The translations under genes and the position numbers were made by a program. Shown here piece by piece: positions 1 through 64,000 of a stretch of 64,000 nucleotides of DNA. The DNA comes from Loktanella sp. Lineage in GTDB: Bacteria; Pseudomonadota; Alphaproteobacteria; Rhodobacterales; Rhodobacteraceae. The stretch lies in NCBI GenBank assembly GCA_017390475.1, contig JAFPBO010000033.1, forward strand, positions 118,248-182,247, in the 5' to 3' direction. The first letter of the stretch is position 1; the number at the start of each line of letters is the position of its first letter. The notes under the pieces are model-generated. The model was not told the DNA's origin. It saw only the letters and a list, made by a program, of their open reading frames with translations, and made no database searches.

Positions 1-149
1 CGCATCAGATCAGCGGGGCCAAGCTGGCCCGGCTGCTGCCCGGCTTTCAGCCAACCGATCTTGGCATGGTGATGGACGATACGCTACCGGCGGATATCCA
101 CCCAGACAAGGTGATGCGCGCCAGCATGCAGAATCTCGTCGCCTCCTGA
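1..149 (+). CDS. C-terminal end of an unidentified protein (partial)
   Basis: An open frame enters from the left edge (frame starting at base 3) and stops with TGA at 147-149. It gives about 48 residues, including GAKLARLLPGFQPTDL, with third positions mostly G or C as expected for a host gene. I do not recognise the family. Its last 66 bases run antisense to the 3' end of the exonuclease-like gene that stops at 84, so the two would be overlapping convergent genes. It could instead be a chance mirror frame; the coherent N-terminal part, which lies outside the overlap, argues mildly for a real gene. Confidence 0.35.
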   Translation, partial: HQISGAKLARLLPGFQPTDLGMVMDDTLPADIHPDKVMRASMQNLVAS

Positions 150-1085
150 CGCGGGCCAGTCCACCCCGGCATCCAGCACCTGCCAGCCTTGCGACGGCAG
201 CACATAGCTGACACGCAAGGTGCCAATGCCCAGATTGGTCCAATCCGCTGTCGGTTGCCCCGGCAGCGGGTCCTGCATCAGCGGATGCGCCAGAAAGGCC
301 GCCATCGCAGCCCGGTCGCCGTCACCCGCATCAGGGTCCAGATTGGCATTGCCCGCGATGACGAAATGATCCGGCACCGGGCCGAATGCCCCGTCCAGCA
401 CCCATTCCCACAGCCGCAATTCATCGCGGTTGCGCAGCACATTCCGGCGTTCCGGCCCGTCAAAGGCAGGCGGCGTCGCCGAAAACGCCATGATCGCGAA
501 TGGCAGCGCATCCGGCGGCAAAACCGGCACGATCCAATGCCCGGTGGTGGAAAGCCGCTGCACATCCAGCACCGCATCATCCCAATACGCCCGCCCATCC
601 AGCACCGGCAACACCGCACCCGGCAGATCGCGCCACAACAGCGCCGACAAATCCACCGCCCCGCCCGCATCTATCGGCAGCCGCGACAGCACCGCCATGC
701 CGCCATTGCCGTTGAACCGGCCATAGCCTTGCGCATCGCGCGCCTCGCCCAACCGGCCATTGCGATCCAGATCCAGCCCGGTCGGCATGCCGGTATTGGG
801 ACGCCGTGCAAAATGATACGGATAAGGCGGGTCCACCAAGGCCGCAAAAGCAGCCAGCGCCAGCCCGTCCAGATCATAGTCAAAATCCGTCAGCACCAGC
901 ACATCGGGGTTGATCCGCGTAATCACCGCCAGCGCTGCCGCGATCTGTGGATCATCACCGCGCATCAGATCACGCAGCAACAACCCCGGCCCGTCCCGGC
1001 CCAGCGGCGCGGCATAGCTTGCAATCCGCCAGGTGTCAGCGCTGGCCAGCACCGGCCAGACCGCCAGGATCAGGGCAAGCGCCAT
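84..1085 (-). CDS. Exported endonuclease/exonuclease/phosphatase family protein
   Basis: A 333-residue protein with an N-terminal hydrophobic signal sequence (MALALILAVWPVLASA) followed by a domain of the endonuclease/exonuclease/phosphatase superfamily. Visible hallmarks are RIASY near the mature N-terminus, the NPDVLVLTDFDYD segment, a central GGMAVLSR strand, VIAGNANLDPDAGDG (the usual DFN/GDxN region) and HHLVWVDI at the C-terminus. The substrate cannot be told; such exported members are phosphodiesterases or phosphatases. A longer frame opens at 1196, but the signal-peptide start at 1085 is preferred. It overlaps the upstream membrane-protein gene by 16 bases, so the two are probably cotranscribed. 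Confidence 0.8.
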   Translation of the reverse strand: MALALILAVWPVLASADTWRIASYAAPLGRDGPGLLLRDLMRGDDPQIAAALAVITRINPDVLVLTDFDYDLDGLALAAFAALVDPPYPYHFARRPNTGMPTGLDLDRNGRLGEARDAQGYGRFNGNGGMAVLSRLPIDAGGAVDLSALLWRDLPGAVLPVLDGRAYWDDAVLDVQRLSTTGHWIVPVLPPDALPFAIMAFSATPPAFDGPERRNVLRNRDELRLWEWVLDGAFGPVPDHFVIAGNANLDPDAGDGDRAAMAAFLAHPLMQDPLPGQPTADWTNLGIGTLRVSYVLPSQGWQVLDAGVDWPASGGDEILHAGAHHLVWVDIRR

Positions 1086-1909
1086 TCCCGCGTCGCATCG
1101 AAACCACGGGACTTTTCGCGCTGTGCCGCGATCATATCGGCCACCCGGCTGAGCGCGACACCACGCATCACAATACTTGCTGGCAAATACGCCCATGCAG
1201 TCACCATCCAGATCAATGTCAGCGGGCTGGCCAGATTGACCGGTGCCCCCAGATAAGACAGCAGCATCAACGCTGCTGGCACCAGAAATGGCAGCAAAAA
1301 CCCTAAGATAATGTTAAACTTGGCATCTTTTTGCAGACGCTCCACCACATCACCGCCTGCGTTGGGGTCAAAAGTGGGCAGATTGACCCAGACGTTGAAC
1401 GCCCCGCCACGCAGCGGCCAGCGGCGCAGGCGCAGCAACAGGATAAACGACACAATCGAAAGCAGGGCGATCAGATAGCTCAGCCCCGCCGCATCACGCA
1501 TCAGCGCGACCAGTTCCGGGTTGACGTCATCAAGAATTGTCAGCACCAGCAGCCGGACCGGCGAATAAGGGAAATCAATCACCTGCCCGATCTGTTCACC
1601 GCTGGCCTGAAACAAACCCGTCATGTCCGACGGGATCTGATAGCCACGAAAAATCATCGACACGCACAGAACCATCGCAAACAGCGCGGAAAATCGCATC
1701 CGGTTGAACGGCGGCGCATCGCGGAATTCGACCAGGCTGGGGCTGACGGAAACATATTCAACAAAGGTGAACAAAGCCGCGAATAACGCCACCAGCACAA
1801 TGATATGTGCCGCGTCTTCCATCCCGCCCGACAATAAAGCAGAGGGCATAACAATCAGTACGACCACAAGAAACGCGCGGCCGATCGCCGCTGGCAGCCT
1901 TAACAGCAC
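1070..1909 (-). CDS. Multi-pass membrane protein, function unknown
   Basis: A 279-residue protein starting with GTG, preceded by AGAGGTG at good spacing. It has about six hydrophobic segments: near residues 10-28, 33-50, 72-88, 140-160, 198-220 and 228-245. It ends in a charged tail (AAQREKSRGF). No catalytic motif is visible. Its 3' end overlaps the start of the exported EEP-family gene, which suggests the two act together at the membrane or periplasm. I recognise the protein only as a conserved-looking rhodobacterial membrane protein and assign no function. Confidence 0.7.
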   Translation of the reverse strand: MLLRLPAAIGRAFLVVVLIVMPSALLSGGMEDAAHIIVLVALFAALFTFVEYVSVSPSLVEFRDAPPFNRMRFSALFAMVLCVSMIFRGYQIPSDMTGLFQASGEQIGQVIDFPYSPVRLLVLTILDDVNPELVALMRDAAGLSYLIALLSIVSFILLLRLRRWPLRGGAFNVWVNLPTFDPNAGGDVVERLQKDAKFNIILGFLLPFLVPAALMLLSYLGAPVNLASPLTLIWMVTAWAYLPASIVMRGVALSRVADMIAAQREKSRGFDATREWRLP

Positions 1910-2101
1910 CTTGTCACCTCTTAACCACTACACGTTTAACCAGCGCGCGTATCGGACGCCCACTTTACACATTACAAACTTTGACCTGAACCGCGACACA
2001 GCTGCAAGCGCTGCGCGAATTCTCGTAAAACGTCACAACGATTTGCTGTCCGACTGGTGCGTCGTTGCAACCATCGCGACAATCGGTGCCGTTCTGGAAA
2101 C

Positions 2102-2134
2102 AGATAAGGCCGCGATCCGGTCGCGGCCTTATCT
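2102..2134 (-). terminator. Hairpin terminator after leuD
   Basis: A perfect 14-bp inverted repeat (AGATAAGGCCGCGA against TCGCGGCCTTATCT) with a 5-base loop lies 10 bases after the leuD stop. It lacks a long U tract but is the only strong hairpin there and fits the end of the leuCD transcript. The remaining 190 bases up to the membrane-protein start hold nothing I can recognise. Confidence 0.7.
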
Positions 2135-2144
2135 TAGATGCGTA

Positions 2145-2750
2145 TCAGACCCAGGGGCGTTCGGCGCTGGCCTTCGCCTCGAATCCGGCGATGGATTCGG
2201 ATTTCTCCATCGTCAGGCCGATGTCATCCAAGCCGTTCAACAGGCAATGTTTCTTGAAACTATCCACCTCAAAGCTGAACACTTCGCCATCCGAAGACGT
2301 GATGGTCTGCGCTTCCAGATCAACCTCGATGCGCGCGTTGGAGCCTTTTTCAGCGTCTTTCATCAGTACATCGACCTGATCCTGCGGCAAAGTGATCGGC
2401 AGAATCCCGTTCTTAAAGCAGTTGCTGTAAAAGATATCAGCATAGCTGGGCGCAATCACACAGGTGATCCCGAAATCGGCAATTGCCCAAGGCGCATGTT
2501 CCCGGCTGGACCCGCAACCGAAATTTTCGCCCGCAACCAGAATCTGCGCGTCGCGATATTGCGGTTTGTTCAGCACGAAATCAGGGATTTCATTGCGGTC
2601 ATCATCATAGCGCATCTCGTCAAACAGATTCACCCCAAGGCCAGAGCGTTTGATGGTTTTCAGAAACTGTTTCGGGATGATCATATCAGTGTCGATATTG
2701 ACCAGAGGCAAAGGGGCCGCAATTCCGCTGAGTTTAGTGAATTTTTGCAT
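2145..2750 (-). CDS. leuD: 3-isopropylmalate dehydratase small subunit
   Basis: LeuD pairs with LeuC to isomerise 2-isopropylmalate to 3-isopropylmalate in cytosolic leucine biosynthesis. The 201-residue length is normal. The family signatures are present: [18 protein letters not shown] near the N-terminus and [17 protein letters not shown] near residues 76-92. The start codon overlaps the leuC stop (TAATG), so the subunits are translationally coupled. A strong hairpin follows the stop. No attenuator or Leu-rich leader is obvious upstream of leuC. Confidence 0.97.
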
Positions 2751-4156
2751 TACATCATCTCCCGCACGTCGGTCAGTTTGCCGGTAATCGCCGCCGCCGC
2801 CGCCATCGCGGGCGACATCAGATGGGTGCGTCCGCCGCGCCCTTGCCGACCTTCAAAATTGCGGTTGGATGTCGCCGCGCAACGTTCGCCCGGTGCCAAT
2901 TGGTCGGGGTTCATCGCCAGACACATCGAACACCCGGCCAGTCGCCATTCAAAACCGGCGTCGATGAAAATCTGCGCCAGCCCTTCTTCCTCGGCCTGCG
3001 CGCGGACCAGACCAGACCCCGGTACCACCATGGCGCGCAGTCCGTCTTTCTTCTTCTTGCCCTTCAGGACCGCGGCAGCAGCGCGCAGATCCTCGATCCT
3101 GCCATTGGTGCAGGACCCGATGAAGACCGTGTCGATGCTGATATCGGTCAGCTTCGTGCCCGGTGTCAGCGCCATATAGTCCAGCGAACGCTGCGCCGCA
3201 CCGACCTTGCCGCCAGTGAAACTGTCAGCGGCAGGCACCGATGCGGTGATTGGCAGCACGTCTTCGGGCGAGGTGCCCCATGTCACGACAGGCGCGATAT
3301 CTTCGCCTTTCAGCGTCACGACCTTGTCGAAATGCGCGCCTTCGTCTGTGAACAGGGTTTTCCACCACGCCACAGCCGCCTCCCATTGCGCGCCTTTCGG
3401 GGCATGCGGGCGGCCTTTGCAATATTCAAAGGTCTTTTCATCCGGCGCGATGATGCCAGCGCGCGCGCCGCCCTCGATCGCCATGTTGCAGACGGTCATC
3501 CGGCCTTCCATCGACAGATCACGGATCGCTTCGCCGCAATATTCGATGACATGGCCATTGCCGCCTGCGGTGCCGGTGGCACCAATGACGGACAGGGTGA
3601 TATCCTTGGCCGTGACACCGGGGCGGAGCTTGCCGGTGATCTCGACCTTCATGTTCTTCGATTTCTTCTGGATCAGCGTCTGGGTGGCCAGCACATGCTC
3701 CACTTCTGACGTGCCGATCCCATGCGCCAGCGCGCCAAAGGCACCATGCGTCGCGGTATGGCTGTCACCACAGACCACGGTCATGCCGGGCAATGTCCAG
3801 CCCTGTTCGGGGCCGACGATATGCACGATCCCCTGACGGACATCGGAGACCGGGTAATAATGGATGCCGAATTCCTTGGCATTGGTATCCAAGGCCGCGA
3901 CCTGAATCGCACTGTCTTCGGTCATGTTCTTGGGGTCATTGCGGCCCGGCGTGGTTGGGACGTTATGATCCGGCACGGCGATGGTCTTGTCCGGAGCATG
4001 GACGCCACGGCCTGCCATCCGCAGCCCTTCAAAGGCTTGCGGGCTGGTGACTTCATGCACCAGATGGCGGTCGATATAGAGCAGGCAAGTGCCATCCTCG
4101 GCCTCATGCGCCACATGGGCATCCCAGATTTTGTCGTACAGCGTTTTGGGGGACAT
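2750..4156 (-). CDS. leuC: 3-isopropylmalate dehydratase large subunit
   Basis: The catalytic, [4Fe-4S]-binding subunit of isopropylmalate isomerase, in the aconitase superfamily. The 468-residue length is typical. Cluster-ligating cysteines lie in [14 protein letters not shown] and in [47 protein letters not shown] is the usual aconitase signature. The ATG at 4156 has GGGAGAGGA as a ribosome binding site. It is the first gene of leuCD, followed by a 1-base overlap with leuD. Confidence 0.97.
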
Positions 4157-4213
4157 TGTCCTCTCCCATACTAGAAATTGCGGTGAATTGCAGACGTGCG
4201 GAAACGGGCCGCC

Positions 4214-4300
4214 TCAGCCCCGCGCAAGGACCGAGCAGGTCGCGCCGTAAAACCGCCACGGCAGGCGGGCGCGGTCATCCATGTCAAAGACTTGTTTCAT
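4214..4300 (-). CDS. Possible 28-residue small protein upstream of leuC
   Basis: The 248-base gap between leuC and the mscS-like gene contains a short minus-strand frame starting MKQVFDMDDRARLPWRFYGA and ending CSVLARG. Composition looks protein-like, but the ribosome binding site is weak. It contains only two leucines, so it is not a classical leuC leader peptide. It could be a conserved small protein or chance. Nothing else is seen in this gap apart from presumed promoters for leuC and the channel gene. Confidence 0.25.
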   Translation of the reverse strand: MKQVFDMDDRARLPWRFYGATCSVLARG

Positions 4301-4404
4301 GAGGCTTCAGATACACCCTGCCCCGCATTCCCGCAAGGGCAGCCACACTTGCCAGAGACAAAGGGCCGTGTAACACTTCCATTCACCCCGACGAGCGGAG
4401 CGAT

Positions 4405-5742
4405 ATGGCCAACCACGACCCGCAACCCGAACTGACAGCCGAGCAAATCCAAGAGCTGGTGTCGATCGGCACGGATATTTACTCTCAGGTGCAGATTTTT
4501 GCGATCAGTCTGCTGCGTCCGTGGAACCTCTATCAGATCGGGATCATCATCGGGCTGTTCGTGCTGGCGCATGTGCTGCGCGCCGTGCTGGGGCCGCGTA
4601 TCCGCAACTGGATGGCCTCGCGCGAAAACTGGCCGAAATGGCGGATGCGTATCCTCGCGGTGATCCATCAGCGGCTGCGGGCGATCTTTTTCGTCGTCCT
4701 GATCTGGGTCGTGATCGCGTTCATGCGCGAATATACATGGAACAGCCGCAGCTATCTGCTCAGCATTGTCGGCACGCTTGCCTTTGCATGGCTGATCATC
4801 GCCTTCGCCACACGGCTGATCAAAAGCGTGCCCCTGCGCCGCACGATCCGCTATGGCGCGTGGGTCTATGTCACCCTTTACATCATGGGTGTCGTGGATC
4901 AGGCCGAACAGGTGCTGGACAATATCGGCTTTCGGCTGGGCGATATCCGTTTCACGCTGCTTTTGCTGATACAGGCGCTAGTCATCCTGACACTGCTTTT
5001 GGCCTTGGTGCGCTTTGTGATACGCACAACCACCAGCAAGATCACCAATAACGAAGATATCAGCCCCTCCATGCAGGTGCTGTTGGTCAAGGCTGTGCAG
5101 ATCGGTCTTTACGCCACCGCGTTTTTCATCGGTGTGCGCGCGCTGGGGATCGATCTGACCGGGCTTGCCGTATTGTCGGGCGCGATTGGCGTTGGCCTTG
5201 GCTTTGGCCTGCAAAAGGTGGTGTCGAACCTTGTGTCGGGTGTGATCATCCTGCTGGATAAATCGATCAAACCCGGTGACGTGATCAGCCTTGGCGACAC
5301 CTTCGGCTGGATCAATTCACTGGGCGCACGTTACGTGTCGGTCGTCACCCGCGACGGGCGCGAATATCTGATCCCGAACGAAGACCTGATCACCGGGCAA
5401 GTCGTCAACTGGTCGCATTCCAACGAATTCGTGCGGCTTGATATCCATTTCGGCACCTCTTACGCCGATAACCCGCATGAGGTGCGCAAGATTGCGGTAG
5501 AAGCCGCGCAAAGCGTGGACCGCGTGCTGAAATCCCGCCCCACGGTCTGCCATATCGTGGGCTTTGGCGACAGCTCGGTTGATTATATCCTGCGCTTCTG
5601 GATCAGCGACCCGACCGGCGGGCTGACCAATATCCGGGGCAATGTGTTTCTGGCCCTGTGGGATGCCTTTGCCGAAAACGGGATCAGCATCCCGTTCCCG
5701 CAACGCGAGGTGAAGGTGCTGAAGGACCCGGTGGCAGATTAA
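4405..5742 (+). CDS. Small-conductance mechanosensitive channel family protein
   Basis: A 445-residue inner-membrane protein of the MscS superfamily, which opens under membrane tension to release solutes on osmotic downshift. Membrane segments appear near residues 43-62, 90-108, 118-136, 150-163, 185-205 and 228-290. The pore helix and beta-domain signature is clear at about 257-295 (GAIGVGLGFGLQKVVSNLVSG, then LLDKSIKPGDVI). A soluble C-terminal domain follows. The ATG has GGAG upstream. It has more membrane segments than E. coli MscS, as in the longer MscS-like channels. It is followed by an hpf-like gene after 75 bases. Confidence 0.9.
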   Translation: MANHDPQPELTAEQIQELVSIGTDIYSQVQIFAISLLRPWNLYQIGIIIGLFVLAHVLRAVLGPRIRNWMASRENWPKWRMRILAVIHQRLRAIFFVVLIWVVIAFMREYTWNSRSYLLSIVGTLAFAWLIIAFATRLIKSVPLRRTIRYGAWVYVTLYIMGVVDQAEQVLDNIGFRLGDIRFTLLLLIQALVILTLLLALVRFVIRTTTSKITNNEDISPSMQVLLVKAVQIGLYATAFFIGVRALGIDLTGLAVLSGAIGVGLGFGLQKVVSNLVSGVIILLDKSIKPGDVISLGDTFGWINSLGARYVSVVTRDGREYLIPNEDLITGQVVNWSHSNEFVRLDIHFGTSYADNPHEVRKIAVEAAQSVDRVLKSRPTVCHIVGFGDSSVDYILRFWISDPTGGLTNIRGNVFLALWDAFAENGISIPFPQREVKVLKDPVAD

Positions 5743-5817
5743 GCCGGGAACCCTTGGAAATCGCAGGCGTTATCAATAGGTGAGATACACGACAATAAAA
5801 ACACCGAAAGGACCGAC

Positions 5818-6132
5818 ATGCAGTTCCAACTGAACACCGATTCCAGCATCCAGGGCGATGACCGACTGGCCGAAGTGGCCGAAACCATCGTGACCGGTGC
5901 CCTGGGCCATCTGACTGGTCGCCTGACCCGGGTCGAGGTGCATGTCGTCGATGTGAACGCGACCAAAGGCGGGTCCGATGACATTCGCTGCACGATCGAG
6001 GCACGGCCCGAAGGCATGCAGCCACAGACGATCACCCATAACGACGCCGATGTCGAAAAAGCCCTGCGCGGTGGCGGCAAGAAAATCCGCGCGCTGCTGG
6101 ACAGCGAATTCGGGAAACTGGGGCGGCGCTAA
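5818..6132 (+). CDS. HPF/RaiA family ribosome-associated protein
   Basis: A 104-residue protein resembling the ribosome hibernation / subunit-interface family. It has a beta-alpha-beta-beta-beta-alpha pattern, with VEVHVVDVNATKGG followed by CTIEARPEG and a C-terminal helix (DVEKALRGGGKKIRALLDSE). Members bind the decoding site of resting ribosomes. It lacks the long C-terminal dimerisation domain of long-form HPF. It sits downstream of the MscS-like gene and ends next to a pair of palindromes that separate it from convergent ureG. Confidence 0.75.
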   Translation: MQFQLNTDSSIQGDDRLAEVAETIVTGALGHLTGRLTRVEVHVVDVNATKGGSDDIRCTIEARPEGMQPQTITHNDADVEKALRGGGKKIRALLDSEFGKLGRR

Positions 6133-6134
6133 AA

Positions 6135-6173
6135 CCTTCCCCGCGGGGAAGGTCGTCTTCCCTGCGGGGAAGA
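6135..6173. terminator. Two adjacent palindromes between convergent hpf-like gene and ureG
   Basis: A perfect palindrome CCTTCCCCGCGGGGAAGG (6135-6152) is followed after three bases by an imperfect one, TCTTCCCTGCGGGGAAGA (6156-6173). They fill the gap between two convergent stops, so they probably act as bidirectional terminators. A nearly identical palindrome recurs at 15079-15100, so this is a dispersed genomic element. Confidence 0.65.
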
Positions 6174-6185
6174 TTGGCGCGACCT

Positions 6186-6794
6186 CTATAAGCCGCCGAT
6201 ACTGCGGATCAGGGCCACGATATCATCCACGCCCTTGCCATGTTTCAGGCTGGCGAAAACCACAGGCAGGTCGCCGCGCATCTTTGCGGCATCTGCCTTC
6301 ATCACGTCGAGAGAGGCACCAACATAGGGTGCCAGATCGGTTTTATTCACCACCAGAATATCGGACCGCGTGATCGCCGGGCCACCTTTGCGCGGGATAT
6401 CCTCGCCCGCTGCCGTGTCGATGACATAGATCGTCAGATCGGCCAGTTCCGGGCTATAGGTCGCCGACAGGTTATCCCCGCCGCTTTCAATCAGGATCAG
6501 CTCCAGCGCCGGATGCCGCGCGCGCATTTCCGCGACAGCGGCAAGGTTGATCGAGGCATCCTCCCGGATCGCCGTATGCGGACAGCCCCCCGTCTCGACC
6601 CCCATCACCCGGTCAGCGGGCAGGATCTGCATCCGCATCAAGGCTTCGGCATCTTCCTGCGTGTAGATGTCATTGGTGATCACGGCGAGGCTGATCTCAT
6701 CCTTCAACGCGCGCGCCAAGGCGGCGGTCAGCGTGGTTTTACCCGCGCCGACAGGGCCGCCGATACCGATACGCAATGGGCCGTGGGGGGACAT
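6186..6794 (-). CDS. ureG: Urease accessory GTPase UreG
   Basis: UreG is the SIMIBI-class GTPase that, with UreD/UreF/UreE, drives GTP-dependent insertion of nickel into urease. Visible motifs are the P-loop [10 protein letters not shown] (residues 11-20), the [13 protein letters not shown] nickel site (Cys-Pro-His), [18 protein letters not shown], and [10 protein letters not shown] for guanine recognition. Two ATGs compete. The one at 6809 overlaps the ureF stop (ATGA), but the one at 6794 has AAAGG at proper spacing and gives the usual [16 protein letters not shown] start, so it is preferred (202 residues). It is the last gene of the urease operon. Confidence 0.96.
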
Positions 6795-6808
6795 GGGGTG
6801 ACCTTTCA

Positions 6809-7462
6809 TCAGGACCGGAAAATCCGGGTATAGCTGAGTTTATGCTGCATGGATGCGGTATCCACCGCGAAAGTGGCAGAGCCGATATCATCAAGGCTGG
6901 CGCTTGTGGCCTGCGCCCCGATGCGAATGCACAGTGGCGCGAGGCCTGCCAGTATGCGCTGCGCCTCGGTCTGGCCCAAGGGCATCAGGCGTTGCGCGGC
7001 CTGCACCAGATTGCTGGCGAAGGCCTGCAGCCAGACTTGCGCCACGGGCAGCACCGGCAGGTCCATCAACCGCGCCGCGCGCCCCACGGCGACCGGATAG
7101 GCCATATCGGGCAGGTCCAAATGCCAGACAGCGCGGGTGGTCGCGGCAAAGGCAGCCCCTTGTTGCAGCGTTTCCATCCGCCGTTCCACGCTGGGGGCAA
7201 GGGCGGCGGCGAGTTCCGCCACGGGGGTCACATCATCAGCCGCATAGGCCGCGCAAAGCAGGATCGCATCGCTGCGCCCCGCGCCATGGGTCAGCACATC
7301 ACTTAGCCAATCAGATAACTCTGCCGCGTTGCGAATATCCCCCCGCCCCACGGCCCTTTCCAGCCCATGCGACCAAGCGAAAGCCCCCACCGGATAGGCC
7401 GGTGACAGCCATTGTGTCAGCGTCAGAAGATCGGCGTCACGCATGGGAATGGCTGTGATCAT
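6809..7462 (-). CDS. ureF: Urease accessory protein UreF
   Basis: UreF forms the UreD-UreF-UreG activation complex on apo-urease and gates UreG GTP hydrolysis. The all-helical protein shows the family N-terminus [24 protein letters not shown] and C-terminal [23 protein letters not shown]. The frame is open up to 7528, but that region overlaps ureE heavily. Starts at 7462 (MITAIP) or 7444 (MRDADL) are more likely; neither has a strong ribosome binding site, and coupling to ureE translation is probable. About 217 residues from 7462. Confidence 0.93.
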
Positions 7463-7892
7463 GCCCCATAGTGCGGCCATGGCCATAGGCCCCGCCTTCC
7501 GGCGTGAACGGCCCGTCGAAATCCACAACCTGCGCGCCCAGCTGTTCCAGCATCGCGCGCATCACCTTTTCGCGCTGCACCACCAGCGCATCAGGCAGGA
7601 TTTCACAAGGGGAATGCCGGTTGCCGATATGCCAGGCCAGTCGGGTCAGATCGCCGGTGACGCGCATCAAGGCCTCATCCGCGGCTTTGACCATGATCTG
7701 GCGGCCATCCTCCAGCACGAAAACATGGCCCGCATCGACCGATGTGGTCTGCGGCAGATCGACCATGAACGGCTCGCCCGCATCCGTCACCAGACGTTTG
7801 CGGCGCAGCATCCGCGCGTCATAATTCAGGCTGACATGGCCTGCCACCGGGCCATGGGCGTGGTCATGAACGTGCAAGGCGCGCGCGGTCAT
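7437..7892 (-). CDS. ureE: Urease accessory protein UreE (nickel metallochaperone)
   Basis: UreE delivers Ni2+ to the urease activation complex. The 151-residue protein has the peptide-binding N-terminal domain (to about residue 75) and the metal-binding C-terminal domain with the conserved WHIGNRHSPCEI segment. The tail is histidine-rich ([15 protein letters not shown]), as in UreE proteins that store several nickel ions; there is a second His cluster at the N-terminus (HVHDHAHG). The start overlaps the upstream exported-protein gene by 4 bases (ATGA). Confidence 0.95.
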   Translation of the reverse strand: MTARALHVHDHAHGPVAGHVSLNYDARMLRRKRLVTDAGEPFMVDLPQTTSVDAGHVFVLEDGRQIMVKAADEALMRVTGDLTRLAWHIGNRHSPCEILPDALVVQREKVMRAMLEQLGAQVVDFDGPFTPEGGAYGHGRTMGHDHSHSHA

Positions 7893-8479
7893 TCGCCCGG
7901 CTCCACCGCTGTGATCGAGATGACGGTATATTCATCGACATCATCGCGGCTGTCAGTTTCAAACCGGGTCAGATAGGCAAGGCCAAGTTCCGGAAGATAA
8001 TGCAAACCTTCGGTCTGGCGATAACCGATACCGGCATACGTAATCTCGCCGGGCAGCACGGTATAGCTGCATGTGCCATAGGTCATCTGGATGGGTTCGT
8101 CCCATTGCGCGCTGATCTTGTCGTCATTCACGCTGTCCACAATCGCCCGGGTGCGCCAGACATCACCTGCGGCAGGGACTGGCATCGCCTCGGGTTTGAC
8201 CGGATAGACATAGGTGGTTTGGGTGCCCGGTTGCGGCTGCCCGTCCTGCAAGGCGGTGACTTCCAGAAGATAAACACCATGCGCCAGCAGGCTTTGATCG
8301 GCATAGCCATCGTCATAGGTGATGGTCAGCTCAACAATATCCGGCGTCTGCGCGACATAGGTTTCCACCGCGCCATCATCGGCTGTCAAACGAATCCCGG
8401 TTTGCAGATCATCTGCAACCGGGCAGATCGCCCAGGCCGGACTGGCCAGAACGGAAAAAATCAAAGCACGATACATCAA
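7889..8479 (-). CDS. Exported protein of unknown function inside the urease operon
   Basis: A 196-residue protein with a cleavable signal peptide (MMYRALIFSVLASPAWA followed by ICPVADD). The mature part is beta-rich and acidic, with two cysteines (ICP and GTCSY). It may start at 8479 or at the second ATG, 8476. I know no enzyme family for it. Its ATGA overlap with ureE and position between ureC and ureE place it in the urease operon, where a periplasmic protein is unexpected because urease is cytosolic. A role in nickel or urea handling is only inference. Confidence 0.7.
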   Translation of the reverse strand: MMYRALIFSVLASPAWAICPVADDLQTGIRLTADDGAVETYVAQTPDIVELTITYDDGYADQSLLAHGVYLLEVTALQDGQPQPGTQTTYVYPVKPEAMPVPAAGDVWRTRAIVDSVNDDKISAQWDEPIQMTYGTCSYTVLPGEITYAGIGYRQTEGLHYLPELGLAYLTRFETDSRDDVDEYTVISITAVEPGE

Positions 8480-8528
8480 AAGCCCCTCGCATTATGCTGC
8501 GAAAAGCTATCAGATCCGTGCCGGATTG

Positions 8529-8753
8529 TCAGTCGTGGCGCGACAAAACCAGTTCGAAAGCCTGCGACCGGGTCAGACCGGCGGCTTCCAGCGTGGCGTC
8601 GGACATGTTGTTCACTTCGTGCAGCGCACGGGCCTGTGCTGTAGCTTCGGCCAGGTGGACGATAAAACGGCCCACGGCGCGCAGCGGTGTCATCACCAGA
8701 TCGGCCAGCATTTCGCGGTTGGAGATCAGGGTATTGTCTGTCTGGAAAGTCAT
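8529..8753 (-). CDS. DUF1127-like small protein
   Basis: A 74-residue protein starting at 8753 with AAGAGGTG as ribosome binding site. The central part is an amphipathic helix (ADLVMTPLRAVGRFIVHLAEATAQARALHEV). It ends with MSDATLEAAGLTRSQAFELVL, close to the Leu-x-x-Ile-Gly-Leu-x-Arg pattern of DUF1127 proteins. Some rhodobacterial DUF1127 proteins bind RNA and influence mRNA levels; whether this one does is unknown. It lies between ureC and the exported-protein gene. Confidence 0.7.
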   Translation of the reverse strand: MTFQTDNTLISNREMLADLVMTPLRAVGRFIVHLAEATAQARALHEVNNMSDATLEAAGLTRSQAFELVLSRHD

Positions 8754-8867
8754 GTTGCACCTCTTGAATGCGGTTTTCTTTCCTCCCTGCACCCAAGTTA
8801 GGCCCGGCACCCCCGGCCATCAACAGCCCTTTGCGCAATGCCACTATGCGTTTTCTGCAATGCAGCA

Positions 8868-10577
<1,710 letters not shown>

Positions 10578-10578
10578 C

Positions 10579-10884
10579 TTAAAGATCCCCCATCACAGCT
10601 TGGTTAAACCCGTAAACCCGGCGCGCACCGGACAACGGGATCAGCGATACATCGCGCCTTTGGCCCGGTTCGAACCGCACAGCGGTGCCAGCGGCGATAT
10701 CCAGCCGCATGCCGCGCGCTGCCGCGCGGTCGAAATCCAGCGCCGGATTGGCCTCCGCGAAATGGAAATGCGACCCGACCTGCACCGGCCTGTCGCCTGT
10801 ATTGGCGACCTGCAAGGTCAAAACCTCGGCCCCCGCATTCAGGGTAATGTCACCTTCCGCCACAATCACTTCGCCCGGTTTCAT
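10579..10884 (-). CDS. ureB: Urease beta subunit
   Basis: A 101-residue structural subunit. The family core is evident: [18 protein letters not shown] at the N-terminus, [22 protein letters not shown] in the middle and [24 protein letters not shown] near the end. It assembles with UreA and UreC into the (abc)3 complex. It lies 42 bases after ureA; the short gap contains TTTCCAAAAATACTC, a piece that resembles common rhodobacterial intergenic sequence. Confidence 0.97.
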
Positions 10885-10926
10885 CGCGCAACTCCCCGCT
10901 TCTTATTTCCAAAAATACTCACTTTT

Positions 10927-11229
10927 TCACCGGATCGGATCATGGACCGTCACCAGTTTTGTGCCATCTGGAAAGGTCGCCTCGACCTGGACCTCGTGGA
11001 TCATCTCGGCGATGCCATCCATCACCTGATCGCGGGTGATGATCTGCGCGCCCGCCTGCATCATATCCGCGACAGAACGGCCATCGCGGGCACCTTCGAC
11101 CACTGCATCGGTGATCAGGGCAATCGCCTCCGGGTAATTCAGCTTCACGCCGCGCGACAGGCGCTTGCGCGCCACCTCGGCGGCCATGGCGAGCAGGAGT
11201 TTATCTTTTTCGCGGGGGGTCAGTTGCAT
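10927..11229 (-). CDS. ureA: Urease gamma subunit
   Basis: The 100-residue gamma subunit, starting [20 protein letters not shown] and ending [11 protein letters not shown], both family-typical. The conserved [19 protein letters not shown] segment lies near the middle. It follows ureD by three bases and precedes ureB, the standard order. Confidence 0.97.
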
Positions 11230-11232
11230 TTG

Positions 11233-12066
11233 TCACAATCTCCAGACACGGGGGAGGGCTGCGGCAGACAGCGCCTCGATCAAGGGAATAAGGTCGCGGC
11301 GCAGGGTAAAGCCATCCGCCGCCAAAAGCCGGATCAGCAGCAGATCATCCGCCAGCAGGCTGGCCCCTGCCGTTGCGGGCAGGTCCAGCGCCCCCGCCAA
11401 AGCCGCCGCAGAAGGTGCCGCCAGCAGCAATGTCGCCATCGCCCCTGCTCCGCCCGCAATGGCAGGACGCGCCAGCAAAGCATCGGCATCGCCGATCAGC
11501 CGGACGGAATCGGCAAAGATCAAGCGGCCATCGCGCCGGATGCGCCAATGATCGGTCAGGTGCAGTTGATGCACCACCTCACCCATCGCGACCCGGCCAA
11601 AGATCACCGGCTCCACAATCAGGCATTGGCCGCTGCCGGTCAGATCAACATCCATCCGCCGGTTCAAAGCGGCAGCATCGAACAGGATGGTTTCCTGCGG
11701 TAACCAGTCGATCCGCCCGCCATCCGCCACCTGCAACGTCACATCCACCTGCGCCACCTGATCATCAAGCGCCGCATAACCGCGTTCCGCCGCCTGCGAC
11801 GACACCACGATCCGCGCATCCGGCCCGGCGGTAATATCGAGCGCCATCCGGTCGCCGCCGGTCAGCCCGCCTGCGGTGTTGAGAAACACAGCCTCCAGCG
11901 CGGAACCATAGCTGCGCGGGAACAGTACCTTCAACGCGCCTTGCTGGCGCAGATCACCGATCACGCTGTCGGCGCCCCGCCGCTTGGCGGTCAGATGCAG
12001 CGCCCCCTGCGCGCGTGGCTGCAACGGCGTGGCCCGGTCAATGTCGATCTGTGCGGGATAGGTCAT
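11233..12066 (-). CDS. ureD: Urease accessory protein UreD
   Basis: UreD (UreH in some species) is the scaffold that binds apo-urease and recruits UreF and UreG; nickel is thought to pass through it. The 277-residue protein shows the family motifs LFPRSYGSALEAVFLNTAGGLTGGDR (residues about 49-74), QAAERGYAALDD and LPQETILFDAAALNRRMDVDL. It is the first gene of the nine-gene urease operon. About 130 bases precede it; they should contain the operon promoter, but I see no clear boxes. No nickel or urea transporter genes adjoin in this window. Confidence 0.95.
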   Translation of the reverse strand: MTYPAQIDIDRATPLQPRAQGALHLTAKRRGADSVIGDLRQQGALKVLFPRSYGSALEAVFLNTAGGLTGGDRMALDITAGPDARIVVSSQAAERGYAALDDQVAQVDVTLQVADGGRIDWLPQETILFDAAALNRRMDVDLTGSGQCLIVEPVIFGRVAMGEVVHQLHLTDHWRIRRDGRLIFADSVRLIGDADALLARPAIAGGAGAMATLLLAAPSAAALAGALDLPATAGASLLADDLLLIRLLAADGFTLRRDLIPLIEALSAAALPRVWRL

Positions 12067-12198
12067 CTGATGTCATTCCTCGGCGTCTTTGTGCCAAGAA
12101 ATGGCAGTGCAGGACCAGTGCAGGCGGCCGAAAACCGGCACCTGTGACGCGATATTTCGGTCACTTGCCCAATAATTGTGCAATCAGCGGGCGACATT

Positions 12199-14487
12199 CT
12201 AATCCGGCCTGTCCATCCGCACCTGATAGCGGACAGAGCCGCGGACGGCCCTGCTCCAGTTCAGGTGAACAGATCGCAGATTGGCCCCCTGTTCGGCCTC
12301 GGCCCAGGGCAGTTCCTGCAGCCGCTGGTTGGCGGTGGTGGTGATCGCCCCGGCAGGCATCACGCTGTCGATCTGGCGCGCCCGCCCGCCAAAGGGCAAG
12401 GCGGTGCCGGTATCAATCACCCAGGTGGTCGCCGCAGTAGCCTGATCATGCGACAGCGACGCCGGGTTCGCCACCGGAAAGGCCACGTTGTGAAATGTAT
12501 TGCCGCTAAAGACAAAACTGCGGGTGCGGCTGTGATCCAGATCGGCAAAGGTGGTATCGACATGGTCCACCCGGTCGATCCGCCCGTTGATCGCGCGGAA
12601 CACATTGCCGACCACAGCAAAGCCATTGATGAAATGGCCCGGACCGTAGGGTTTGATCACGATGAAATTGAACCACGGTGCCACGTCATTGACCGTGAAC
12701 ATATTGCCGGTGATCGTCAGCCCGCCAAAGGAAAACTGCGCCCCCAGTGCTGGGCTACTGGAATGTTCATTGGTCCATTCAATGAAATTATTGTCGCAGT
12801 AATTGCCGGTAAAGATGCTTTTGGGGTTGGGCTGGGTCAGGATGATCCCACCCTTGCGCACCGAATTGGATAGATTGTCACCATGAAACCAATGATTGCC
12901 GGTGATCAGATTGCCAGACCCGCCCAACACGCAGAAATGCAGGAATTTGCTGGTGCGGTTGTCGCGGATCTTGACGTCATTGGCATTGGCGTTGAACCCG
13001 ATGGAACGGCGCGCATTCACCGGGGTCGATTGTTCATCAGAGATGAAATTGCAGCGGTCAATCATCATCCCCTGACAGCCATAACCGGGCGAGGTCACAC
13101 CACGGTCGCGCGGCCGGTTGATGAAACAATCGCGCAGGTGAAAGGTGAAACCATCCGGGGCCAGCATGATGCCGCTGGCGATGCCCAGCCCCTGAAATTC
13201 GATATCGGACAAGTTGAACTGGCTCAGCTTTTCATAGCCGGAAAAATCCAGCAGATAGCGGAACCGGGTAAAGGCATAGACCTGCGTCGCATCGGGGGCA
13301 TAAAGCGCATTGCTCAGCGTCAGGCTGGACTGGGCCACATCGACCGCGGTGACATAGATTTCGCGGCCCACACCATTGCCGCTGACCAATGATCCGACTG
13401 CGATATTGGCGATCCCCGCGACATTGGTCAGTTGCCGGTCGCTGGCCCTGGCATAGCTGGCCTGCGCGGTCACGATATAGGGGTCCCAGGCGGGGCCTTC
13501 GGCGGGCTGGAACTGCCCATTGCGGATCACCCGGCGGGTTTCGAACCGGCTGCGCGACGGATCGCACCCCTGCATATCGACAGGTTCGGTCAGCAGAATC
13601 CGCCGCCCGCACAGATCCAGGGATTCGTGATCGGCAAAGTTAATCAATGCCTGATAGGCCTTTTTGAAGGCCGTTTCCTCGTCTTTGAAGGCATCAAGGT
13701 AGGCGTCGTAATGATAGCCTTTCTGCAGGATGAACCGATGCGCCGGGCCCTGACGGATCCGGCCCACGAACCTGACATTGTTCTGCATGGTGACATGCCC
13801 GGCCAACAGATAATCACCCGCCGGTACGATCACTGTGCGCCCGTTGGCGTCCGCATCCGCCGCAGCAAAGGCCGGAGCATCATTGCTGATCCCATCGCCG
13901 CGCGCGCCGTAATCGCGCACATCGACAAGGCTGACCAGATCGCGGGTGAATTCCGCGCTGACATCTTCAATCGTGATGTCATCGATCCGCACCAGCCCGC
14001 CGACCGGCCCGGTCAGATCCAGCCCGATATGGCCATAGCTGGCCCCGAGCCAGGTCAGATCGACACCCCGGCGCGCTGGCGTTGCGATGATCGCCGTCAC
14101 CGTGACGACCGACCCATAGCGGGTCAATTGTGTGGATGGCCCGCTCAGCGGCAGGCCCGTGATCGCGGACCCATTGGCGCGCCCGGCCCATCCTGCGATC
14201 CGCACCGCGGGCAGCGGCCCGGCCACCGCCTTGACCCTTGCGGTGACGCGCAGATAGCAGCCCGGCAGGATCGGTGTCTGCCCCATGTAACGCAGGCGGC
14301 TGACCGGGGATTGTTTCAGAACCTCCAGACAACCGGCGAAGTCAGGGTCGGCAGCGACAAAGACGCCCGATCCGCTGACGGCATAAGTATCTGATCCGGG
14401 TGTGCCATTGCCACTGGACCAGACGCCAAGCCCGGCGGCAAAGGGCAAAGGGTTAAAGACGACAGCCTCGGTGATGGCCTTGTTCAT
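12199..14487 (-). CDS. Right-handed parallel beta-helix (pectate-lyase superfamily) protein
   Basis: A 762-residue protein with no signal peptide. Residues 1-190 look like a carbohydrate-binding-type beta domain. At about residue 190 begins the pectate-lyase-3 / GH28-related signature (VDVRDYGARGDGISNDAPAF then GRTVIVPAGDYLLAG). Repeated short strands with N and G (NNVRFVG, ITGNHWFHGDN, FTGNYCDNNF) suggest a long beta-helix. The frame opens at 14532, but the ATG at 14487 has AGAGGAT upstream. Whether it cleaves polysaccharide or is structural is unknown; tail-spike proteins share the fold, but base composition here matches the host. Confidence 0.75.
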   Translation of the reverse strand: MNKAITEAVVFNPLPFAAGLGVWSSGNGTPGSDTYAVSGSGVFVAADPDFAGCLEVLKQSPVSRLRYMGQTPILPGCYLRVTARVKAVAGPLPAVRIAGWAGRANGSAITGLPLSGPSTQLTRYGSVVTVTAIIATPARRGVDLTWLGASYGHIGLDLTGPVGGLVRIDDITIEDVSAEFTRDLVSLVDVRDYGARGDGISNDAPAFAAADADANGRTVIVPAGDYLLAGHVTMQNNVRFVGRIRQGPAHRFILQKGYHYDAYLDAFKDEETAFKKAYQALINFADHESLDLCGRRILLTEPVDMQGCDPSRSRFETRRVIRNGQFQPAEGPAWDPYIVTAQASYARASDRQLTNVAGIANIAVGSLVSGNGVGREIYVTAVDVAQSSLTLSNALYAPDATQVYAFTRFRYLLDFSGYEKLSQFNLSDIEFQGLGIASGIMLAPDGFTFHLRDCFINRPRDRGVTSPGYGCQGMMIDRCNFISDEQSTPVNARRSIGFNANANDVKIRDNRTSKFLHFCVLGGSGNLITGNHWFHGDNLSNSVRKGGIILTQPNPKSIFTGNYCDNNFIEWTNEHSSSPALGAQFSFGGLTITGNMFTVNDVAPWFNFIVIKPYGPGHFINGFAVVGNVFRAINGRIDRVDHVDTTFADLDHSRTRSFVFSGNTFHNVAFPVANPASLSHDQATAATTWVIDTGTALPFGGRARQIDSVMPAGAITTTANQRLQELPWAEAEQGANLRSVHLNWSRAVRGSVRYQVRMDRPD

Positions 14488-14604
14488 GGGATAATCCTCT
14501 GATGCAAAGCTTCCGCAGGATCGCGGAAACAATTGCAGGAAAATTATCCTACAAGACTGAATAACCCCTGACGTGACCGTTCGGTGGGGGGCGCAACGGC
14601 TGGG

Positions 14605-15009
14605 TCAGGCACCGATATCGGGGGCAGGCAACAACTGTACCCCATTGATCTGCCAGCCATTTTCTGTTTCGATCATCTGATATTCCAGTATATGCAGCAC
14701 GCCTTGCGCATCACGGATCAGCACCCTTTGAAACAGCATGCCGGACAGGTCACGCAATTCCCCGAACCGCACATCTTCATTGTCCCAGACCATCGGATAG
14801 CCTTGCTGGACCATGGCGGCGAAATTGGACTCTGACCCGAACAGCCGTTTGATATTGGGGCTGGCATAGGACCATGCGGCGCTGACATCACGGTCATTGA
14901 AGGCCTGTAACTGATCGCCGATCACGCCTTCGATCGCGGCATTGTCCTGCGCGGCAAGGGATGTGGCCGACAGCCAGAGCCCCAGAATAAGGATGGATAA
15001 GCGCTGCAT
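14605..15009 (-). CDS. DUF4864 domain-containing exported protein
   Basis: A 134-residue protein with a signal peptide (MQRLSILILGLWLSATSLAAQ) and a small alpha+beta domain of the DUF4864 type: IEGVIGDQLQAFNDRDVSAAWSYASP, then GYPMVWDNEDVRFGELRD, then EYQMIETENGWQINGVQLL. The fold resembles NTF2-like domains; function is unknown. The start is supported by GGGAGA upstream. It stands alone between the beta-helix gene and lysK. Confidence 0.8.
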   Translation of the reverse strand: MQRLSILILGLWLSATSLAAQDNAAIEGVIGDQLQAFNDRDVSAAWSYASPNIKRLFGSESNFAAMVQQGYPMVWDNEDVRFGELRDLSGMLFQRVLIRDAQGVLHILEYQMIETENGWQINGVQLLPAPDIGA

Positions 15010-15078
15010 CGTCGTCTCCCTGCATATCTTATGTGAAAGATACGCAGGGAAAGGCCAATCAGTTTCAAATGAGCCGAA

Positions 15079-15100
15079 AACCTTCCCCGCGGGGAAGGTT
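15079..15100. terminator. Perfect 22-bp palindrome downstream of lysK
   Basis: AACCTTCCCC directly abuts its complement GGGGAAGGTT around a central GC. It lies 54 bases after the lysK stop and 70 bases upstream of the DUF4864 start. It is nearly identical to the palindrome at 6135-6152, so it is probably a dispersed terminator-like element ending the lysK transcript. Confidence 0.6.
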
Positions 15101-15153
15101 TCCTCGCTTTGTTGGAAATACTTCCGCGCGGCGCGCTCCGCGTCAGCGGATTT

Positions 15154-16740
15154 TCAGACCTCGCCGGACAGACGATCCTCGATCAGGGCAATCGTTTCAT
15201 CCACACCGTAAAGTGCGATGAACCCGCCAAAGCGTGGCCCTTGCGAGGCCCCCAGCAATACTTCGTAAAGCGCTGTGAACCAATTGCGCAAAGGATCAAA
15301 GCCGTGGTCGTTGCCGACGGCAAAGACCATGGTTTGCAGGGCTTCATCCTCAACCGGGCCATCCCAGACGCGCAGCCGCGCGACCAGATCCAGCATTGCG
15401 GTACGTTCCTGATCACTGGGCGCGCGATAGGTTTTGGTGGGTTTGACGAAGTCATTGTAATAGCGCACGGCAAAACCCGCAGCCTGATCCATCTGCGGAT
15501 TGTTTTCCGCCGAGGCATCGGGCGCATAGCGGCGGATGAAACCCCAAAGCGTATCCTTGTCTTCCGCGCCGGAGACCGAGGCGATGTTGAGCAGCATTGC
15601 GAAAGACACCACCATATCCGAGGCAGGCACATTATGGCCGTGGATGTGATAGACCGGGTTATTGGCACGGCCTGCATCATCCTGCGTCGCATAGGCGCGG
15701 AGTTGCTGGTGATATTCATCGACCGCTTTCGGGATGACGTCGAAATGCATCCGTTTCGCAGTTTTGGGCTTGAGATACATGAAATAGCTGAGCGATTCGG
15801 TGGAGGCATAGGTCAGCCATTCATCAATCGAAATCCCGTTGCCAGAGGATTTGGAGATTTTCTGGCCGTTCTCATCGAGGAACAATTCATAGGAAAAATG
15901 GTTCGGCTTGCGCCCGCCGAGGATTTCGCAAATCCGGTCATAGATCGGGGTGTTGGTGGCGTGTTCTTTGCCATACATCTCGAAATCCACGTCCAGCGCG
16001 GCCCAGCGGGCGCCGAAATCGGGCTTCCATTGCAGTTTGACGTTGCCGCCGGTGACAGGCAGCGTCCATTCGCGGCCATCCTCGTCATCGAATGTGATCT
16101 CGCCTTTGGCGGCATCGACGTGTTTGATCGGCACATAGAGCACGCGGCCGGTTTCGGGATGGATCGGCAGGAAGATCGAATAGGTTTCCTGACGCTCTTC
16201 GCGCAGGGATTTCAGCATCACGGCCATCAATTCGTCATAGCGTTCGGCGGCGCGCAGCAGGATTTCATCGAACTGGCCGGTGCGATAGAATTCGCGGGCA
16301 GAATAGAATTCATACTCGAACCCGAAGGTATCCAGAAAACGGCGCAGCATGGCATTGTTGTAATGACCAAAGCTTTCATATTCGCCAAACGGGTCCGGCA
16401 CGGATGTCAGCGGTTTGTGCATATGCTCTTTCAGCATGTCCTGCTGCGGCACATTGCCCGGCACTTTGCGCATGCCGTCCAGATCGTCGGAGAAACAGAT
16501 CAGGCGGGTCGGGATATCGGAAATCACCTCGAAGGCGCGGCGGATCATCGTGGTGCGCAACACCTCTCCGAACGTGCCGATATGCGGCAGGCCGGAGGGG
16601 CCATAGCCGGTTTCGAACAGCACATAGCCCTTTTCAGGTGGGGCCTTTTCATAGCGTTTGAGCAAGGCGCGCGCTTCTTCAAAGGGCCAGGCCTTGGATG
16701 TCATCGCAGCGTCACGCAGATTGCTCATTTTTTCGCTCAT
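15154..16740 (-). CDS. lysK: Lysyl-tRNA synthetase, class I
   Basis: Charges tRNA-Lys with lysine. This is the archaeal-type class I enzyme, characteristic of Rhodobacterales and some other alphaproteobacteria, rather than class II LysS. The Rossmann signatures are [14 protein letters not shown] (HIGH motif, PHIG near residue 52-55) and [12 protein letters not shown] (KMSKS motif). Length from the ATG at 16740 is 528. A longer frame opens at 16782; a start at 16728 is also possible, and the ribosome binding site is not decisive. It ends before a palindrome at 15079. Confidence 0.95.
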
Positions 16741-16841
16741 ATTCAGAAAGGCGGCACCCTGATTGGCGCCCGCATGCCACACTCCCTATTGCGAGACGCG
16801 CAAGGCGTCAATAAACCGTCCCTGAAACAAGAGGACAGATC

Positions 16842-17258
16842 ATGTCAGACGCCCCATTGACGGCACAGGATGCGCTGGTCGCACTGATGATTGCGGTTTC
16901 CGCTGCGGATGGGAATATCCGCACCTCGGAACTGGTGAAGATCAGCAATGCGATCAACAATCTGCCGGTTTTCGCAGGATATGACGTCGAACGCGTGCCG
17001 CAGATGTCGCAGGTGGTGTTTGAATTGCTGGAACCCGAAGATGGGCTGGAGGCCTTGTTCGGCCTGATCCGCGATGCCCTGCCCGCGCGGCTGTTTGAAA
17101 CCGCCTATGCATTGTCCTGCGATGTCGCCGCCGCCGATGGCAAGATCCTTGGGCAAGAGGCGCGGATGCTGGAAGAAATCCGCGAAGAGCTGGATATTGA
17201 CCGGCTTTATGCCGCCGCGATCGAACGCGGCGCGCGGGCACGGCATATGACCTTGTAA
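16842..17258 (+). CDS. TerB-like tellurite-resistance family protein
   Basis: A 138-residue helical protein with the two-metal TerB pattern: LMIAVSAADGNIRTSELVKI near residues 16-35 and YALSCDVAAADGKILGQEARML near residues 89-110, each carrying an acidic D-G-x-I loop. A tight ribosome binding site (AGAGGACAG) precedes the ATG. TerB domains occur in stress-response and membrane-associated complexes; a lone TerB does not prove tellurite resistance. It is divergent from lysK and convergent with the DD-peptidase gene. Confidence 0.8.
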   Translation: MSDAPLTAQDALVALMIAVSAADGNIRTSELVKISNAINNLPVFAGYDVERVPQMSQVVFELLEPEDGLEALFGLIRDALPARLFETAYALSCDVAAADGKILGQEARMLEEIREELDIDRLYAAAIERGARARHMTL

Positions 17259-17272
17259 AGAAAAGATTCTTG

Positions 17273-17290
17273 CCTCCGGCGGGGATATTT
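17273..17290. repeat. Dispersed intergenic 18-mer between convergent genes
   Basis: CCTCCGGCGGGGATATTT lies between the convergent stops of the terB-like and DD-peptidase genes. Its exact reverse complement occurs at 31183-31200, also between convergent genes, with a nearby CGGAAG shared as well. It probably acts in transcription termination and belongs to an intergenic repeat family common in this bacterial order. Confidence 0.6.
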
Positions 17291-17315
17291 GAGCTCGGAA
17301 GATGGGGGCGCGGGT

Positions 17316-18779
17316 TTAATAGGCGCGCAAGGCCCATTGTTGCAGGATATCCTGTTGCAGGCGGCGGGCCCTTGTGGCCCAAGGCCGTGCCCCGGCAGGA
17401 ATTTCGTCAGATTGGTTGCGGGTCCGGGCGCGGGTGTCCAGATCGGCGGCGAAGATTGCAAAGCTGAGGTCGCGGCCACCGGCGCTGCGGACATAGCCAG
17501 CAAGGGCCGAGACGAAATTCAACGTGCCGGTTTTCGCCTGCACCCGCGCCTGACCGGCGCTGATCGGGTTCTGGTTGCTGTCCACCAGATTGATATTGCG
17601 CATCAAGGGCCGCAGCCGCGCCATGACATCGGGGGCTTGCAGAAAGCCGACCATATCGGCAGCGCTGATCCGTGAGCCATCGCCCAGGCCCGAATGATCC
17701 ACAAAAGCCGGGCTGATGCCGGGCGCGCGCGCCGCAGCCCAGCGCGCCATGCCTGCTGCCGAGGTGGCCAGATCAGGCGGCGGGCTGCCGATCCGGGCGC
17801 TGGCGGTCAGGCCCAAAGCCTCTGCCGTGATATTGGTGGAATAGCGCATCATATCGGTCAAAAGGCCGGGCATCAGTTTGCTGTCGATCCGTGCCAGTTC
17901 GGTTGTCGCAGGCAGGCTGGCGATGATGCGCGATGTGCCCAGCACAATGCCGTTGCTGCGCGCGAAAGTGGCGAAGACTTCGGCGGCGTAAAGCGCGGGG
18001 GACCGGACCGGCAGCCAACGGGAACCAGCCTCGTTCAAGGCAGAGCGCGCGACCGTCCATGCGTCCACGTCGCCATCGCGGGTATAGGTGAAAACCGGCA
18101 GGTCGCGGTCGACGATCTGCATCCGCGCCACGGTGACTGGCGGGCGGTGCGTGTCGCTGCGCGCATCCAGCGCAGTGATATAGCTGCCGGCCTCGCGGCG
18201 CCATTCGAAATGGACGCGGTTATAGTTCAGGTTCAGCCCGCTGATCGTCGGGTTATAGCCTGCGGTGGGCAATTGCGTCGGGTCGATCTGGTCAAGCCGG
18301 GGCAAGGCGGCGTCCCAGATCAGGAAATCACCGGTAACCTCGCGCAGGCCCGCCGCTTGCAGGGATTGCGCCAGTTGTGCCAGCTGATCGGTGGTCAGGT
18401 CGGGATCGCCACCACCGGCGAGGATCAGATTACCATTCAAAACACCGTCTATGACGTCGCCCTGCGCAAGAACGCGTGTTGTGAACCGGTGATCTGCCCC
18501 CAGCGTTTCCAGCGCGTAAAGCGCTGTGATCGCCTTGGTCACGCTCGCGGGGGGCATCGCTGTGGCGGGGCTATAGCTTTCCAGCACAGCCCCCGTTGCG
18601 GGATCGCCCAGCGCGACGCTGACCTGCCCGGTCAGGCCCGCGCGGGCGACGATGCCTTCCAGCGCATTGCGTGGATCGATCCGCGCGACCGGGCGGTAGG
18701 AGCGCATGGGTGCTTCGGCGATGGCGCTGGTGCCAAGGCTCGCGATGGCCCCAGCCAGCATCTGGCGGCGTGACAGCAT
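17316..18779 (-). CDS. dacB: D-alanyl-D-alanine carboxypeptidase/endopeptidase (PBP4 type)
   Basis: A class C penicillin-binding protein that trims pentapeptides and cleaves cross-links in periplasmic peptidoglycan. From the ATG at 18779 (487 residues; GGGGGGA upstream) it begins [23 protein letters not shown], with a twin-arginine (SRRQML) Tat-type signal peptide. Active-site motifs are SVTK (Ser79-Lys82), YSTN (SxN) and AKTGTLN (KTG). The start overlaps the nadD stop (TAATG). Export by Tat rather than Sec is inferred from the signal only. Confidence 0.92.
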   Translation of the reverse strand: MLSRRQMLAGAIASLGTSAIAEAPMRSYRPVARIDPRNALEGIVARAGLTGQVSVALGDPATGAVLESYSPATAMPPASVTKAITALYALETLGADHRFTTRVLAQGDVIDGVLNGNLILAGGGDPDLTTDQLAQLAQSLQAAGLREVTGDFLIWDAALPRLDQIDPTQLPTAGYNPTISGLNLNYNRVHFEWRREAGSYITALDARSDTHRPPVTVARMQIVDRDLPVFTYTRDGDVDAWTVARSALNEAGSRWLPVRSPALYAAEVFATFARSNGIVLGTSRIIASLPATTELARIDSKLMPGLLTDMMRYSTNITAEALGLTASARIGSPPPDLATSAAGMARWAAARAPGISPAFVDHSGLGDGSRISAADMVGFLQAPDVMARLRPLMRNINLVDSNQNPISAGQARVQAKTGTLNFVSALAGYVRSAGGRDLSFAIFAADLDTRARTRNQSDEIPAGARPWATRARRLQQDILQQWALRAY

Positions 18780-19390
18780 TACCATTCCCCCCGCGCACGG
18801 ATCGCCGAAGACGAATGATGCGACATCGGCAGGTTGATGAAGGACCATGCCGGGGCCTGCGCGCGGCCCAGAATATGGCTCGCGTTGCCCGGCAATTGGG
18901 CTGCGGCATAGATTTTCGCGGTTTTCGACAGGCGGGCGGAAATCCGGTCATCGGGCCGGGCGATCACGCCGACCGGCACGTTGTCCATGATCCAGCGCCA
19001 ATCCTGCCAGCGATGAAACTGCGCCAGATTATCCGCGCCCATCAGCCAGACAAAGCGCACGCCGGGATAGCGGCGGCGCAAAGCGGTCAGCGTTTGCGCG
19101 GTGTAGCGAGTGCCAAGCTGCGCCTCAATATCCGTGACCGTGACGCGGGGATGCTGCATGATGGCGCGCGCGGCCTGCATCCGGTTTTCCAGCGGCGCGG
19201 GGCCGTTTTTTTTCAGCGGATTGCCGGGGCTGACCAGCCACCAGATATGATCCAGCCCGAATCTTGTCAGCGCAGAGCGGGTGATATGCACATGGCCGTA
19301 ATGCGGGGGGTCGAATGACCCGCCCAGCAATCCGATCACCTGACCTGCTTTTGCCACTGGAAAGCTGTGCAATCTGCCGTTCCTTTTCAC
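18779..19390 (-). CDS. nadD: Nicotinate-nucleotide adenylyltransferase
   Basis: Adenylates nicotinate mononucleotide to deamido-NAD in cytosolic NAD synthesis. The nucleotidyltransferase signature [18 protein letters not shown] (H-x-G-H) lies near residues 20-37, with [17 protein letters not shown] in the middle and the C-terminal [11 protein letters not shown] (the ISSTxIR equivalent). It begins with GTG at 19390. The 203-residue length is normal. The downstream DD-peptidase gene overlaps its stop. Confidence 0.95.
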
Positions 19391-19433
19391 CTTGGCGCAA
19401 GAAGCATTCTGGGTGGAAAAAAGTAAACCCCCG

Positions 19434-20252
19434 TCAGATCACAAAGCGCATGAAGGCAAAGCGTTTCGCATCCGGCGACCAGCAGGGCACGTTGATCGTG
19501 CCTTGGCCGCCGAAGAGCGTCAGCAGATCGCGCGGGGTGCCGCCCGCCGCAGGCATCAGGCGCAGGGTGACATTGAGGTTGGCGGGGTGGCCAAAGGTGC
19601 CTTTGGGATAGGCGAGGTAGAGGATATGTTCACCGTCCGGGCTGGGATGCGGGAACCAGTTGACGGATGTGTCGTGGGTCATCTGTTCCAGATCGCTGCC
19701 ATCGGGGCGGACGCGCCAGAGGTTCACGGTGCCGCCTCGTTCGCCGTTGAACCAGATCCAGTCGCGGTCCGGCGTGTAATCCGGGCCGTCGCAATGGTCG
19801 AAAGCATCGGTCAGGCAGGTTTCATCGCCGCCTGTGGCGGGGCAGGTCATCACGCTGAACGGACCGCCGCGTTTGCCGACATAGGCAAGCGTTGCACCAT
19901 TTGGCGACCAGCCGTGCCAATAAGATGGCACCTGCGCGGTGATCCGTTCCGGGGTGCCGCCGGTGATCGGCAGGGTGTAGATGCAGCTTTGGCCGCTGTC
20001 GTCCTTGGCGCTGATCGCCAGCCTCTTGCCATCGGGACTGATGCCGTGGTCATTGTTGCAGGCCGTGGCTAAGCCGGTGTCGATCTGTACGAGCTTGGGA
20101 TCATCCAGCGCCACGCGGTAGAGCAAGCCGCCGCCGTTGACGATCAGGTAACCATCGGGGTGCCAGTTCGGAGCCTCGATATGGCCTGCGTGGTCAAGGA
20201 TGACGGTGACCTGATCCTGCGCCAGATCGTAGAGGCAAAGCTGGCTGCGCAT
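19434..20252 (-). CDS. TolB-like beta-propeller protein, cytosolic
   Basis: A 272-residue protein made of WD40-like TolB repeats, seen as recurring WxPDG / SPDGKRL / [12 protein letters not shown] / [11 protein letters not shown] / [10 protein letters not shown] blades. There is no signal peptide, unlike the true TolB of the Tol-Pal system. Propellers of this kind resemble oligogalacturonate-lyase-like proteins that bind or process sugars. The start overlaps the GH43 stop (ATGA), so it is the third gene of a carbohydrate operon. Function is inferred only from that context. Confidence 0.75.
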
Positions 20253-21838
20253 CAGGTGGTGCCTTCGGGGGTGTAGTCGAAGCGGGCGAAACGTGCCTCT
20301 GCCCCCTGCCCGGTCAGGTCAAACGCGACCATCCCGACGAAAGCCCCTGTGAAGGAGGCATGTTCGCCCCGCCCGCCTTCGTCCGAGATATGCGATGCGT
20401 CCAGTTCAGGGCCGAGTTTTTGCCAACCGCCGCCTTGGGTGAACCAGAATTGCTGGGCGGCCCCGTCAACGGTGACTTTCAGGTCAACCGGGCCGTCCGC
20501 CAAGGGGACGGGATCAGCGGGGAAATTCAACGCCTCGCCCGGCCAATCGCCGAGGCAGGACATGATCTGCAAGGCGCGGCCATGATCCGGCAGGTCAGTG
20601 ATCAGGGCGGCGTGGAATTTGGTGCGGTTGTAATAGGTCGTGAGGCCTGCGGCCTGTTGGTAGGTCGTGGGCGTGAAATCGACGTTGGTTTCGGCAACGT
20701 AGCTCGCATGTTCCTGCCGCCGCGCGACCAGTGCTTGTTCAAACCAAGAGCCGATGCTTTGGCGGCCGATCAGGACCAAGGCATCGCTGTCCATGCGGAA
20801 AATCCGGTCGGGTTCCGGGGTGCGCAGCCATTGGAATTCCAGCGGCAGGGTGGTGCTGAACTGGCGGCGGGTGGCGGTGACAGGTGCAGGGGAGACATCA
20901 ACCGGCGACGGCACTTGTTCGCGCGGGACCATCCCACCGTCAGCAAGGTAAAGCCAGTCATCGCGCCAGATGACTTCCTCGATCCCTGTTTCACGCCCCA
21001 TCGGGCAGAAGCGGCCATCCTGCGGGCGGCCCATCAGGAAAGTGTGGTAATGCTTGCCCCAATGGGTTTCCACATATTGGCCGTGGCCGGTGCGCTGAAG
21101 CGGGCCATCGGTGCCTGCGGCGGTGATCACATGCAGATCGGGGTGGTTTTCGTAGGGTCCCCAGATATCGCGCGACCGGGCGAGGCTGACGGCATGGTCA
21201 TAGCCGGTGCCGCCCTCTGCCGTGGTCATGTAGTAGTAACCGTTGCGTTTGAAGATATGCGGTGCCTCGGTCAGGCCGCGGCTAGTGCCGGCATAGACAT
21301 TGCGCACCGGGCCATAAAGGCCGCGATCCGGCGACCATGCCTGCAACAAGATACCGTCGAAACTGTCATGTTTCGGGTTGCCGCCGGTGCCAGAGCCACG
21401 GTGGTTCCATTGCATGTTCATGAAATACTTGGTGCCATCGTCATCGTGAAACAGCGACGGGTCAAAGCCGGATGAATTGACATACCAAGGGTCGGACCAA
21501 TCGCCGTCAATCGTCTCGCAAGTCGTGATGTAATTCGGCGCATCCTTGAACGCGCCGTCGAGCCTTTTGACATCGGTATAGACCAGCCAGAACTTGCCAT
21601 CGGCATAGGACAGGCAGGGTGCCCAAATGCCGCAGGAATCAGGATTGCCGCGCATGTCGAGCAGGCCTGCCCGCGCCAAGGGCCGCGATACCAGCGTCCA
21701 GTCCACCAGATCGCGCGAATGGTGGATCTGCACGCCGGGGAACCATTCAAAGGTCGAGGTCGCGATATAGTAATCCTCCCCCACCCGGCAAAACGACGGG
21801 TCGGGGTTGAAGCCGGGCAGGATCGGGTTCTGGATCAT
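20252..21838 (-). CDS. Glycoside hydrolase family 43 (beta-xylosidase/arabinofuranosidase type)
   Basis: A 528-residue enzyme probably acting on xylo- or arabino-oligosaccharides in the cytosol, as there is no signal peptide. The five-bladed GH43 domain starts with NPILPGFNPDPSFCRVGEDYYIATSTFEWFPGV (catalytic-base Asp in NPDPS) and continues with IWAPCLSYADGKFWLVYT and a Glu in GLTEAPHIFKRNGYYYM (probable acid). The C-terminal half, from about residue 325, is the GH43 C2 / concanavalin-like beta domain. Start and stop overlap both neighbours by 4 bases. Substrate specificity cannot be settled from sequence. Confidence 0.9.
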   Translation of the reverse strand: MIQNPILPGFNPDPSFCRVGEDYYIATSTFEWFPGVQIHHSRDLVDWTLVSRPLARAGLLDMRGNPDSCGIWAPCLSYADGKFWLVYTDVKRLDGAFKDAPNYITTCETIDGDWSDPWYVNSSGFDPSLFHDDDGTKYFMNMQWNHRGSGTGGNPKHDSFDGILLQAWSPDRGLYGPVRNVYAGTSRGLTEAPHIFKRNGYYYMTTAEGGTGYDHAVSLARSRDIWGPYENHPDLHVITAAGTDGPLQRTGHGQYVETHWGKHYHTFLMGRPQDGRFCPMGRETGIEEVIWRDDWLYLADGGMVPREQVPSPVDVSPAPVTATRRQFSTTLPLEFQWLRTPEPDRIFRMDSDALVLIGRQSIGSWFEQALVARRQEHASYVAETNVDFTPTTYQQAAGLTTYYNRTKFHAALITDLPDHGRALQIMSCLGDWPGEALNFPADPVPLADGPVDLKVTVDGAAQQFWFTQGGGWQKLGPELDASHISDEGGRGEHASFTGAFVGMVAFDLTGQGAEARFARFDYTPEGTT

Positions 21839-22869
21839 GTGTCGAGTTCCGCCGAGGCCGCCCAGAGGTTAATCTGTTCCTCATCGGCATATTGGTCAAT
21901 CAGGGCCAGCTCATCGGCGCTGAAATCCAGATTGGCGATGGCCCCGGCGCAATCGGTCACCTGCGACGGTTTCGACGCGCCGATCAGGGCGGTGGTGATG
22001 CCGCCATCGCGCAGAACCCAGGCGATGGCCATTTGTGCCAGCGTCTGGCCCCGGCTTTGCGCGATCTCATTGAGTTTGCGGATGTTGCCGATCGCATTCT
22101 CGGTCAGCATCGTGGGGGCGAGCGATTTATCCTGCGCCGCGCGGCTGTCGTCAGGAATACCGCCCAGGTATTTATTGGTCAGCATCCCCTGCGCCAGCGG
22201 GGTAAAGGCGATGGAGCCGACACCCAATTCCTTCAACGTGTCTTTCAACCCGTCCTTTTCCACCCAACGGTTCAGCATGTTGTAAGATGGCTGATGGATC
22301 AGGCAAGGCGTGCCGAGGTCCTTGAGGATCGCCACCGCCTGCCGCGTCCGTTCGGTATTATAGGACGAAATCCCGGCATAAAGCGCGCGGCCCGACCGGA
22401 CGATATAATCCAGCGCACCCATGGTTTCTTCCAGCGGGGTGTCAGGGTCGAAACGGTGCGAATAGAAGATATCGACGTAGTCCAGCCCCATCCGTTTGAG
22501 CGATTGATCGCAGGAGGCGACCAGATATTTGCGGCTGCCCCAATCACCATAAGGGCCGGGCCACATGCCGTATCCGGCCTTGGAGCTGATGATCAGCTCG
22601 TCCCGGTAACCATGGAAATCGGTCTTGAGGATGTCACCGAACGCCTCTTCCGCCGATCCGGGGGGCGGGCCGTAATTATTGGCCAGATCGAAATGGGTGA
22701 TACCGTGATCGAATGCGGTGCGGCAAATGTCACGCTTTGTCTGATGCGGCGTGTCATGGCCGAAATTATGCCATAACCCCAGCGAGATCGCAGGCAGCTT
22801 CACCCCCGAGGTGCCGCAACGGCGATAAATCATCTTTTCATAGCGGTCGTCCGCTGGCACGTAAGACAT
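21835..22869 (-). CDS. Aldo/keto reductase (YghZ / glyceraldehyde-phosphate reductase-like)
   Basis: An NADPH-dependent TIM-barrel reductase of 344 residues. Typical elements are FDLANNYGPPPGSAEEAFG (catalytic Asp/Tyr), LIISSKAGYGMWPGPYGDWGSRKYL (catalytic Lys; a YghZ-type insertion), DYVDIFYSHRFDPDTPLEETM and FTPLAQGMLTNKYL. The ATG at 22869 has the strong GGGAGGA site; an earlier frame opening at 22908 is unlikely. It is the first gene of the reductase-GH43-TolB-like operon and could handle aldehydes from sugar breakdown. Confidence 0.9.
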   Translation of the reverse strand: MSYVPADDRYEKMIYRRCGTSGVKLPAISLGLWHNFGHDTPHQTKRDICRTAFDHGITHFDLANNYGPPPGSAEEAFGDILKTDFHGYRDELIISSKAGYGMWPGPYGDWGSRKYLVASCDQSLKRMGLDYVDIFYSHRFDPDTPLEETMGALDYIVRSGRALYAGISSYNTERTRQAVAILKDLGTPCLIHQPSYNMLNRWVEKDGLKDTLKELGVGSIAFTPLAQGMLTNKYLGGIPDDSRAAQDKSLAPTMLTENAIGNIRKLNEIAQSRGQTLAQMAIAWVLRDGGITTALIGASKPSQVTDCAGAIANLDFSADELALIDQYADEEQINLWAASAELDT

Positions 22870-22998
22870 GGATATCCTCCCTAAATCGATTTCGTCGGAG
22901 GTCACCATGGGGGCCGCGCGATGTCAACCGGGGGCAGGCAGGGTGGATCATGATCCACCTGACTTGCGTGATGATACCGCCGCGCTATCGTTGGACAT

Positions 22999-23667
22999 AT
23001 GGTGAGGATCTATCTTCAGGTTGCAGGGCTGTTGGCGGTGATGCTGCTGGTATCGCCTTTCGTGATCTATGCTGCCGATTTCGGGCGCGACGGGCTGCGC
23101 GGCAGGCTGGATGCGCCGCATTATCTGTTTTCCGCCAATATCCCGGCCAATACAGGCATGTTTTCGCATATGCTGCTGGGCGCGTTGATCACCCTGCTGG
23201 TGCCATTGCAATTGATCCGGCCCTTGCGGCAACGCCTGCCGGGCGTGCATCGCTGGACCGGGCGGTTGATCACGCTGGCAGCGGCGATCACCGCGCTGGG
23301 CGGGCTGGCCTATATCGCGCTGCGCGGCACGATTGGTGGCGCGGCGATGGATGCGGGGTTCACGCTTTATGGTGCGCTGATGCTGCTGGCGGCGGTGCAG
23401 ACCTATCGGCATGCCCGGGCGCGGCGGATCGACAAGCACAAGGCATGGGCTTTGCGGTTGTTCTGGCTGGTGCTGGGGTCGTGGCTGTACCGGGTACAAT
23501 ACGGGCTGTGGTATGTGGCGACCGATGGGCTGTGGTCGACGCCGGAATTCACCGGCGGTTTTGATCTGGTACAGAATTTCGCGTTTTACCTGCCCTATCT
23601 GATCGGGGTGGAAATTTACCTACGCCGCTTTTCATCACGCGAAACCCGTGCCAATCTGCGCGCATGA
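22999..23667 (+). CDS. DUF2306 family membrane protein
   Basis: A 222-residue integral membrane protein with about five to six hydrophobic helices (near 6-25, 52-72, 88-110, 120-136, 155-172 and 190-207). PLRQRLPGVHRWTGRLITLAAAITALGG, with a conserved His, is typical of DUF2306 predicted membrane proteins. The stop overlaps the next gene (ATGA), so it is cotranscribed with the second aldo/keto reductase. Function unknown. Confidence 0.8.
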   Translation: MVRIYLQVAGLLAVMLLVSPFVIYAADFGRDGLRGRLDAPHYLFSANIPANTGMFSHMLLGALITLLVPLQLIRPLRQRLPGVHRWTGRLITLAAAITALGGLAYIALRGTIGGAAMDAGFTLYGALMLLAAVQTYRHARARRIDKHKAWALRLFWLVLGSWLYRVQYGLWYVATDGLWSTPEFTGGFDLVQNFAFYLPYLIGVEIYLRRFSSRETRANLRA

Positions 23668-24596
23668 CAAAATTAAACACCCTGAACGGCACGCCCGTTT
23701 CCCGCCTGACCTTTGGCACGATGCAATTCGGCGGCAAGGCCGATGAGGCGCAAAGCGCTGAAATGTACGATGCTGCCCGTGCTGCGGGCATTAATCATTT
23801 TGATACCGCTGTGCGCTATACCGATGGCGCGGCGGAACAGATTCTGGGCCGGTTGATCAAGGGGGAACGCGACAACATCTATCTCGCGACCAAGGTCAGC
23901 TATGAGGGCGGGTCAGGCCGCGCCAATATCTTGGCGCAATTCGACATCTGCCGCAGCCAGTTGCAGCAGGATCAGGTCGATCTGCTGTATCTGCATCGGT
24001 TCGACGATAACACGCCGCTGGAGGAAACCTTCAGCACCATGGCGGAACTGCAATCATCGGGGGCTGTCCGGCATATCGGCGTGTCGAATTACGCCGCCTG
24101 GCAAGTGATGAAGGCGCAGGCTGTGGCGCGCGATATTGGCACACGGATTGATGTGATGCAGCCAATGTATAATCTGGTGAAACGGCAGGCAGAGGTTGAG
24201 ATTTTTCCGATGGCTGCGGATCAGGGGATACAATTGGTGCCCTATTCGCCCTTGGGTGGCGGGCTGCTGACCGGCAAATATGTCGGTGGCGGCACCGGGC
24301 GGCTGACCGATGATCCGCGCTATAACACCCGCTATGGGCAGGATTGGATGCATGATACTGCCGCGCGGCTGAGTGATCTTGCGCGTGAGGTCGGCACGGA
24401 CCCGTCCACGCTGGCCGTGGCATGGGTCATGGCGCATCCGAACGGGCCATCGCCGATCATCTCGGCCCGGTCCCTGGCGCAGTTGCAGCCGTCGCTGGAT
24501 GCCGCCGCATTCACGATGACGCCGGAGCTTTACGCGCAGATCACAGCGCTGAGCCCGACGCCGCCACCGGCGACGGACCGTCTGGAGGAGGCGTGA
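23664..24596 (+). CDS. Aldo/keto reductase
   Basis: A 310-residue NADPH-dependent oxidoreductase of the AKR fold. Diagnostic segments are RLTFGTMQFGGKADEAQSAEM, INHFDTAVRYTDGAAEQILG (catalytic Asp and Tyr), YLATKVSYEGGSG (Lys), YLHRFDDNTPLEETFSTM, HIGVSNYAAWQV and PYSPLGGGLLTGKYVGG. It is distinct from the YghZ-like enzyme at 21835, which lies on the other strand. It overlaps both neighbours (ATGA and GTGA), forming a compact plus-strand operon with the FAD oxidoreductase. Confidence 0.92.
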   Translation: MTKLNTLNGTPVSRLTFGTMQFGGKADEAQSAEMYDAARAAGINHFDTAVRYTDGAAEQILGRLIKGERDNIYLATKVSYEGGSGRANILAQFDICRSQLQQDQVDLLYLHRFDDNTPLEETFSTMAELQSSGAVRHIGVSNYAAWQVMKAQAVARDIGTRIDVMQPMYNLVKRQAEVEIFPMAADQGIQLVPYSPLGGGLLTGKYVGGGTGRLTDDPRYNTRYGQDWMHDTAARLSDLAREVGTDPSTLAVAWVMAHPNGPSPIISARSLAQLQPSLDAAAFTMTPELYAQITALSPTPPPATDRLEEA

Positions 24597-25663
24597 TCGA
24601 TTTCCTGATCATCGGCGGCGGGATTGCCGGGGTCTCTGCCGCCGCGCGCCTGTCCGATCTGGGCAGCGTCACCGTGCTGGAACGCGAGGATACGCTGGCT
24701 TACCACGCCTCTGGCCGGTCGGCGGCCCTGTATGAGGCGCATTATGGCAAACCCTCCACCGTGGCGCTGAATGTGGTCGGGTTGGATTTTCACCGCGACG
24801 CGGATGTGCTGTCGCCACGCGGGCTGATGCTTGTCGGCAATGCGGCAGAGGCGGATCTGTTCGATGCTGATGTGCAGGCGATGCAGATGCAGCCGATCAC
24901 GATGGATCAGGCCTTGGCCCTGATCCCGGTGCTGAACACGGACCACGTGGATCGTGCCGCCTATGACCCCGACGCATGGGATATCGATACGGACAAGCTG
25001 ATCCAGACCTTTGCGAAACAGGCGCGCGGCAATGGCGCGCAGATCGTGACCAAGGCAGAGGTGACGGGGATCACCCGCAGTGCGACGGGCTGGGCCGTCA
25101 GCACCAAGGCGGGCGATTATGAGGCGCGCAATCTGGTCAATGCCGCCGGTGCATGGGTGGATGTGATCGCGACCATGGCGGGCGTGGCACCGCTGGGGTT
25201 CCAGCCTCTGCGCCGGTCGATGGCGCGTATTCCGGCCCCTGACGGGCATGATCTGCGCGCCTGGCCGATGGTCTTTGGCGCGGGCGAAGGCTGGTATGCC
25301 AAACCCGACGCCGGGGCGTTGATCGTTTCCCCCGCCGAGGAAGACCCGGCAGACCCCCACGACGCCTATGCCGATGACATGGTGTTGGCCGAAGGGTTGG
25401 CGCGCTACGCTGAAAACGTCACCACCCCGGTCACCCGCCTGCTGGCGTCATGGGCCGGGCTGCGCACCTTTGCGCCGGATCGCAATCTTGTGCTGGGGCC
25501 GGACCCGGCGCATCCCGGATTCATCTGGTGCGCGGGGCAAGGCGGATATGGCATGCAATCCTCGCCGGGGGCGAGCCAGTTGCTGGCTGATCTGATCAGC
25601 GGCACGCAACCGGCGATTGCCGCCGATATGGTGGCCGCGCTGACACCGGATCGGTTTCGCTAA
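24593..25663 (+). CDS. FAD-dependent oxidoreductase (glycine/D-amino-acid oxidase family)
   Basis: A 356-residue flavoprotein of the DAO family. The dinucleotide-binding motif IIGGGIAGVSAAARL is right at the N-terminus, ASGRSAALYEAHYG follows, and GFIWCAGQGGYGMQSSPGASQLLADL is the C-terminal FAD-contacting region. It starts with GTG at 24593 inside the reductase stop (GTGA), with GGAGGAGG upstream, so the open frame before this point is not part of it. Substrate is probably an amino acid or amine; not determinable here. Confidence 0.9.
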   Translation: MIDFLIIGGGIAGVSAAARLSDLGSVTVLEREDTLAYHASGRSAALYEAHYGKPSTVALNVVGLDFHRDADVLSPRGLMLVGNAAEADLFDADVQAMQMQPITMDQALALIPVLNTDHVDRAAYDPDAWDIDTDKLIQTFAKQARGNGAQIVTKAEVTGITRSATGWAVSTKAGDYEARNLVNAAGAWVDVIATMAGVAPLGFQPLRRSMARIPAPDGHDLRAWPMVFGAGEGWYAKPDAGALIVSPAEEDPADPHDAYADDMVLAEGLARYAENVTTPVTRLLASWAGLRTFAPDRNLVLGPDPAHPGFIWCAGQGGYGMQSSPGASQLLADLISGTQPAIAADMVAALTPDRFR

Positions 25664-25716
25664 ATATTTCTGCGCGCCACCTTACAAAGCATGCGGGCTT
25701 GGCATATCTGCATCCG

Positions 25717-26010
25717 ATGCAACGTCAACGCGACCGTATCCGTGCCCGATTTGATCGACAATATCGCAAGATATCGCCGCATGTGCCGGGTATGGCCCGT
25801 ATCCGCAAACCGGGCTGGATGGTCGCGCGTATCATCATTGCAGTGATCTTTATCCTTGGCGGGTTTCTGGCGATCCTGCCGGTGTTTGGCCTGTGGATGA
25901 TCCCGGTGGGTCTGTTGTTGCTGGCGATTGATTTGCCCATGCTACAAGGCCCGGTGTCCCGGATTCTGATCCGGGGCCGTCGCCGGATTGATCTGTGGCG
26001 CAGGCGTTAA
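25717..26010 (+). CDS. Small membrane protein with a hairpin of TM segments
   Basis: A 97-residue basic protein. The N-terminal 35 residues are rich in Arg and Gln; two close hydrophobic segments (VARIIIAVIFILGGFLAILPVF and LWMIPVGLLLLAIDLPML) follow, with a final RGRRRIDLWRRR. It resembles short PGPGW-type membrane proteins. The start is unsure: ATG at 25717 or TTG at 25699, neither with a good ribosome binding site. Its stop overlaps the convergent flavoprotein gene by 4 bases. Confidence 0.6.
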   Translation: MQRQRDRIRARFDRQYRKISPHVPGMARIRKPGWMVARIIIAVIFILGGFLAILPVFGLWMIPVGLLLLAIDLPMLQGPVSRILIRGRRRIDLWRRR

Positions 26011-28499
26011 CCGTCCAGCCGGATCGTGGCGTTCTGCGGGTCATAGGGGCTGTCTTCGACAATCACGGCGGGCCAGAGTTGGTCCAGCATCTTGACCTGT
26101 AACTGGGTGCCAACCACCGCGACATCGGGTCTGACATAGCCCATGCCGATGGATTGCCCGAAAGCCACCGAATAGCCGCCGGAGGTCAGCCGCCCGACGC
26201 GGGTGTCACCGTGATAAAGCGCCTCGCGCCCCCAAGGATCGGCATCGGCGGGTCCGTCGATCAGCAGGGTGACGCATTTGCTGCGGATACCCTTTTCCAG
26301 CATCGCATCCTTGCCGTGAAATTCCTTGGACATATCCACGAAACGCGGCAAATCAGCCTCCATCGGGGTGGCATCCCGGCCAAGTTCATTGCCAAAGGCG
26401 CGATAGGATTTTTCCTGCCGCAGCCAGTTCTGCGCCCGCGCACCGACGAGTTTCATACCATGCGCCTCACCTGCCTTTTCCAGCAGATCGAACAGGTAGT
26501 TCTGCATTTCAATCGGGTGATGCAATTCCCAACCCAGTTCCCCGGTATAGGCAACCCGGATGGCATTGACGGGACACATCCCCAGTTCGATTTGACGCGC
26601 CGACAGCCAAGGGAACCGCTTGTTCGACAGGGCGGTTGCCGGATCGGCATCCTTGATCACGCTTGCCAACACATCGCGGGATTTCGGCCCGGCGATGGCG
26701 AAAACGCCCCATTGCGTGGTCACGTCCTGCGCGTTGATGCGGCCGAATTCTGCTTCCTTGTCTTCAATCGCTTTGAACAGGTAGTCCTGATCATAGGCCG
26801 ACCAAGCCCCGGCAGAGACGAGGTAATAATCATTCTCACCGTTGCGCACGATGGTATATTCCGTCCGCGTCGTGCCATGGGCGGTCAGCGCATAGGTCAG
26901 GTTGATCCGGCCCACCTTTGGCAATTTGTTGGTGGTAAACCAATCGAGGAAAGCGGTCGCCCCTGCGCCGGTGATCCGGTGCTTGGTAAAGGCGGTGGCG
27001 TCGATCAGGCCGACACCTTCACGGATCGCTTTCGCCTCTTCCACCGCATATTGCCACCAGCCGCCGCGTCGGAAGGACCGCGCGTCATGGTCGCTGAAGC
27101 CTGCGGGGGCATAGTAGTTGGGCCGTTCCCAGCCGTTCACAAACCCGAATTGTGCGCCGCGTGCGGCTTGCCGGTCATAGGCGGGTGAGGTGCGCAACGG
27201 GCGGCAGGCGGGCCGTTCTTCATCCGGGTGGTGCAGGATATAGACGTGGTCGTAGCATTCCTCATTCTTTCGCGCGGCAAATTCGGTCGTCATCCAATTG
27301 CCGTAGCGTTTGGGATCGAGGCTCGCCATGTCAATCTCGGCCTCGCCATTTACCATCATCTGGGCGAGGTAATAACCGGTGCCGCCCGCGGCGGTGATGC
27401 CGAAGGAAAATCCTTCCGCCAGCCACATATTGCGCAACCCCGGTGCCGGGCCGACGAGCGGGTTGCCATCGGGGGTGTAACAGATCGGGCCGTTGAAATC
27501 GTCCTTGAGACCTGAGTTTTCGCAAGACGGAATCCGGTGGATCATCGCCATATATTGATCCTCGATCCGTTCCAGATCGAGCGGGAACAGATCGGCGCGG
27601 AAGCTGTCCGGCACACCATATTCAAAGACAGCGGGGGCGTTTTTCTCGTAAACGCCCAGAATCCACCCACCGCGTTCTTCGCGCACATAGGATTGCGCAT
27701 CGGCGTCGCGGATGACGGGGTGTTCGACATTGCCTTTGGCGCGGAACTCTACCAGCGCGGGGTCTTGGTCCATCACGATGAACTGGTGTTCGACGGGGAT
27801 CGCGGGGATCTTGATCCCCAGCTTTTTCGCGGTGGTCTGCGCATGGTTGCCGCTGGCGGTAACGACATGCTCGGCGGTGATCACGATCTGTTCGTCGGAA
27901 GGCACCAGATTGCCGCCCTTTTCGACCATCTTGGTGCAGGTCACCTCCCACGCTTCACCTTTCCAATGAAACGCATTCGCCTGCCATTTGCGCACGATCT
28001 CGACCCCGCGCTGGCGCGCCCCTTTCGCCATCGCCTGCGTTACATCGGCGGGGTTAATATAACCGTCAGTGTGGTGATACAGCGCGCCTTTCAGATCGGA
28101 CGTCTCGATCAGCGGCCATTTCGCCTTGATCTCCTCCGGGGTCATCCAGACGTAAGGCACATCGCAGGTTTCCGCCGTGGAGGCGTAGAGCATGAATTCA
28201 TCCATCCGCTCCTGCGTCTGGGCCATGCGCAGGTTCCCGACGACGGCGAAACCGGCGTTTAGCCCAGTTTCCGCCTCAAGCGATTTGTAGAAATCGACGG
28301 AATATTTGTGGATATGGGTCGTGGCAAAGGACATGTTGAACAAGGGCAGCAGGCCAGCGGCATGCCAAGTAGAGCCCGAGGTCAGTTCATCGCGTTCCAG
28401 CAGCATGACATCATCCCAGCCTGCCTTGGCCAGATGATAGGCAATCGAAGTGCCAACAGCGCCGCCGCCGACCACCAATGCTTTGACTTGCGTTTTCAT
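26007..28499 (-). CDS. Dimethylglycine/sarcosine dehydrogenase-family flavoprotein with aminomethyltransferase domain
   Basis: An 830-residue two-module enzyme that would oxidatively demethylate an N-methylated amino acid and pass the one-carbon unit to folate. The N-terminal DAO domain has VVGGGAVGTSIAYHLAKAG and the flavinylation-region ELTSGSTWHAAGLLPLF. The middle FAO_M region spans about 375-440. The second half is a GCV_T-like domain (ITGAGATAFLDWFTTNKLP, YTGELGWELHHPIEMQ) with a GCV_T C-terminal barrel. Such proteins are plentiful in marine roseobacters that use glycine betaine and its products. The exact substrate is uncertain. Confidence 0.88.
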   Translation of the reverse strand: MKTQVKALVVGGGAVGTSIAYHLAKAGWDDVMLLERDELTSGSTWHAAGLLPLFNMSFATTHIHKYSVDFYKSLEAETGLNAGFAVVGNLRMAQTQERMDEFMLYASTAETCDVPYVWMTPEEIKAKWPLIETSDLKGALYHHTDGYINPADVTQAMAKGARQRGVEIVRKWQANAFHWKGEAWEVTCTKMVEKGGNLVPSDEQIVITAEHVVTASGNHAQTTAKKLGIKIPAIPVEHQFIVMDQDPALVEFRAKGNVEHPVIRDADAQSYVREERGGWILGVYEKNAPAVFEYGVPDSFRADLFPLDLERIEDQYMAMIHRIPSCENSGLKDDFNGPICYTPDGNPLVGPAPGLRNMWLAEGFSFGITAAGGTGYYLAQMMVNGEAEIDMASLDPKRYGNWMTTEFAARKNEECYDHVYILHHPDEERPACRPLRTSPAYDRQAARGAQFGFVNGWERPNYYAPAGFSDHDARSFRRGGWWQYAVEEAKAIREGVGLIDATAFTKHRITGAGATAFLDWFTTNKLPKVGRINLTYALTAHGTTRTEYTIVRNGENDYYLVSAGAWSAYDQDYLFKAIEDKEAEFGRINAQDVTTQWGVFAIAGPKSRDVLASVIKDADPATALSNKRFPWLSARQIELGMCPVNAIRVAYTGELGWELHHPIEMQNYLFDLLEKAGEAHGMKLVGARAQNWLRQEKSYRAFGNELGRDATPMEADLPRFVDMSKEFHGKDAMLEKGIRSKCVTLLIDGPADADPWGREALYHGDTRVGRLTSGGYSVAFGQSIGMGYVRPDVAVVGTQLQVKMLDQLWPAVIVEDSPYDPQNATIRLDG

Positions 28500-28599
28500 G
28501 CTGCGATTCCCTGTTGCCGCGTTTGCGTCAACTTGCGCGAAAACCAGCCAGTCCGGCAGAACCAGCCGACCGCTTTACGCGCAAATGCGACAAAGAGGA

Positions 28600-29586
28600 T
28601 CAGAGCATGGAGGGGACGACCAGATCGGGCGGGCGATGGCCATCGGCGAAGGTCTTGATATTGACGATCACCTTCTCGCCCATCTCGACCCGGCCTTCGA
28701 GCGTGGCAGAGCCCATATGCGGCAGAAGGATCGCATTAGGCAGTTCCTTGAGCCGTGGATTGATCAGGTGGCCGCGTTCAAACACATCCAGACCCGCCCC
28801 GGCGATTTCACCGGCGCGTAACATCCGGGTCAGGGCGTTTTCGTCAATCACTTCACCCCGCGAGGTGTTCACGATGACGGCGGAAGGTTTCATCAGCTTC
28901 AAACGGCGTGCGTTCATCAGATGGAAGGTAGACGGCGTATGCGGGCAATTGATCGACAGGATATCCATCCGCGCGACCATCTGATCGAGGCTTTCCCAAT
29001 AGGTGGCATCCAACGCTTCTTCCACCTCGGGGCGCAGACGGCGGCGGTTATGGTAATGGACCTGCAGGCCAAAGGCGGCGGCGCGGCGGGCGACGGCCTG
29101 CCCGATCCGGCCCATGCCGAGGATACCCAAGCGGCGGCCCTTGATCCGCCCCCCCAGCATGGCAGTGGCGGACCAGCCTTGCCAGGCGTCGGATTCGGCG
29201 AGTTTGATCCCCTCACCCATCCGCCGCGTCACGCCCAAAATCAGCGCCATCACCATATCGGCGGTATCTTCGGTCATCACGCCGGGCGTGTTCGAGACAT
29301 GGATGCCGCGCTGCCGGGCGGTGGCCACGTCAATGTGATCGACACCCGCGCCGTAATTCGCGATCAGCTTGAGCTTGTCACCGGCACGGCCCAGCAATTT
29401 CGCATCGATCTGATCGGTGATCGTGCAGACCAGCACATCGGCCGATTGCATCGCATCGGCCAGCTGATCTGGCGTCATCGGCGCATCGGTTTCGCGCAAT
29501 TGCACGTCGAACAATTCTTTCAGCCGGGTTTCGACCTGTTCAGGTAATTGTCGCGTCACGACAACAGTCAGATGCTTTCCTGGCAT
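28600..29586 (-). CDS. D-glycerate / 2-hydroxyacid dehydrogenase
   Basis: A 328-residue NAD(P)-dependent D-isomer-specific 2-hydroxyacid dehydrogenase, close in pattern to glyoxylate/hydroxypyruvate reductases. The NAD motif is GRRLGILGMGRIGQAVARRA; catalytic residues lie in VNTSRGEVIDENAL (Arg), GLDVFERG (Glu) and LLPHMGSATLEGR (His). ATG at 29586 has GGAGAGAG upstream; the open frame to 29670 is unlikely to be translated. Next to the demethylase-type flavoprotein it could serve C1/C2 metabolism, but the 100-base gap leaves cotranscription open. Confidence 0.88.
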   Translation of the reverse strand: MPGKHLTVVVTRQLPEQVETRLKELFDVQLRETDAPMTPDQLADAMQSADVLVCTITDQIDAKLLGRAGDKLKLIANYGAGVDHIDVATARQRGIHVSNTPGVMTEDTADMVMALILGVTRRMGEGIKLAESDAWQGWSATAMLGGRIKGRRLGILGMGRIGQAVARRAAAFGLQVHYHNRRRLRPEVEEALDATYWESLDQMVARMDILSINCPHTPSTFHLMNARRLKLMKPSAVIVNTSRGEVIDENALTRMLRAGEIAGAGLDVFERGHLINPRLKELPNAILLPHMGSATLEGRVEMGEKVIVNIKTFADGHRPPDLVVPSML

Positions 29587-29694
29587 GGTCACTCTCTCCC
29601 GGGTTTTCAAATCAGCGCTTGCGTGGCAGGTTGCGCGAAAGGGACGCGCAGCACAAGAACCGCGCGCCATAATCGGGCAGCCAAAGGCAATAAA

Positions 29695-30213
29695 ATGAAC
29701 AGTTTTCTGCGGTGGTGGAATGTCGCACGTCTGGCGCTTTGCGCGCTGCTGCTGGCAGGGGTGGCCATGGCGCAGGAGGCCCCAGCCCTTGGCCCCGAAA
29801 CCAACCTGCCGGTGCCGCGTTTCGTGTCGCTGAATGCGTCAGAGGCGAATGTGCGGCGCGGCCCGTCGCTGTCACACCGGATCGACTGGGTCTTCACCCG
29901 GCGGAATATGCCGCTGCAATTGGTGGCCGAATATGGCCAATGGCGCCGCGTGATCGACCGTGACGGGCAAGGCGGGTGGATTCACTATACGCTGCTGTCC
30001 GGCGCGCGCACTGTCGTGATCAATGGCGAAAGCACCGCCCTGCGCAACCGGCCCGATGCAAACGGCACCGAAAACGCGATACTCGAAGGTGGGGTCATCG
30101 CGCGGCTGGGCAAGTGTGAACCGGAATGGTGCCAGTTGACCGCAGGCGGCTATCGCGGCTGGGTGCCTAAATCGGTGATCTGGGGCGTCATGGCCGAAGA
30201 ATTACGTGACTGA
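29695..30213 (+). CDS. Exported SH3-like domain protein
   Basis: A 172-residue protein with a signal peptide (WWNVARLALCALLLAGVAMAQ). It has two bacterial SH3-like modules: VSLNASEANVRRGPSLSHRIDWVFTRRNMPLQLVAEYGQWRRVIDRDGQGGWIH, and VINGESTALRNRPDANG to ECEWCQ-like KCEPEWCQLTAGGYRGWVPKSVIWG. These domains usually bind cell-wall peptides or mediate export-side contacts. ATG at 29695 has AAAGG upstream and gives the only sensible signal peptide; the open frame starting at 29548 is antisense to the dehydrogenase. Confidence 0.87.
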   Translation: MNSFLRWWNVARLALCALLLAGVAMAQEAPALGPETNLPVPRFVSLNASEANVRRGPSLSHRIDWVFTRRNMPLQLVAEYGQWRRVIDRDGQGGWIHYTLLSGARTVVINGESTALRNRPDANGTENAILEGGVIARLGKCEPEWCQLTAGGYRGWVPKSVIWGVMAEELRD

Positions 30214-30258
30214 TGATCGCCGATTGAAAGCCGCGTCCGGAACGCCTAGGTCCGGGAT

Positions 30259-31182
30259 ATGAATGCACAGAATGACACACGTCTGAACCTGTCCGCCGGG
30301 CTTTTGTCCGTGACGGTCGCTGCCGTGCTGGTCGCGGCCAAGCTTTGGGCGCTGGCGGAAACCGGATCGCTGGCGGTGGCGGCGACGCTGGCCGATTCTG
30401 CGCTGGATCTGATGATGTCGCTGGGCGGCCTCGCGGCGATCGCCTATGCGGCGAAACCCGCCGATGATGATCATAATTTCGGCCATACCTCGGCAGAGGA
30501 TCTGGCGGCGCTGGGGCAATCCCTGTTCATCCTTGTATCCGCCGCCGTGATCGCCATTGCCGCCGTGTTGCGACTGCTGGATGACACAACCGCGATGCCA
30601 CAAGCCGAAGGTTTCGGGATGGCGGTGATGGTATTTTCCATTGTCGTGACCTTGGGACTGGTGACCTGGCAGCGCCATGTCGCGCGCCGCACCGGCAACA
30701 AGGTCGTGCTGGCCGACAGCCTGCATTACATGGGCGATCTGATCCCCAATATCGGGGCGATTGTGGCGCTCTGGGCTTCGTCCCGGCTGGGGTTGTACGA
30801 GATCGATTCCGTCGTCGCATTGGGCGCTGCCGCCTTTCTGGCTTTTGGCGCGCTACGGATCGGCAAAAGCGCGCTCGACGCGTTGATGGACCGGCAGGCC
30901 GACCCCGAGATGATCGCCGGGATCAGCGCGATAGTGCAGCAATGTGACGGCGTGCAAGGCTATCACGACCTGAAAACCCGCGTCGCGGGCAGCCGGGTTT
31001 TCGTCAACCTGCATATCGAACTCGACGGCAGCCAGACGCTGGATCAGGCGCATGCCATCGGCGCAGCTTTGCGCCGGTCGATTGTCGCGGCCTATCCCCG
31101 CGCCGATGTGCTGATCCACAAAGACCCGGTCGGGGTGCAGCGCCATCCGTCTGACCCAAGGCCCATTGCATCTTCCGAGTGA
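30259..31182 (+). CDS. Cation diffusion facilitator family transporter
   Basis: A 307-residue inner-membrane metal/proton antiporter for divalent cations such as Zn or Fe. Six membrane helices occupy residues 1-200. The transport-site acids are in LADSALDLMMSLGGL and LADSLHYMGDLIPN; the DDDHNFGHTSAEDLAAL loop is the familiar CDF signature. The C-terminal cytosolic ferredoxin-like domain (from about 205) has GYHDLKTRVAGSRVFVNLHIELD. It stands alone after the SH3 protein and ends at an intergenic repeat. Metal specificity unknown. Confidence 0.92.
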   Translation: MNAQNDTRLNLSAGLLSVTVAAVLVAAKLWALAETGSLAVAATLADSALDLMMSLGGLAAIAYAAKPADDDHNFGHTSAEDLAALGQSLFILVSAAVIAIAAVLRLLDDTTAMPQAEGFGMAVMVFSIVVTLGLVTWQRHVARRTGNKVVLADSLHYMGDLIPNIGAIVALWASSRLGLYEIDSVVALGAAAFLAFGALRIGKSALDALMDRQADPEMIAGISAIVQQCDGVQGYHDLKTRVAGSRVFVNLHIELDGSQTLDQAHAIGAALRRSIVAAYPRADVLIHKDPVGVQRHPSDPRPIASSE

Positions 31183-31223
31183 AAATATCCCCGCCGGAGG
31201 CTTCGACTGCGGCAAAGCCGCAG
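31183..31223. terminator. Intergenic 18-mer repeat plus hairpin between convergent genes
   Basis: AAATATCCCCGCCGGAGG (31183-31200) is the exact reverse complement of the element at 17273-17290. It is followed by CTGCGGC-AAA-GCCGCAG (31207-31223), a 7-bp hairpin that extends outward through CTTC/GAAG. It sits between convergent stops and probably terminates both the transporter and the M3 peptidase transcripts. Confidence 0.6.
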
Positions 31224-31228
31224 GAAGA

Positions 31229-33250
31229 TCAGGCAGCCAGACCGCGACCTTTCAGCAAAGCCTCCACTCCTGGCATCCGGCCCCGGAAAGCGGTGTAAAG
31301 ATCGGCGGCATCGACCGAGCCACCCGATGACAGCACCGTCTTTTCCAGTTTGGCAGCGGTGATCGGATCAAACGGATCGCCTGCTTCATCAAAGGCGGCG
31401 AAAGCATCGGCATCCATCACTTCGGACCACATATAGCTGTAATAGCCGCTGGAATAGCCATCGCCCGAGAAGATATGCGCGAAATGCGGCGTGGCATGGC
31501 GCATACCAATGGCGCGGGGCATGCCGATGTTTTCAAGGATTTCCGCTTGCCTTTGCATCGGATCGGCGGGTGCCGGGCCATTGTGGAATTCCAGATCGAC
31601 GAGGGCAGAGGCGATATATTCCACCGTCTGGAACCCCATGTCATAGGTCGCCGCGCCCAGCATCCGTTGCAGTAAATCATCGGGCATTGGCTTGCCGGTA
31701 TCCGCATGGGTGGCGAATTCGGACAGGACGGCGGGCACCTCCAGCCAATGTTCGTAAAGCTGGCTGGGCAGTTCCACGAAATCGCGCGCGACAGAGGTGC
31801 CGCTGATGCTTTCATAGGTCACATCCGACAGCATCTGATGCAGGGCATGGCCGAATTCGTGGAACAGGGTCCGCGCATCGTCATATGAGAGCAGTGCGGG
31901 TTTGCCCGCCTCTGGCTTGGCGAAATTGCACACGTTGATCACTTGCGGACGGGTGTCGCCGCCGAGCCGTTTTTGCGACCGCATGGCGGAGCACCATGCG
32001 CCCGACCGTTTTGATCCACGCGCGAAGTAATCGCCGATGAAAACGGCGATATGTTCGCCTTTGCGGGTGACCTCCCACAGCCGGACATCGAGGTGATAGA
32101 CCGGGCCGTCGATAGGCGCAAAATCCAGCCCGAACAGGCGGTTGGCGCAGGCAAAGGCGGCCTCGATCATCCGGTCGAGTTGCAGATAGGGTTTGATTTC
32201 GGCCTCATCAAGATCATGCAGATCCCGACGGCGCTTTTCGGCATAATAGCGCCAGTCCCAAGGTTCCAGCGGGCCGTCGAAACCGTCCTGATGCAGCATC
32301 CGTTCCAGCACTTTGCCATCGTCCAAGGCTGCGGCTTTCGCGGGTTCCCAGACCTGCATCAACAAGTCGCGGACGGCGGCGGGATTGCCCGCCATTTCGG
32401 TTTCCAGTTTGAAATCGGCAAAACTATCATAGCCCAAGAGTTTTGCGCGCTCTTCGCGCAAGGCCAGCGTTTCCGCCGCAATCGCGCGATTATCAGTGGC
32501 ACCGCCATTGGCACCGCGTGCGCCCCAAGCCTCAAACGCTTTCTTCCGCAGATCGCGCCGGTCGGAAAATTGCAGGAATGGCACGATCAGGGACCGCGAC
32601 AGGGTGACCACCGGAGCGCCTGCGTCTTTCTCCGCCCCTGCCGCGCGGGCGGTGGCGACGACGAAATCAGGCAACCCGTCCAGATCGTCCGGCCCCAGTT
32701 TCATCATCCAGTCGCGTTCATCGGCGAGCAAGTTCTGCACGAATTGCGTGCCCAGCACCGACAGACGCGATTTGACCGCGCGCAGCCGGGTGGCGGCGGG
32801 GCCTTCCAGCAAGGCACCAGACCGCACGAAGCTGCGCCTTGTCAGCATCAGCACGCGGGCCTGTTCCTCGGTCAGGTCAAGCTTTTCGCGGTCTTCCCAC
32901 AGCACCTCGACCCGCGCGAAGAGCGCCTTGTTTTCGGAAATCTCGGATGAATAGGCGCTGAGCATGGGGGCGAAATCGCGCTGCAAAGCCTCGCGCGCCG
33001 GGTTGCCGTCAGCATCGGCCAGTGAATAGAATGCGCCCAAGACGCGGTTCAGCGTCTCATCGGCCAGTTCCAGCGCCTCTATCGTATTGGCGAAGCTGGG
33101 CTTTTCGGGATGATCCGCGATAGCGGCGATATTGGCGCGGGATTGTTCCAAGGCCGCATCGACCGCCGGGGCGAAATCATCGTCCTTGATCGCGGCAAAG
33201 GGCGGCAGGCCAAAGGGCGTGTCCCAGTCGTTCAGCAGCGGATTATTCAT
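31229..33250 (-). CDS. M3 family zinc oligopeptidase (Dcp/oligopeptidase A type)
   Basis: A 673-residue cytosolic metallopeptidase that degrades short peptides. The zinc motif TLFHEFGHALHQML is clear near residue 460, followed by FVELPSQLYEHWL with the third ligand Glu in this family. The N-terminal helical part (NPLLNDWDTPFGLPPF, HPEKPSFANTIEALELAD) is typical of Dcp-like members. ATG at 33250 has GGAGATC upstream. It is transcribed alone. Confidence 0.93.
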   Translation of the reverse strand: MNNPLLNDWDTPFGLPPFAAIKDDDFAPAVDAALEQSRANIAAIADHPEKPSFANTIEALELADETLNRVLGAFYSLADADGNPAREALQRDFAPMLSAYSSEISENKALFARVEVLWEDREKLDLTEEQARVLMLTRRSFVRSGALLEGPAATRLRAVKSRLSVLGTQFVQNLLADERDWMMKLGPDDLDGLPDFVVATARAAGAEKDAGAPVVTLSRSLIVPFLQFSDRRDLRKKAFEAWGARGANGGATDNRAIAAETLALREERAKLLGYDSFADFKLETEMAGNPAAVRDLLMQVWEPAKAAALDDGKVLERMLHQDGFDGPLEPWDWRYYAEKRRRDLHDLDEAEIKPYLQLDRMIEAAFACANRLFGLDFAPIDGPVYHLDVRLWEVTRKGEHIAVFIGDYFARGSKRSGAWCSAMRSQKRLGGDTRPQVINVCNFAKPEAGKPALLSYDDARTLFHEFGHALHQMLSDVTYESISGTSVARDFVELPSQLYEHWLEVPAVLSEFATHADTGKPMPDDLLQRMLGAATYDMGFQTVEYIASALVDLEFHNGPAPADPMQRQAEILENIGMPRAIGMRHATPHFAHIFSGDGYSSGYYSYMWSEVMDADAFAAFDEAGDPFDPITAAKLEKTVLSSGGSVDAADLYTAFRGRMPGVEALLKGRGLAA

Positions 33251-33262
33251 GGCGGATCTCCT

Positions 33263-34327
33263 TTAAGGATCAACTAGGGTCGCCGGGGCCGCTTTGCCAG
33301 CGCAGACGGGGCAATCTTTGCGCGGTTTGATCGCGATAGTGCGGGTTTGCGCGTAAAGCGCGTCATAGATCAGCAAGCGCCCGACGAGAGTGTCGCCCGC
33401 GCCGGTGATCTGCTTGATCGCCTCCACCGCCATCATCGCGCCGATCACGCCGGGGAGCGGGCCGAGAACGCCAGCCTCGGCGCAGCTGGGGACCAGCGCG
33501 GGATCCGGCGCGTTGGGAAAGATGCAGGCATAGCAAGGCGTGCCATGGGCGGGGTCATAGAGGCTGATCTGGCCTTCCCATTGTGTCAGGGCGGCGGCGA
33601 TCAGGGGGATGCCTTGGGCGACGCAGGTGTCGTTCACCAGATAGCGGGTGGTGAAATTGTCGCTGCCGTCCAGCACCAGATCGTAGTCGGCGAACAGGTC
33701 GACGGCGATAGCGGCGGTCAGGCGGCGGTGATAGGGGCGCACGGTGACGAATGGGTTTTGTGCCACCATCGCCAGTTCGGCGGAATGCACCTTGGGCAGG
33801 CCGATGTTTCTGTCGGTATGGATGACCTGCCGTTGCAGATTGGCGTTTTCGACGGTGTCATCGTCGATCACGCCGATTGTGCCGACACCCGCCGCCGCCA
33901 GATATTGCAAGGCGGGCGCGCCAAGGCCGCCTGCCCCGATCACCAGCACCTTGGCGTCGCGCAGGGCCTTTTGCCCCGGCCCGCCGATTTCACGTAAGAC
34001 GATATGGCGGGCGTAGCGGTTCAGTTCAGAGTCGGAAAAGGTGCCGGGCTTGGCGATGGACGCCGCAACCGGCCTCGCCCTTGCGCGTAGCCGCGCTAAG
34101 ACGATGCGGTACCCCCAGACGATGAAGCCAAAGCCGATCAGCAAGCCCCAAAGCCGGGCATCGCCGCCGGTGGCCATGCGCAATTCATGCCCTGCAGGCA
34201 GAACGATATGCAGCATCATCACCCCGATGATCAGGATGGCGAGCATCGTCCAGCGCGCAGAATACGGCGCTTTCATCGCGATGCCGATACCCCAAAGGGT
34301 GGCAGCCATGGCACCGACCATGATCAT
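33263..34327 (-). CDS. ThiF/MoeB-family adenylyltransferase with N-terminal membrane segments
   Basis: A 354-residue E1-like enzyme that would adenylate the C-terminus of a sulphur-carrier protein such as MoaD or ThiS. Residues 1-80 hold two or three hydrophobic helices; then [26 protein letters not shown] starts the standard domain. The ATP loop is [23 protein letters not shown], the adenylation Asp is in [17 protein letters not shown], and paired cysteines CYAC and CPVC bind zinc. The membrane tether is unusual for MoeB. It overlaps dut by 4 bases (ATGA), in a coaBC-dut-thiF operon. Confidence 0.88.
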
Positions 34328-34770
34328 GTGCCGGTGGACCCGAAACCGCCGGTGCCGCGTGTGCTGTCAGACAGGGTATCGACCACGGCAAAGCCCATCT
34401 GGACCACGGGGGCGATGACCATCTGCGCGATCCGCATCCCGTGGGTGATTGTGGCAGTCTCTGCCCCATGGTTGATCATGATCACCCCGATGGGGCCGCG
34501 ATAATCGCTGTCGATTGTGCCGGGCGTGTTCAGCAAGGTCAGCCCCTGTTTCAGCGCGAGGCCAGAGCGGGGCCTGATCTGCACCTCAAACCCTTGCGGG
34601 ATTTCCATCCGCAGGCCGGTGGGGATCAGGGCGCGCGCGCCGGGGGGCAGGTCAATCGCGCCTTTATCCGCGAAATTCGCGCGCAGATCGGCACCGGCGG
34701 CACCGGAGGTTTCATAGCTTGGCAGACCCAGCGATTGGTCGGCCCCGTCATCCCACATCATTTTGATCAT
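34324..34770 (-). CDS. dut: dUTP diphosphatase
   Basis: Trimeric dUTPase, hydrolysing dUTP to dUMP and keeping uracil out of DNA. The 148 residues include the five family motifs: [57 protein letters not shown], and the C-terminal [11 protein letters not shown] arm that closes over the substrate. Start and stop overlap coaBC and the ThiF-like gene, so it is translated within the same operon. Confidence 0.97.
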
Positions 34771-35960
34771 GCGATCACCTGCGCGATCCGCTGGGCGAGT
34801 TGCGCTGCCACCGCATCCTTGGACATGCGCGGCCAGCTTTCGGCGCCCTGATCACTGATCAGAGTCACGGCGTTTTCGCTGCCGCCCATGATCAAGGTGC
34901 CGGGCGAGACATCATTGGCGACGATCCAGTCACACCCCTTGCGCAGGCGCTTGGCACTGGCATGGGCGATCACATCGTCAGTCTCGGCGGCGAAACCGAT
35001 GACCAAGGGCGGGCGGCCCGCGCCCATTTGCGATATGGTCGCCAGAATGTCGGGGTTTTCGGCAAATTCCAGATGCGGCAGGCCGTTGCCATCTTTCTTG
35101 ATCTTGCTGGCCTCGGCATTCGCGACACGCCAATCGGCGACAGCGGCGGCAAAGATCGCGGCATCGGCGGGGTCAGCCGCTTGCACAGCGGCCAGCATTT
35201 CGGCGGCGGTCTGGACCTTGATCAGGTTCACACCGGCAGGCGGCGGCACTTCGGCTGGGCCGGTGATGAAGGTCACGCTCGCGCCAAGGCCCACCAAGGC
35301 GCGCGCAATCGCGGTGCCCTGCGCGCCCGACGATCGGTTGGCGATATAGCGCACCGGGTCAATCGGTTCATGCGTCGGACCGGAGGTGACAAGGATATGT
35401 TTGTCCTTCAACGGGCCATCGGCGAGGGCGGCGGAAATCGCGCCAATGATATCAGGTACTTCCGCCAAGCGGCCGGGACCAAATTCACCGCAGGCCATCG
35501 CGCCCTCATCCGGGCCGACGACCAGCACGCCGTCATCCCGCAAGGTCGCCAGATTGCGCTGTGTTGCCGGATGCTGCCACATCCGCACATTCATCGCAGG
35601 CGCGATCAGCACGCGCTTATCCGTCGCCAAAAGCAAGGTAGAGGCCAGATCATTCGCCAAGCCACCCACCATTTTCGCCATCAGATCGGCGGTCGCGGGG
35701 GCCACGACGATCAGATCGGCGGCGCGGGACAGCTCGATATGGCCCATTTCGGCCTCGTCAGTCAGATCGAACAGGTCTTGATAGACTTTGGACGCGGCCA
35801 GCGCCGACAGGCTGAGCGGGGTGACAAATTCCGCCCCCGCGCGCGTCAGCACCGGCGTCACCCGCGCGCCCTGATCGCGCAACCGGCGCAACAGGTCGAG
35901 CGATTTGAACGCGGCGATCCCGCCGCCCACGATCAGCAGAATATGTCGGCCCGCCAGCAT
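34767..35960 (-). CDS. coaBC: Bifunctional phosphopantothenoylcysteine decarboxylase / phosphopantothenate-cysteine ligase
   Basis: Catalyses two successive steps of coenzyme A synthesis. The N-terminal CoaC flavoprotein domain has [20 protein letters not shown], the PxMNxxMW motif ([18 protein letters not shown]) and [13 protein letters not shown]. The C-terminal CoaB domain starts at [32 protein letters not shown] and includes a KIKKDG segment. Two adjacent ATGs exist at 35963 and 35960; the GGAG spacing favours the second (397 residues). It heads the coaBC-dut-thiF-like operon. Confidence 0.96.
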
Positions 35961-36026
35961 CATCTCTCTCCGGTCAATTCTGGCCCGACCTTAGGGCGGA
36001 ACGGACCGGAAAGACAATGTGGCGTC

Positions 36027-36905
36027 TTAGGCGAAGAACGACTGCACCTCGGTGCTTTGCGCCTCAAGACTTTTGCGCATCTTGCCAAAGGCTGCGGCCT
36101 CCAGCTGCCGCACACGTTCCTTGGAAAGGCCGAGTTCGGACCCAAGGCTTTCCAACGTCCGCGGATCATCGCGCAATTTGCGTTCGCGGACGATGAATTG
36201 TTCGCGGTCATTCAGCGCCGACAGGGCGGTCACCAGCCATTGCCGCAATGTATCGGTGTCATGCGAGTTTTCGACTTTTTCGGCGGCCTGCATTGAGTCA
36301 TCTTCCAGCGCGTCAATCCATTCGCGGCCCTCATCATCCACCGATTGCGTGGCGTTCAGCGAAAAGTCAGAACCGGACAAGCGCCCATCCATCATCTGCA
36401 CGTCATGCAAAGGCACGCCGACTTCGATGGCGATCATTTCGTGCAGTTCATGGGTTTCCAGCTTGCGGCCTTCTGCCGCCGCCTCGCGTTCCAGACGGGC
36501 CTGCACCCGGCGCATGTTGAAAAACAGGGATTTCTGCGACGATGTGGAACCCGTCCGCACCATCGACCAGTTGCGCATGACGTAATCCTGGATCGAGGCT
36601 TTGATCCACCAGACCGCATAGGTCGAAAACCGCACGCCACGGTCTGGGTCGAATTTATCGGCGGCTTTCATCAACCCGACCGATGCTTCCTGAATCAAAT
36701 CATTCATCGGCGCGCCATAGCGTTTGAATTTCGACGCCATGGAAATCGCGAGCCGCATATAGGCGGTGATCAGGCGGTGCAGCGCCTCTTCATCGCGGTC
36801 ATCGCGCCAGGCATAGGCCAGCCGCAATTCCGTTTCGGCATCCAGCAATTCGGCCCGCATCGCGGTCCGTGACAGCGTTTGATCAGAAAATGCGTTGACG
36901 GCCAT
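36027..36905 (-). CDS. rpoH: RpoH-family alternative sigma factor (sigma-32 type)
   Basis: A 292-residue group 3 sigma factor that directs RNA polymerase to heat-shock or stress promoters. Region 2 is LITAYMRLAISMASKFKRYGAPMNDLIQEASVGLMKAADKFDPDRGVRFSTYAVWWIKASIQDYVMRNWSMVR in pattern, followed by the RpoH box region (SSQKSLFFNMRRVQARLE). Region 4.2 is TLESLGSELGLSKERVRQLEAAAFGKM. Rhodobacterales carry two RpoH paralogues; this looks like the RpoH-II type involved in oxidative stress, which is inference. GGGAGAAGA precedes the ATG. Confidence 0.93.
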   Translation of the reverse strand: MAVNAFSDQTLSRTAMRAELLDAETELRLAYAWRDDRDEEALHRLITAYMRLAISMASKFKRYGAPMNDLIQEASVGLMKAADKFDPDRGVRFSTYAVWWIKASIQDYVMRNWSMVRTGSTSSQKSLFFNMRRVQARLEREAAAEGRKLETHELHEMIAIEVGVPLHDVQMMDGRLSGSDFSLNATQSVDDEGREWIDALEDDSMQAAEKVENSHDTDTLRQWLVTALSALNDREQFIVRERKLRDDPRTLESLGSELGLSKERVRQLEAAAFGKMRKSLEAQSTEVQSFFA

Positions 36906-36994
36906 GTTTCTTCTCCCAAATTGCCGAGCGGCGATTAACTCTTTGTTATGACTTTGCTACGCAGCAGGATGGAAAACGGATCACTCGATATCAG

Positions 36995-37510
36995 ATGAAC
37001 AGCTTGCCGAAACTGACACTCGTGCTAGGCGGGGCCGCCTCTGGCAAATCCGCCTATGCGGAAGGGCTGATTACAGGCTCGGGTCTGCAAAAGGTCTATA
37101 TTGCAACGGCGCAGGTCTATGATGCCGAGATGGAGGCCAAGGTCGCCCGCCACCGCGAGATGCGTGGCGAAGGCTGGATCACATATGAGGAACCTTTGGA
37201 CGTGAGTGCCATTTTGTCGCAGGTGCAGGTGGGTCAGGCGGTACTTTTGGATTGCGCCACGCTGTGGCTGAGTAACGTGATGCTGGCGGATCATGATATC
37301 GCCGCCGCCAATGCCGGGTTGGTGCAGGGGTTGGCGGATTGTGCCGCCCCTGTTGTCATTGTCTCTAACGAGGTCGGGCAAGGCATCGTTCCCGATAACG
37401 CGCTGGCGCGGCGGTTCCGCAATGCACAGGGGGCACTGAACCAAGCGATTGCAGCACAGGCAGATAGCGTGGTCGCGGTGATGGCAGGCCTGCCTTTGGT
37501 GCTCAAATGA
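36995..37510 (+). CDS. cobU: Adenosylcobinamide kinase / guanylyltransferase
   Basis: A bifunctional enzyme of cobalamin nucleotide-loop assembly that phosphorylates adenosylcobinamide and then attaches GMP. The 171 residues include the P-loop LVLGGAASGKSAYAE, VYIATAQVYDAEMEAKVARHREMRGEGWITYEEPLDV and LLDCATLWLSN, with VSNEVGQGIVPDNALARRFRNAQGALNQAIA at the C-terminus. It is divergent from rpoH. The 89-base gap is too short for a cobalamin riboswitch, and none is seen. Confidence 0.95.
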   Translation: MNSLPKLTLVLGGAASGKSAYAEGLITGSGLQKVYIATAQVYDAEMEAKVARHREMRGEGWITYEEPLDVSAILSQVQVGQAVLLDCATLWLSNVMLADHDIAAANAGLVQGLADCAAPVVIVSNEVGQGIVPDNALARRFRNAQGALNQAIAAQADSVVAVMAGLPLVLK

Positions 37511-38085
37511 CGCGGCTCTGGTGGGTGCGGCACGGGCCGACGCATGAAAAATGCTTTACCGGCTGGCGGGATGTGCCTGCGGATTTGTCCGATACCGCAC
37601 TGATCGGGCGGGTGGCGGATTTTCTGCCAACCGGTGCTGTGATCGTGGCGTCCGATTTGCAACGGGCGTCGGCCACTGCGGATGCGATTGGCCGTGACAG
37701 GCAACGCCTGCCCGATGACCCGGCCTTGCGAGAGATGCATTTCGGTGTCTGGGACGGGATGCATCACACAGATGTCGTGGCCCGCGACCCGGTATTAAGC
37801 CGCGCTTTCTGGGAATCCCCCGGAGAACTGCGCGCGCCGGGGGGCGAAAGCTGGCATGACGTCAGCGCCCGTGTCGCCCGCGTCGTCGGTGATCTGGTCC
37901 TGCGCTTTGCCGGGCGCGATATCGTGCTGGTCGCCCATATGGGCGTGATCATGACCCAAATCCAGCGCGCCGCCGGTTGCACCGCCTATCAGGCGATGGG
38001 GCATCAGATTGATAATCTGTCGGTCACGCAGATGACCTGTTATCCGACGGGCTGGGCCTTAGGGGCTGTCAATCATCTGCCGTGA
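37507..38085 (+). CDS. Histidine phosphatase family protein (possible alpha-ribazole phosphatase)
   Basis: A 192-residue phosphoglycerate-mutase-like phosphatase. The phosphohistidine motif is LWWVRHGPTHE at the N-terminus; the second His is in IVLVAHMGVIMTQ, and REMHFGVWDG is the third family block. It overlaps cobU by 4 bases (ATGA), suggesting the CobC step (dephosphorylation of adenosylcobalamin 5'-phosphate or alpha-ribazole phosphate). Specificity rests on this context. Confidence 0.85.
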   Translation: MTRLWWVRHGPTHEKCFTGWRDVPADLSDTALIGRVADFLPTGAVIVASDLQRASATADAIGRDRQRLPDDPALREMHFGVWDGMHHTDVVARDPVLSRAFWESPGELRAPGGESWHDVSARVARVVGDLVLRFAGRDIVLVAHMGVIMTQIQRAAGCTAYQAMGHQIDNLSVTQMTCYPTGWALGAVNHLP

Positions 38086-38143
38086 TGGATGCGATCACGC
38101 AATGTCGTTTGGCGCGGATGCGGATGCCGCATAAGCTCGGCGC

Positions 38144-38833
38144 ATGACATATACATTATACATCGGTGACCGGACATTCAGCAGCTGGTCCTTGCGCGGC
38201 TGGCTGATGCTGGAAAAATTCGGCCTGCCCTATCAGACGCGGATGGTGGGTCTCTATTCCGGCACCATGGCCGCCGATCTGGCGCATATTGTGCCTGCGC
38301 GCACAGTGCCTGCGATGACCACGCCGGAAAGCTTCGTGCTGACCGACAGTCTCGCCATGGCGGAAACCTTGGTGGAAAACCATCTTGATGTGGCGCTTTA
38401 TCCGGGCGACAAGGGCGCACGTGCGCTGGCCCGGTCGATCTGTGCGGAAATGCATAGCGGGTTTGCTGCCTTGCGCGGCGAATGCCCCAATATGATCAGC
38501 CATGTCTGGGATGGATTTGCGCCCTCGCCCGCCGTGCTGGCCGATCTGGCCCGGATTGAGGAATTGTGGGCTTTGGCCCGCACCCGGCACGGCACAGATA
38601 GCCCGTGGCTGTTTGGCGATTATTCGCTGGCGGAAGTCTTCTATGCGCCAGTCGCCTTGCGGATTACCACCTATGGCCTGCCGGTCAGCGCCGCCGCGCA
38701 GGAATACGTCGATGCCCATCTGCGCGACGCGGCCTTTCTGGACTGGCGGCAGGAGGCATTGCAGGAAATCCACGATCCATGGCCCTATCCGCTGGATCTG
38801 CCGCGCAAACCCTGGCCCGTTAACCTTTCCTAA
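38144..38833 (+). CDS. Glutathione S-transferase family protein
   Basis: A 229-residue GST. The thioredoxin-like N-terminal domain starts TLYIGDRTFSSWSLRGWLMLEKFGLPY, with Ser as the likely glutathione-activating residue, and includes TVPAMTTPESFVLTDSLAMAETL (the cis-Pro and Glu/Asp-Ser glutathione contacts). The helical C-terminal domain contains WLFGDYSLAEVFYAPVALRI. It is the last intact host gene before the interrupted comM. Confidence 0.92.
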   Translation: MTYTLYIGDRTFSSWSLRGWLMLEKFGLPYQTRMVGLYSGTMAADLAHIVPARTVPAMTTPESFVLTDSLAMAETLVENHLDVALYPGDKGARALARSICAEMHSGFAALRGECPNMISHVWDGFAPSPAVLADLARIEELWALARTRHGTDSPWLFGDYSLAEVFYAPVALRITTYGLPVSAAAQEYVDAHLRDAAFLDWRQEALQEIHDPWPYPLDLPRKPWPVNLS

Positions 38834-38876
38834 ACCATCACCCGCTACCCGTTAACACAGGAACGGAGAGCAGTGC

Positions 38877-38990
38877 ATGGTCGCCATCGCCTATACAGTG
38901 GCCTTTGAAGGGATCGAGGCGCGGCTGGTCGAGGTGCAATGCGCCGTCACACCCGGCATTCCGGCGTTCACAAAAAAATTATCATTGTAA
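38877..38990 (+). pseudogene. comM: comM/yifB (Mg-chelatase-like AAA+ ATPase), N-terminal fragment cut by the prophage
   Basis: Translation from the ATG at 38877 (GGAG upstream) gives MVAIAYTVAFEGIEARLVEV and then QCAVTPGIPAF, the highly conserved N-terminus of YifB/ComM. The next expected residues (x-IVGLPDKAVSEA) are missing. After base 38969 the frame runs into AT-rich DNA and stops at 38988-38990 after six foreign codons. ComM is a branch-migration helicase that promotes integration of transforming DNA in naturally competent bacteria. Only 31 of about 500 codons remain here; the rest should lie beyond the right end of the element. Confidence 0.88.
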
Positions 38991-39106
38991 AACCATTTTT
39001 GACGCAGAGCCAACCGAGCTTTGTCAGATAATCCATACTTTTCAACATATTCGAGCAGTGCAGCTTCCATCGCTTCCAACTGGTCTTGGTCGTCCATTCC
39101 GACCAT
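38891..39106 (-). CDS. Small phage protein reading across the left junction into comM
   Basis: A 71-residue frame (start at 39106 or 39097) gives a helical acidic N-terminal part, MDDQDQLEAMEAALLEYVEK followed by YGLSDKARLALRQKW, encoded by phage DNA. Its last roughly 26 residues (NAGMPGVTAHC onwards) are antisense comM sequence. In the circular phage genome the C-terminus would differ. Function is unknown; its place at the attachment site is where excisionase-type or passenger genes often sit, but there is no helix-turn-helix to support that. Confidence 0.45.
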   Translation of the reverse strand: MVGMDDQDQLEAMEAALLEYVEKYGLSDKARLALRQKWFYNDNFFVNAGMPGVTAHCTSTSRASIPSKATV

Positions 39107-39184
39107 TCCCTGCCTGATGCACACGTAGCTTGGATAGAGCAGAAAGGTTAACAAATCGTTAAGGTGGGACTGTATTCAATAATT

Positions 39185-39220
39185 GCGGACCGCCAATGCT
39201 ATACCGAACTGGCGGTCCGC
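39185..39220 (-). terminator. Hairpin downstream of the 39228 gene
   Basis: GCGGACCGCCA (39185-39195) pairs perfectly with TGGCGGTCCGC (39210-39220) around a 14-base loop. It begins seven bases after the stop of the minus-strand gene at 39228. It is much more GC-rich than its surroundings and is a probable terminator; a short A/T run flanks it on the low-coordinate side. Confidence 0.65.
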
Positions 39221-39227
39221 AAGCACG

Positions 39228-39689
39228 TTATGACTGAATAGATATCGTGATCGCAGACTCTGGAACATTGAAGTTCACGGCAAGACCAGCCTTTGCCTCT
39301 TGGATTGTCAGACCGCGAGGTTTTGCTTCAATCGGCTGGTAATCAAGTGAATCAAGGTCCACATTGAAATGGTCAGTTGGCCAGTAAGCCACTGGATTCC
39401 TGCCTTCCCAGACATCATCTAGCCCGTCCACGATAGCGTAATCGCTGATCAGGATCAGCCAACGACCTTTATAATCTGTAGCCGGAACAACATCCTTGAC
39501 CTTGCCTACCATGAATGCACTTCCATGGAGCTCAGGACCTTCTGCATCCCGTGTCTTGGCGTTCCGATACATTACAACGTAGTCGCACTTCGCAGCACGA
39601 GTTCGGTCCAAGACCCAAGACTGTGTGCCACCAACTTCGATGATCGTTTCGACTGACTTGTATGTTAGAACTGCTATCGTTTCACTCAT
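39228..39689 (-). CDS. Prophage protein of unknown function
   Basis: A 153-residue soluble protein starting at 39689 with the strong site AAAGGAGAA. It begins MSETIAVLTYKSVETIIEVG and contains LDRTRAAKCDYVVMYRNAKT, GSAFMVGKVKDVVPATDYKGRWLILISDYAIVD and a C-terminal TIQEAKAGLAVNFNVPESAITISI. The fold looks alpha/beta. I do not recognise a family. It has its own promoter region and terminator, so it is probably expressed from the lysogen as a passenger gene. Confidence 0.65.
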   Translation of the reverse strand: MSETIAVLTYKSVETIIEVGGTQSWVLDRTRAAKCDYVVMYRNAKTRDAEGPELHGSAFMVGKVKDVVPATDYKGRWLILISDYAIVDGLDDVWEGRNPVAYWPTDHFNVDLDSLDYQPIEAKPRGLTIQEAKAGLAVNFNVPESAITISIQS

Positions 39690-39760
39690 GGGGTGTTCTC
39701 CTTTTACCACACGCCAACGTATCTCATACCTTGTCCAATGTATCAAGTATAAAATCCAAA

Positions 39761-39774
39761 GGTATGTCTATACC
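39761..39774. promoter_or_regulatory. Short dyad upstream of the 39228 gene, possible operator
   Basis: GGTAT-GTCT-ATACC is a 5-bp inverted repeat 72 bases upstream of the 39689 start, with a related CATACC at 39725-39730 and AT-rich sequence between. This could be a repressor or activator site within the promoter region, but the match is short. Confidence 0.25.
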
Positions 39775-39785
39775 CTAGATATTAC

Positions 39786-40037
39786 CTATCGCACTGGTGG
39801 AAACGCCCTTTCGATGTGCCAGCCCATTGAACCCTTATGAGGACACCGTTTGCATTTCATGAACCGTTCTAGATGAATGATAGCCGTGAACTCAGGGTAA
39901 CGCGCTATCAGTTCATGTGGTGCGACCGAAAACAGATGACCACATGAAGGACACCGAATCCGCAACACATCAGATGCAGCCAAGCTACTGATTTTAATGT
40001 TGAACTTGAATCCGAGAATCTTGGGTTCGTAAGGCAT
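39786..40037 (-). CDS. Small zinc-ribbon-like protein
   Basis: About 83 residues from ATG 40037 (an ATG at 40058 is also possible; neither has a good ribosome binding site). Two cysteine pairs, RCPSCGHLFSVAPHELIARYP and FMKCKRCPHKGSMGWHIERA, form an obvious four-Cys zinc-binding core with a helix between. Such small ribbons often bind nucleic acid. It is divergent from the lipoprotein gene and outside the morphogenesis operon. The 229 bases separating it from the lipoprotein contain no other recognisable gene and presumably hold two promoters. Confidence 0.6.
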   Translation of the reverse strand: MPYEPKILGFKFNIKISSLAASDVLRIRCPSCGHLFSVAPHELIARYPEFTAIIHLERFMKCKRCPHKGSMGWHIERAFPPVR

Positions 40038-40266
40038 GATGGAACATAACGTGAACATACGAGAACGCCAAGAGGGACGTAAGATCAATGGGAGCTGTTG
40101 CCAACTGTCAGAGACCACGTCTCTCAAACTAAATTGGTGTCAGATGGAAGGCTGAAAACCGATTTTGGTTTAGCCAATGCCCTACACAAACAGCCTTTAC
40201 AGGTTTGACAGTCACAACTAGCGTTCTCGCCAATTGGTTGTGAAATTACAAAAGTAGGATTATCGA

Positions 40267-41043
40267 ATGCGGAAATATGTTGGCCTCTTCTTATCTTTAT
40301 GTGTTTTATCTGCGTGTGGCGGCGGCGGTGGCGATTCGGTATCACAATCCGTCAGCATTAATGCAGACCCAATCCGAGTATTTGCTGATGGTTCAGGCGC
40401 GGGTCGAGTGGTTGCGCGCTCTGGTGGGGACTCTACGACTGGGTATATTCTCTCACCAGAACTGACTCTGGTTCTTGAGGAACTAAGAAGAACCCGCCAA
40501 CTAAGCCCAGTTGATGCAGCCTCATTCAGGATTGTAGACACAGGCCCAAACACAACGATCAGAGCGGGGGCATTTACGCAAGATGGCGTGACGATTAACG
40601 TGCTCGGTGCAATCACACTTGATGAAGACGCAACATTGGTCCTATTTGAAGAACCTACTTTTGGCGATACAATTTTGCTCTCAGAAGGTAGGCAAGTAAC
40701 GAACATGCCCACGGGTGGTTCAGCTACTTATTCTGGCGTGCTCGGCTTGTCGCGGTTTAATGGCACTCCCGAGCTGGGTACTTTCTCGGCAACAGCTAGC
40801 TTCTCAGGAAACCCAAACATCACGTTGAGCGGCTCAACTGCTAGCTACAATGTAAACGGAACCGCAGCAATTTCGGGTGGTAGCTTTTCGTCATCATCCA
40901 TGACGATCGGGAATGGCTTTTCAAACACTTCCGCTACCATGAATGGTGACTTTCATGGCGATGGCGCAAATAGCGTAGCTGGCATTGTCTACTCGAATGA
41001 TTCCTCTGCACAATACCGTGGCGGATTTGTTGGATCGCAGTGA
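40267..41043 (+). CDS. Prophage-encoded lipoprotein (lysogenic-conversion candidate)
   Basis: A 258-residue protein with a lipoprotein signal peptide: MRKYVGLFLSLCVLSAC with lipobox LSAC and lipidated Cys17, followed by a glycine run. The C-terminal half is a repetitive beta structure rich in Ser, Gly, Thr and Asn (SATASFSGNPNITLSGSTAS, then GNGFSNTSATMNGDFHGDG, ending YRGGFVGSQ), resembling the small beta-barrel of transferrin-binding-protein-like surface lipoproteins. AGGATTATCG precedes the ATG. It is transcribed opposite to the tail genes, as expected for a gene expressed in the lysogen. Role at the cell surface, perhaps receptor masking, is inference. Confidence 0.75.
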   Translation: MRKYVGLFLSLCVLSACGGGGGDSVSQSVSINADPIRVFADGSGAGRVVARSGGDSTTGYILSPELTLVLEELRRTRQLSPVDAASFRIVDTGPNTTIRAGAFTQDGVTINVLGAITLDEDATLVLFEEPTFGDTILLSEGRQVTNMPTGGSATYSGVLGLSRFNGTPELGTFSATASFSGNPNITLSGSTASYNVNGTAAISGGSFSSSSMTIGNGFSNTSATMNGDFHGDGANSVAGIVYSNDSSAQYRGGFVGSQ

Positions 41044-41052
41044 TTAAAAATG

Positions 41053-41083
41053 TGTGGGCTAGGGTGTTTGTACCTAGCCCACA
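41053..41083 (-). terminator. Intrinsic terminator of the phage late operon
   Basis: TGTGGGCTAGG (41053-41063) and CCTAGCCCACA (41073-41083) form a perfect 11-bp stem with a 9-base loop. Read on the minus strand the stem is followed by CATTTTTAATC, a U tract, so it should end the leftward transcript after the DUF4376 gene. It also lies between convergent genes and may stop the lipoprotein transcript. Confidence 0.8.
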
Positions 41084-41107
41084 GAATTTAAAAAACAAAA
41101 CCCCTCT

Positions 41108-41611
41108 TCAGGTCCACCAGACATCATCAGTGAAGTTGTCAGGTATTGGGTCCATTTCACGCACACTTTTGGCTGCAAAGATGAGATCGGTTTCGACATT
41201 TGCAGCGGCCTGACCAAATGCAAAGGCTGTGTGGGCGTCCATGGGGGTTATCGTGTTGTCCATAGCTATCCAACCAAAGTCACGGTCGGGATTTGCCCAA
41301 CGTAGGTCACCCGGTTGCGCACCAGCACCAACGGCAAAGCCAGCCAATGTCGCTGCGCCCGATATTCTTGTAATACTGACTTGATCCCGCTGATACATTT
41401 TGCCCTGAAACTCAAAATCAGCCGCAAGTCGTCGGTCGCGTTCTGAGTTCACTTTATCATGTAACTTCCGCCTGATCTCGTCCACGTCCGGACCCTTAAT
41501 GAACACCGCTTCACCGCCATCGGGAATGAAACCAGCGATGTCGTCAGGTGTCGCCAGAATGGTGTTTAGAAGAGCACCTTCGTTGTCTCGCAGTTCATAA
41601 GTATTAATCAT
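41108..41611 (-). CDS. DUF4376 domain protein, tail tip/fibre accessory
   Basis: A 167-residue protein. The N-terminal part (MINTYELRDNEGALLNTI) resembles small tail-fibre accessory proteins. The C-terminal part fits DUF4376: RRLAADFEFQGKMYQRDQVSITRISGAATLAGFAVG, then DFGWIAMDNTITPMDAHTAFAFGQAAA. Such proteins follow tail-fibre or tip genes in many phages and probably help their assembly or attach to them. Its ATG overlaps the tip gene stop by 4 bases (ATGA). Last gene of the late operon. Confidence 0.75.
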   Translation of the reverse strand: MINTYELRDNEGALLNTILATPDDIAGFIPDGGEAVFIKGPDVDEIRRKLHDKVNSERDRRLAADFEFQGKMYQRDQVSITRISGAATLAGFAVGAGAQPGDLRWANPDRDFGWIAMDNTITPMDAHTAFAFGQAAANVETDLIFAAKSVREMDPIPDNFTDDVWWT

Positions 41612-44600
41612 TTCAGGTTTCCTGCTCCGTAATAGATGACGACGATAAGACCGGCACCGCCATTGCCGCCTCTTGCCCACACACCACCGGATTCCTCTCC
41701 GTTGGATGCAACGGCACCACCACCGCCGCCCCCGCGACTACTGGAATCCCCAGTGGCAGTAACCATGCTGGCGTTTTGACGACGAGACCGACCTGTGCCG
41801 CCGTCAAAATTCGCTACACCGCGTAGTGGGAACCCGCTCACTTCGATGTTTTGAAGATTGCCCGGCAGCATGGGTTTATGACCAGAAGCCCCGTCGATTT
41901 GACCACCTCCGGCGCCATCTACAATTCCGTCAGCATTTGGACTCCACCCGTTGATGTTTGCATTCAAAGCGCCGCCGGAACTCATAGACATTTGACCGCC
42001 GCTATCTGCCCGCGCCGCGCCACCATTGCCACCTTGGTAGTTGTGATTACCGCTCGCAGCGCCACCCCCAGTGCCGCCAGCGAGCGTGTCACCTGTGTTT
42101 CCGTGCGCAAAACCACCGACACCGCCGTATGCGATAGGGCCAATGCCATGACCGTAGAAGTGCGAAGCACCGCCCCATCCGCCGTTTGCAATTCCTCCAC
42201 CCGCTATATACGCCCCCCCACCGCCTCCACCGACGACCGCGGTGTAGGCATTTCCGATGGATAAATTAGGGATGAACAGCGTGCTCATTCCCCCAGCTCC
42301 ACCACCTGTCGCGACTTTCCGAGGGTTGTTCTGCGCGGGAGAGCATGCAGCACCGCCGCCGCCGCCGCCGCCAATGACATACACTTGCGCCAGTCCGTTG
42401 AATCGCGGCCAGAACGTCCGGGAGGAGTCGATGATATCAACGCCAATCGGGTAAAGCGGGACCTGCAAAACGCCGCTGGAAAACAGGCTGAGCGTCAGGC
42501 TGTCTGTGACGATTTTCGATGCATTGATTGCGCCGGCGGCAACCTTGTCAGCCGTGATTGCATTAGCTGCGATCTTATCAGCAGTAATTGCATTGGCAGC
42601 TATCTTGTTTGCGGTGACAGCATTTGCCCTCAAGGTTTCTGTTGTCACACTGCCATCAAGCAAAATTGCATCAGCACTGATACGCGCCGTTGATACGTTG
42701 ATTTCACCATCAGCGTAGGTCGCCAGTTCCAGTTCGCTCGAAGTCGAGTCATCTTTGGCCTGAAGAAACACACTGTCTGTTAGGTACTCTTGCATTGCTT
42801 GGAAGGCAGGAAAATCACCAGTCTTAACACCAAGCGTTAAAGCAGATACAAACAAGCTACCGAACATGTTGGCGACTGCGCCATCGTCGCCAACAACGTC
42901 AATCCAGAAGTAGTAACTTGCCACAGGCAATGGTGCGACAATCACGGAATTGGTGGTCGAACTTGCCACGCGTGTCGCCATTGCTCTGTCATCGACTGTC
43001 GCCTGATAGATATCAAAACGGCGGACAATTTCAGGATTTGGGTAGTTCCAGCTAAATGTGACCGAGTTAATACCGACTGATGTGTTCACGGCAAAATTGA
43101 TCAGCGGAACAAGTGCAGGCAGTTGATCCAACAGGATGATGGCACCCGGTGACAATCTGCCTGATGCACCTTCGCTTCGAACCAAGAAAAAGTAATTCTT
43201 GCCGTCATTCAGTTCTGATGGGATGTCAAAATAGTTCGTTCTGGTTTCGCCGATGGAAACATATTCACCAGAAACTTCGCGATAGTAGACAAGGTATCGT
43301 CTGATCGTGTCGTCATTTGGCACCGTCCATGACAGCCAGCCATTGCTCAAGCCGCCAACTCGTGAACCCGCATTCCAGGCCAAATTCAGAACATTCGGCA
43401 CACCAGAAGGCAGCGTGACCTTTGGATTGGTGACGAATGAGTCACTGACGTTGTAGGCTAGAGTGCGATAGTCGAACCTGACGGCCTTGATCTTGACACT
43501 CAGAGTGGACGTGATCGCCATTTCTTCAATGCGGTAAATCTCGTCCTCAATTTTGGCACTCGCACTGTTAATCTTGATCAGGTCACCCTGATCATGAACC
43601 AGCGCCTGACGATCAAGTTCAAACTCGATGACCTTAGAAATTCGCGAATTTCGGACAAGTTCTTCAGCCTTAGCCAAGGCACTTCTGCGATGAGTCGCAC
43701 CCGGAATGAAATATTCAATCTCATTTTCAATTCCGTTGTCATCGCTCAGATATGACTGGTGCTGAGTTGAGGCATAAGCCGGAAACGAAACTGAATCCGT
43801 CGCAAAGTCTTGTTCTTCGTTGAGAAACTTAACGACAGCGCGATTGAACTTGTCCTGAACACCCGCCCAAGCAACAGTTATTTCACTGTTGATGATGTCG
43901 TCGTCAGTGTAGGTCGCAGTGACCAGACTATTCTGGGCCGCCTCTGAACTTGGGTAATCCAAGACCAGTTTGTATTGGCCTTCACTCCAGATCAGGTCGC
44001 TTTGAGACATGGTTTCAAGCAGGCGTTCGATGTTGTCTCGACGTGTCTCGTTGGTATCAAGCGTGATGTTGCATTCGTATAGCTTGATGTCTCTGATCGA
44101 ACTGCCTGTCACGGCACCTTCTGGCAAAGGTGCAATCCCATTGATGCGACCCTTGACGTTCACATTGGCTGCGACCTTCACATTACAGATTTGGGCAGCA
44201 TTGAAGAACGACCGAAGATTAATATCCGACATGCCGTAGCCACAGCCGCCAAGTTGCTTCGGTCTAATCAGGTAATCCAGAAGCACGTATGCTGGATTGT
44301 TGCTGAAGACCTTCGCCTGTGACAACGCGTAATTGCCACTGGATTCAACAATAGTGTGGATACGATTGCCGCGAACATAGATGGCGACGTCCGGAACCCC
44401 ATTATAGTTGGGATCTTCCCTGTTCAGCTTGAACATGCTTGTCGCGTAACAGATGCTGGTGAACTTGTTGGCTGCGGGAACACCGGATGCAGACGCACTG
44501 GCATTTGCCACGCCACCGTTTCGAGAGATATCAATCACATGGCTGAAAGTTTCGTCGTTCCAGCTTAGACCATTGACCTCGACATCAATGACGCTGTCGA

Positions 44601-44862
44601 TCCCGCCAAAACAGAAGGCTTGTTGGGTCCATAGGAACTGCTTCGTCTGGGCTGAGGCACTATCCGTAGGGATGGCTATACGGAAACGCTGAAAATCGTT
44701 CTGGATTGCGCCCAGAGTGTAGGATGATGTTGTGTTGTGAAATGATCGGACGCCGCCTAGCTTTTGATAACCGTAGACCAAGGGAAGATGGATTGGTTCA
44801 CCTTCAGACGTTACCGTGAAGCCCTTTCGCGTCTCGGCATCGGCATCAATTTTCTTTTGCAT
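41608..44862 (-). CDS. Tail tip / host-specificity protein with glycine-rich C-terminus
   Basis: A 1,084-residue protein from the first ATG, 44862. It starts with LPLVYGYQKLGGVRSFHNTTSS, the usual beginning of lambda gpJ-like central tip proteins after their hydrophobic leader. The middle has tip and fibronectin-III-like domains (about 480-680, e.g. GKNYFFLVRSEGASGRLSPG). A heptad-like NAVTANKIAANAITADKIAA region near 770-800 is probably a trimeric stem. The last 230 residues are glycine-rich (GGGGGG, GGAGG) ending GLIVVIYYGAGN, a typical receptor-binding tip. The same frame continues upstream without stop to 44949 and encodes a hydrophobic helix, so translation may begin near 44943 at a non-AUG codon. 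Confidence 0.85.
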   Translation of the reverse strand: MQKKIDADAETRKGFTVTSEGEPIHLPLVYGYQKLGGVRSFHNTTSSYTLGAIQNDFQRFRIAIPTDSASAQTKQFLWTQQAFCFGGIDSVIDVEVNGLSWNDETFSHVIDISRNGGVANASASASGVPAANKFTSICYATSMFKLNREDPNYNGVPDVAIYVRGNRIHTIVESSGNYALSQAKVFSNNPAYVLLDYLIRPKQLGGCGYGMSDINLRSFFNAAQICNVKVAANVNVKGRINGIAPLPEGAVTGSSIRDIKLYECNITLDTNETRRDNIERLLETMSQSDLIWSEGQYKLVLDYPSSEAAQNSLVTATYTDDDIINSEITVAWAGVQDKFNRAVVKFLNEEQDFATDSVSFPAYASTQHQSYLSDDNGIENEIEYFIPGATHRRSALAKAEELVRNSRISKVIEFELDRQALVHDQGDLIKINSASAKIEDEIYRIEEMAITSTLSVKIKAVRFDYRTLAYNVSDSFVTNPKVTLPSGVPNVLNLAWNAGSRVGGLSNGWLSWTVPNDDTIRRYLVYYREVSGEYVSIGETRTNYFDIPSELNDGKNYFFLVRSEGASGRLSPGAIILLDQLPALVPLINFAVNTSVGINSVTFSWNYPNPEIVRRFDIYQATVDDRAMATRVASSTTNSVIVAPLPVASYYFWIDVVGDDGAVANMFGSLFVSALTLGVKTGDFPAFQAMQEYLTDSVFLQAKDDSTSSELELATYADGEINVSTARISADAILLDGSVTTETLRANAVTANKIAANAITADKIAANAITADKVAAGAINASKIVTDSLTLSLFSSGVLQVPLYPIGVDIIDSSRTFWPRFNGLAQVYVIGGGGGGGAACSPAQNNPRKVATGGGAGGMSTLFIPNLSIGNAYTAVVGGGGGGAYIAGGGIANGGWGGASHFYGHGIGPIAYGGVGGFAHGNTGDTLAGGTGGGAASGNHNYQGGNGGAARADSGGQMSMSSGGALNANINGWSPNADGIVDGAGGGQIDGASGHKPMLPGNLQNIEVSGFPLRGVANFDGGTGRSRRQNASMVTATGDSSSRGGGGGGAVASNGEESGGVWARGGNGGAGLIVVIYYGAGNLK

Positions 44863-44974
44863 TTTCTGTTGGCGGTGTCGTTGGTATGCAAAACTACCAA
44901 TCGCAATGATGCCTTGTATGATAAAATTAATGAAGGCGAAAATCCACTTCTATTCTGCTAATGTTCCTTTCTCA

Positions 44975-44984
44975 TATTTATGAG
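44975..44984 (-). promoter_or_regulatory. CTCATAAATA element (late-promoter-like), tail tip gene
   Basis: Minus strand reads CTCATAAATATGAG. This is one of four exact copies of CTCATAAATA. It lies 112 bases from the first ATG of the tip gene but only 31 bases from an in-frame ATT at 44943, which is the spacing seen at the other sites. Confidence 0.6.
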
Positions 44985-44993
44985 TTTGCAGAT

Positions 44994-45554
44994 TTAGACT
45001 TGACCCCACTTGAGGGAAAACTCAGTTGAGCCTTCAAAGATTTGGTCAAAGGCTGTGTCGGTTGGGTCAAATGCTTTCAAGGCATCACGTGTCGTGAACA
45101 ACGTTGACTTAGCATCAAGCGACGACAAAGGTGCTGAACACTCAATATTCAAAGATTGCTCGCCGTCATTTACTTGCTTTTTCGTGTTTGCAACTGTGCC
45201 AGAATAGACGTGATACATGTCGTTCAAACCAGTTTGCGCAGCTCCATCAATGACAAACCCCAACTTGATTTCGACTGGCATGTGAATGATGCCATTTTCA
45301 ACCTCAGCCATCATGACTGGGTCAAGCGCCGAAAGTCTCAGTTTGTATGTTTGCCTATCGACAACTGTTGTTGCTCTTGGCGACTCGAAGTCGATCAGGT
45401 TTCGTTCAGTCACATAGATATTGCCATTCCAAGACAGATCGTATGGCAATGTCGTAAAGAAGTGTGGCTGGTTGAAGCCAAAGAATACTAGGAAGAATAC
45501 ACCCAGATCGTCATTCGCTAGTTTTGCCAGTAGTGCCTCGCTGTTGTTTTTCAT
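44994..45554 (-). CDS. Minor tail protein, DUF2163/gpL-like
   Basis: A 186-residue protein placed between another minor tail gene and the tip gene. It begins LLAKLANDDLGVFFLVFFGFNQ and contains LPYDLSWNGNIYVTERNLIDF, TYKLRLSALDPVMMAEVENG and LNIECSAPLSSLDA. The N-terminal pattern (small domain, wdG-x-Y, then beta strands) resembles DUF2163 / distal-tail-associated proteins of lambda-like phages and gene transfer agents. No cysteine cluster for an iron-sulphur site, as in gpL, is seen. Assignment rests on position and weak similarity. Confidence 0.6.
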   Translation of the reverse strand: MKNNSEALLAKLANDDLGVFFLVFFGFNQPHFFTTLPYDLSWNGNIYVTERNLIDFESPRATTVVDRQTYKLRLSALDPVMMAEVENGIIHMPVEIKLGFVIDGAAQTGLNDMYHVYSGTVANTKKQVNDGEQSLNIECSAPLSSLDAKSTLFTTRDALKAFDPTDTAFDQIFEGSTEFSLKWGQV

Positions 45555-45556
45555 TG

Positions 45557-46150
45557 TTACAGGCTTTCTATTAATTTGATTTGGCCGACATCGCTTAGAA
45601 TGCCGTCGTTAAATTTAATCCCTTGACCGCTTGAAAAATCTAGCTGGTATTTCAAGACTGCATCGTAGCCGATCAAAACGGGGGTTCCATTTGGAACAGC
45701 AGTCACCAGATTGGGAAACAGGCTTATGGCTCGGTTATTGGATACAAAGCTCACTGTTTCTTTGACGGCATAGATTTTCTCGTGATTTCCAAACTTGATG
45801 AAGTATCCAGCAGGAAGGACACCAATTTGGTTAGTTGATGCGATCACACCAAGTGAACCGCCAATCACTGCTCCTGATGTTACAAGATTATTGGACAAGG
45901 TTAGTTTTTTCTTTGGACCAACCAGTTGTGGCATGATCATGGTTTTCTTTTTGAAAAAGTCCCAAGTGTGAGCGCCAAACACGTCACCTTCGTCATCGTT
46001 CATCAGTATGTTGAAGCTAAGCTCCCATCGTTGGGCTTCAGTCAAGAACGTGGATTGCTTGAGGCTCAGTGTCTCCATTTGAAATGCCTGACGGTTGCTC
46101 GTAATGACAAATGGTGTCTGAATGGCTGATCCGTTGTAGTAGTAAGGCAT
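45557..46150 (-). CDS. Minor tail protein (distal tail region)
   Basis: A 197-residue beta-rich protein directly after the tape measure gene (TAATG overlap), where distal-tail or gpM-like proteins are encoded. It begins MPYYYNGSAIQTPFVITSNR and includes FLTEAQRWELSFNILMNDDEGDVFGAHTWDFF, suggesting the N-terminal ring domain of a distal-tail hub. No enzymatic motif. Name based on gene order. Confidence 0.6.
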   Translation of the reverse strand: MPYYYNGSAIQTPFVITSNRQAFQMETLSLKQSTFLTEAQRWELSFNILMNDDEGDVFGAHTWDFFKKKTMIMPQLVGPKKKLTLSNNLVTSGAVIGGSLGVIASTNQIGVLPAGYFIKFGNHEKIYAVKETVSFVSNNRAISLFPNLVTAVPNGTPVLIGYDAVLKYQLDFSSGQGIKFNDGILSDVGQIKLIESL

Positions 46151-48342
46151 TAGCTTCCCCCTCTTTCATGGTTCCAGTTGTTTACGCCTCGGCTAATCTC
46201 AGGAAGCATCTCGAAAATTTGCTTTTTGGTTTGTCTGCTGATGTCGCCAGTGATGTTGATGTTGTTTACAACTTGGCCAGAACCGGAGTTCATGTAGTTG
46301 CCAACTTCACCAACCGGCACGACAAGTTCACCGGGAGTAAGCATTGCAGGAACGCTGTCTCGACCAAGTTTTGAGTATGGCGTGTGAGGTACGATGCCGC
46401 CTGTTGCCATGAACAAGGATGCAAAGCTGCCAAGGAGGCCACCAGAGCCACCGCCCATGCCACCCAAGGCGGAACTCAAACTGGCAGATACTGATTTGCC
46501 GAAGTTTTCAAAGATGTTGTCAAATGTATTACCGAACAGAGCATCCATCAGGCCAGATGCAGTTTGATCAATGAAACCAGAGGTCAGTCTGTCGGCGAGG
46601 CTTAGGCCAAACTCTTTCCAGTCGCCTGTTTTCAAGGCAGTCGAAAATGAGTTTTTCAGATAATCCATGAACTCTGTGCTGACGATTTCAGCAGTATCAA
46701 TTGAAATATCTGTTGCTACTTCCTTGAGTGCTGCTGGCACTCTTGCTCGACCACCGCCACCACCAGTTCCGGTCAGCCCTGCCTCAAGGTCAGCTAGAGC
46801 GTCATCCAGATTTGCCAGTGTAGATGTAAGCTGATCTTCAATGACTGCGGGCGTTGTGTTGAATGGTGCCATAGGCGCAATGCCTGATCCACCATTTCTT
46901 ATCCAACTCGGACGGGAACCTGGGCCTTCATTATCAGCACCAGCGCGACCGATAGAAACAGGCGCGACAGGATCAAACAACGGAATACGATTGAAAGCAC
47001 TAATCATGCTGTTCAGTGCAGATTCGAGCCTTTCAAGGACAAAATTGATGCCTGTGGAAATTGCATCCGTGAACACGAAGGCAGCACTTTTCAGCGCCCA
47101 TTCCATTTGATCCTTGAGGTTATCCCGAAGCAATCTGACAGATATGCCAAAACTGTCGTCAAAGAAGGTGACAACTTCCTGGAAGGCATCTTTCATTTTT
47201 CGACCAAAGCCAGCGAAGTCCAAGGTGAACAGGCTGTAAACACTGCTTAGAAGCGTTGACCAAAATCCAATGACAACTTTGATGAAACCCGCGACAAAGC
47301 TAAGAGCCTGTGTAAGATTTCTACTCAGCCACTCGCTTGCGTTTTGAATCCATTGCGTGAATGTCTCAATCCAGCCTGTCGCCTCTTGAACGGACACATT
47401 GAATGTCGATGACAGGAAGCCTGCGATCTGGCGCATGATGGCATCCCAATTGTTCGACACATAGATGACACCAGCGATGGCACCAGCAATGGCCCCTGCG
47501 ATAGCGATGGGAATTGCCCCGGCAACCGTGAAGGCGACACCAACGGCGACTACGGCTGCTGCAAGGATGCTCAGTCCAGTGACAGCTCGCGCCATGGTTG
47601 GATTACTTGCTGAGAATTGGTTGAAGGCATCCAGACCAGCAGTGACGAATGGGATGATTGTGCCGACAACATTGGTCATTGTTGCCGTCATGTTTTTGTT
47701 CATCAGATTCATGGAGTCATTGAAGGTTGCAGCGGCATCAGCAGCAGCACGATCAATTGTCAAAAGGCCAGCGGCAGCACTGTCCAGCGCAGCAGTGTTT
47801 AGTTGACGGTCAGCAAATTCCGATCCAAGCATTTTGACTGCCAAGGCTGAGCGAACACCTTGATCGGCAATGCCGTCCAGACCATCGACAATGGCACGAA
47901 AACGCTGTTCAGGATTCATTTTCTGAAGGTCTTCAAACGTCAGACCAATCTGTGCAAACTCATTGACAGCAGTAGCAGACCCACGACCAGCAGCAGCCAT
48001 TGCCTTGTTGACTTTGAGCATCGCAGACTGAAGCGACCCAGATGACAAGCCAGCCTGTTGAAGCCCAAAATCCAATTTCTGGAATGACTCAAAGGCAATG
48101 CCAGCACCGTCGGCATTTTTAACCAATGCATCAGCATGGTTTAGCAATGTGGCGACACCAGCAGCGGCAGCGATTGCACCAATCGCTACACTGATCGCAC
48201 GAAATGCCCTCGTGACAGTATCAGCTTGCTTCTTTGCACGACTGGTGAATGTTTTTGTCGTCTTGCCAGCGCGATCCAAATCCTTCTTAAGACCGACACT
48301 GTTTGCACCTAATGCAATATCGAGCGAGGCGATTGTTGCCAT
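46150..48342 (-). CDS. Tail tape measure protein
   Basis: A 730-residue protein that sets tail length and is probably ejected with the DNA. The N-terminus (LDIALGANSVGLKKDLDRAGKTTKTF) and the long helical Ala-rich body are characteristic. Hydrophobic segments lie near residues 48-66 and 255-300 (AAAVVAVGVAFTVAGAIPIAIAGAI). The C-terminal part has the usual short domain with FMATGGIVPHTPYSKLGRDSVPAMLTPGELVVPVGEVGNYM. It is preceded by the gp10-like gene and overlaps the next minor tail gene. Confidence 0.95.
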   Translation of the reverse strand: MATIASLDIALGANSVGLKKDLDRAGKTTKTFTSRAKKQADTVTRAFRAISVAIGAIAAAAGVATLLNHADALVKNADGAGIAFESFQKLDFGLQQAGLSSGSLQSAMLKVNKAMAAAGRGSATAVNEFAQIGLTFEDLQKMNPEQRFRAIVDGLDGIADQGVRSALAVKMLGSEFADRQLNTAALDSAAAGLLTIDRAAADAAATFNDSMNLMNKNMTATMTNVVGTIIPFVTAGLDAFNQFSASNPTMARAVTGLSILAAAVVAVGVAFTVAGAIPIAIAGAIAGAIAGVIYVSNNWDAIMRQIAGFLSSTFNVSVQEATGWIETFTQWIQNASEWLSRNLTQALSFVAGFIKVVIGFWSTLLSSVYSLFTLDFAGFGRKMKDAFQEVVTFFDDSFGISVRLLRDNLKDQMEWALKSAAFVFTDAISTGINFVLERLESALNSMISAFNRIPLFDPVAPVSIGRAGADNEGPGSRPSWIRNGGSGIAPMAPFNTTPAVIEDQLTSTLANLDDALADLEAGLTGTGGGGGRARVPAALKEVATDISIDTAEIVSTEFMDYLKNSFSTALKTGDWKEFGLSLADRLTSGFIDQTASGLMDALFGNTFDNIFENFGKSVSASLSSALGGMGGGSGGLLGSFASLFMATGGIVPHTPYSKLGRDSVPAMLTPGELVVPVGEVGNYMNSGSGQVVNNINITGDISRQTKKQIFEMLPEISRGVNNWNHERGGS

Positions 48343-48345
48343 GAG

Positions 48346-48819
48346 TTACCCCTTATTCTTTTTCTTGTTTAGGGCTTTTGCTTTTTTCAAAATTGCAGGG
48401 CCTAAAGTGCCTGCAAAATCCTTGATCATCTGATCACGGTGAAGGTCAAAAGCATTGCGCAACGTTGAAGAGCCAGAGACCTTCGTGTTTCCAAACTCCA
48501 TTGCGAGTGCTTGATTCCAAAGTGATCTCTTAGAACTCCAAGTCCAACCAACACGAGCAGCAATAATCATGTCGCTATGAAAATGATCTGATCGCAACAT
48601 TGCGCGATTGGGCTTGCCAATTCTTGCTCTAGTTGAGTTTGCAAGTGAGCCAAAATCTTGGGGAGTATTTGCAGCAATAGTTGCTTCAATGGGACGAACT
48701 GCTGCGCGAACTGCCGGTCGCATTGCTTGCACACCCGCTTTGGGTCCAAATTCGTCTGATAATTCCAAGAGGGCCTTTTCGAGTTCTCTAAAGCCCTTCA
48801 CTTCCATTCTTACATCCAT
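48346..48819 (-). CDS. HK97 gp10-like phage protein
   Basis: A 157-residue basic protein beginning MDVRMEVKGFRELEKALLEL, then AMRPAVRAAVRPIEATIAANTPQDFGSLANSTRARIG, which is the classic start of HK97-gp10/head-tail family proteins. The C-terminus (AFDLHRDQMIKDFAGTLGPAILKKAKALNKKK) is lysine-rich. In most phages this gene lies between the head-tail adaptor and tail terminator; here it sits between the chaperones and tape measure. A start at 48807 is also possible. Confidence 0.8.
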   Translation of the reverse strand: MDVRMEVKGFRELEKALLELSDEFGPKAGVQAMRPAVRAAVRPIEATIAANTPQDFGSLANSTRARIGKPNRAMLRSDHFHSDMIIAARVGWTWSSKRSLWNQALAMEFGNTKVSGSSTLRNAFDLHRDQMIKDFAGTLGPAILKKAKALNKKKNKG

Positions 48820-48855
48820 GCGGCTGCTGTGTGATCCTGTTCCGTTGCTTTGCTT

Positions 48856-48865
48856 TATTTAGGCA
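48856..48865 (-). promoter_or_regulatory. TAAATA element (weak late-promoter-like copy)
   Basis: Minus strand reads TGCCTAAATAAAGC, 36 bases upstream of the gp10-like start and overlapping the end of the chaperone T frame at 48866. It keeps TAAATA but not CTCA, so it is the least certain copy. Confidence 0.35.
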
Positions 48866-49587
48866 TCAAGCAATTTCTCTTTTGAGCCACACAGGCACAT
48901 CACCGCCCAAAGCCAGAACCGCCTTGGTCGCCATGCTTTGAGTTTTGCGGATTTTTCTTATCGCTGAACCAGTGCCAAGCGTCTGAGCATCTTCAATTTC
49001 GTCAAACAACTCGTGGTAACTAGTGAATGGAGTTGGCTTAAACTTCTTGCCTAGTGCTGTCGCTCGCAAGATTTCAGCAATCTCATTCTGTTTGACCAGA
49101 TTGTAGTATGTTTGCTGGTAGTCAGCATATGGTCCCCAAAGACCAATGCGGAGTGCTGAGTAAAGGTGCCGATAGTCATCGATGCCAAGGTCGTTGACAG
49201 TATCTAGGGACGCGCCATTCGCTAACAGCAGCGTCCTAGTTTGTGTGATCCAGCAGGTTTTTACTTTTTTTCGGAAGCAGTCCCCGGCACAAGAGCGTCT
49301 TTAATTGCTTCCGCAAACAGATTGAACTCATCAAGGCTTAGTTTCTCTATGTCCTCATATGTCTTGAACTCATCAAACGGCTCACCATTCTCATCACAAG
49401 CCAAGCCAAATAGCTGAGATGTCAGTTTCTCCGAAAGTTCAGAGTCTAGCAGGTCATCCTCCGTCAGGCTTGAATGCGCTCGAACGATTTCCTTGGACTC
49501 TGCTATCGTCAATGATCGAATGTAAAAACCTTCAATGCTAGTTTCGATGACTGGTGTCTTTTCCTTAAATTTTCTAATGCTTGCCAT
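48866..49587 (-). CDS. Tail assembly chaperone GT, made by programmed -1 frameshift
   Basis: The G frame (49261-49587) ends GAA AAA AAG TAA. In the -1 frame the ribosome continues GTA AAA ACC TGC and on through 132 codons to a stop at 48866, with no in-frame ATG at its beginning. The extension (NGASLDTVNDLGIDDYRHLY, then SALRIGLWGPYADYQQTYYN, ending DVPVWLKREIA) reads as real protein. Together they give a fusion of about 240 residues. G plus GT, placed before the tape measure gene and fused by -1 slippage, is the conserved lambda-type arrangement for chaperones that coat the tape measure. Confidence 0.85.
49261..49587 (-). CDS. Tail assembly chaperone G
   Basis: A 108-residue acidic protein, MASIRKFKEKTPVIETSIEGF followed by YIRSLTIAESKEIVRAHSSLTEDDLLD and FNLFAEAIKDALVPG. 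Size, acidity and place between tail tube and tape measure fit the G chaperone of lambda-like tails. Its last codons are the slippery heptamer, so most ribosomes would end here and a minority would make GT. Confidence 0.8.
   Translation of the reverse strand: MASIRKFKEKTPVIETSIEGFYIRSLTIAESKEIVRAHSSLTEDDLLDSELSEKLTSQLFGLACDENGEPFDEFKTYEDIEKLSLDEFNLFAEAIKDALVPGTASEKK
49264..49270 (-). promoter_or_regulatory. Slippery heptamer A AAA AAG for -1 frameshifting
   Basis: The minus strand carries A-AAA-AAG in the correct phase, immediately before the UAA stop of G. This is the most shift-prone heptamer known in bacteria (as in dnaX). An inverted repeat downstream (CTAGGGACGC at 49204-49213 against GCGTCCTAG at 49231-49239, one bulged base, 17-base loop) begins about 24 bases after the site; it is further than usual for a stimulator. 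Confidence 0.8.
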
Positions 49588-49620
49588 TTTTATTCCATCC
49601 CTTTTCTGTTGTTGTTCTGC

Positions 49621-49857
49621 TTATTGGCGTTCCCATGAATGCGGCTTCATTGCTCTCATGTAGAATGTGTCGATAAAATTCTTTGCTGTTTCGATTGCGA
49701 CATTGACATCTTCCCCCGCAACTACAAGGTCACGAGCAAGTTCGAATGCTAATATTTTCTGATTTGGATACGAGTACCAGAATTCATCTGGTGCTTCAGT
49801 TTTACCGTACTGGCTTTTCGAAATCATGTCTAATAATTGCTCTTCAGCAATGCTCAT
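49621..49857 (-). CDS. Small phage protein upstream of tail chaperones
   Basis: A 78-residue soluble protein (MSIAEEQLLDMISKSQYGKT, then QKILAFELARDLVVAGEDVNVAIETAKNFID). It has a good ribosome binding site (GAAGGAGAAG) and a CATAAATA element 31 bases upstream. It has no recognisable domain. By position it may be a tail or chaperone accessory protein. Confidence 0.65.
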   Translation of the reverse strand: MSIAEEQLLDMISKSQYGKTEAPDEFWYSYPNQKILAFELARDLVVAGEDVNVAIETAKNFIDTFYMRAMKPHSWERQ

Positions 49858-49888
49858 AGCTTCTCCTTCGGTTTTGTTCTGTTCCCCT

Positions 49889-49898
49889 TATTTATGCT
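49889..49898 (-). promoter_or_regulatory. GCATAAATA element (late-promoter-like)
   Basis: Minus strand reads AGCATAAATAAGGGGAACAG, 31 bases before the start of the 78-residue gene. It shares both CATAAATA and a following GGAACAGAAC with the copy before terS. Confidence 0.55.
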
Positions 49899-49951
49899 TT
49901 TCTGAGTTTACTGAATGCTAAGACCGTCACAGTTGGTTCAAGGCACATCGT

Positions 49952-50020
49952 TCAAATAATGTTGGCTATGATCACCAGTACCAGCCATACGAGCAGCATC
50001 AGCTTTGTTTGGCGTGACAT
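49952..50020 (-). CDS. 22-residue single-membrane-span peptide, possible lysis partner
   Basis: A short frame starts one base after the stop of the holin-like gene, with AGGA five bases before its ATG. It encodes MSRQTKLM followed by an almost wholly hydrophobic stretch (LLVWLVLVIIANII) and stops. Positive N-terminus plus a single span fits a tiny membrane peptide such as an antiholin or small spanin part. Too short for homology; it could be chance, but ribosome binding site and coupling favour expression. Confidence 0.45.
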   Translation of the reverse strand: MSRQTKLMLLVWLVLVIIANII

Positions 50021-50021
50021 G

Positions 50022-50357
50022 TCAATCCTGCTGGTCATTCTTATCTCGCCCATCTTTGTTGACGAGATATTTGATCCAGTCCTTGAGCCACTCCTTATCG
50101 GCGCTCATTTCGACAATGATTTTCATGATGTTTTCGGCTGATAGGGCAACGATGATGGCGACAGGCACAGACCAGCTTTCTGACAGTCCCAGTAGGTCAA
50201 CAATCTGTTCGTAGAGAATGACGCCCGTCAGCAATGCGACAATTACCGTTGATGCCGCGCCGAAAAATGTGAGTGTGCTGCTAGTTTGAAGTCTAATGAT
50301 GACAGCAACGAACGAAGCCAGCCAGATTTCGAGGGGATATCCCAAAAACAATGTCAA
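50022..50357 (-). CDS. Holin-like membrane protein
   Basis: A 111-residue protein with three hydrophobic stretches (LEIWLASFVAVIIRL near 9-22, LTFFGAASTVIVALLTGVILY near 29-49, and VPVAIIVALSAENIMKIIV near 64-82), followed by a charged C-terminal tail (DWIKYLVNKDGRDKNDQQD). Small size, multiple spans and polar tail match phage holins, which form the lesion that triggers lysis. No endolysin adjoins, so the call is by architecture only. Confidence 0.55.
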   Translation of the reverse strand: MTLFLGYPLEIWLASFVAVIIRLQTSSTLTFFGAASTVIVALLTGVILYEQIVDLLGLSESWSVPVAIIVALSAENIMKIIVEMSADKEWLKDWIKYLVNKDGRDKNDQQD

Positions 50358-50378
50358 AGTTCCTTATTCCTATGGGGG

Positions 50379-50388
50379 TATTTATCGG
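50379..50388 (-). promoter_or_regulatory. CGATAAATA element (late-promoter-like)
   Basis: Minus strand reads CCGATAAATACCCCC, 21 bases upstream of the holin-like start and just after the stop of the tail fibre gene. It keeps ATAAATA of the shared element. Confidence 0.45.
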
Positions 50389-50405
50389 AATTAGGATTTC
50401 AGTGC

Positions 50406-52544
50406 TTAGAAGGTGCTCCAGTCAACCAAGGTTATGATCTTGATCGTGCCACTAACATTGATCTTCATCATCACATCACCAGCATCGCCAGACGCGGTTC
50501 CATCACTTACCCATGTGACACTATGTCCTGAAGCAGGGTTAGCTGGATCAGCACTTAATGGTCGTTGAGTGATTGCACCTGCTACGTCTAGTGGTGTGGC
50601 AGGTGTATTGGTTCCGATACCAAGACGCTTTCCACTATCCATCCATGTTACTGGTCCTGCTGGATCAAGCTTCAGACGGGTATTGTTTGCACCATAGTCG
50701 TCGGTGCTAATAATGAAGTCAGTGTCGTTGTGAAATAGGGTTCCATTTGTAAAGTTGCCATCACTATGCTGAAACGTCATGTGTCTGCTTGTAGACCCAA
50801 TTAGCACATTAGGTGAGACGATAGCCAGTTCATCAGTGCTAGTCAAAAATCCCCGTGTTCCTGTGTTAAACAAACCAAGCTTGCCACCTGCTGCACTTAA
50901 ATCTCCGAAAACGCCTAAGTCACCAGTAACAGTTAGATCGTTATTATCGCTGATAGTTACACCGGTATCTTTGATTATCTTTCCAGTCTCTCCATCAAAT
51001 CTTGGTACGCTATCGTTTACAACAAAACTTACGGAACTGGTAACTGCGCTTGGATCAATAGTTCTACCAGCGTCATTTTGTGCGCGATAGTTTACAGCCT
51101 GTGAAACCGGCAAGACATTTGCACCGACTGTGTTGAGATAGTCAATAAACTCTTCAAATAATGCTATAGGGTACTCAGTTTCCCTTGTTGGAACAGGAAC
51201 GACAGCATGGAACACAACGTTGATCCAGTCGCCAGTTGCCATAGCACTATCGACTATCGTCTTCAGAACTTCGACATCCGTTGTAGCACTGACAGTAAAT
51301 GCGTTAAGTTCTGTTGGCTTGATGTAGGTGATGGGTTGAATTAGACCATTTATCGTTCTTGCACTGCTAAAGTATTTCTGAACTGAATTTTTAACTGCAT
51401 CATTGTGGCCACCGTTAGGATATGAATAGTGATCTGAGCCACGGTAGCCATGAAGTTTTAGCCATGCTTGGCTTGCTGCAAGATCGGCCTCTCGACCAGC
51501 CTCATCTAAGGTTGCTAAGTTAAACTGCCCATGTCCTGAGACATCCCACCCGTCTAGATGCATACGGTCAGTCTGTGCTTGCGTCATGAAGCCACCAACA
51601 CCTAGTAGATCGTGGATAGCGTACATGCTTCCCTTGTAGCTGTATCTATCCATGATTGGCTTCGCCACTGTGTACGCACTTTCGTTTGAGTCATCAAAAT
51701 TGATTGAAACAACACCGCGATTGGCGACGCCTTGCTTAGGAAAGCCAAGACCAGCGACGTAAGTGGTCGGTTGCGCATCAGCAAAGTTAACTTGCCGAAT
51801 AATGATACGGTTAACGGTAGACCAGCTAGGCGTGCCTTCAGAGTTAAATCCCCCCCGTGGAACTACAGCTTCAATCCACTCACCGTTTCTTGGTGCGATG
51901 TTAGTCAAAAACTGCTTGAGGTTGACAATATAGAATGAACTAAATCCGTCGGAGGTATCCACAAGTACGTCAACACTTTGTACTTCGTTCCAATTTGAAC
52001 ATTTCACCCAAAGTCGTAAATGCTTGTCACTGAGATCAAGTGACTGACTTTTTGTGACACCAACAAGCTGTGATAATGCCGAACTAGGTATTAGAGATAT
52101 GGATGTGCTACCTTCAATCGGATCAGTGGTATCTGCCAGATTTACGGTTCCTGCTGCATACCAATCTGACCAATCCGATAAATTGTCATATGTCGCGAAC
52201 GGTTCTCTTCGGTAAATCTGTCTGGTAAGTGGAGCCTGAATGCCAACGTCACCTTGTGGACCCTGTTGGCCTTGCACACCTTGTGGACCAACTTCACCAG
52301 TATCGCCTTTGGGCCCTCTTGAACCAGTAAAACCTATTGGGCCTTGAATGCCTTGCTCACCGGCAGGTCCAACGTCACCAGTTTCGCCTTGAATGCCTTG
52401 TGGACCAGTGAAACCAATAGGACCTTCTGGACCTACTTCACCTTGTGGACCTGGTTCACCTTGTACGAAACCGATCCCGATAGATTTCTGTGAATCAATG
52501 CTAATCTTTGATATACTCTTTTTTACTTTGACCTGAATAACCAT
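50406..52544 (-). CDS. Tail fibre with collagen-like repeats and polysaccharide-deacetylase domain
   Basis: A 712-residue protein with three parts. Residues about 29-103 are 24 or so Gly-X-Y triplets ([19 protein letters not shown] and on), forming a collagen-like stalk. Residues about 277-480 resemble a NodB carbohydrate esterase: [14 protein letters not shown] with paired Asp284-Asp285, [23 protein letters not shown] and [11 protein letters not shown]. The second metal His motif looks reduced, so activity is not assured. The C-terminal 200 residues look like a trimeric fibre with a KLDPAG-type knob. It probably binds or trims surface polysaccharide during adsorption. Confidence 0.85.
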
Positions 52545-52921
52545 TAAGCATCACCGCCTATGACTACTTCACCTTTAAGAAGGCGGAAGAATCGACCAGT
52601 GCTGTCCAAAATATCAATATCATAGATGAAAGTTTGCTCAGCAATATCCTTGCGAATATTGCTCATGTCAGAGACACGCAGTGTGATGATCATTTCACCG
52701 GTTGAAGAATTGAATTGAATGTTGTTTGGAGTGCTGACTTCAATCAGGCGCTCTTCAGAACCCATGAAAGACTTCACGTTAAATGAACCATAGGCACCTT
52801 CTAGATTTGGAAAAGGATTATCGTCATCGTCTGATAAAATTAGAGGAAGTTCATAGACGATATCATTTGGATCACCGTCATAATTCTCGATGTATAGATT
52901 AACTGTGGTTGCTTGTGACAT
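52544..52921 (-). CDS. Small tail/baseplate-like protein preceding the fibre
   Basis: A 125-residue beta-rich acidic protein ([79 protein letters not shown]). Similar small domains occur at the N-terminus of fibres or as receptor-binding-protein anchors (LtfC or BppU-like). The 1-base overlap with the fibre gene suggests it anchors the fibre to the tail. Family not certain. Confidence 0.6.
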
Positions 52922-52995
52922 GTCAGGTTCCCGAAAACGAATTGCAATTGAAATGGAGTGACCCGAAGATCACTCCTGTTTTATGAGAAGCTGGA

Positions 52996-53463
52996 TTAAG
53001 CTGCGTCTACCCAAGTCACGCCGCCAGAACGGGCAACCGAGATGTCCATTTGGATTCTGTCATCAAGCGGTAGGCCAGCATCAGCCGTAGCAATGTAGCC
53101 ATCAAATGCGGCATAAGTTGCGTTGTTGCCTTGGGTGAACTTGATGATAAACGTGTGGGGTGTCTTGCCATCGTCGTCACGAAGTGACTTGTGCAAAACA
53201 TCATCCATGTTGAACGTAATATTGAAATCAAAGGTGCCGGGATCAGCTTGACCGGGTAGCTTAGAAGCAACATCTTCGCCATAAACCGGGATATCGATGA
53301 TGTTTCTTGTCTTAGACAATGCACCCATATCTGCCACGTCCTTGACTTGAAACTCGGCGTCTGTTGCTGACGCCAGTGCGGTTGCGTCCTTAGTTTCCAG
53401 TATGCTTGTTGAAAAATAGAGCTTCGCAATAAAACCTGCTGCTCTTCCTGTTACTGCTGCCAT
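52996..53463 (-). CDS. Major tail tube protein
   Basis: A 155-residue protein building the tail tube rings. It begins MAAVTGRAAGFIAKLYFSTS and has DIPVYGEDVASKLPGQADPGTFDFNITFNMDD followed by TFIIKFTQGNNATYAAFDGYIATADAGLPLDDRIQMDISVARSG, the usual tail-tube beta-sandwich with its ending strand. No C-terminal Ig-like decoration. It has its own CTCATAAATA element and a good ribosome binding site (AAGGAG). Confidence 0.85.
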   Translation of the reverse strand: MAAVTGRAAGFIAKLYFSTSILETKDATALASATDAEFQVKDVADMGALSKTRNIIDIPVYGEDVASKLPGQADPGTFDFNITFNMDDVLHKSLRDDDGKTPHTFIIKFTQGNNATYAAFDGYIATADAGLPLDDRIQMDISVARSGGVTWVDAA

Positions 53464-53496
53464 TAAAAATCTCCTTAAGATTATTATTGTTTTTGG

Positions 53497-53506
53497 TATT
53501 TATGAG
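53497..53506 (-). promoter_or_regulatory. CTCATAAATA element (late-promoter-like), tail tube gene
   Basis: Exact CTCATAAATA on the minus strand, 33 bases upstream of the tail tube start, then an A-rich leader (CCAAAAACAATAATAAT) and AAGGAG. Confidence 0.6.
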
Positions 53507-53526
53507 ATTTTTGTTTTCGGACATTT

Positions 53527-53898
53527 TCAGTTGATGATGTTGAAAACGAAAGTCGTCCGATGAACTTCTTCGAGTGCATCATCAAAGCCGTCAAAGATGT
53601 TTGCTATTTCAATCATGCTGACGTTGGTTTCGCGCAAGTCACCCGTGAAACCATGAAACTTGTTCATGATTTGTTTCTTAAGCAATTGTACATCGTCGTA
53701 GCTTTTTGAGAAAAGCGTGATTGTGACTTCAGTTTGCTTCAGGCCAAATGAGTCAACGTAGAACAATGTTCTCATGCCATTTCGAACAGAGTAAACTATC
53801 GCGGGAAACTTGTAGTATTTGCCAAGTGCCGGACGGATTGTCGCGTTTGGAACAGTTTCTTTCAGTTCTGCTACAAAATCTTTGATCAACTGGCTCAT
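53527..53898 (-). CDS. Tail terminator-like protein
   Basis: A 123-residue protein (MSQLIKDFVAELKETVPNAT, then KFPAIVYSVRNGMRTLFYVDSFGLKQTEVTITLFSKSYDDVQLLKKQIMNKFHGF, ending RTTFVFNIIN). The helix-strand pattern matches DUF3168/gpU-type tail terminators that cap the tube. Overlaps the adaptor gene by 4 bases; followed by tail tube. Assignment by size, pattern and order. Confidence 0.7.
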   Translation of the reverse strand: MSQLIKDFVAELKETVPNATIRPALGKYYKFPAIVYSVRNGMRTLFYVDSFGLKQTEVTITLFSKSYDDVQLLKKQIMNKFHGFTGDLRETNVSMIEIANIFDGFDDALEEVHRTTFVFNIIN

Positions 53899-54230
53899 TC
53901 GGTTGCCTCCAGTGCATCGACTAGAAACAGCAATTCGCCACGGTTGGTCAGTTTTGGATCAATCCCCAAGACTTCGTAGGTTTTCGTTGATGGACCAGCA
54001 AAGCGTACTTGATCACCAACTTTGACCGACAATGTGCGGGGATTTTTGCGGACATAGACATACTGGCGTTCACCATCCAAACTCAGCCCGCCTTGTAGGG
54101 CGTCCTTGTAATTCATGGTGGCTGCACGAGCGCCTGTGCTGAAGGCTACCACAGGAGTCTTGATGACCTCACCATAGTGGTTCTCTGTGATTGTCACTGC
54201 ATAGAAGTCAGCCTTGAGTGGGTACTGCAT
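53895..54230 (-). CDS. Head-tail adaptor (head closure) protein
   Basis: A 111-residue beta-barrel protein of the SPP1 gp16 / Phage_H_T_join type: YPLKADFYAVTITENHYGEVIKTPVV, then ARAATMNYKDAL, YVYVRKNPRTLSVKVGDQVRFAG and TYEVLGIDPKLTNRGELLFLVDALE. It plugs the connector and joins head to tail. One-base overlap with the gp6-like gene upstream. Confidence 0.78.
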   Translation of the reverse strand: MQYPLKADFYAVTITENHYGEVIKTPVVAFSTGARAATMNYKDALQGGLSLDGERQYVYVRKNPRTLSVKVGDQVRFAGPSTKTYEVLGIDPKLTNRGELLFLVDALEATE

Positions 54231-54778
54231 CAGACCTCAACTCTCTTGTCGGTCATCAACAGGCGGCCAATAGTGATCTGGGCGACCCTTGCTTGTGCGT
54301 CAGTTGACTCGCTGCGAACTTCAAACAGTTCGGCTGCTGTCATGAGAATTGCATGGCGGACAACCGGTGGAACGAAGTCCATGCCAGTCGAGTATCGAAT
54401 GGTGACGGGATGTTTGTAGAGTTTTGACAGCGCTGGCTTCTGGCTAAATGTCAGGCGCGCTTCGTCATCCGTGGGGTCAATCGAGTACCCGGCAGCATCT
54501 AAGACCTGAAGTTCATCAGATGCGTCATAATATCGAACGGTGATGTTATTGGGATTCTTGTGATCCAGAGTAACATCACCAAAATTAGGGAAGTTTTTCC
54601 CGACTTGAATGGGGGAAATGTGACGACCGATATGGTTGCTTACGTATTCAGTTGCGGTCAGTAGTAGGGAGCCAAGTTCAGCGTCATAACTGTCATCATT
54701 CCAAAGCATCAGGTGGCGCTTCAGGTGCTGCACCGATACTGGCGCACTAGATACTGGTTGTAGAATCTTGAAAGTCAT
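54230..54778 (-). CDS. Head-tail connector protein, gp6-like
   Basis: A 182-residue mostly helical protein. MTFKILQPVSSAPVSVQHLKRHLMLWNDDSYDAELGSLLLTATEYVSNHIGRHI is the usual N-terminus of HK97 gp6-type connectors, and VRHAILMTAAELFEVRSES the conserved C-terminal helix. It forms the ring below the portal. Separated from the capsid gene by a 101-base hairpin-rich gap. Confidence 0.85.
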   Translation of the reverse strand: MTFKILQPVSSAPVSVQHLKRHLMLWNDDSYDAELGSLLLTATEYVSNHIGRHISPIQVGKNFPNFGDVTLDHKNPNNITVRYYDASDELQVLDAAGYSIDPTDDEARLTFSQKPALSKLYKHPVTIRYSTGMDFVPPVVRHAILMTAAELFEVRSESTDAQARVAQITIGRLLMTDKRVEV

Positions 54779-54816
54779 GGAGAACCCTTATTGTTTTTGT
54801 TTTTGGAGGGTTTGAA

Positions 54817-54881
54817 AGAGGAAGGGCGGAGAGAACCCTTCCTCTTCAATTCAGCTATTATTGTTTTTATTTTGCTGAATT
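54817..54881 (-). terminator. Two hairpins after the capsid gene, probable partial terminator
   Basis: AATTCAGC (54848-54855) pairs with GCTGAATT (54874-54881, including the capsid stop). AGAGGAAGGG (54817-54826) pairs with CCCTTCCTCT (54836-54845) around a 9-base loop. On the minus strand the second stem is followed by TTTCAAACC. A leaky terminator here would lower connector expression relative to capsid; RNA-end protection is an alternative. Confidence 0.5.
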
Positions 54882-55995
54882 AAGCTGCTTTAACAGTCAG
54901 AGTTTTGACTGCAGGCGCATGCCATTGTGCTGCACCGCTACGCAGAGAAGCATGGTAGGTGTAGTAACCTGGTTTTGTCTGTTCATAGCGACCAACAGTT
55001 GCAGAAGCGCGGTTTGCAATCACGAGGCCCTTCTTGAAGTCGCCGTATGCAGCAACAACATTTCCACCATCTATTCCAGCCATGTAAGCATTTTCATAGA
55101 TTGGCTGACCGAACAGACGGAATGCACCGATTTGAGCATCAAAGATAAGATCACCACCAGTAGAAGCCGTGTTCAAAGTTCTCAGGGTCTTCATTACGTC
55201 AGTTGAAACAACGAAGGCACCATTTGCACGGTATTGCGGAGCAACCGCAAAGTGCAGGTCAGCAAGGTCATCAAAGCCAACGGCATCAACACCAGCAGTT
55301 TCTACACCTTCAATAGCTTCAACAGCAGTGACATGTGCAGCGGCTTCAATTGCAGCCACTTCATCCAGCATGTCTTGTGCCCAGAAGTTGTCAAAGCCGA
55401 TGATGTCAGAAGCAGCTTCGATAGTGACGTTAGAAAGCGCCTCAATTGTTTTCACCATGACAGTGACTTCAGCCACACCAGCGTTGCCGTTTGCAGTTGT
55501 GTTCTTGTTACCAGCACTTGCTTCAGCAGCACCGTATGCACCAGTACGAACAGGCAGGACCAGAGCCTTGCTTGATGTTTCGATTGTAGATGCCAGAGCG
55601 CGGAAAGGGTTAGCAGCAAACATAGAACCTGTAAGGCCAAATGTATCTGTTGGTGCGCCAACCACGTTCTGAGTAGTAGTGATGTTCTTGATCAGAATGT
55701 CTGCTTCAGCTTTTCCGCCTTCAGCAAGCGCCTTTTCAAATACTTGGTTTATGTTCATGTTTTGTTCTACCTTTTTTGTAATGACAGCAGGGGATGGGAT
55801 TGCGTCTAGTTTCGCCTCAAGCGCCTCTAGAGCGGTTTTCAGTTCAGCAACGTCATCGGAAGTGGCTTTGTTTTCCATTGCCTTTTCGATTGCTTTTTCG
55901 ACATCAGCAGCAAGTGCAGTGCCTTTAAATTTCTCATCAACAGCGCTCTTGATTTCCTCTAGCGCAGCATTTATTTCTGTGTTTAATTCAGTCAT
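54880..55995 (-). CDS. Major capsid protein, HK97 fold
   Basis: A 371-residue protein starting at 55995 (AAAGGAA upstream; the longer frame to 56034 is unlikely). The N-terminal 95 residues are a charged coiled-coil delta domain (EEIKSAVDEKFKG, DDVAELKTALEALEAKLD), the built-in scaffold removed by the protease. The shell domain follows: FGLTGSMFAANPFRALASTI, ANGNAGVAEVTVMVKTIEALSNVTIEAASD, LRTLNTASTGGDLIFDAQIGAFRLFGQPIYENAYMAG. The tail KPGYYTYHASLRSGAAQWHAPAVKTL is typical. Confidence 0.95.
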   Translation of the reverse strand: MTELNTEINAALEEIKSAVDEKFKGTALAADVEKAIEKAMENKATSDDVAELKTALEALEAKLDAIPSPAVITKKVEQNMNINQVFEKALAEGGKAEADILIKNITTTQNVVGAPTDTFGLTGSMFAANPFRALASTIETSSKALVLPVRTGAYGAAEASAGNKNTTANGNAGVAEVTVMVKTIEALSNVTIEAASDIIGFDNFWAQDMLDEVAAIEAAAHVTAVEAIEGVETAGVDAVGFDDLADLHFAVAPQYRANGAFVVSTDVMKTLRTLNTASTGGDLIFDAQIGAFRLFGQPIYENAYMAGIDGGNVVAAYGDFKKGLVIANRASATVGRYEQTKPGYYTYHASLRSGAAQWHAPAVKTLTVKAA

Positions 55996-56005
55996 GGAAG
56001 TTCCT

Positions 56006-56644
56006 TTACAGTTTGAATTGTTTGAGAGCGGCAACTAGTTCCTCAGTCCCAGCTTGTTCATCTCTAAGATTTTTCAGTCCCTTCCAGCCGTGCTGAAAGA
56101 GTGCTTCAATTTCATTTCGGGTTAATCCAGCCTGCTTCAGGACAGACTTGAGTGCCTTAGTTTCAATGAATCCGTCATCGGATTTTACACTAATAACGAC
56201 TGCGCTTTTGTTGGCTGGGTTTAGAACGATGGATGTTTCGACCAATTCTAGCTGGTGAAACTTACGCCCGCCTTTTGGCAGGATTTCATAATCGTTTGAT
56301 CGGAAACCTATTGAAACAGCAGCGACAGCCTTACGTCTTAGAAGCGCTTGAATGTCTTTGCCGAGAGTTGTTTCGGTGTATAGGATTCCTGTTCCCTTGA
56401 CGCCGTGGTCATCTATTTCGAGAGTCTTCCACTCACCGACGATTGACGAAGTGTCATGGTTAAAGAGCATTGGTAGTTTTGCAGAGTCAGGATCGAAAGA
56501 ATTTACAAACTCGTCCAGTGCGCCAGTTTCTATGATGTCACCAACCTGATCCACGTTTTTAAATGTGGTTAGATAAGCAACTACTTCACCATCGGCGCTT
56601 TCCGCTGCCTTCAGGTCAAATTCCTTTATGATCAAATTACTCAT
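56006..56644 (-). CDS. Prohead maturation protease
   Basis: A 212-residue serine protease of the HK97 gp4 family (caseinolytic U35). Active-site region: LPMLFNHDTSSIVGEWK supplies the His and RKAVAAVSIGFRSNDYE the Ser. VVAYLTTFKNVDQVGDIIETGALDEF is the conserved N-terminal block and LELVETSIVLNPANKSAVV the C-terminal one. ATG at 56644 has GAGGTTC. It cleaves the capsid delta domain and is encoded just upstream of it, as usual. Confidence 0.93.
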   Translation of the reverse strand: MSNLIIKEFDLKAAESADGEVVAYLTTFKNVDQVGDIIETGALDEFVNSFDPDSAKLPMLFNHDTSSIVGEWKTLEIDDHGVKGTGILYTETTLGKDIQALLRRKAVAAVSIGFRSNDYEILPKGGRKFHQLELVETSIVLNPANKSAVVISVKSDDGFIETKALKSVLKQAGLTRNEIEALFQHGWKGLKNLRDEQAGTEELVAALKQFKL

Positions 56645-56670
56645 TTGAACCTCATTCTTGTTGTTTGCTT

Positions 56671-56682
56671 TATTTATATGAG
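56671..56682 (-). promoter_or_regulatory. CTCATATAAATA element (late-promoter-like), protease gene
   Basis: The minus strand reads CTCATATAAATAAAGC: the shared element with a 2-base insertion, which creates an exact T4-style TATAAATA. It lies 26 bases upstream of the protease start. Confidence 0.55.
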
Positions 56683-56690
56683 TCGAGTTT

Positions 56691-56873
56691 TCACTCGTTC
56701 CGGGCTTCAAAGGTCCAGCCACGGAGTTCCAGTTCTGATCTTGAAAGACCAAGCTGGCCGATCAGAGGTTCGAGTTTTGGAAGGGAGTAAATGTGACCGT
56801 GAGGATGTTTGACGATCCAGCAAATTACTCTTTTGGGAATGTTTTTGGAGATGGTTGGCTTCTTACTTCTCAT
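56691..56873 (-). CDS. 60-residue phage protein between portal and protease
   Basis: A small basic protein (MRSKKPTISKNIPKRVICWI, then VKHPHGHIYSLPKLEPLIGQLGLSRSELELRGW). It overlaps the portal stop by 11 bases and has AAAGG at good spacing, so it is probably translated. I see no known domain; the second half looks like a small helix-turn-helix-like fold (LPKLEPLIGQLGLSRSELEL), but this is weak. Confidence 0.55.
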   Translation of the reverse strand: MRSKKPTISKNIPKRVICWIVKHPHGHIYSLPKLEPLIGQLGLSRSELELRGWTFEARNE

Positions 56874-58044
56874 CTGTCGGACCTTTCACCTCTTTGGGTT
56901 TCAGTTCCGAAGATTCAGCATAGCCAATGAGGTCGCGGCCTTCGTTGATCGTTAGAAGGCCAGCACCGACCGCTTCAACTGCTACCTTCGTTGCTGTTTG
57001 CATGTCGCCTTTGACAATTTCACTTGAGTCAAATTCAATTTCGAGTGACAGATCATCGAGCAGACCTTCACTCATTTTTTGCTGAATGTTCTTTGTCAGC
57101 GGAGCAATCGAGTCACGGTAAAAACCAGACTGTCTTTGGCTCAAGTTGTCGTACTTAGAACCATCAGCAATCTCGATTGCATATGCAGGCACACGGAAGA
57201 TTGCCGCGATGCGGGTCATGGTCTGGGTTTTGAGCGCCATCATGTCGGCATCGGCAGGTGATTGGCTTTCGACCTGAGTGAATGTCGCGCCGCCATCAAG
57301 GACAGCTATTGACCCTCTTGAGGACCCTGCCCCGCCAAACTTCTCTACCCAGCCTTGCGCAAAGGCTTTCTTCACTTCGGGTGGTAGATCACCAGGATAG
57401 CTAACGACCCCTGAGATAGCAGTACCGTTGCGGAAATAGTCAGCCAGAGTGTTATCAATGGCATTGTCGATTGCGACTAGGTTGGCGCACTGTTTGACCT
57501 TTGACAGGCCATCAATACTTGCACCAATGAAGTCTCGAATGTGGATGATGCGTTCGTCGGGATACAGTGTCCCGTCCTCGTGGCGATAAGAACGCTTGCC
57601 ACTTGCTGACAGAACTGGTGTCATTTGGTCAGCACGAAGCGGGATCAACTCAATGACTTTGCCGGATGATGTTATGACTTTGAGAATGTAGCAGTTGCCG
57701 TATGTCAGCAGGTCAACGACAATGGCGTGTTTGAACTCATACTGACCCATTGCCTTGTTCGGGCGGTTCAGCAGTGCTTGTAGAGAATGATCTGTGATTG
57801 GGTTGAAGCCAACGGCGTCATGTTGCGAGACACCCCAAGGAAGTTGGGCAATAGTCTGTGCAAGAAAACTGACACAAGCAAAGACGGTGGGGTTTTGAAG
57901 TGCGCTTTCAGGAGTAATTGTTTCCCCTGTTCGTGAACTTTTACCGCCGACATATTGAAGCGCGATCGTTCTGTTATTACTAATGCCATCAGTTTTACTT
58001 GGAGATATCCAATTGAACCATGAATTTTGTTTGTTTGATGACAA
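56863..58044 (-). CDS. Portal protein, HK97 family
   Basis: A 393-residue protein forming the dodecameric DNA gate. Family markers: ENP-like SALQNPTVFACVSFLAQTIAQLPWGV, HSLQALLNRPNKAMGQYEFKHAIVVDLLTYGNCYILKV, HIRDFIGASIDGLSKVKQC, GWVEKFGGAGSSRGSIAVLDGGATFTQVESQSPADADMMALKTQTMTRIAAIFRVPA in pattern, and SIAPLTKNIQQKMSEGLL. Length is typical. Own CTCATAAATA element upstream. Confidence 0.95.
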   Translation of the reverse strand: MSSNKQNSWFNWISPSKTDGISNNRTIALQYVGGKSSRTGETITPESALQNPTVFACVSFLAQTIAQLPWGVSQHDAVGFNPITDHSLQALLNRPNKAMGQYEFKHAIVVDLLTYGNCYILKVITSSGKVIELIPLRADQMTPVLSASGKRSYRHEDGTLYPDERIIHIRDFIGASIDGLSKVKQCANLVAIDNAIDNTLADYFRNGTAISGVVSYPGDLPPEVKKAFAQGWVEKFGGAGSSRGSIAVLDGGATFTQVESQSPADADMMALKTQTMTRIAAIFRVPAYAIEIADGSKYDNLSQRQSGFYRDSIAPLTKNIQQKMSEGLLDDLSLEIEFDSSEIVKGDMQTATKVAVEAVGAGLLTINEGRDLIGYAESSELKPKEVKGPTDEK

Positions 58045-58075
58045 GTTGCTAATCCTTATTAGATTCCATTTCTTT

Positions 58076-58085
58076 TATTTATGAG
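58076..58085 (-). promoter_or_regulatory. CTCATAAATA element (late-promoter-like), portal gene
   Basis: Exact CTCATAAATA on the minus strand followed by AAAG, in the 58-base gap between terL and portal, 31 bases before the portal ATG. Confidence 0.6.
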
Positions 58086-58102
58086 AAATGGAAACTGCGG
58101 GA

Positions 58103-59773
58103 TCAGCCGAAGTAAAAATTGAATTCCTTTTTATTTTGAAGCGGGCCGTGGCTTGTTGCACGGCCAATTGCCATGATCATTGCAATGATGGCGTCAATCT
58201 TTAAAGCAGCATCAGCGCCCTTGCGGACCTTGATGTTTTCATTTGCATCAATGTAGATTTCACAGTTTGACAACTGCCATGCTAAGAATGGATCGCCATA
58301 GTGCTTAAGAGTGCCATTCCTTATCAATAGTTCAGTCTCCTTTGATGCAGGAGACATTGCTGATATGGATTGCGGGAACCTGACCATCGTTAGACCAGAT
58401 TCTTGCAGGAGTGCCGTGATTTGGGATGCGTTCCAGTTATCAAATGCGACTTCACGAAGGTCATAGTCAGCATTCAACTGTTCAATGTGCTGTCGGATCA
58501 CGGTATGATCGGCAACTTCACCTTCAGTTATGATTAACTTGCCGTAATCAACTGCCCGATTGTAAATCTGGCGGACGTGTTTCGGGACATTTTTAAATGC
58601 TTCTTCAGGAATGAAGCACGTTGCATCGAAAAAGAATTCGCCATCCTCTGCCCACACTTGGGATACTGCGGTAAGGTCACTAGTCGAGCCAAGGTCCAGC
58701 CCGACATACATCGGCAGGCTTGTTTTGAGTTCAGCAATGCCGTTCTTGTTCCACCTATCGACCTCAATCCATGACGCGCTGGTGCTGATGAACTCGTTCA
58801 GATACTTCGTGCGGAAGTTGGCGCGGGCGGCGGGTATTTCCTCAGCCTTTTTGCATTCCTCAAGCAAGAACTCCCTGCTGACAGACACACCCATGTTCGG
58901 GTTCGCCTTTGCCCAGTTTTCGGGATCAGCCCAATCGTCATCGTCATCAATCTGGTAGGCCAAGGTGAAAATTCGTTCGTCTTCAATGATGCCATCAAGC
59001 ACCTTTTTGGCGTAGTCGAGTTGATCATAGAAATAGTTGGACTGTGCGCCTGATTGTCCGGTCGTGATCATGACAGTCTGCGGGGATTTCTGGGCGCCCA
59101 TCGAACTGGTGATCACGTCGAATAGATCTTGGTTGTTGATCGCGGCAGCCTCATCAACAATCGCCATGCGGATGCTCAGTCCATCTAGTCGCTTGCTTTC
59201 CTTGGACAGAGGCGAATAACGGGACCACTTGTCGCTGTTTGACAGGACGTTTGTTATCTTGTTGATGCCCTTTGTCAGGCGCGGGTCACTGACCTGCATC
59301 ATTCGGGCGCTCATGTTCCAGACAAGCTTTGCCTGTTCCCTCATTGTCGCCAGCGTGACGATTTGAGAACCTTCAGGTGCATACATCAGCTCATAGAGTG
59401 CCAATGCCCCCAGCAAGGTAGACTTGCCGTTCTTACGCCCGACGAGAACGATGGCACTTGTGTATCTACGGATTTCGGGATCGGTTTTATCAACCCAGCC
59501 ATACAGTGAGGCCAGGACGAAGCCTTGCCACGGCTCAAGGACGATGTGTTGACCTGCTACCGTGCCTTCAACGAAGCTGAGTAGTTGGACATAGGCTAAG
59601 ACATGGGCGGCATGTTTATGACTGAAGGTCCAACGAAACGCTTCCGAGCCTTGGTCAACATCGAGGTTTCGGGTGAAGTTTTTGCATTGTTGGCGGACAT
59701 AGAAACTGGCCTTGATCTTGCCTTCCACTACGTCCCGCGCATAACCGATCGCGGAGTCCACGCCGACAGTCAT
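58103..59773 (-). CDS. terL: Terminase large subunit
   Basis: The 556-residue packaging motor ATPase and nuclease. Walker A is VGRKNGKST (residues 111-119) and Walker B is RMAIVDEAAA (Asp207-Glu208), with a coupling motif in MITTGQSG. The RNase H-like nuclease starts at YVGLDLGSTSDLTAV (Asp360, Asp366) and ends with DAIIAMIMAIG. This is the phage terminase family used by HK97-like phages. The ATG overlaps the terS stop by 4 bases (ATGA). Confidence 0.96.
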   Translation of the reverse strand: MTVGVDSAIGYARDVVEGKIKASFYVRQQCKNFTRNLDVDQGSEAFRWTFSHKHAAHVLAYVQLLSFVEGTVAGQHIVLEPWQGFVLASLYGWVDKTDPEIRRYTSAIVLVGRKNGKSTLLGALALYELMYAPEGSQIVTLATMREQAKLVWNMSARMMQVSDPRLTKGINKITNVLSNSDKWSRYSPLSKESKRLDGLSIRMAIVDEAAAINNQDLFDVITSSMGAQKSPQTVMITTGQSGAQSNYFYDQLDYAKKVLDGIIEDERIFTLAYQIDDDDDWADPENWAKANPNMGVSVSREFLLEECKKAEEIPAARANFRTKYLNEFISTSASWIEVDRWNKNGIAELKTSLPMYVGLDLGSTSDLTAVSQVWAEDGEFFFDATCFIPEEAFKNVPKHVRQIYNRAVDYGKLIITEGEVADHTVIRQHIEQLNADYDLREVAFDNWNASQITALLQESGLTMVRFPQSISAMSPASKETELLIRNGTLKHYGDPFLAWQLSNCEIYIDANENIKVRKGADAALKIDAIIAMIMAIGRATSHGPLQNKKEFNFYFG

Positions 59774-60264
59774 TTGCTGACCGTTTTCATGTTCAGGAAG
59801 TCGGCAACGGGATCAGCTTCGACCTGCTTGGTCTTGTCTAGGTTCACCGTGCGAGAACTTGGCAGCAGCCTAAACTCACCCATGATGATCCGCACTTCCC
59901 TTGACGCTTCAAGTGCAAGATTGAATGCCAGCTTCTTGCCTATCATCGCTTCAGGATCAGACTTGTAGTAAGCCAAGGCCGTGACATACATTGCCTGTGC
60001 TTCGACAAGTTGGCTTAACAGGATTGAATCGACTTCCTGAGTCATGCCTTGCTCGTGAAGAACATCAGCAAAGTACTCAAAAATTTCTTTGCGGTTGATT
60101 ACTGGATTGATTTCCAGAAGGTGCTGTTGTGGTTCAACACGCACACGATTCTTTTCAGGCACCAAAACATTTGCATGTCGGTCTGCCCGATATGATCCTT
60201 CAAGTTGGTGCTGTTCAATTGATTTCTTATTACCGCCGCCACTGCGACCTTTTACTCCCGGCAT
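59770..60264 (-). CDS. terS: Terminase small subunit, P27 type
   Basis: A 164-residue protein starting MPGVKGRSGGGNKKSIEQHQLEG at 60264, with GGAGTGAG upstream; the open frame to 60348 is not needed. The middle has FEYFADVLHEQGMTQEVDSILLSQLVEAQAMYVTALAYY, typical of the P27 family that recognises the packaging site. It pairs with terL and lies back to back with an HNH nuclease gene, an arrangement common in phages with cohesive ends. Confidence 0.85.
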   Translation of the reverse strand: MPGVKGRSGGGNKKSIEQHQLEGSYRADRHANVLVPEKNRVRVEPQQHLLEINPVINRKEIFEYFADVLHEQGMTQEVDSILLSQLVEAQAMYVTALAYYKSDPEAMIGKKLAFNLALEASREVRIIMGEFRLLPSSRTVNLDKTKQVEADPVADFLNMKTVSK

Positions 60265-60292
60265 TCTCACTCCATTCCGTTCTGTTCCTAAA

Positions 60293-60302
60293 TATTTATG
60301 AG
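60293..60302 (-). promoter_or_regulatory. CTCATAAATA element (late-promoter-like), terminase genes
   Basis: Exact CTCATAAATA on the minus strand followed by TTTAGGAACAGAAC, 28 bases upstream of terS. It lies in the short divergent gap with the HNH gene. Confidence 0.6.
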
Positions 60303-60324
60303 AAACAGGAACTGGGGAGATTGA

Positions 60325-60669
60325 ATGAAACGAGTTAAGAACAGTCACACAGACTCAAGGACGAGCAATGTAATCAAACATCGGCCGCCGGTAGTTGAAA
60401 ATGAAATTGCTGAGATACATAACCACAAGTGGTATCATCAAAAGAGGTGGACAACGATCAGGCTCATCCAGCTATCAAAGCAGCCATTGTGCCAGCGGTG
60501 CTTAAGTTACGATGAAGTCAAGCCCGCGCTTCATGTCGATCACGTTATGCCTCATGCAGGCGATGCCAAGTTGTTTTTCAACACGAGCAACTTGCAAAGC
60601 CTCTGTCACAGTTGCCACAGCTTCAAGACCAAGGCAGAACAACGTGGCGAGTACTTGGATTTCCGTTGA
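60325..60669 (+). CDS. HNH endonuclease
   Basis: A 114-residue nuclease with the HNH core: LCQRCL, then LHVDHVMPHAGDAKLFFNTSNLQSLCHSCHSFKT, giving two Cys pairs for structural zinc and the catalytic His in VDHV, Asn in NTSNLQ and His in CHSCH. GGGGAGATTG precedes the ATG. In HK97 and related phages an HNH protein next to terminase is required with TerL for specific cos cleavage, which is its likely role here. It is on the opposite strand from the structural genes. Confidence 0.88.
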   Translation: MKRVKNSHTDSRTSNVIKHRPPVVENEIAEIHNHKWYHQKRWTTIRLIQLSKQPLCQRCLSYDEVKPALHVDHVMPHAGDAKLFFNTSNLQSLCHSCHSFKTKAEQRGEYLDFR

Positions 60670-60862
60670 AGGTATGGCAACACTATTGACCTAATTGGTC
60701 GATTTGTTGACACGTTAAAAAATTACATGGGGGATTGTGTTCCAGTTAACGTCAAGATTATTAACTGTGGACAAATTCTCAATGTTTTTCACATTTAAAC
60801 TTGAGAATGATCACCATCAGTGTAGAGATACCCTCAAGAATTTACGCTACCTTGAGGGATCA

Positions 60863-62008
60863 ATGTCAAACCTACCTGCAAACAACAGTGACGACGAAGA
60901 TAAGGTTGTCATTACCCTGACAAGAAAACAGTTTTCTGACTTTGTTTTTACGCATGTTCAAACTCCCAGTGAGGAACTAAGAACAGTTGATATGGGGTTT
61001 GACCTAACGAAGGATAAGTTGAAGCATATTGTCGATAAGCTCAACTATTATATTGACAAGAACAACAGGCTGCTCAACAAAGAGTTTTCAGCTACAGTCT
61101 ATGTTAAAGAAGGACAGTTGATCAAGCGCAACTCATATGATGACTTCTTCAATGTGGACGGCTTTGCTTCTGGTTTTGTGGAGACTGTAAGTGTAACGCT
61201 CTCCTATCTCATTGACTTTAACTCAGGCTATGAAAGCTCACAACCCGAGAAACAGGTTATTGTATTGCGATTTATTTGCATAGAAAACAAAGACTCTTCA
61301 GTCTGGACTGAAATTCGCACAACAGAGTTTACTTGGCCAGCGCCAATCTTTCAGCTTATCGAAAAAGAGCTAGACGAACTCTCTGCTGAACTTCAGGAAA
61401 AGAATCCAATAAGTAGCTCACCATTCTTCTTACCAGTAAAAATCATTTCCACATCCAAATACATTCAAAGCAAATTGGTTGATGTCGCAAGCATTATGGT
61501 AATTTCATTCATTCTTGTAATGCTAGGTGCCTTTATTATGAATATAAGGGCCAGCAGCGCCGAGACTCGCATCGTTCAAATATATGACAGCGCCAGTGAA
61601 AGCTTCATACCTGTTGAAACAAATGAGTATTTTAGTGAGGATGACTGGCGGGAAAGAGTCGCCCTTGTTCGCGACAGCAGAAATCTCAGGTCGTACTTCA
61701 ATGAAATTCCAAGCGAAGACTCTCCCAAACTTGGATTATTTTCTCTTATTAAGAATATACTACTTGCCACACCCGCTTGGCTCTACGTTTTAATGACGGC
61801 AGTATCAATCTGGACCTTTCTTAACTTGCGAGAATTTTCACGATTTAAGGAGAATAAGGTTGGACGAATTTGGCTTACGAAAAGAGATATTCCAGCCAGA
61901 CAAGGTCGTTCACATACAGAAGGTATCGCGACATCAATTGCCATTGGGTTTATGGGATCAGCACTCTTTGCGGCATTTCTTGCGTCGCTTACAAGCATTT
62001 TGAGTTGA
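60863..62008 (+). CDS. Unknown three-TM membrane protein (prophage passenger gene)
   Basis: About 381 residues from ATG 60863, which has GAGGGATC upstream; GTG 60737 or ATG 60782 would lengthen it to 423 or 408. Residues 1-200 are a soluble alpha/beta domain. Membrane segments lie near 207-229, 299-322 and 354-378, with an acidic loop of about 70 residues between the first two. No known family or catalytic motif is seen. Its base composition is AT-rich and it lies between the HNH gene and silencer region, opposite to neighbouring genes, so it is probably expressed in the lysogen. Superinfection exclusion or a defence role is possible but unproven. Confidence 0.65.
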   Translation: MSNLPANNSDDEDKVVITLTRKQFSDFVFTHVQTPSEELRTVDMGFDLTKDKLKHIVDKLNYYIDKNNRLLNKEFSATVYVKEGQLIKRNSYDDFFNVDGFASGFVETVSVTLSYLIDFNSGYESSQPEKQVIVLRFICIENKDSSVWTEIRTTEFTWPAPIFQLIEKELDELSAELQEKNPISSSPFFLPVKIISTSKYIQSKLVDVASIMVISFILVMLGAFIMNIRASSAETRIVQIYDSASESFIPVETNEYFSEDDWRERVALVRDSRNLRSYFNEIPSEDSPKLGLFSLIKNILLATPAWLYVLMTAVSIWTFLNLREFSRFKENKVGRIWLTKRDIPARQGRSHTEGIATSIAIGFMGSALFAAFLASLTSILS

Positions 62009-62032
62009 GGCGCTTAACTAAACGAAATCAGC

Positions 62033-62365
62033 CTACCTTAGCTGCAACTTTTCCCTGTAGAGCACTTGCCGTGTTTCACGGTTGATCACACTCATGAATG
62101 ATAGGAAGGTTGCCATATAGTTGTTGTTATTGTCGGCGAAAACGTTTGGTCTTGATCTAACCATGGCATTACCAGTTGCAGCACTTTCATTCATACACAA
62201 GGATTCGACGATCAGGGATGCGCCTTCATCTAGACTAACAATCACGCTGGCTACGTCGGTCTTGTGACGATCAACACAGTCGTAATATGCGTTCCACTCC
62301 TCCTCTTCAGCGCTTGCCATGCTTGCTCCCATTAAAAACATACTTAGTATCAATAGATTTTTCAT
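62033..62365 (-). CDS. Small exported protein of unknown function
   Basis: A 110-residue protein with a signal peptide (MKNLLILSMFLMGASMASA) and a short acidic mature part containing two cysteines (YYDCVDRHKTDVASVIVSL and SLCMNESA), possibly a disulphide. Convergent with the membrane-protein gene, 24 bases apart. No domain recognised; a periplasmic passenger protein of the prophage. Confidence 0.6.
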   Translation of the reverse strand: MKNLLILSMFLMGASMASAEEEEWNAYYDCVDRHKTDVASVIVSLDEGASLIVESLCMNESAATGNAMVRSRPNVFADNNNNYMATFLSFMSVINRETRQVLYREKLQLR

Positions 62366-62460
62366 ATGATTGCCAATCTATGACTTCGGTTCTAGTGGTT
62401 GATGGCCACAGTTTTACTTGCAGCCATCAAGGCAGGTCATGGAAGTATTGCTTGACGTAA

Positions 62461-62799
62461 TTACCGCCCTTGGATACGTGTCTCTTCGATGTCCTTGCCG
62501 GCGGCTTCCCAGTCTTGGACCCACTGTGGCTTTGGACGTACTGGCCCTGCCCATGTCTGCTTCAGATTGTCGGGATTCTGGTACATCGCCTTCAGGCGCT
62601 CACGGGTCTTGCCAGACTTGTTGTTGGTGTTCCGGTTGGAGGTAGACAATCCGCCAAACAACTCTTCAATATCATAGCCCATATCACGGGCCATTTTGCT
62701 CAGCTTATCCTTTGCTTGAGCCTTGCCTTTTGCATGCTCAATCTGTTTGTCAAGTTCTCGTCTCTGTTGCTCAAGTCTTTCAAGTTCAGCGTCGTTCAT
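62461..62799 (-). CDS. H-NS family nucleoid protein carried by the prophage
   Basis: A 112-residue protein with an N-terminal coiled coil (LERLEQQRRELDKQIEHAKG) and a C-terminal DNA-binding domain matching the H-NS/HvrA pattern: KTRERLKAMYQNPDNLKQTWAGPVRPKPQWVQDWEAAGKDIEETRI in outline, corresponding to the Y-x-(N/D)-P-x-N-x-x-x-T-W-x-G-x-G-x-x-P-x-W core. H-NS-like proteins oligomerise on AT-rich DNA and silence it. AAGGAAACAC precedes the ATG. The usual central R/Q-G-R minor-groove loop appears altered to GPVRPKP, so affinity may differ. Confidence 0.78.
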   Translation of the reverse strand: MNDAELERLEQQRRELDKQIEHAKGKAQAKDKLSKMARDMGYDIEELFGGLSTSNRNTNNKSGKTRERLKAMYQNPDNLKQTWAGPVRPKPQWVQDWEAAGKDIEETRIQGR

Positions 62800-62870
62800 T
62801 GTGTTTCCTTTTCTGTTGTTCTGGCGTTGTTAGATAGCAATTGCTTCGTGTTGTAAAGTATTTGCACTTG

Positions 62871-63221
62871 CTAGCTATGCTCATAGGCATACTGAAGCCC
62901 ATTGAAGTCGTTGTTTGGAATTGCTTCCCGCAGTGTCAGGAACTTCAGATTGCCAAACATCAGCATCAGCAGCCCTACCTTTTGGCTGGCATTATCTAGG
63001 TCGCCAATGTTCTTGTAGTCGCGTGCAAGTCCTTTGAGTTGCGCCCGGTATTCCTCGACAGTCATTGTGCTATCAAGATGCAGGTTGGTTCCCAGCTTTT
63101 CGGCTTCATCATAGAAGGTCTGGAAAAACTCATCATCCTCGACGCGGTACAAGGTGGCACCAAACCCCCAAGACTTGTCGGAATGCCAGAAGGCAGAGTA
63201 GGCAATCAGCTTCTTGTTCAT
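62871..63221 (-). CDS. Unknown prophage protein
   Basis: A 116-residue soluble protein (MNKKLIAYSAFWHSDKSWGF, GATLYRVEDDEFFQTFYDEAEKLGTNLHLDSTMTVEEYRAQLKGLARDY, GLLMLMFGNLKFLTLREAI). Not recognised. Its ATG overlaps the stop of the 63218 gene (ATGA), so the two are coupled, and it lies upstream of the H-NS-like gene. Possibly part of an early or regulatory operon with them. Confidence 0.6.
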   Translation of the reverse strand: MNKKLIAYSAFWHSDKSWGFGATLYRVEDDEFFQTFYDEAEKLGTNLHLDSTMTVEEYRAQLKGLARDYKNIGDLDNASQKVGLLMLMFGNLKFLTLREAIPNNDFNGLQYAYEHS

Positions 63222-63445
63222 GATACAACCGACGCCAGCAGGTGTTCCCGGTACAGTGCTTCCAGCAGCGCAGACATGGTGTCATAGGTGTCCATTTCCA
63301 TCAGGTACGAATGCGGCATCTTCTGGATCGTCAGCAGTGTCTGGTCGGGCAGGATCACATGGGCGACATCAGGCGTGTTACATGGGATCGTGAAGTCGAG
63401 TGACAGCAGGTCAACAACTTGTTCTTCATTGAAAAGGTTAGGCAT
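63218..63445 (-). CDS. Unknown small prophage protein
   Basis: A 75-residue acidic protein (MPNLFNEEQVVDLLSLDFTI, LLTIQKMPHSYLMEMDTYDTMSALLEALYREH) with AAGGAGA at good spacing. First gene of a minus-strand run leading through the 62871 gene to the H-NS-like gene. No domain recognised. Confidence 0.6.
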   Translation of the reverse strand: MPNLFNEEQVVDLLSLDFTIPCNTPDVAHVILPDQTLLTIQKMPHSYLMEMDTYDTMSALLEALYREHLLASVVS

Positions 63446-63861
63446 ATCAGGTCTCCTTGGCTCACCTTAAGTGGTGACAAGCAAGACCCTATTTGGAACT
63501 AAAGTACTGTAAACAAAGGATTTTTAGCCACAGAAACTTGAAGGAAATCATGGTCGCCTGATGGGTTGCTTGAAGGGTCACCTACAGGTCGTGACTAGAA
63601 GGCGCATAGGATCGACTAGGCGACTGCCTGAGTTCCTTTAGCGTCAATAATTTAGGTGCATGTGGTAGCTGCTAGTGGTGCTTATCCGGCAGTACCAGTA
63701 ATCTCATGAGGCATTCCTGATGGGTCGCCAAAGATTGAAAAAAGCGTGGCAACTGGAACTTTTCCAGAATCCTGAGGGCTTGCCCGAGGGATTTCACCAG
63801 TCGTGCCATATGAAATTCTTGAAGGATAAACTGGATACCCTCTGGTGCCCTCTAGACGCTG
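63446..63861. other. Stretch without a convincing gene at the right edge
   Basis: About 415 bases. The left part should hold the promoter of the 63445 gene. A plus-strand frame from 63720 (MGRQRLKKAWQLELFQNPEG) stays open to 63920 but runs straight into the tandem repeats and lacks a ribosome binding site, so I do not call it a gene. Composition rises in GC toward 63,800. No integrase, tRNA or comM remainder is seen. Confidence 0.5.
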
Positions 63862-63953
63862 CGGGTTTCGGTAAGTCCCGGACAGCGATTACGGTAAGTC
63901 CCGGACAGGCATTTCAGTAAGTCGCGGACAGCGATTTCAGTAAGTCCCGGACA
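63862..63953. repeat. Four tandem 23-bp repeats (iteron-like or IS-end-like)
   Basis: Read on the minus strand, four units begin TGTCCG at 63953, 63930, 63907 and 63884, exactly 23 bases apart, each close to TGTCCGGGACTTACTGAAAT. Variation is confined to a few positions (TCCGCGAC, TTACCG, TAAT). IS21-family ends carry similar multiple transposase-binding repeats that start with TGT; plasmid iterons are the other common source of such arrays. No transposase or Rep gene is visible within the window. Confidence 0.7.
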
Positions 63954-64000
63954 GTTCTGGGCGGTTTGACGGTTGGTCATTGCCAGCGATGTCGCGGCAC

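Follow-up and report, generated by a model that had tools for sequence, protein, structure and literature searches.

The window, a 64,000-nucleotide stretch of a Loktanella sp. contig, contains a portion of an integrated element that carries HK97-type virion genes and an integrase. The element splits the host comM gene, whose flanks join to give one open frame of 504 codons; the comM part on a second contig of the same genome, C54, matches the solved ComM structure (2e-108). Inserted in comM, the element amounts to 31.4 kb plus an unseen gap between two contigs that do not meet, about 31–32 kb as a whole, with a serine integrase at one end and the virion genes at the other. The features of the window are as follows.

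38877..38971, plus strand: 5' part of host comM, split by the element; the 3' part lies on C54 from base 6402
38972..64000, no strand: element portion in the window; the rest lies on C54 bases 1–6401
41608..44862, minus strand: J-like central tail fibre protein (PHROGs, 7e-33)
44975..44984, minus strand: box CTCATAAATA, 112 nt before the first ATG (44862) of the J-like tail gene, which may not be the true start
46150..48342, minus strand: tape measure protein (PHROGs, 2e-21)
48856..48865, minus strand: box TGCCTAAATA, 36 nt before the tail-completion/neck protein start at 48819
49889..49898, minus strand: box AGCATAAATA, 31 nt before the start of a 78-aa protein at 49857
50379..50388, minus strand: box CCGATAAATA, 21 nt before the TTG start of a 111-aa protein at 50357
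52996..53463, minus strand: major tail protein (PHROGs, 1e-12)
53497..53506, minus strand: box CTCATAAATA, 33 nt before the major tail protein start at 53463
54880..55995, minus strand: major head protein (PHROGs, 2e-23)
56006..56644, minus strand: head maturation protease (PHROGs, 8e-39)
56671..56682, minus strand: box CTCATATAAATA, 26 nt before the head maturation protease start at 56644
56863..58044, minus strand: portal protein (PHROGs, 1e-84)
58076..58085, minus strand: box CTCATAAATA, 31 nt before the TTG start of the portal gene at 58044
58103..59773, minus strand: terminase large subunit (TerL; PHROGs, 3e-141), overlapping the small subunit gene and without a box of its own
59770..60264, minus strand: terminase small subunit (TerS; PHROGs, 1e-8)
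60293..60302, minus strand: box CTCATAAATA, 28 nt before the terminase small subunit start at 60264
60325..60669, plus strand: HNH endonuclease, adjoining the terminase genes (Pfam HNH, 1e-9)
62461..62799, minus strand: H-NS-like protein (Pfam Histone_HNS, 4e-7)
63871..63952, minus strand: four GTCCGSGACTTAC repeats at 23-bp intervals, close to the contig end

The C54 part encodes the integrase, an HNH protein and a NUMOD3-like protein, with three ATAAATA boxes before genes. TATAAATA is found three times on C54, and two opposite-orientation copies of GTCCGSGACTTAC lie near its end. The element carries its own encapsidation genes (head, tail and terminase), and its TerL is 57% identical to each of two aligned relatives. 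A plus-strand frame at 40267–41043 (258 aa) has no match among phages or solved structures. Gene transfer agents are domesticated and have no integrase or att sites of their own; the serine integrase and the clean insertion in comM do not fit this identity.

The sequence-only reading had placed eight recurrent minus-strand elements in intergenic gaps, seven of them 21–36 bases before a start codon. All eight were found there, 8/8 in gaps, at distances of 28, 31, 26, 33, 21, 31 and 36 nt, with the eighth at 112 nt. Its description of the downstream genes as structural stands except for the 111-aa and 78-aa products, two of the eight, which match no PHROGs family. The core is ATAAATA in 7/8 boxes and CTAAATA in 1/8; those at 50379–50388, 49889–49898 and 48856–48865 are variants with two or three base differences. 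By eye, Shine-Dalgarno-like sequences are separate from the box at the seven sites that lie 21–36 nt from a start codon. Across the 18,732-nt structural block, TAAATA occurs eight times on the sense strand, always in the gaps (15 gaps, 1,052 nt, 5.6% of the block), and once on the antisense strand; it is present in 8/15 gaps, and no other hexamer reaches as many. Comparison of the 10-mer with genes and host DNA also came out in favour of the earlier proposal: CTCATAAATA occurs four times in the 4.13-Mb assembly, all inside the element (reversed pattern, once), and the sense-strand TAAATA of the block is confined to gaps. With one mismatch allowed, the 10-mer has four matches over the whole window, which is unremarkable, as four or more arose in 11/100 shuffles.

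We compared the element with relatives in Pseudorhodobacter turbinis and Tritonibacter; one of the three lies in host comM and two are on large plasmid records. A counterpart box precedes the homologous gene in 8/8 cases in the P. turbinis element and 6/8 in the Tritonibacter element. The flanks of the boxes have largely diverged, with window/P. turbinis identity averaging 18/40 nt vs 14 for mismatched pairs. Further boxes are found on both strands, ahead of nuclease, endolysin and small genes, and no box lies within 200 nt upstream of the integrases in the three elements. The proposed motif search in the rest of the prophage and its relatives was thus productive, adding boxes before C54 genes and the counterparts in P. 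turbinis and Tritonibacter. The non-structural genes common to the three lineages are those for the integrase, the H-NS-like protein and the HNH endonuclease. The H-NS-like protein, matched in P. turbinis, Tritonibacter and locus L053, is the sole recognised regulatory candidate common to the three. L053 and L055 are partial loci close to Tritonibacter; L052 and L054 duplicate the P. turbinis and Tritonibacter elements, and the lineage count leaves them out.

Intergenic box counts exceed the maximum of 200 shuffles in the window part, P. turbinis, L053 and L055. They equal the maximum in the main Tritonibacter part, and are not above shuffles in the C54 part or the upstream Tritonibacter part. 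A reversed-motif control was flawed because ATAAATA reads the same backwards; it was set aside in favour of shuffles, raw counts and positions within gaps. Another TerL clade, L056–L064, has 0–4 TAAATA per locus (4.5–12.3 kb) vs 9–23 in L053–L055 (12–21 kb), and its GC content is higher. Wider searches yielded little: TerL alone gave one viral contig at 28% and, in genomes of the genus and family, terminases with at most 35% identity, and a TerL alignment gave one genome contig at 30%. Searches of viral contigs with the major capsid protein and of genome contigs with the portal found no relatives, and a portal search of 394 family genomes at E 1e-60 matched only in the element's own genome.

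Next to the box, two further positions are conserved. We pooled 36 hand-picked sites (11 from the window genome, 13 from P. turbinis and 12 from Tritonibacter), a set that omits, for example, the P. turbinis TerS site (17703) and sites within genes. An A occupies the predicted +1 in 31/36 (local A frequency 0.44, P 2e-7, uncorrected). Site sets selected by rule gave 5/6, 10/15, 9/9, 11/13 and 9/10, with only six sites from the window genome. A shared -35 box had been denied, and no conserved -35 hexamer is indeed present; however, an A lies at index -15 from the box, or -26 from the inferred start, in 8/8 window sites. There, AAA begins at -26 in six sites and GAA ends at -25 in four. The -26 A is present at 10/11 window-genome sites, 12/13 P. 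turbinis sites and 6/12 Tritonibacter sites. A sigma70-type promoter (TTGACA/TATAAT, 16–18 bp spacer) was rejected, as the 36 pooled sites share no -35 hexamer and the box reads TAAATA.

The same AT box is found in late promoters of the T4 superfamily: TATAAATA in T4, NATAAATA in cyanophage S-PM2, as given in the part of PMC2984593 available, and CTAAATA in the T4-like Sinorhizobium phage phiM12. In phiM12, CTAAATA lies 25–48 nt before gp23, gp22, gp19, gp18 and the endolysin gene; its genome holds 26 copies, some away from late genes, vs nine of the reversed pattern. The likeness extends to A-rich DNA downstream, a conserved A at the predicted T4-type start and a place before virion operons. 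The +1 A is found at 8/17 sites in phiM12, 10/17 in RHph_I1_18, 19/25 in Melnitz and 5/11 in Syn9, and in gp23 contigs with coding sequence excluded it is not distinctive (54% vs 51% for a TTTATA control). In T4-like contigs, 59/68 distinct sites before gp23 have an A at -26 (from 80 loci, four without a box under the filters and eight duplicates); in our reading, part of this signal comes from the coding sequence of the preceding gene, and the region is a weak AT-rich patch in 127 sites with coding excluded. The accessible text of PMC2988020 describes T4 late promoters as having no upstream element, and the -26 A common to two of the element lineages is not reported for T4. A further difference is that the boxes of the element lie in an integrated HK97-type siphovirus without recognised gp55 or gp33. 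The parallel with T4 late promoters is borne out by the matching box, the similar box before phiM12 late genes, the +1 A and the positions kept in three related elements; by their anatomy, the boxes make a strong case as T4-type late promoters.

A SegE-like nuclease is common to the element and T4-like phages, with the closest matches in phiN3, phiM12, RHph_I1_18, Melnitz and cyanophages, and a relative of SegE is found together with a gp23, 69% identical to the phiM12 protein, on one environmental contig. A literature search found no T4-like phage of roseobacters. The alphaproteobacterial T4-like phages named in the available part of PMC10783043 are of Sinorhizobium/Rhizobium, Pelagibacter and Caulobacter only, and a Rhodobacteraceae prophage survey (PMC8224337) has no mention of "satellite" or "late promoter".

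We then looked for the factor that might read the boxes. The idea that the phage has a dedicated sigma factor of its own was not supported, nor did searches beyond the 64 kb reveal a gp55-like gene on C54, in the host genome or in relatives. No gp55- or gp33-like gene was recognised in either contig of the element or in the relatives, and an own gp55 was rejected on profile and sequence searches. The phrog_234 profile, which detects phiM12 at 9e-57, found none in the Tritonibacter record, L053 or L055 and gave 0.09 in P. turbinis, far outside the element. phiM12 gp55 and gp33 had no match among 1,484 element frames at E 10, and a gp55-like search of the host genome was silent, as were its controls. 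Polymerase, helicase, initiator and repressor families were not found among the scanned genes, and in the P. turbinis and Tritonibacter elements, each within a complete record, the scanned genes include no recognised repressor, immunity or replication module of the sort expected in an ordinary temperate HK97-type siphovirus. The nearest signals are a weak "DNA primase" match at 62871–63221 (phrog_17952, 0.043; no solved structure matched), a NinG/Rap-type nuclease (phrog_171, 6e-5) for one of 45 proteins, and Toprim_C_rpt at 0.003, below the cut-off, in the tail-chaperone frame. These absences were judged by recognisable similarity among chosen genes, several small genes being without a match or outside the scans, and a diverged sigma or initiator would escape them.

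With no gp55/gp33, replication or repressor gene recognised, the reading factor is most likely supplied in trans. We consider it moderately probable that the boxes are T4-type late promoters whose sigma comes from outside, most likely from a T4-like helper phage. Such a promoter would comprise [AC]TAAATA at about -12/-6, with the transcript starting at an A roughly one helical turn further on, and a further conserved A around -26, often within GAAA, in two of the three lineages. It would drive operons for a complete-looking HK97-type siphovirus virion and accessory nuclease genes. The factor would arrive on infection of the lysogen by a T4-like phage. RNA polymerase carrying the gp55, gp33 and gp45 clamp of the helper would then act on the late promoters of both satellite and helper. 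The replication machinery of the helper would also copy the satellite DNA, and the satellite terminase would package it into particles that the satellite itself encodes. That the boxes act as promoters, which factor reads them, and that a helper is needed and replicates the element are inferred.

Chance recurrence in AT-rich DNA has a negligible likelihood: the one-mismatch 10-mer count over the window is within chance, but 8/8 boxes fall in 5.6% of the block and counts exceed shuffles in the window, P. turbinis, L053 and L055, and we rejected chance on the conservation of box positions across elements. The motif might instead act in RNA, as part of a leader hairpin or as a ribosome-binding or processing signal. 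Inverted-repeat arms of 5–10 bp surround 6/8 window boxes (sum P 0.007), a perfect 10-bp pair flanking that at 58076..58085, and they suggest an extra RNA role in the window. However, such arms are no commoner than expected on C54 (P 0.92), in P. turbinis (P 0.29) or in Tritonibacter (P 0.21), an Rfam scan of 37–64 kb gave no match, seven boxes lie 21–36 nt from the start with separate Shine-Dalgarno-like sequences, and T4-like late genes have like boxes; we regard a signal that is not a promoter as very improbable. Somewhat less remote, though still improbable, is a fossil or cargo element, descended from a phage with T4-type late transcription, that lost its early region and makes little use of its inherited boxes. 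The lack of recognised replication or repressor genes among those scanned fits this, as do the locations, one in comM and two on large plasmid records. Against it, the integrase, the open virion operons and the homologous box places are kept while flanks fell to about 45% identity, and boxes and open frames kept despite such divergence imply continuing selection.

The weightiest alternative, which we nevertheless think unlikely, is an autonomous temperate phage whose boxes are read by an unrecognised factor of its own. This could be a diverged sigma, or the H-NS-like protein could assist host RNA polymerase by activation or counter-silencing. Such a phage would replicate through host proteins and a repeat-rich non-coding region. 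The H-NS-like protein is common to the lineages, the -26 A could mark an activator site and the 23-bp-spaced repeats near the contig ends could be an origin. The Methylophilaceae phage P19250A (KX815270) bears on this too. It resembles the element in TerL (36% identical) and virion gene order, and was isolated free although few replication genes are annotated. It lists no polymerase, and missing replication genes therefore do not prove dependence. It differs in its larger genome, its isolation as a free phage and its lack of the box pattern, with TAAATA within 80 nt of 2/26 starts, vs 7/20 in the window. On the other side, no unknown sigma-size protein is common to the three lineages beyond the virion block, gp55/gp33 similarity and a recognised repressor or immunity gene are lacking, and T4-like phages use the same kind of box.

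Virophages of giant viruses have their own capsid genes and late promoters matching those of the helper. The element resembles them in capsid genes and in putative late promoters of the proposed helper type, but virophages are eukaryotic and their proteins are unrelated to those of the element. We tentatively propose a bacterial virophage counterpart, a possibility we hold less firmly than a sigma supplied in trans: a silent satellite with genes for its own siphovirus particle, whose late genes would be switched on by the gp55-type sigma of a T4-like helper that also replicates it. It would span at least three lineages, two in named Rhodobacterales hosts and one in the window host, with box variants (CATAAATA, GC/GTATAAATA and CTAAATA) perhaps tuned to different helpers.

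Among bacterial satellites, Mulch and Flayer are described in the available part of PMC10690885 as having their own encapsidation genes and no key replication genes, with Mulch also encoding an integrase and an Lsr2-like (H-NS-like) protein. Satellites of this kind propagate only with a helper, whose tRNAs match their codon usage. The element shares the encapsidation genes, integrase and H-NS-like protein. As far as that source goes, Mulch and Flayer differ in their Streptomyces hosts, cluster BE siphophage helpers and tyrosine integrase, whereas the element has a serine integrase and putative T4-type late promoters; the word "promoter" is absent from the text of PMC10690885. Capsid-forming PICIs, P4, PLE and PICMI satellites are integrated, like the element, and helper-dependent, as the element is proposed to be, but lack most or all virion genes, whereas the element has head, tail and terminase genes.

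If the proposal is true, a satellite couples expression of its virion genes to the late phase of its helper through promoter sequence alone. To our knowledge, such coupling is known only for virophages of giant viruses, and the sole known users of T4-type late transcription, the T4-superfamily phages, carry genes for its factors. Promoter type, rather than genes, may then offer a way to find helper-dependent satellites, and the boxes could help to track down T4-like phages that infect roseobacters.

Eight minus-strand elements that a sequence-only reading had placed before structural genes are present at the positions it gave, as read directly from the sequence. These TAAATA-type boxes lie 28, 31, 26, 33, 21, 31, 36 and 112 nt from the following start. 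As an unbiased test, we used the position of TAAATA on the sense strand of the structural block (60,340 to 41,608; 18,732 nt), where all eight occurrences fall within 15 gaps totalling 1,052 nt. Comparison of hexamers across these gaps places TAAATA in 8 of the 15, a number that no other hexamer reaches. Genes that lack a box mostly leave little or no space after the gene before them; the exceptions are the genes starting at 54,778, 52,921 and 49,587, which come after gaps of 101, 74 and 33 nt. The 4.13-Mb assembly has four copies of CTCATAAATA, each of them inside this element. A plain count over the window of the 10-mer with one mismatch was not significant (11 of 100 shuffles). A near-match, CTCATAAAAC (52980-52990), precedes the gene at 52544-52921, and a full box is similarly placed in the Pseudorhodobacter turbinis element (locus L040, 25009). 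Inverted-repeat arms surround six of the eight window boxes, reaching 10 bp at the portal box (58066-58095), such that read-through RNA would fold and box-started RNA would not; the arms are not enriched around boxes in the other lineages.

PHROGs matches to the terminase subunits, portal, protease, major head protein, adaptor, tail terminator, major tail protein, tape measure, distal tail protein and J-like fibre indicate an HK97-type siphovirus. The end of the window is also the end of its contig. A related element's serine integrase matched a second contig of the assembly, C54 (51% identity), the end of which carries small genes in addition to the integrase and an HNH_3 endonuclease. One of 45 scanned proteins matched NUMOD3, by reading the one on C54. 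Host comM is interrupted, with its 5′ part up to window position 38,971 and its 3′ part from C54 position 6,402. Joined, the host flanks give a single uninterrupted frame (504 codons), and its portion on C54 matches solved ComM at 2e-108. Since comM is split across both contigs, the element comprises 25,029 bp in the window and 6,401 bp on C54, together with an unseen part between the contigs.

A portal search recovered related elements in P. turbinis (NZ_CP039965, 58%) and Tritonibacter mobilis (NZ_CP015231, 44%), and a TerL-alignment search recovered IMG/VR loci L052-L055 (TerL 57-58%). Two of these, L052 and L054, are the P. turbinis and Tritonibacter elements again. The P. turbinis element, with bounds set by composition and the serine integrase, runs from ~9.37 kb of L040 to ~0.25 kb past the end of that locus, while the Tritonibacter element begins with a serine integrase at L042:21,511 and continues into L041. 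Outside the virion block, the three lineages have in common the integrase, an H-NS-like protein and an HNH protein. Features outside the virion block are as follows.

Features of the element and its relatives
Window 62461-62799; L040 16811-17149; L042 24272-24604: H-NS-like protein, common to the elements
Window 63871-63952 and C54 73-108 (locus L083): repeats of GTCCGGGACTTAC with 23-bp spacing, close to both contig ends, in opposite orientation across the contig gap
Window 60737-62008, plus strand: 423-aa protein, on the opposite strand between the HNH and H-NS-like genes
Window 40267-41043, plus strand: 258-aa frame near the end of the element

The spaced repeats are possibly an origin or packaging region; by reading, P. 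turbinis has a non-coding, repeat-rich kilobase in a like place (L040, 15.2-16.25 kb). The 423-aa protein, which has no family match and no match among the other elements, is probable cargo. For the 258-aa frame, neither phage records nor solved structures gave a match. At the end of the Tritonibacter element, a SIR2-like domain protein (L041 20088-21788, minus strand) is possibly a defence gene. Within the tail region, two adjoining frames at 48866-49587, with an A7 run ahead of the first stop, occupy the position of the tail assembly chaperones and likely undergo programmed frameshifting. The frame at 50406-52544 reads by eye as a tail fibre in which collagen-like repeats precede a polysaccharide deacetylase-like sequence. 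The genome carries a second terminase large subunit gene (contig C42, 168776-170476; 28% identical), and its 4.7-kb locus has no TAAATA.

The boxes are conserved in position. All eight window boxes have a counterpart at the homologous gene in P. turbinis and six have one in Tritonibacter, where the 111- and 78-aa genes have none listed. Flanks of window and P. turbinis boxes, aligned without gaps, agree on average at 18 of 40 nt, versus 14 in mismatched pairs. Further boxes stand before HNH, GIY-YIG, endolysin and small genes on either strand, and none lies within 200 nt upstream of the integrases of the three elements. L053-L055 hold 9-23 TAAATA per locus, versus 0-4 in L056-L064, which belong to another clade (TerL ~35% identity, GC 0.48-0.56). 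In P19250A, a Methylophilaceae phage with related TerL, 2 of 26 starts have a TAAATA within 80 nt, versus 7 of 20 starts in the window.

We compared the boxes to T4-superfamily late promoters, given in passages of PMC2984593 as NATAAATA for S-PM2 and TATAAATA for T4. In phiM12, a T4-like Sinorhizobium phage, CTAAATA lies 35, 30, 38, 48 and 25 nt upstream of gp23, gp22, gp19, gp18 and endolysin. Between gp48 and gp4 it is present on either strand, each start being 35 nt away. The phiM12 genome has 26 CTAAATA in all, versus 9 for the reversed pattern, and some copies must therefore be of another kind. In a filtered search of 80 gp23 loci from T4-like contigs, 4 lacked NTAAATA within 140 nt; the remaining 76 yielded 68 distinct sites, of which 62 have ATAAATA.

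Site geometry was examined in 36 hand-picked sites of the three lineages. Counting from the first T of TAAATA, index +11 is occupied by A in 31 of 36 (local A 0.44; P 2e-7 without correction for the columns scanned), and corresponds to +1 for a box placed at the T4 distance. At index -15 (-26), 28 of 36 sites have A (G000, the window's assembly, 10/11; P. turbinis 12/13; Tritonibacter 6/12). Rule-based sets gave A at +1 in 5/6 (G000), 10/15 (P. turbinis), 9/9 (Tritonibacter), 11/13 (L053) and 9/10 (L055), and at -26 in 6/6 and 13/15 for the first two, with lower values in Tritonibacter (4/9), L053 (6/13) and L055 (5/10). T4 late promoters are described in passages of PMC2988020 as lacking an upstream element and having an AT-rich downstream stretch; thus, the -26 A differs from T4. 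T4-like contigs, with coding sequence excluded, have only a weak AT-rich patch around -26.

The sequence-only reading had pointed to the dedicated sigma factor that the T4 late promoter needs; the searches do not support one encoded by this phage itself. The gp55 profile phrog_234, which matches phiM12 at 9e-57, found no match in G000, though controls were also silent in that search, and its sole match in the relatives' records, at 0.09, is in that of P. turbinis, where it lies ~285 kb away from the element. Neither gp55 nor gp33 of phiM12 matched any of 1,484 element reading frames at E 10. Polymerase, helicase, initiator and repressor families were absent among the scanned genes, which gave weak matches to a 'DNA primase' family (0.043), a NinG/Rap nuclease family (6e-5) and, sub-threshold, a Toprim repeat. 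Given no gp55/gp33 match, few common genes and no polymerase or initiator family, the factor reading the boxes is probably supplied from outside.

Contact with T4-like phages is indicated independently, at the level of sequence, by nuclease matches and a shared contig. Among the best 20 of 544 records, the closest to the SegE-like nuclease are those of phiN3, phiM12, RHph_I1_18, Melnitz and cyanophages; against phiM12 in particular, the matches are at 1e-45 to 6e-26. One HNH protein of G000 matches one of phiM12 at 3.5e-15, and IMG/VR contig 3300021957_000047 carries a SegE relative together with a phiM12-like gp23.

We infer from these sequence comparisons that the element may depend on a helper, against which there are real counter-arguments: the P19250A annotation likewise lacks a polymerase, a diverged reading factor could be missed, and no T4-like phage of these hosts was identified in the papers searched. 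According to passages of PMC10690885, the satellite viruses Mulch and Flayer have encapsidation genes and lack key replication genes. They are the closest known kind to this element; Mulch, like these elements, encodes an H-NS-like protein (Lsr2). T4-type late promoters and satellite viruses are each already known, and their combination was not found in the open-licence literature searched. In the best-supported reading, the boxes are promoters of T4-late type through which an integrated satellite virus would need the late RNA polymerase of a T4-like helper to express its virion operons.
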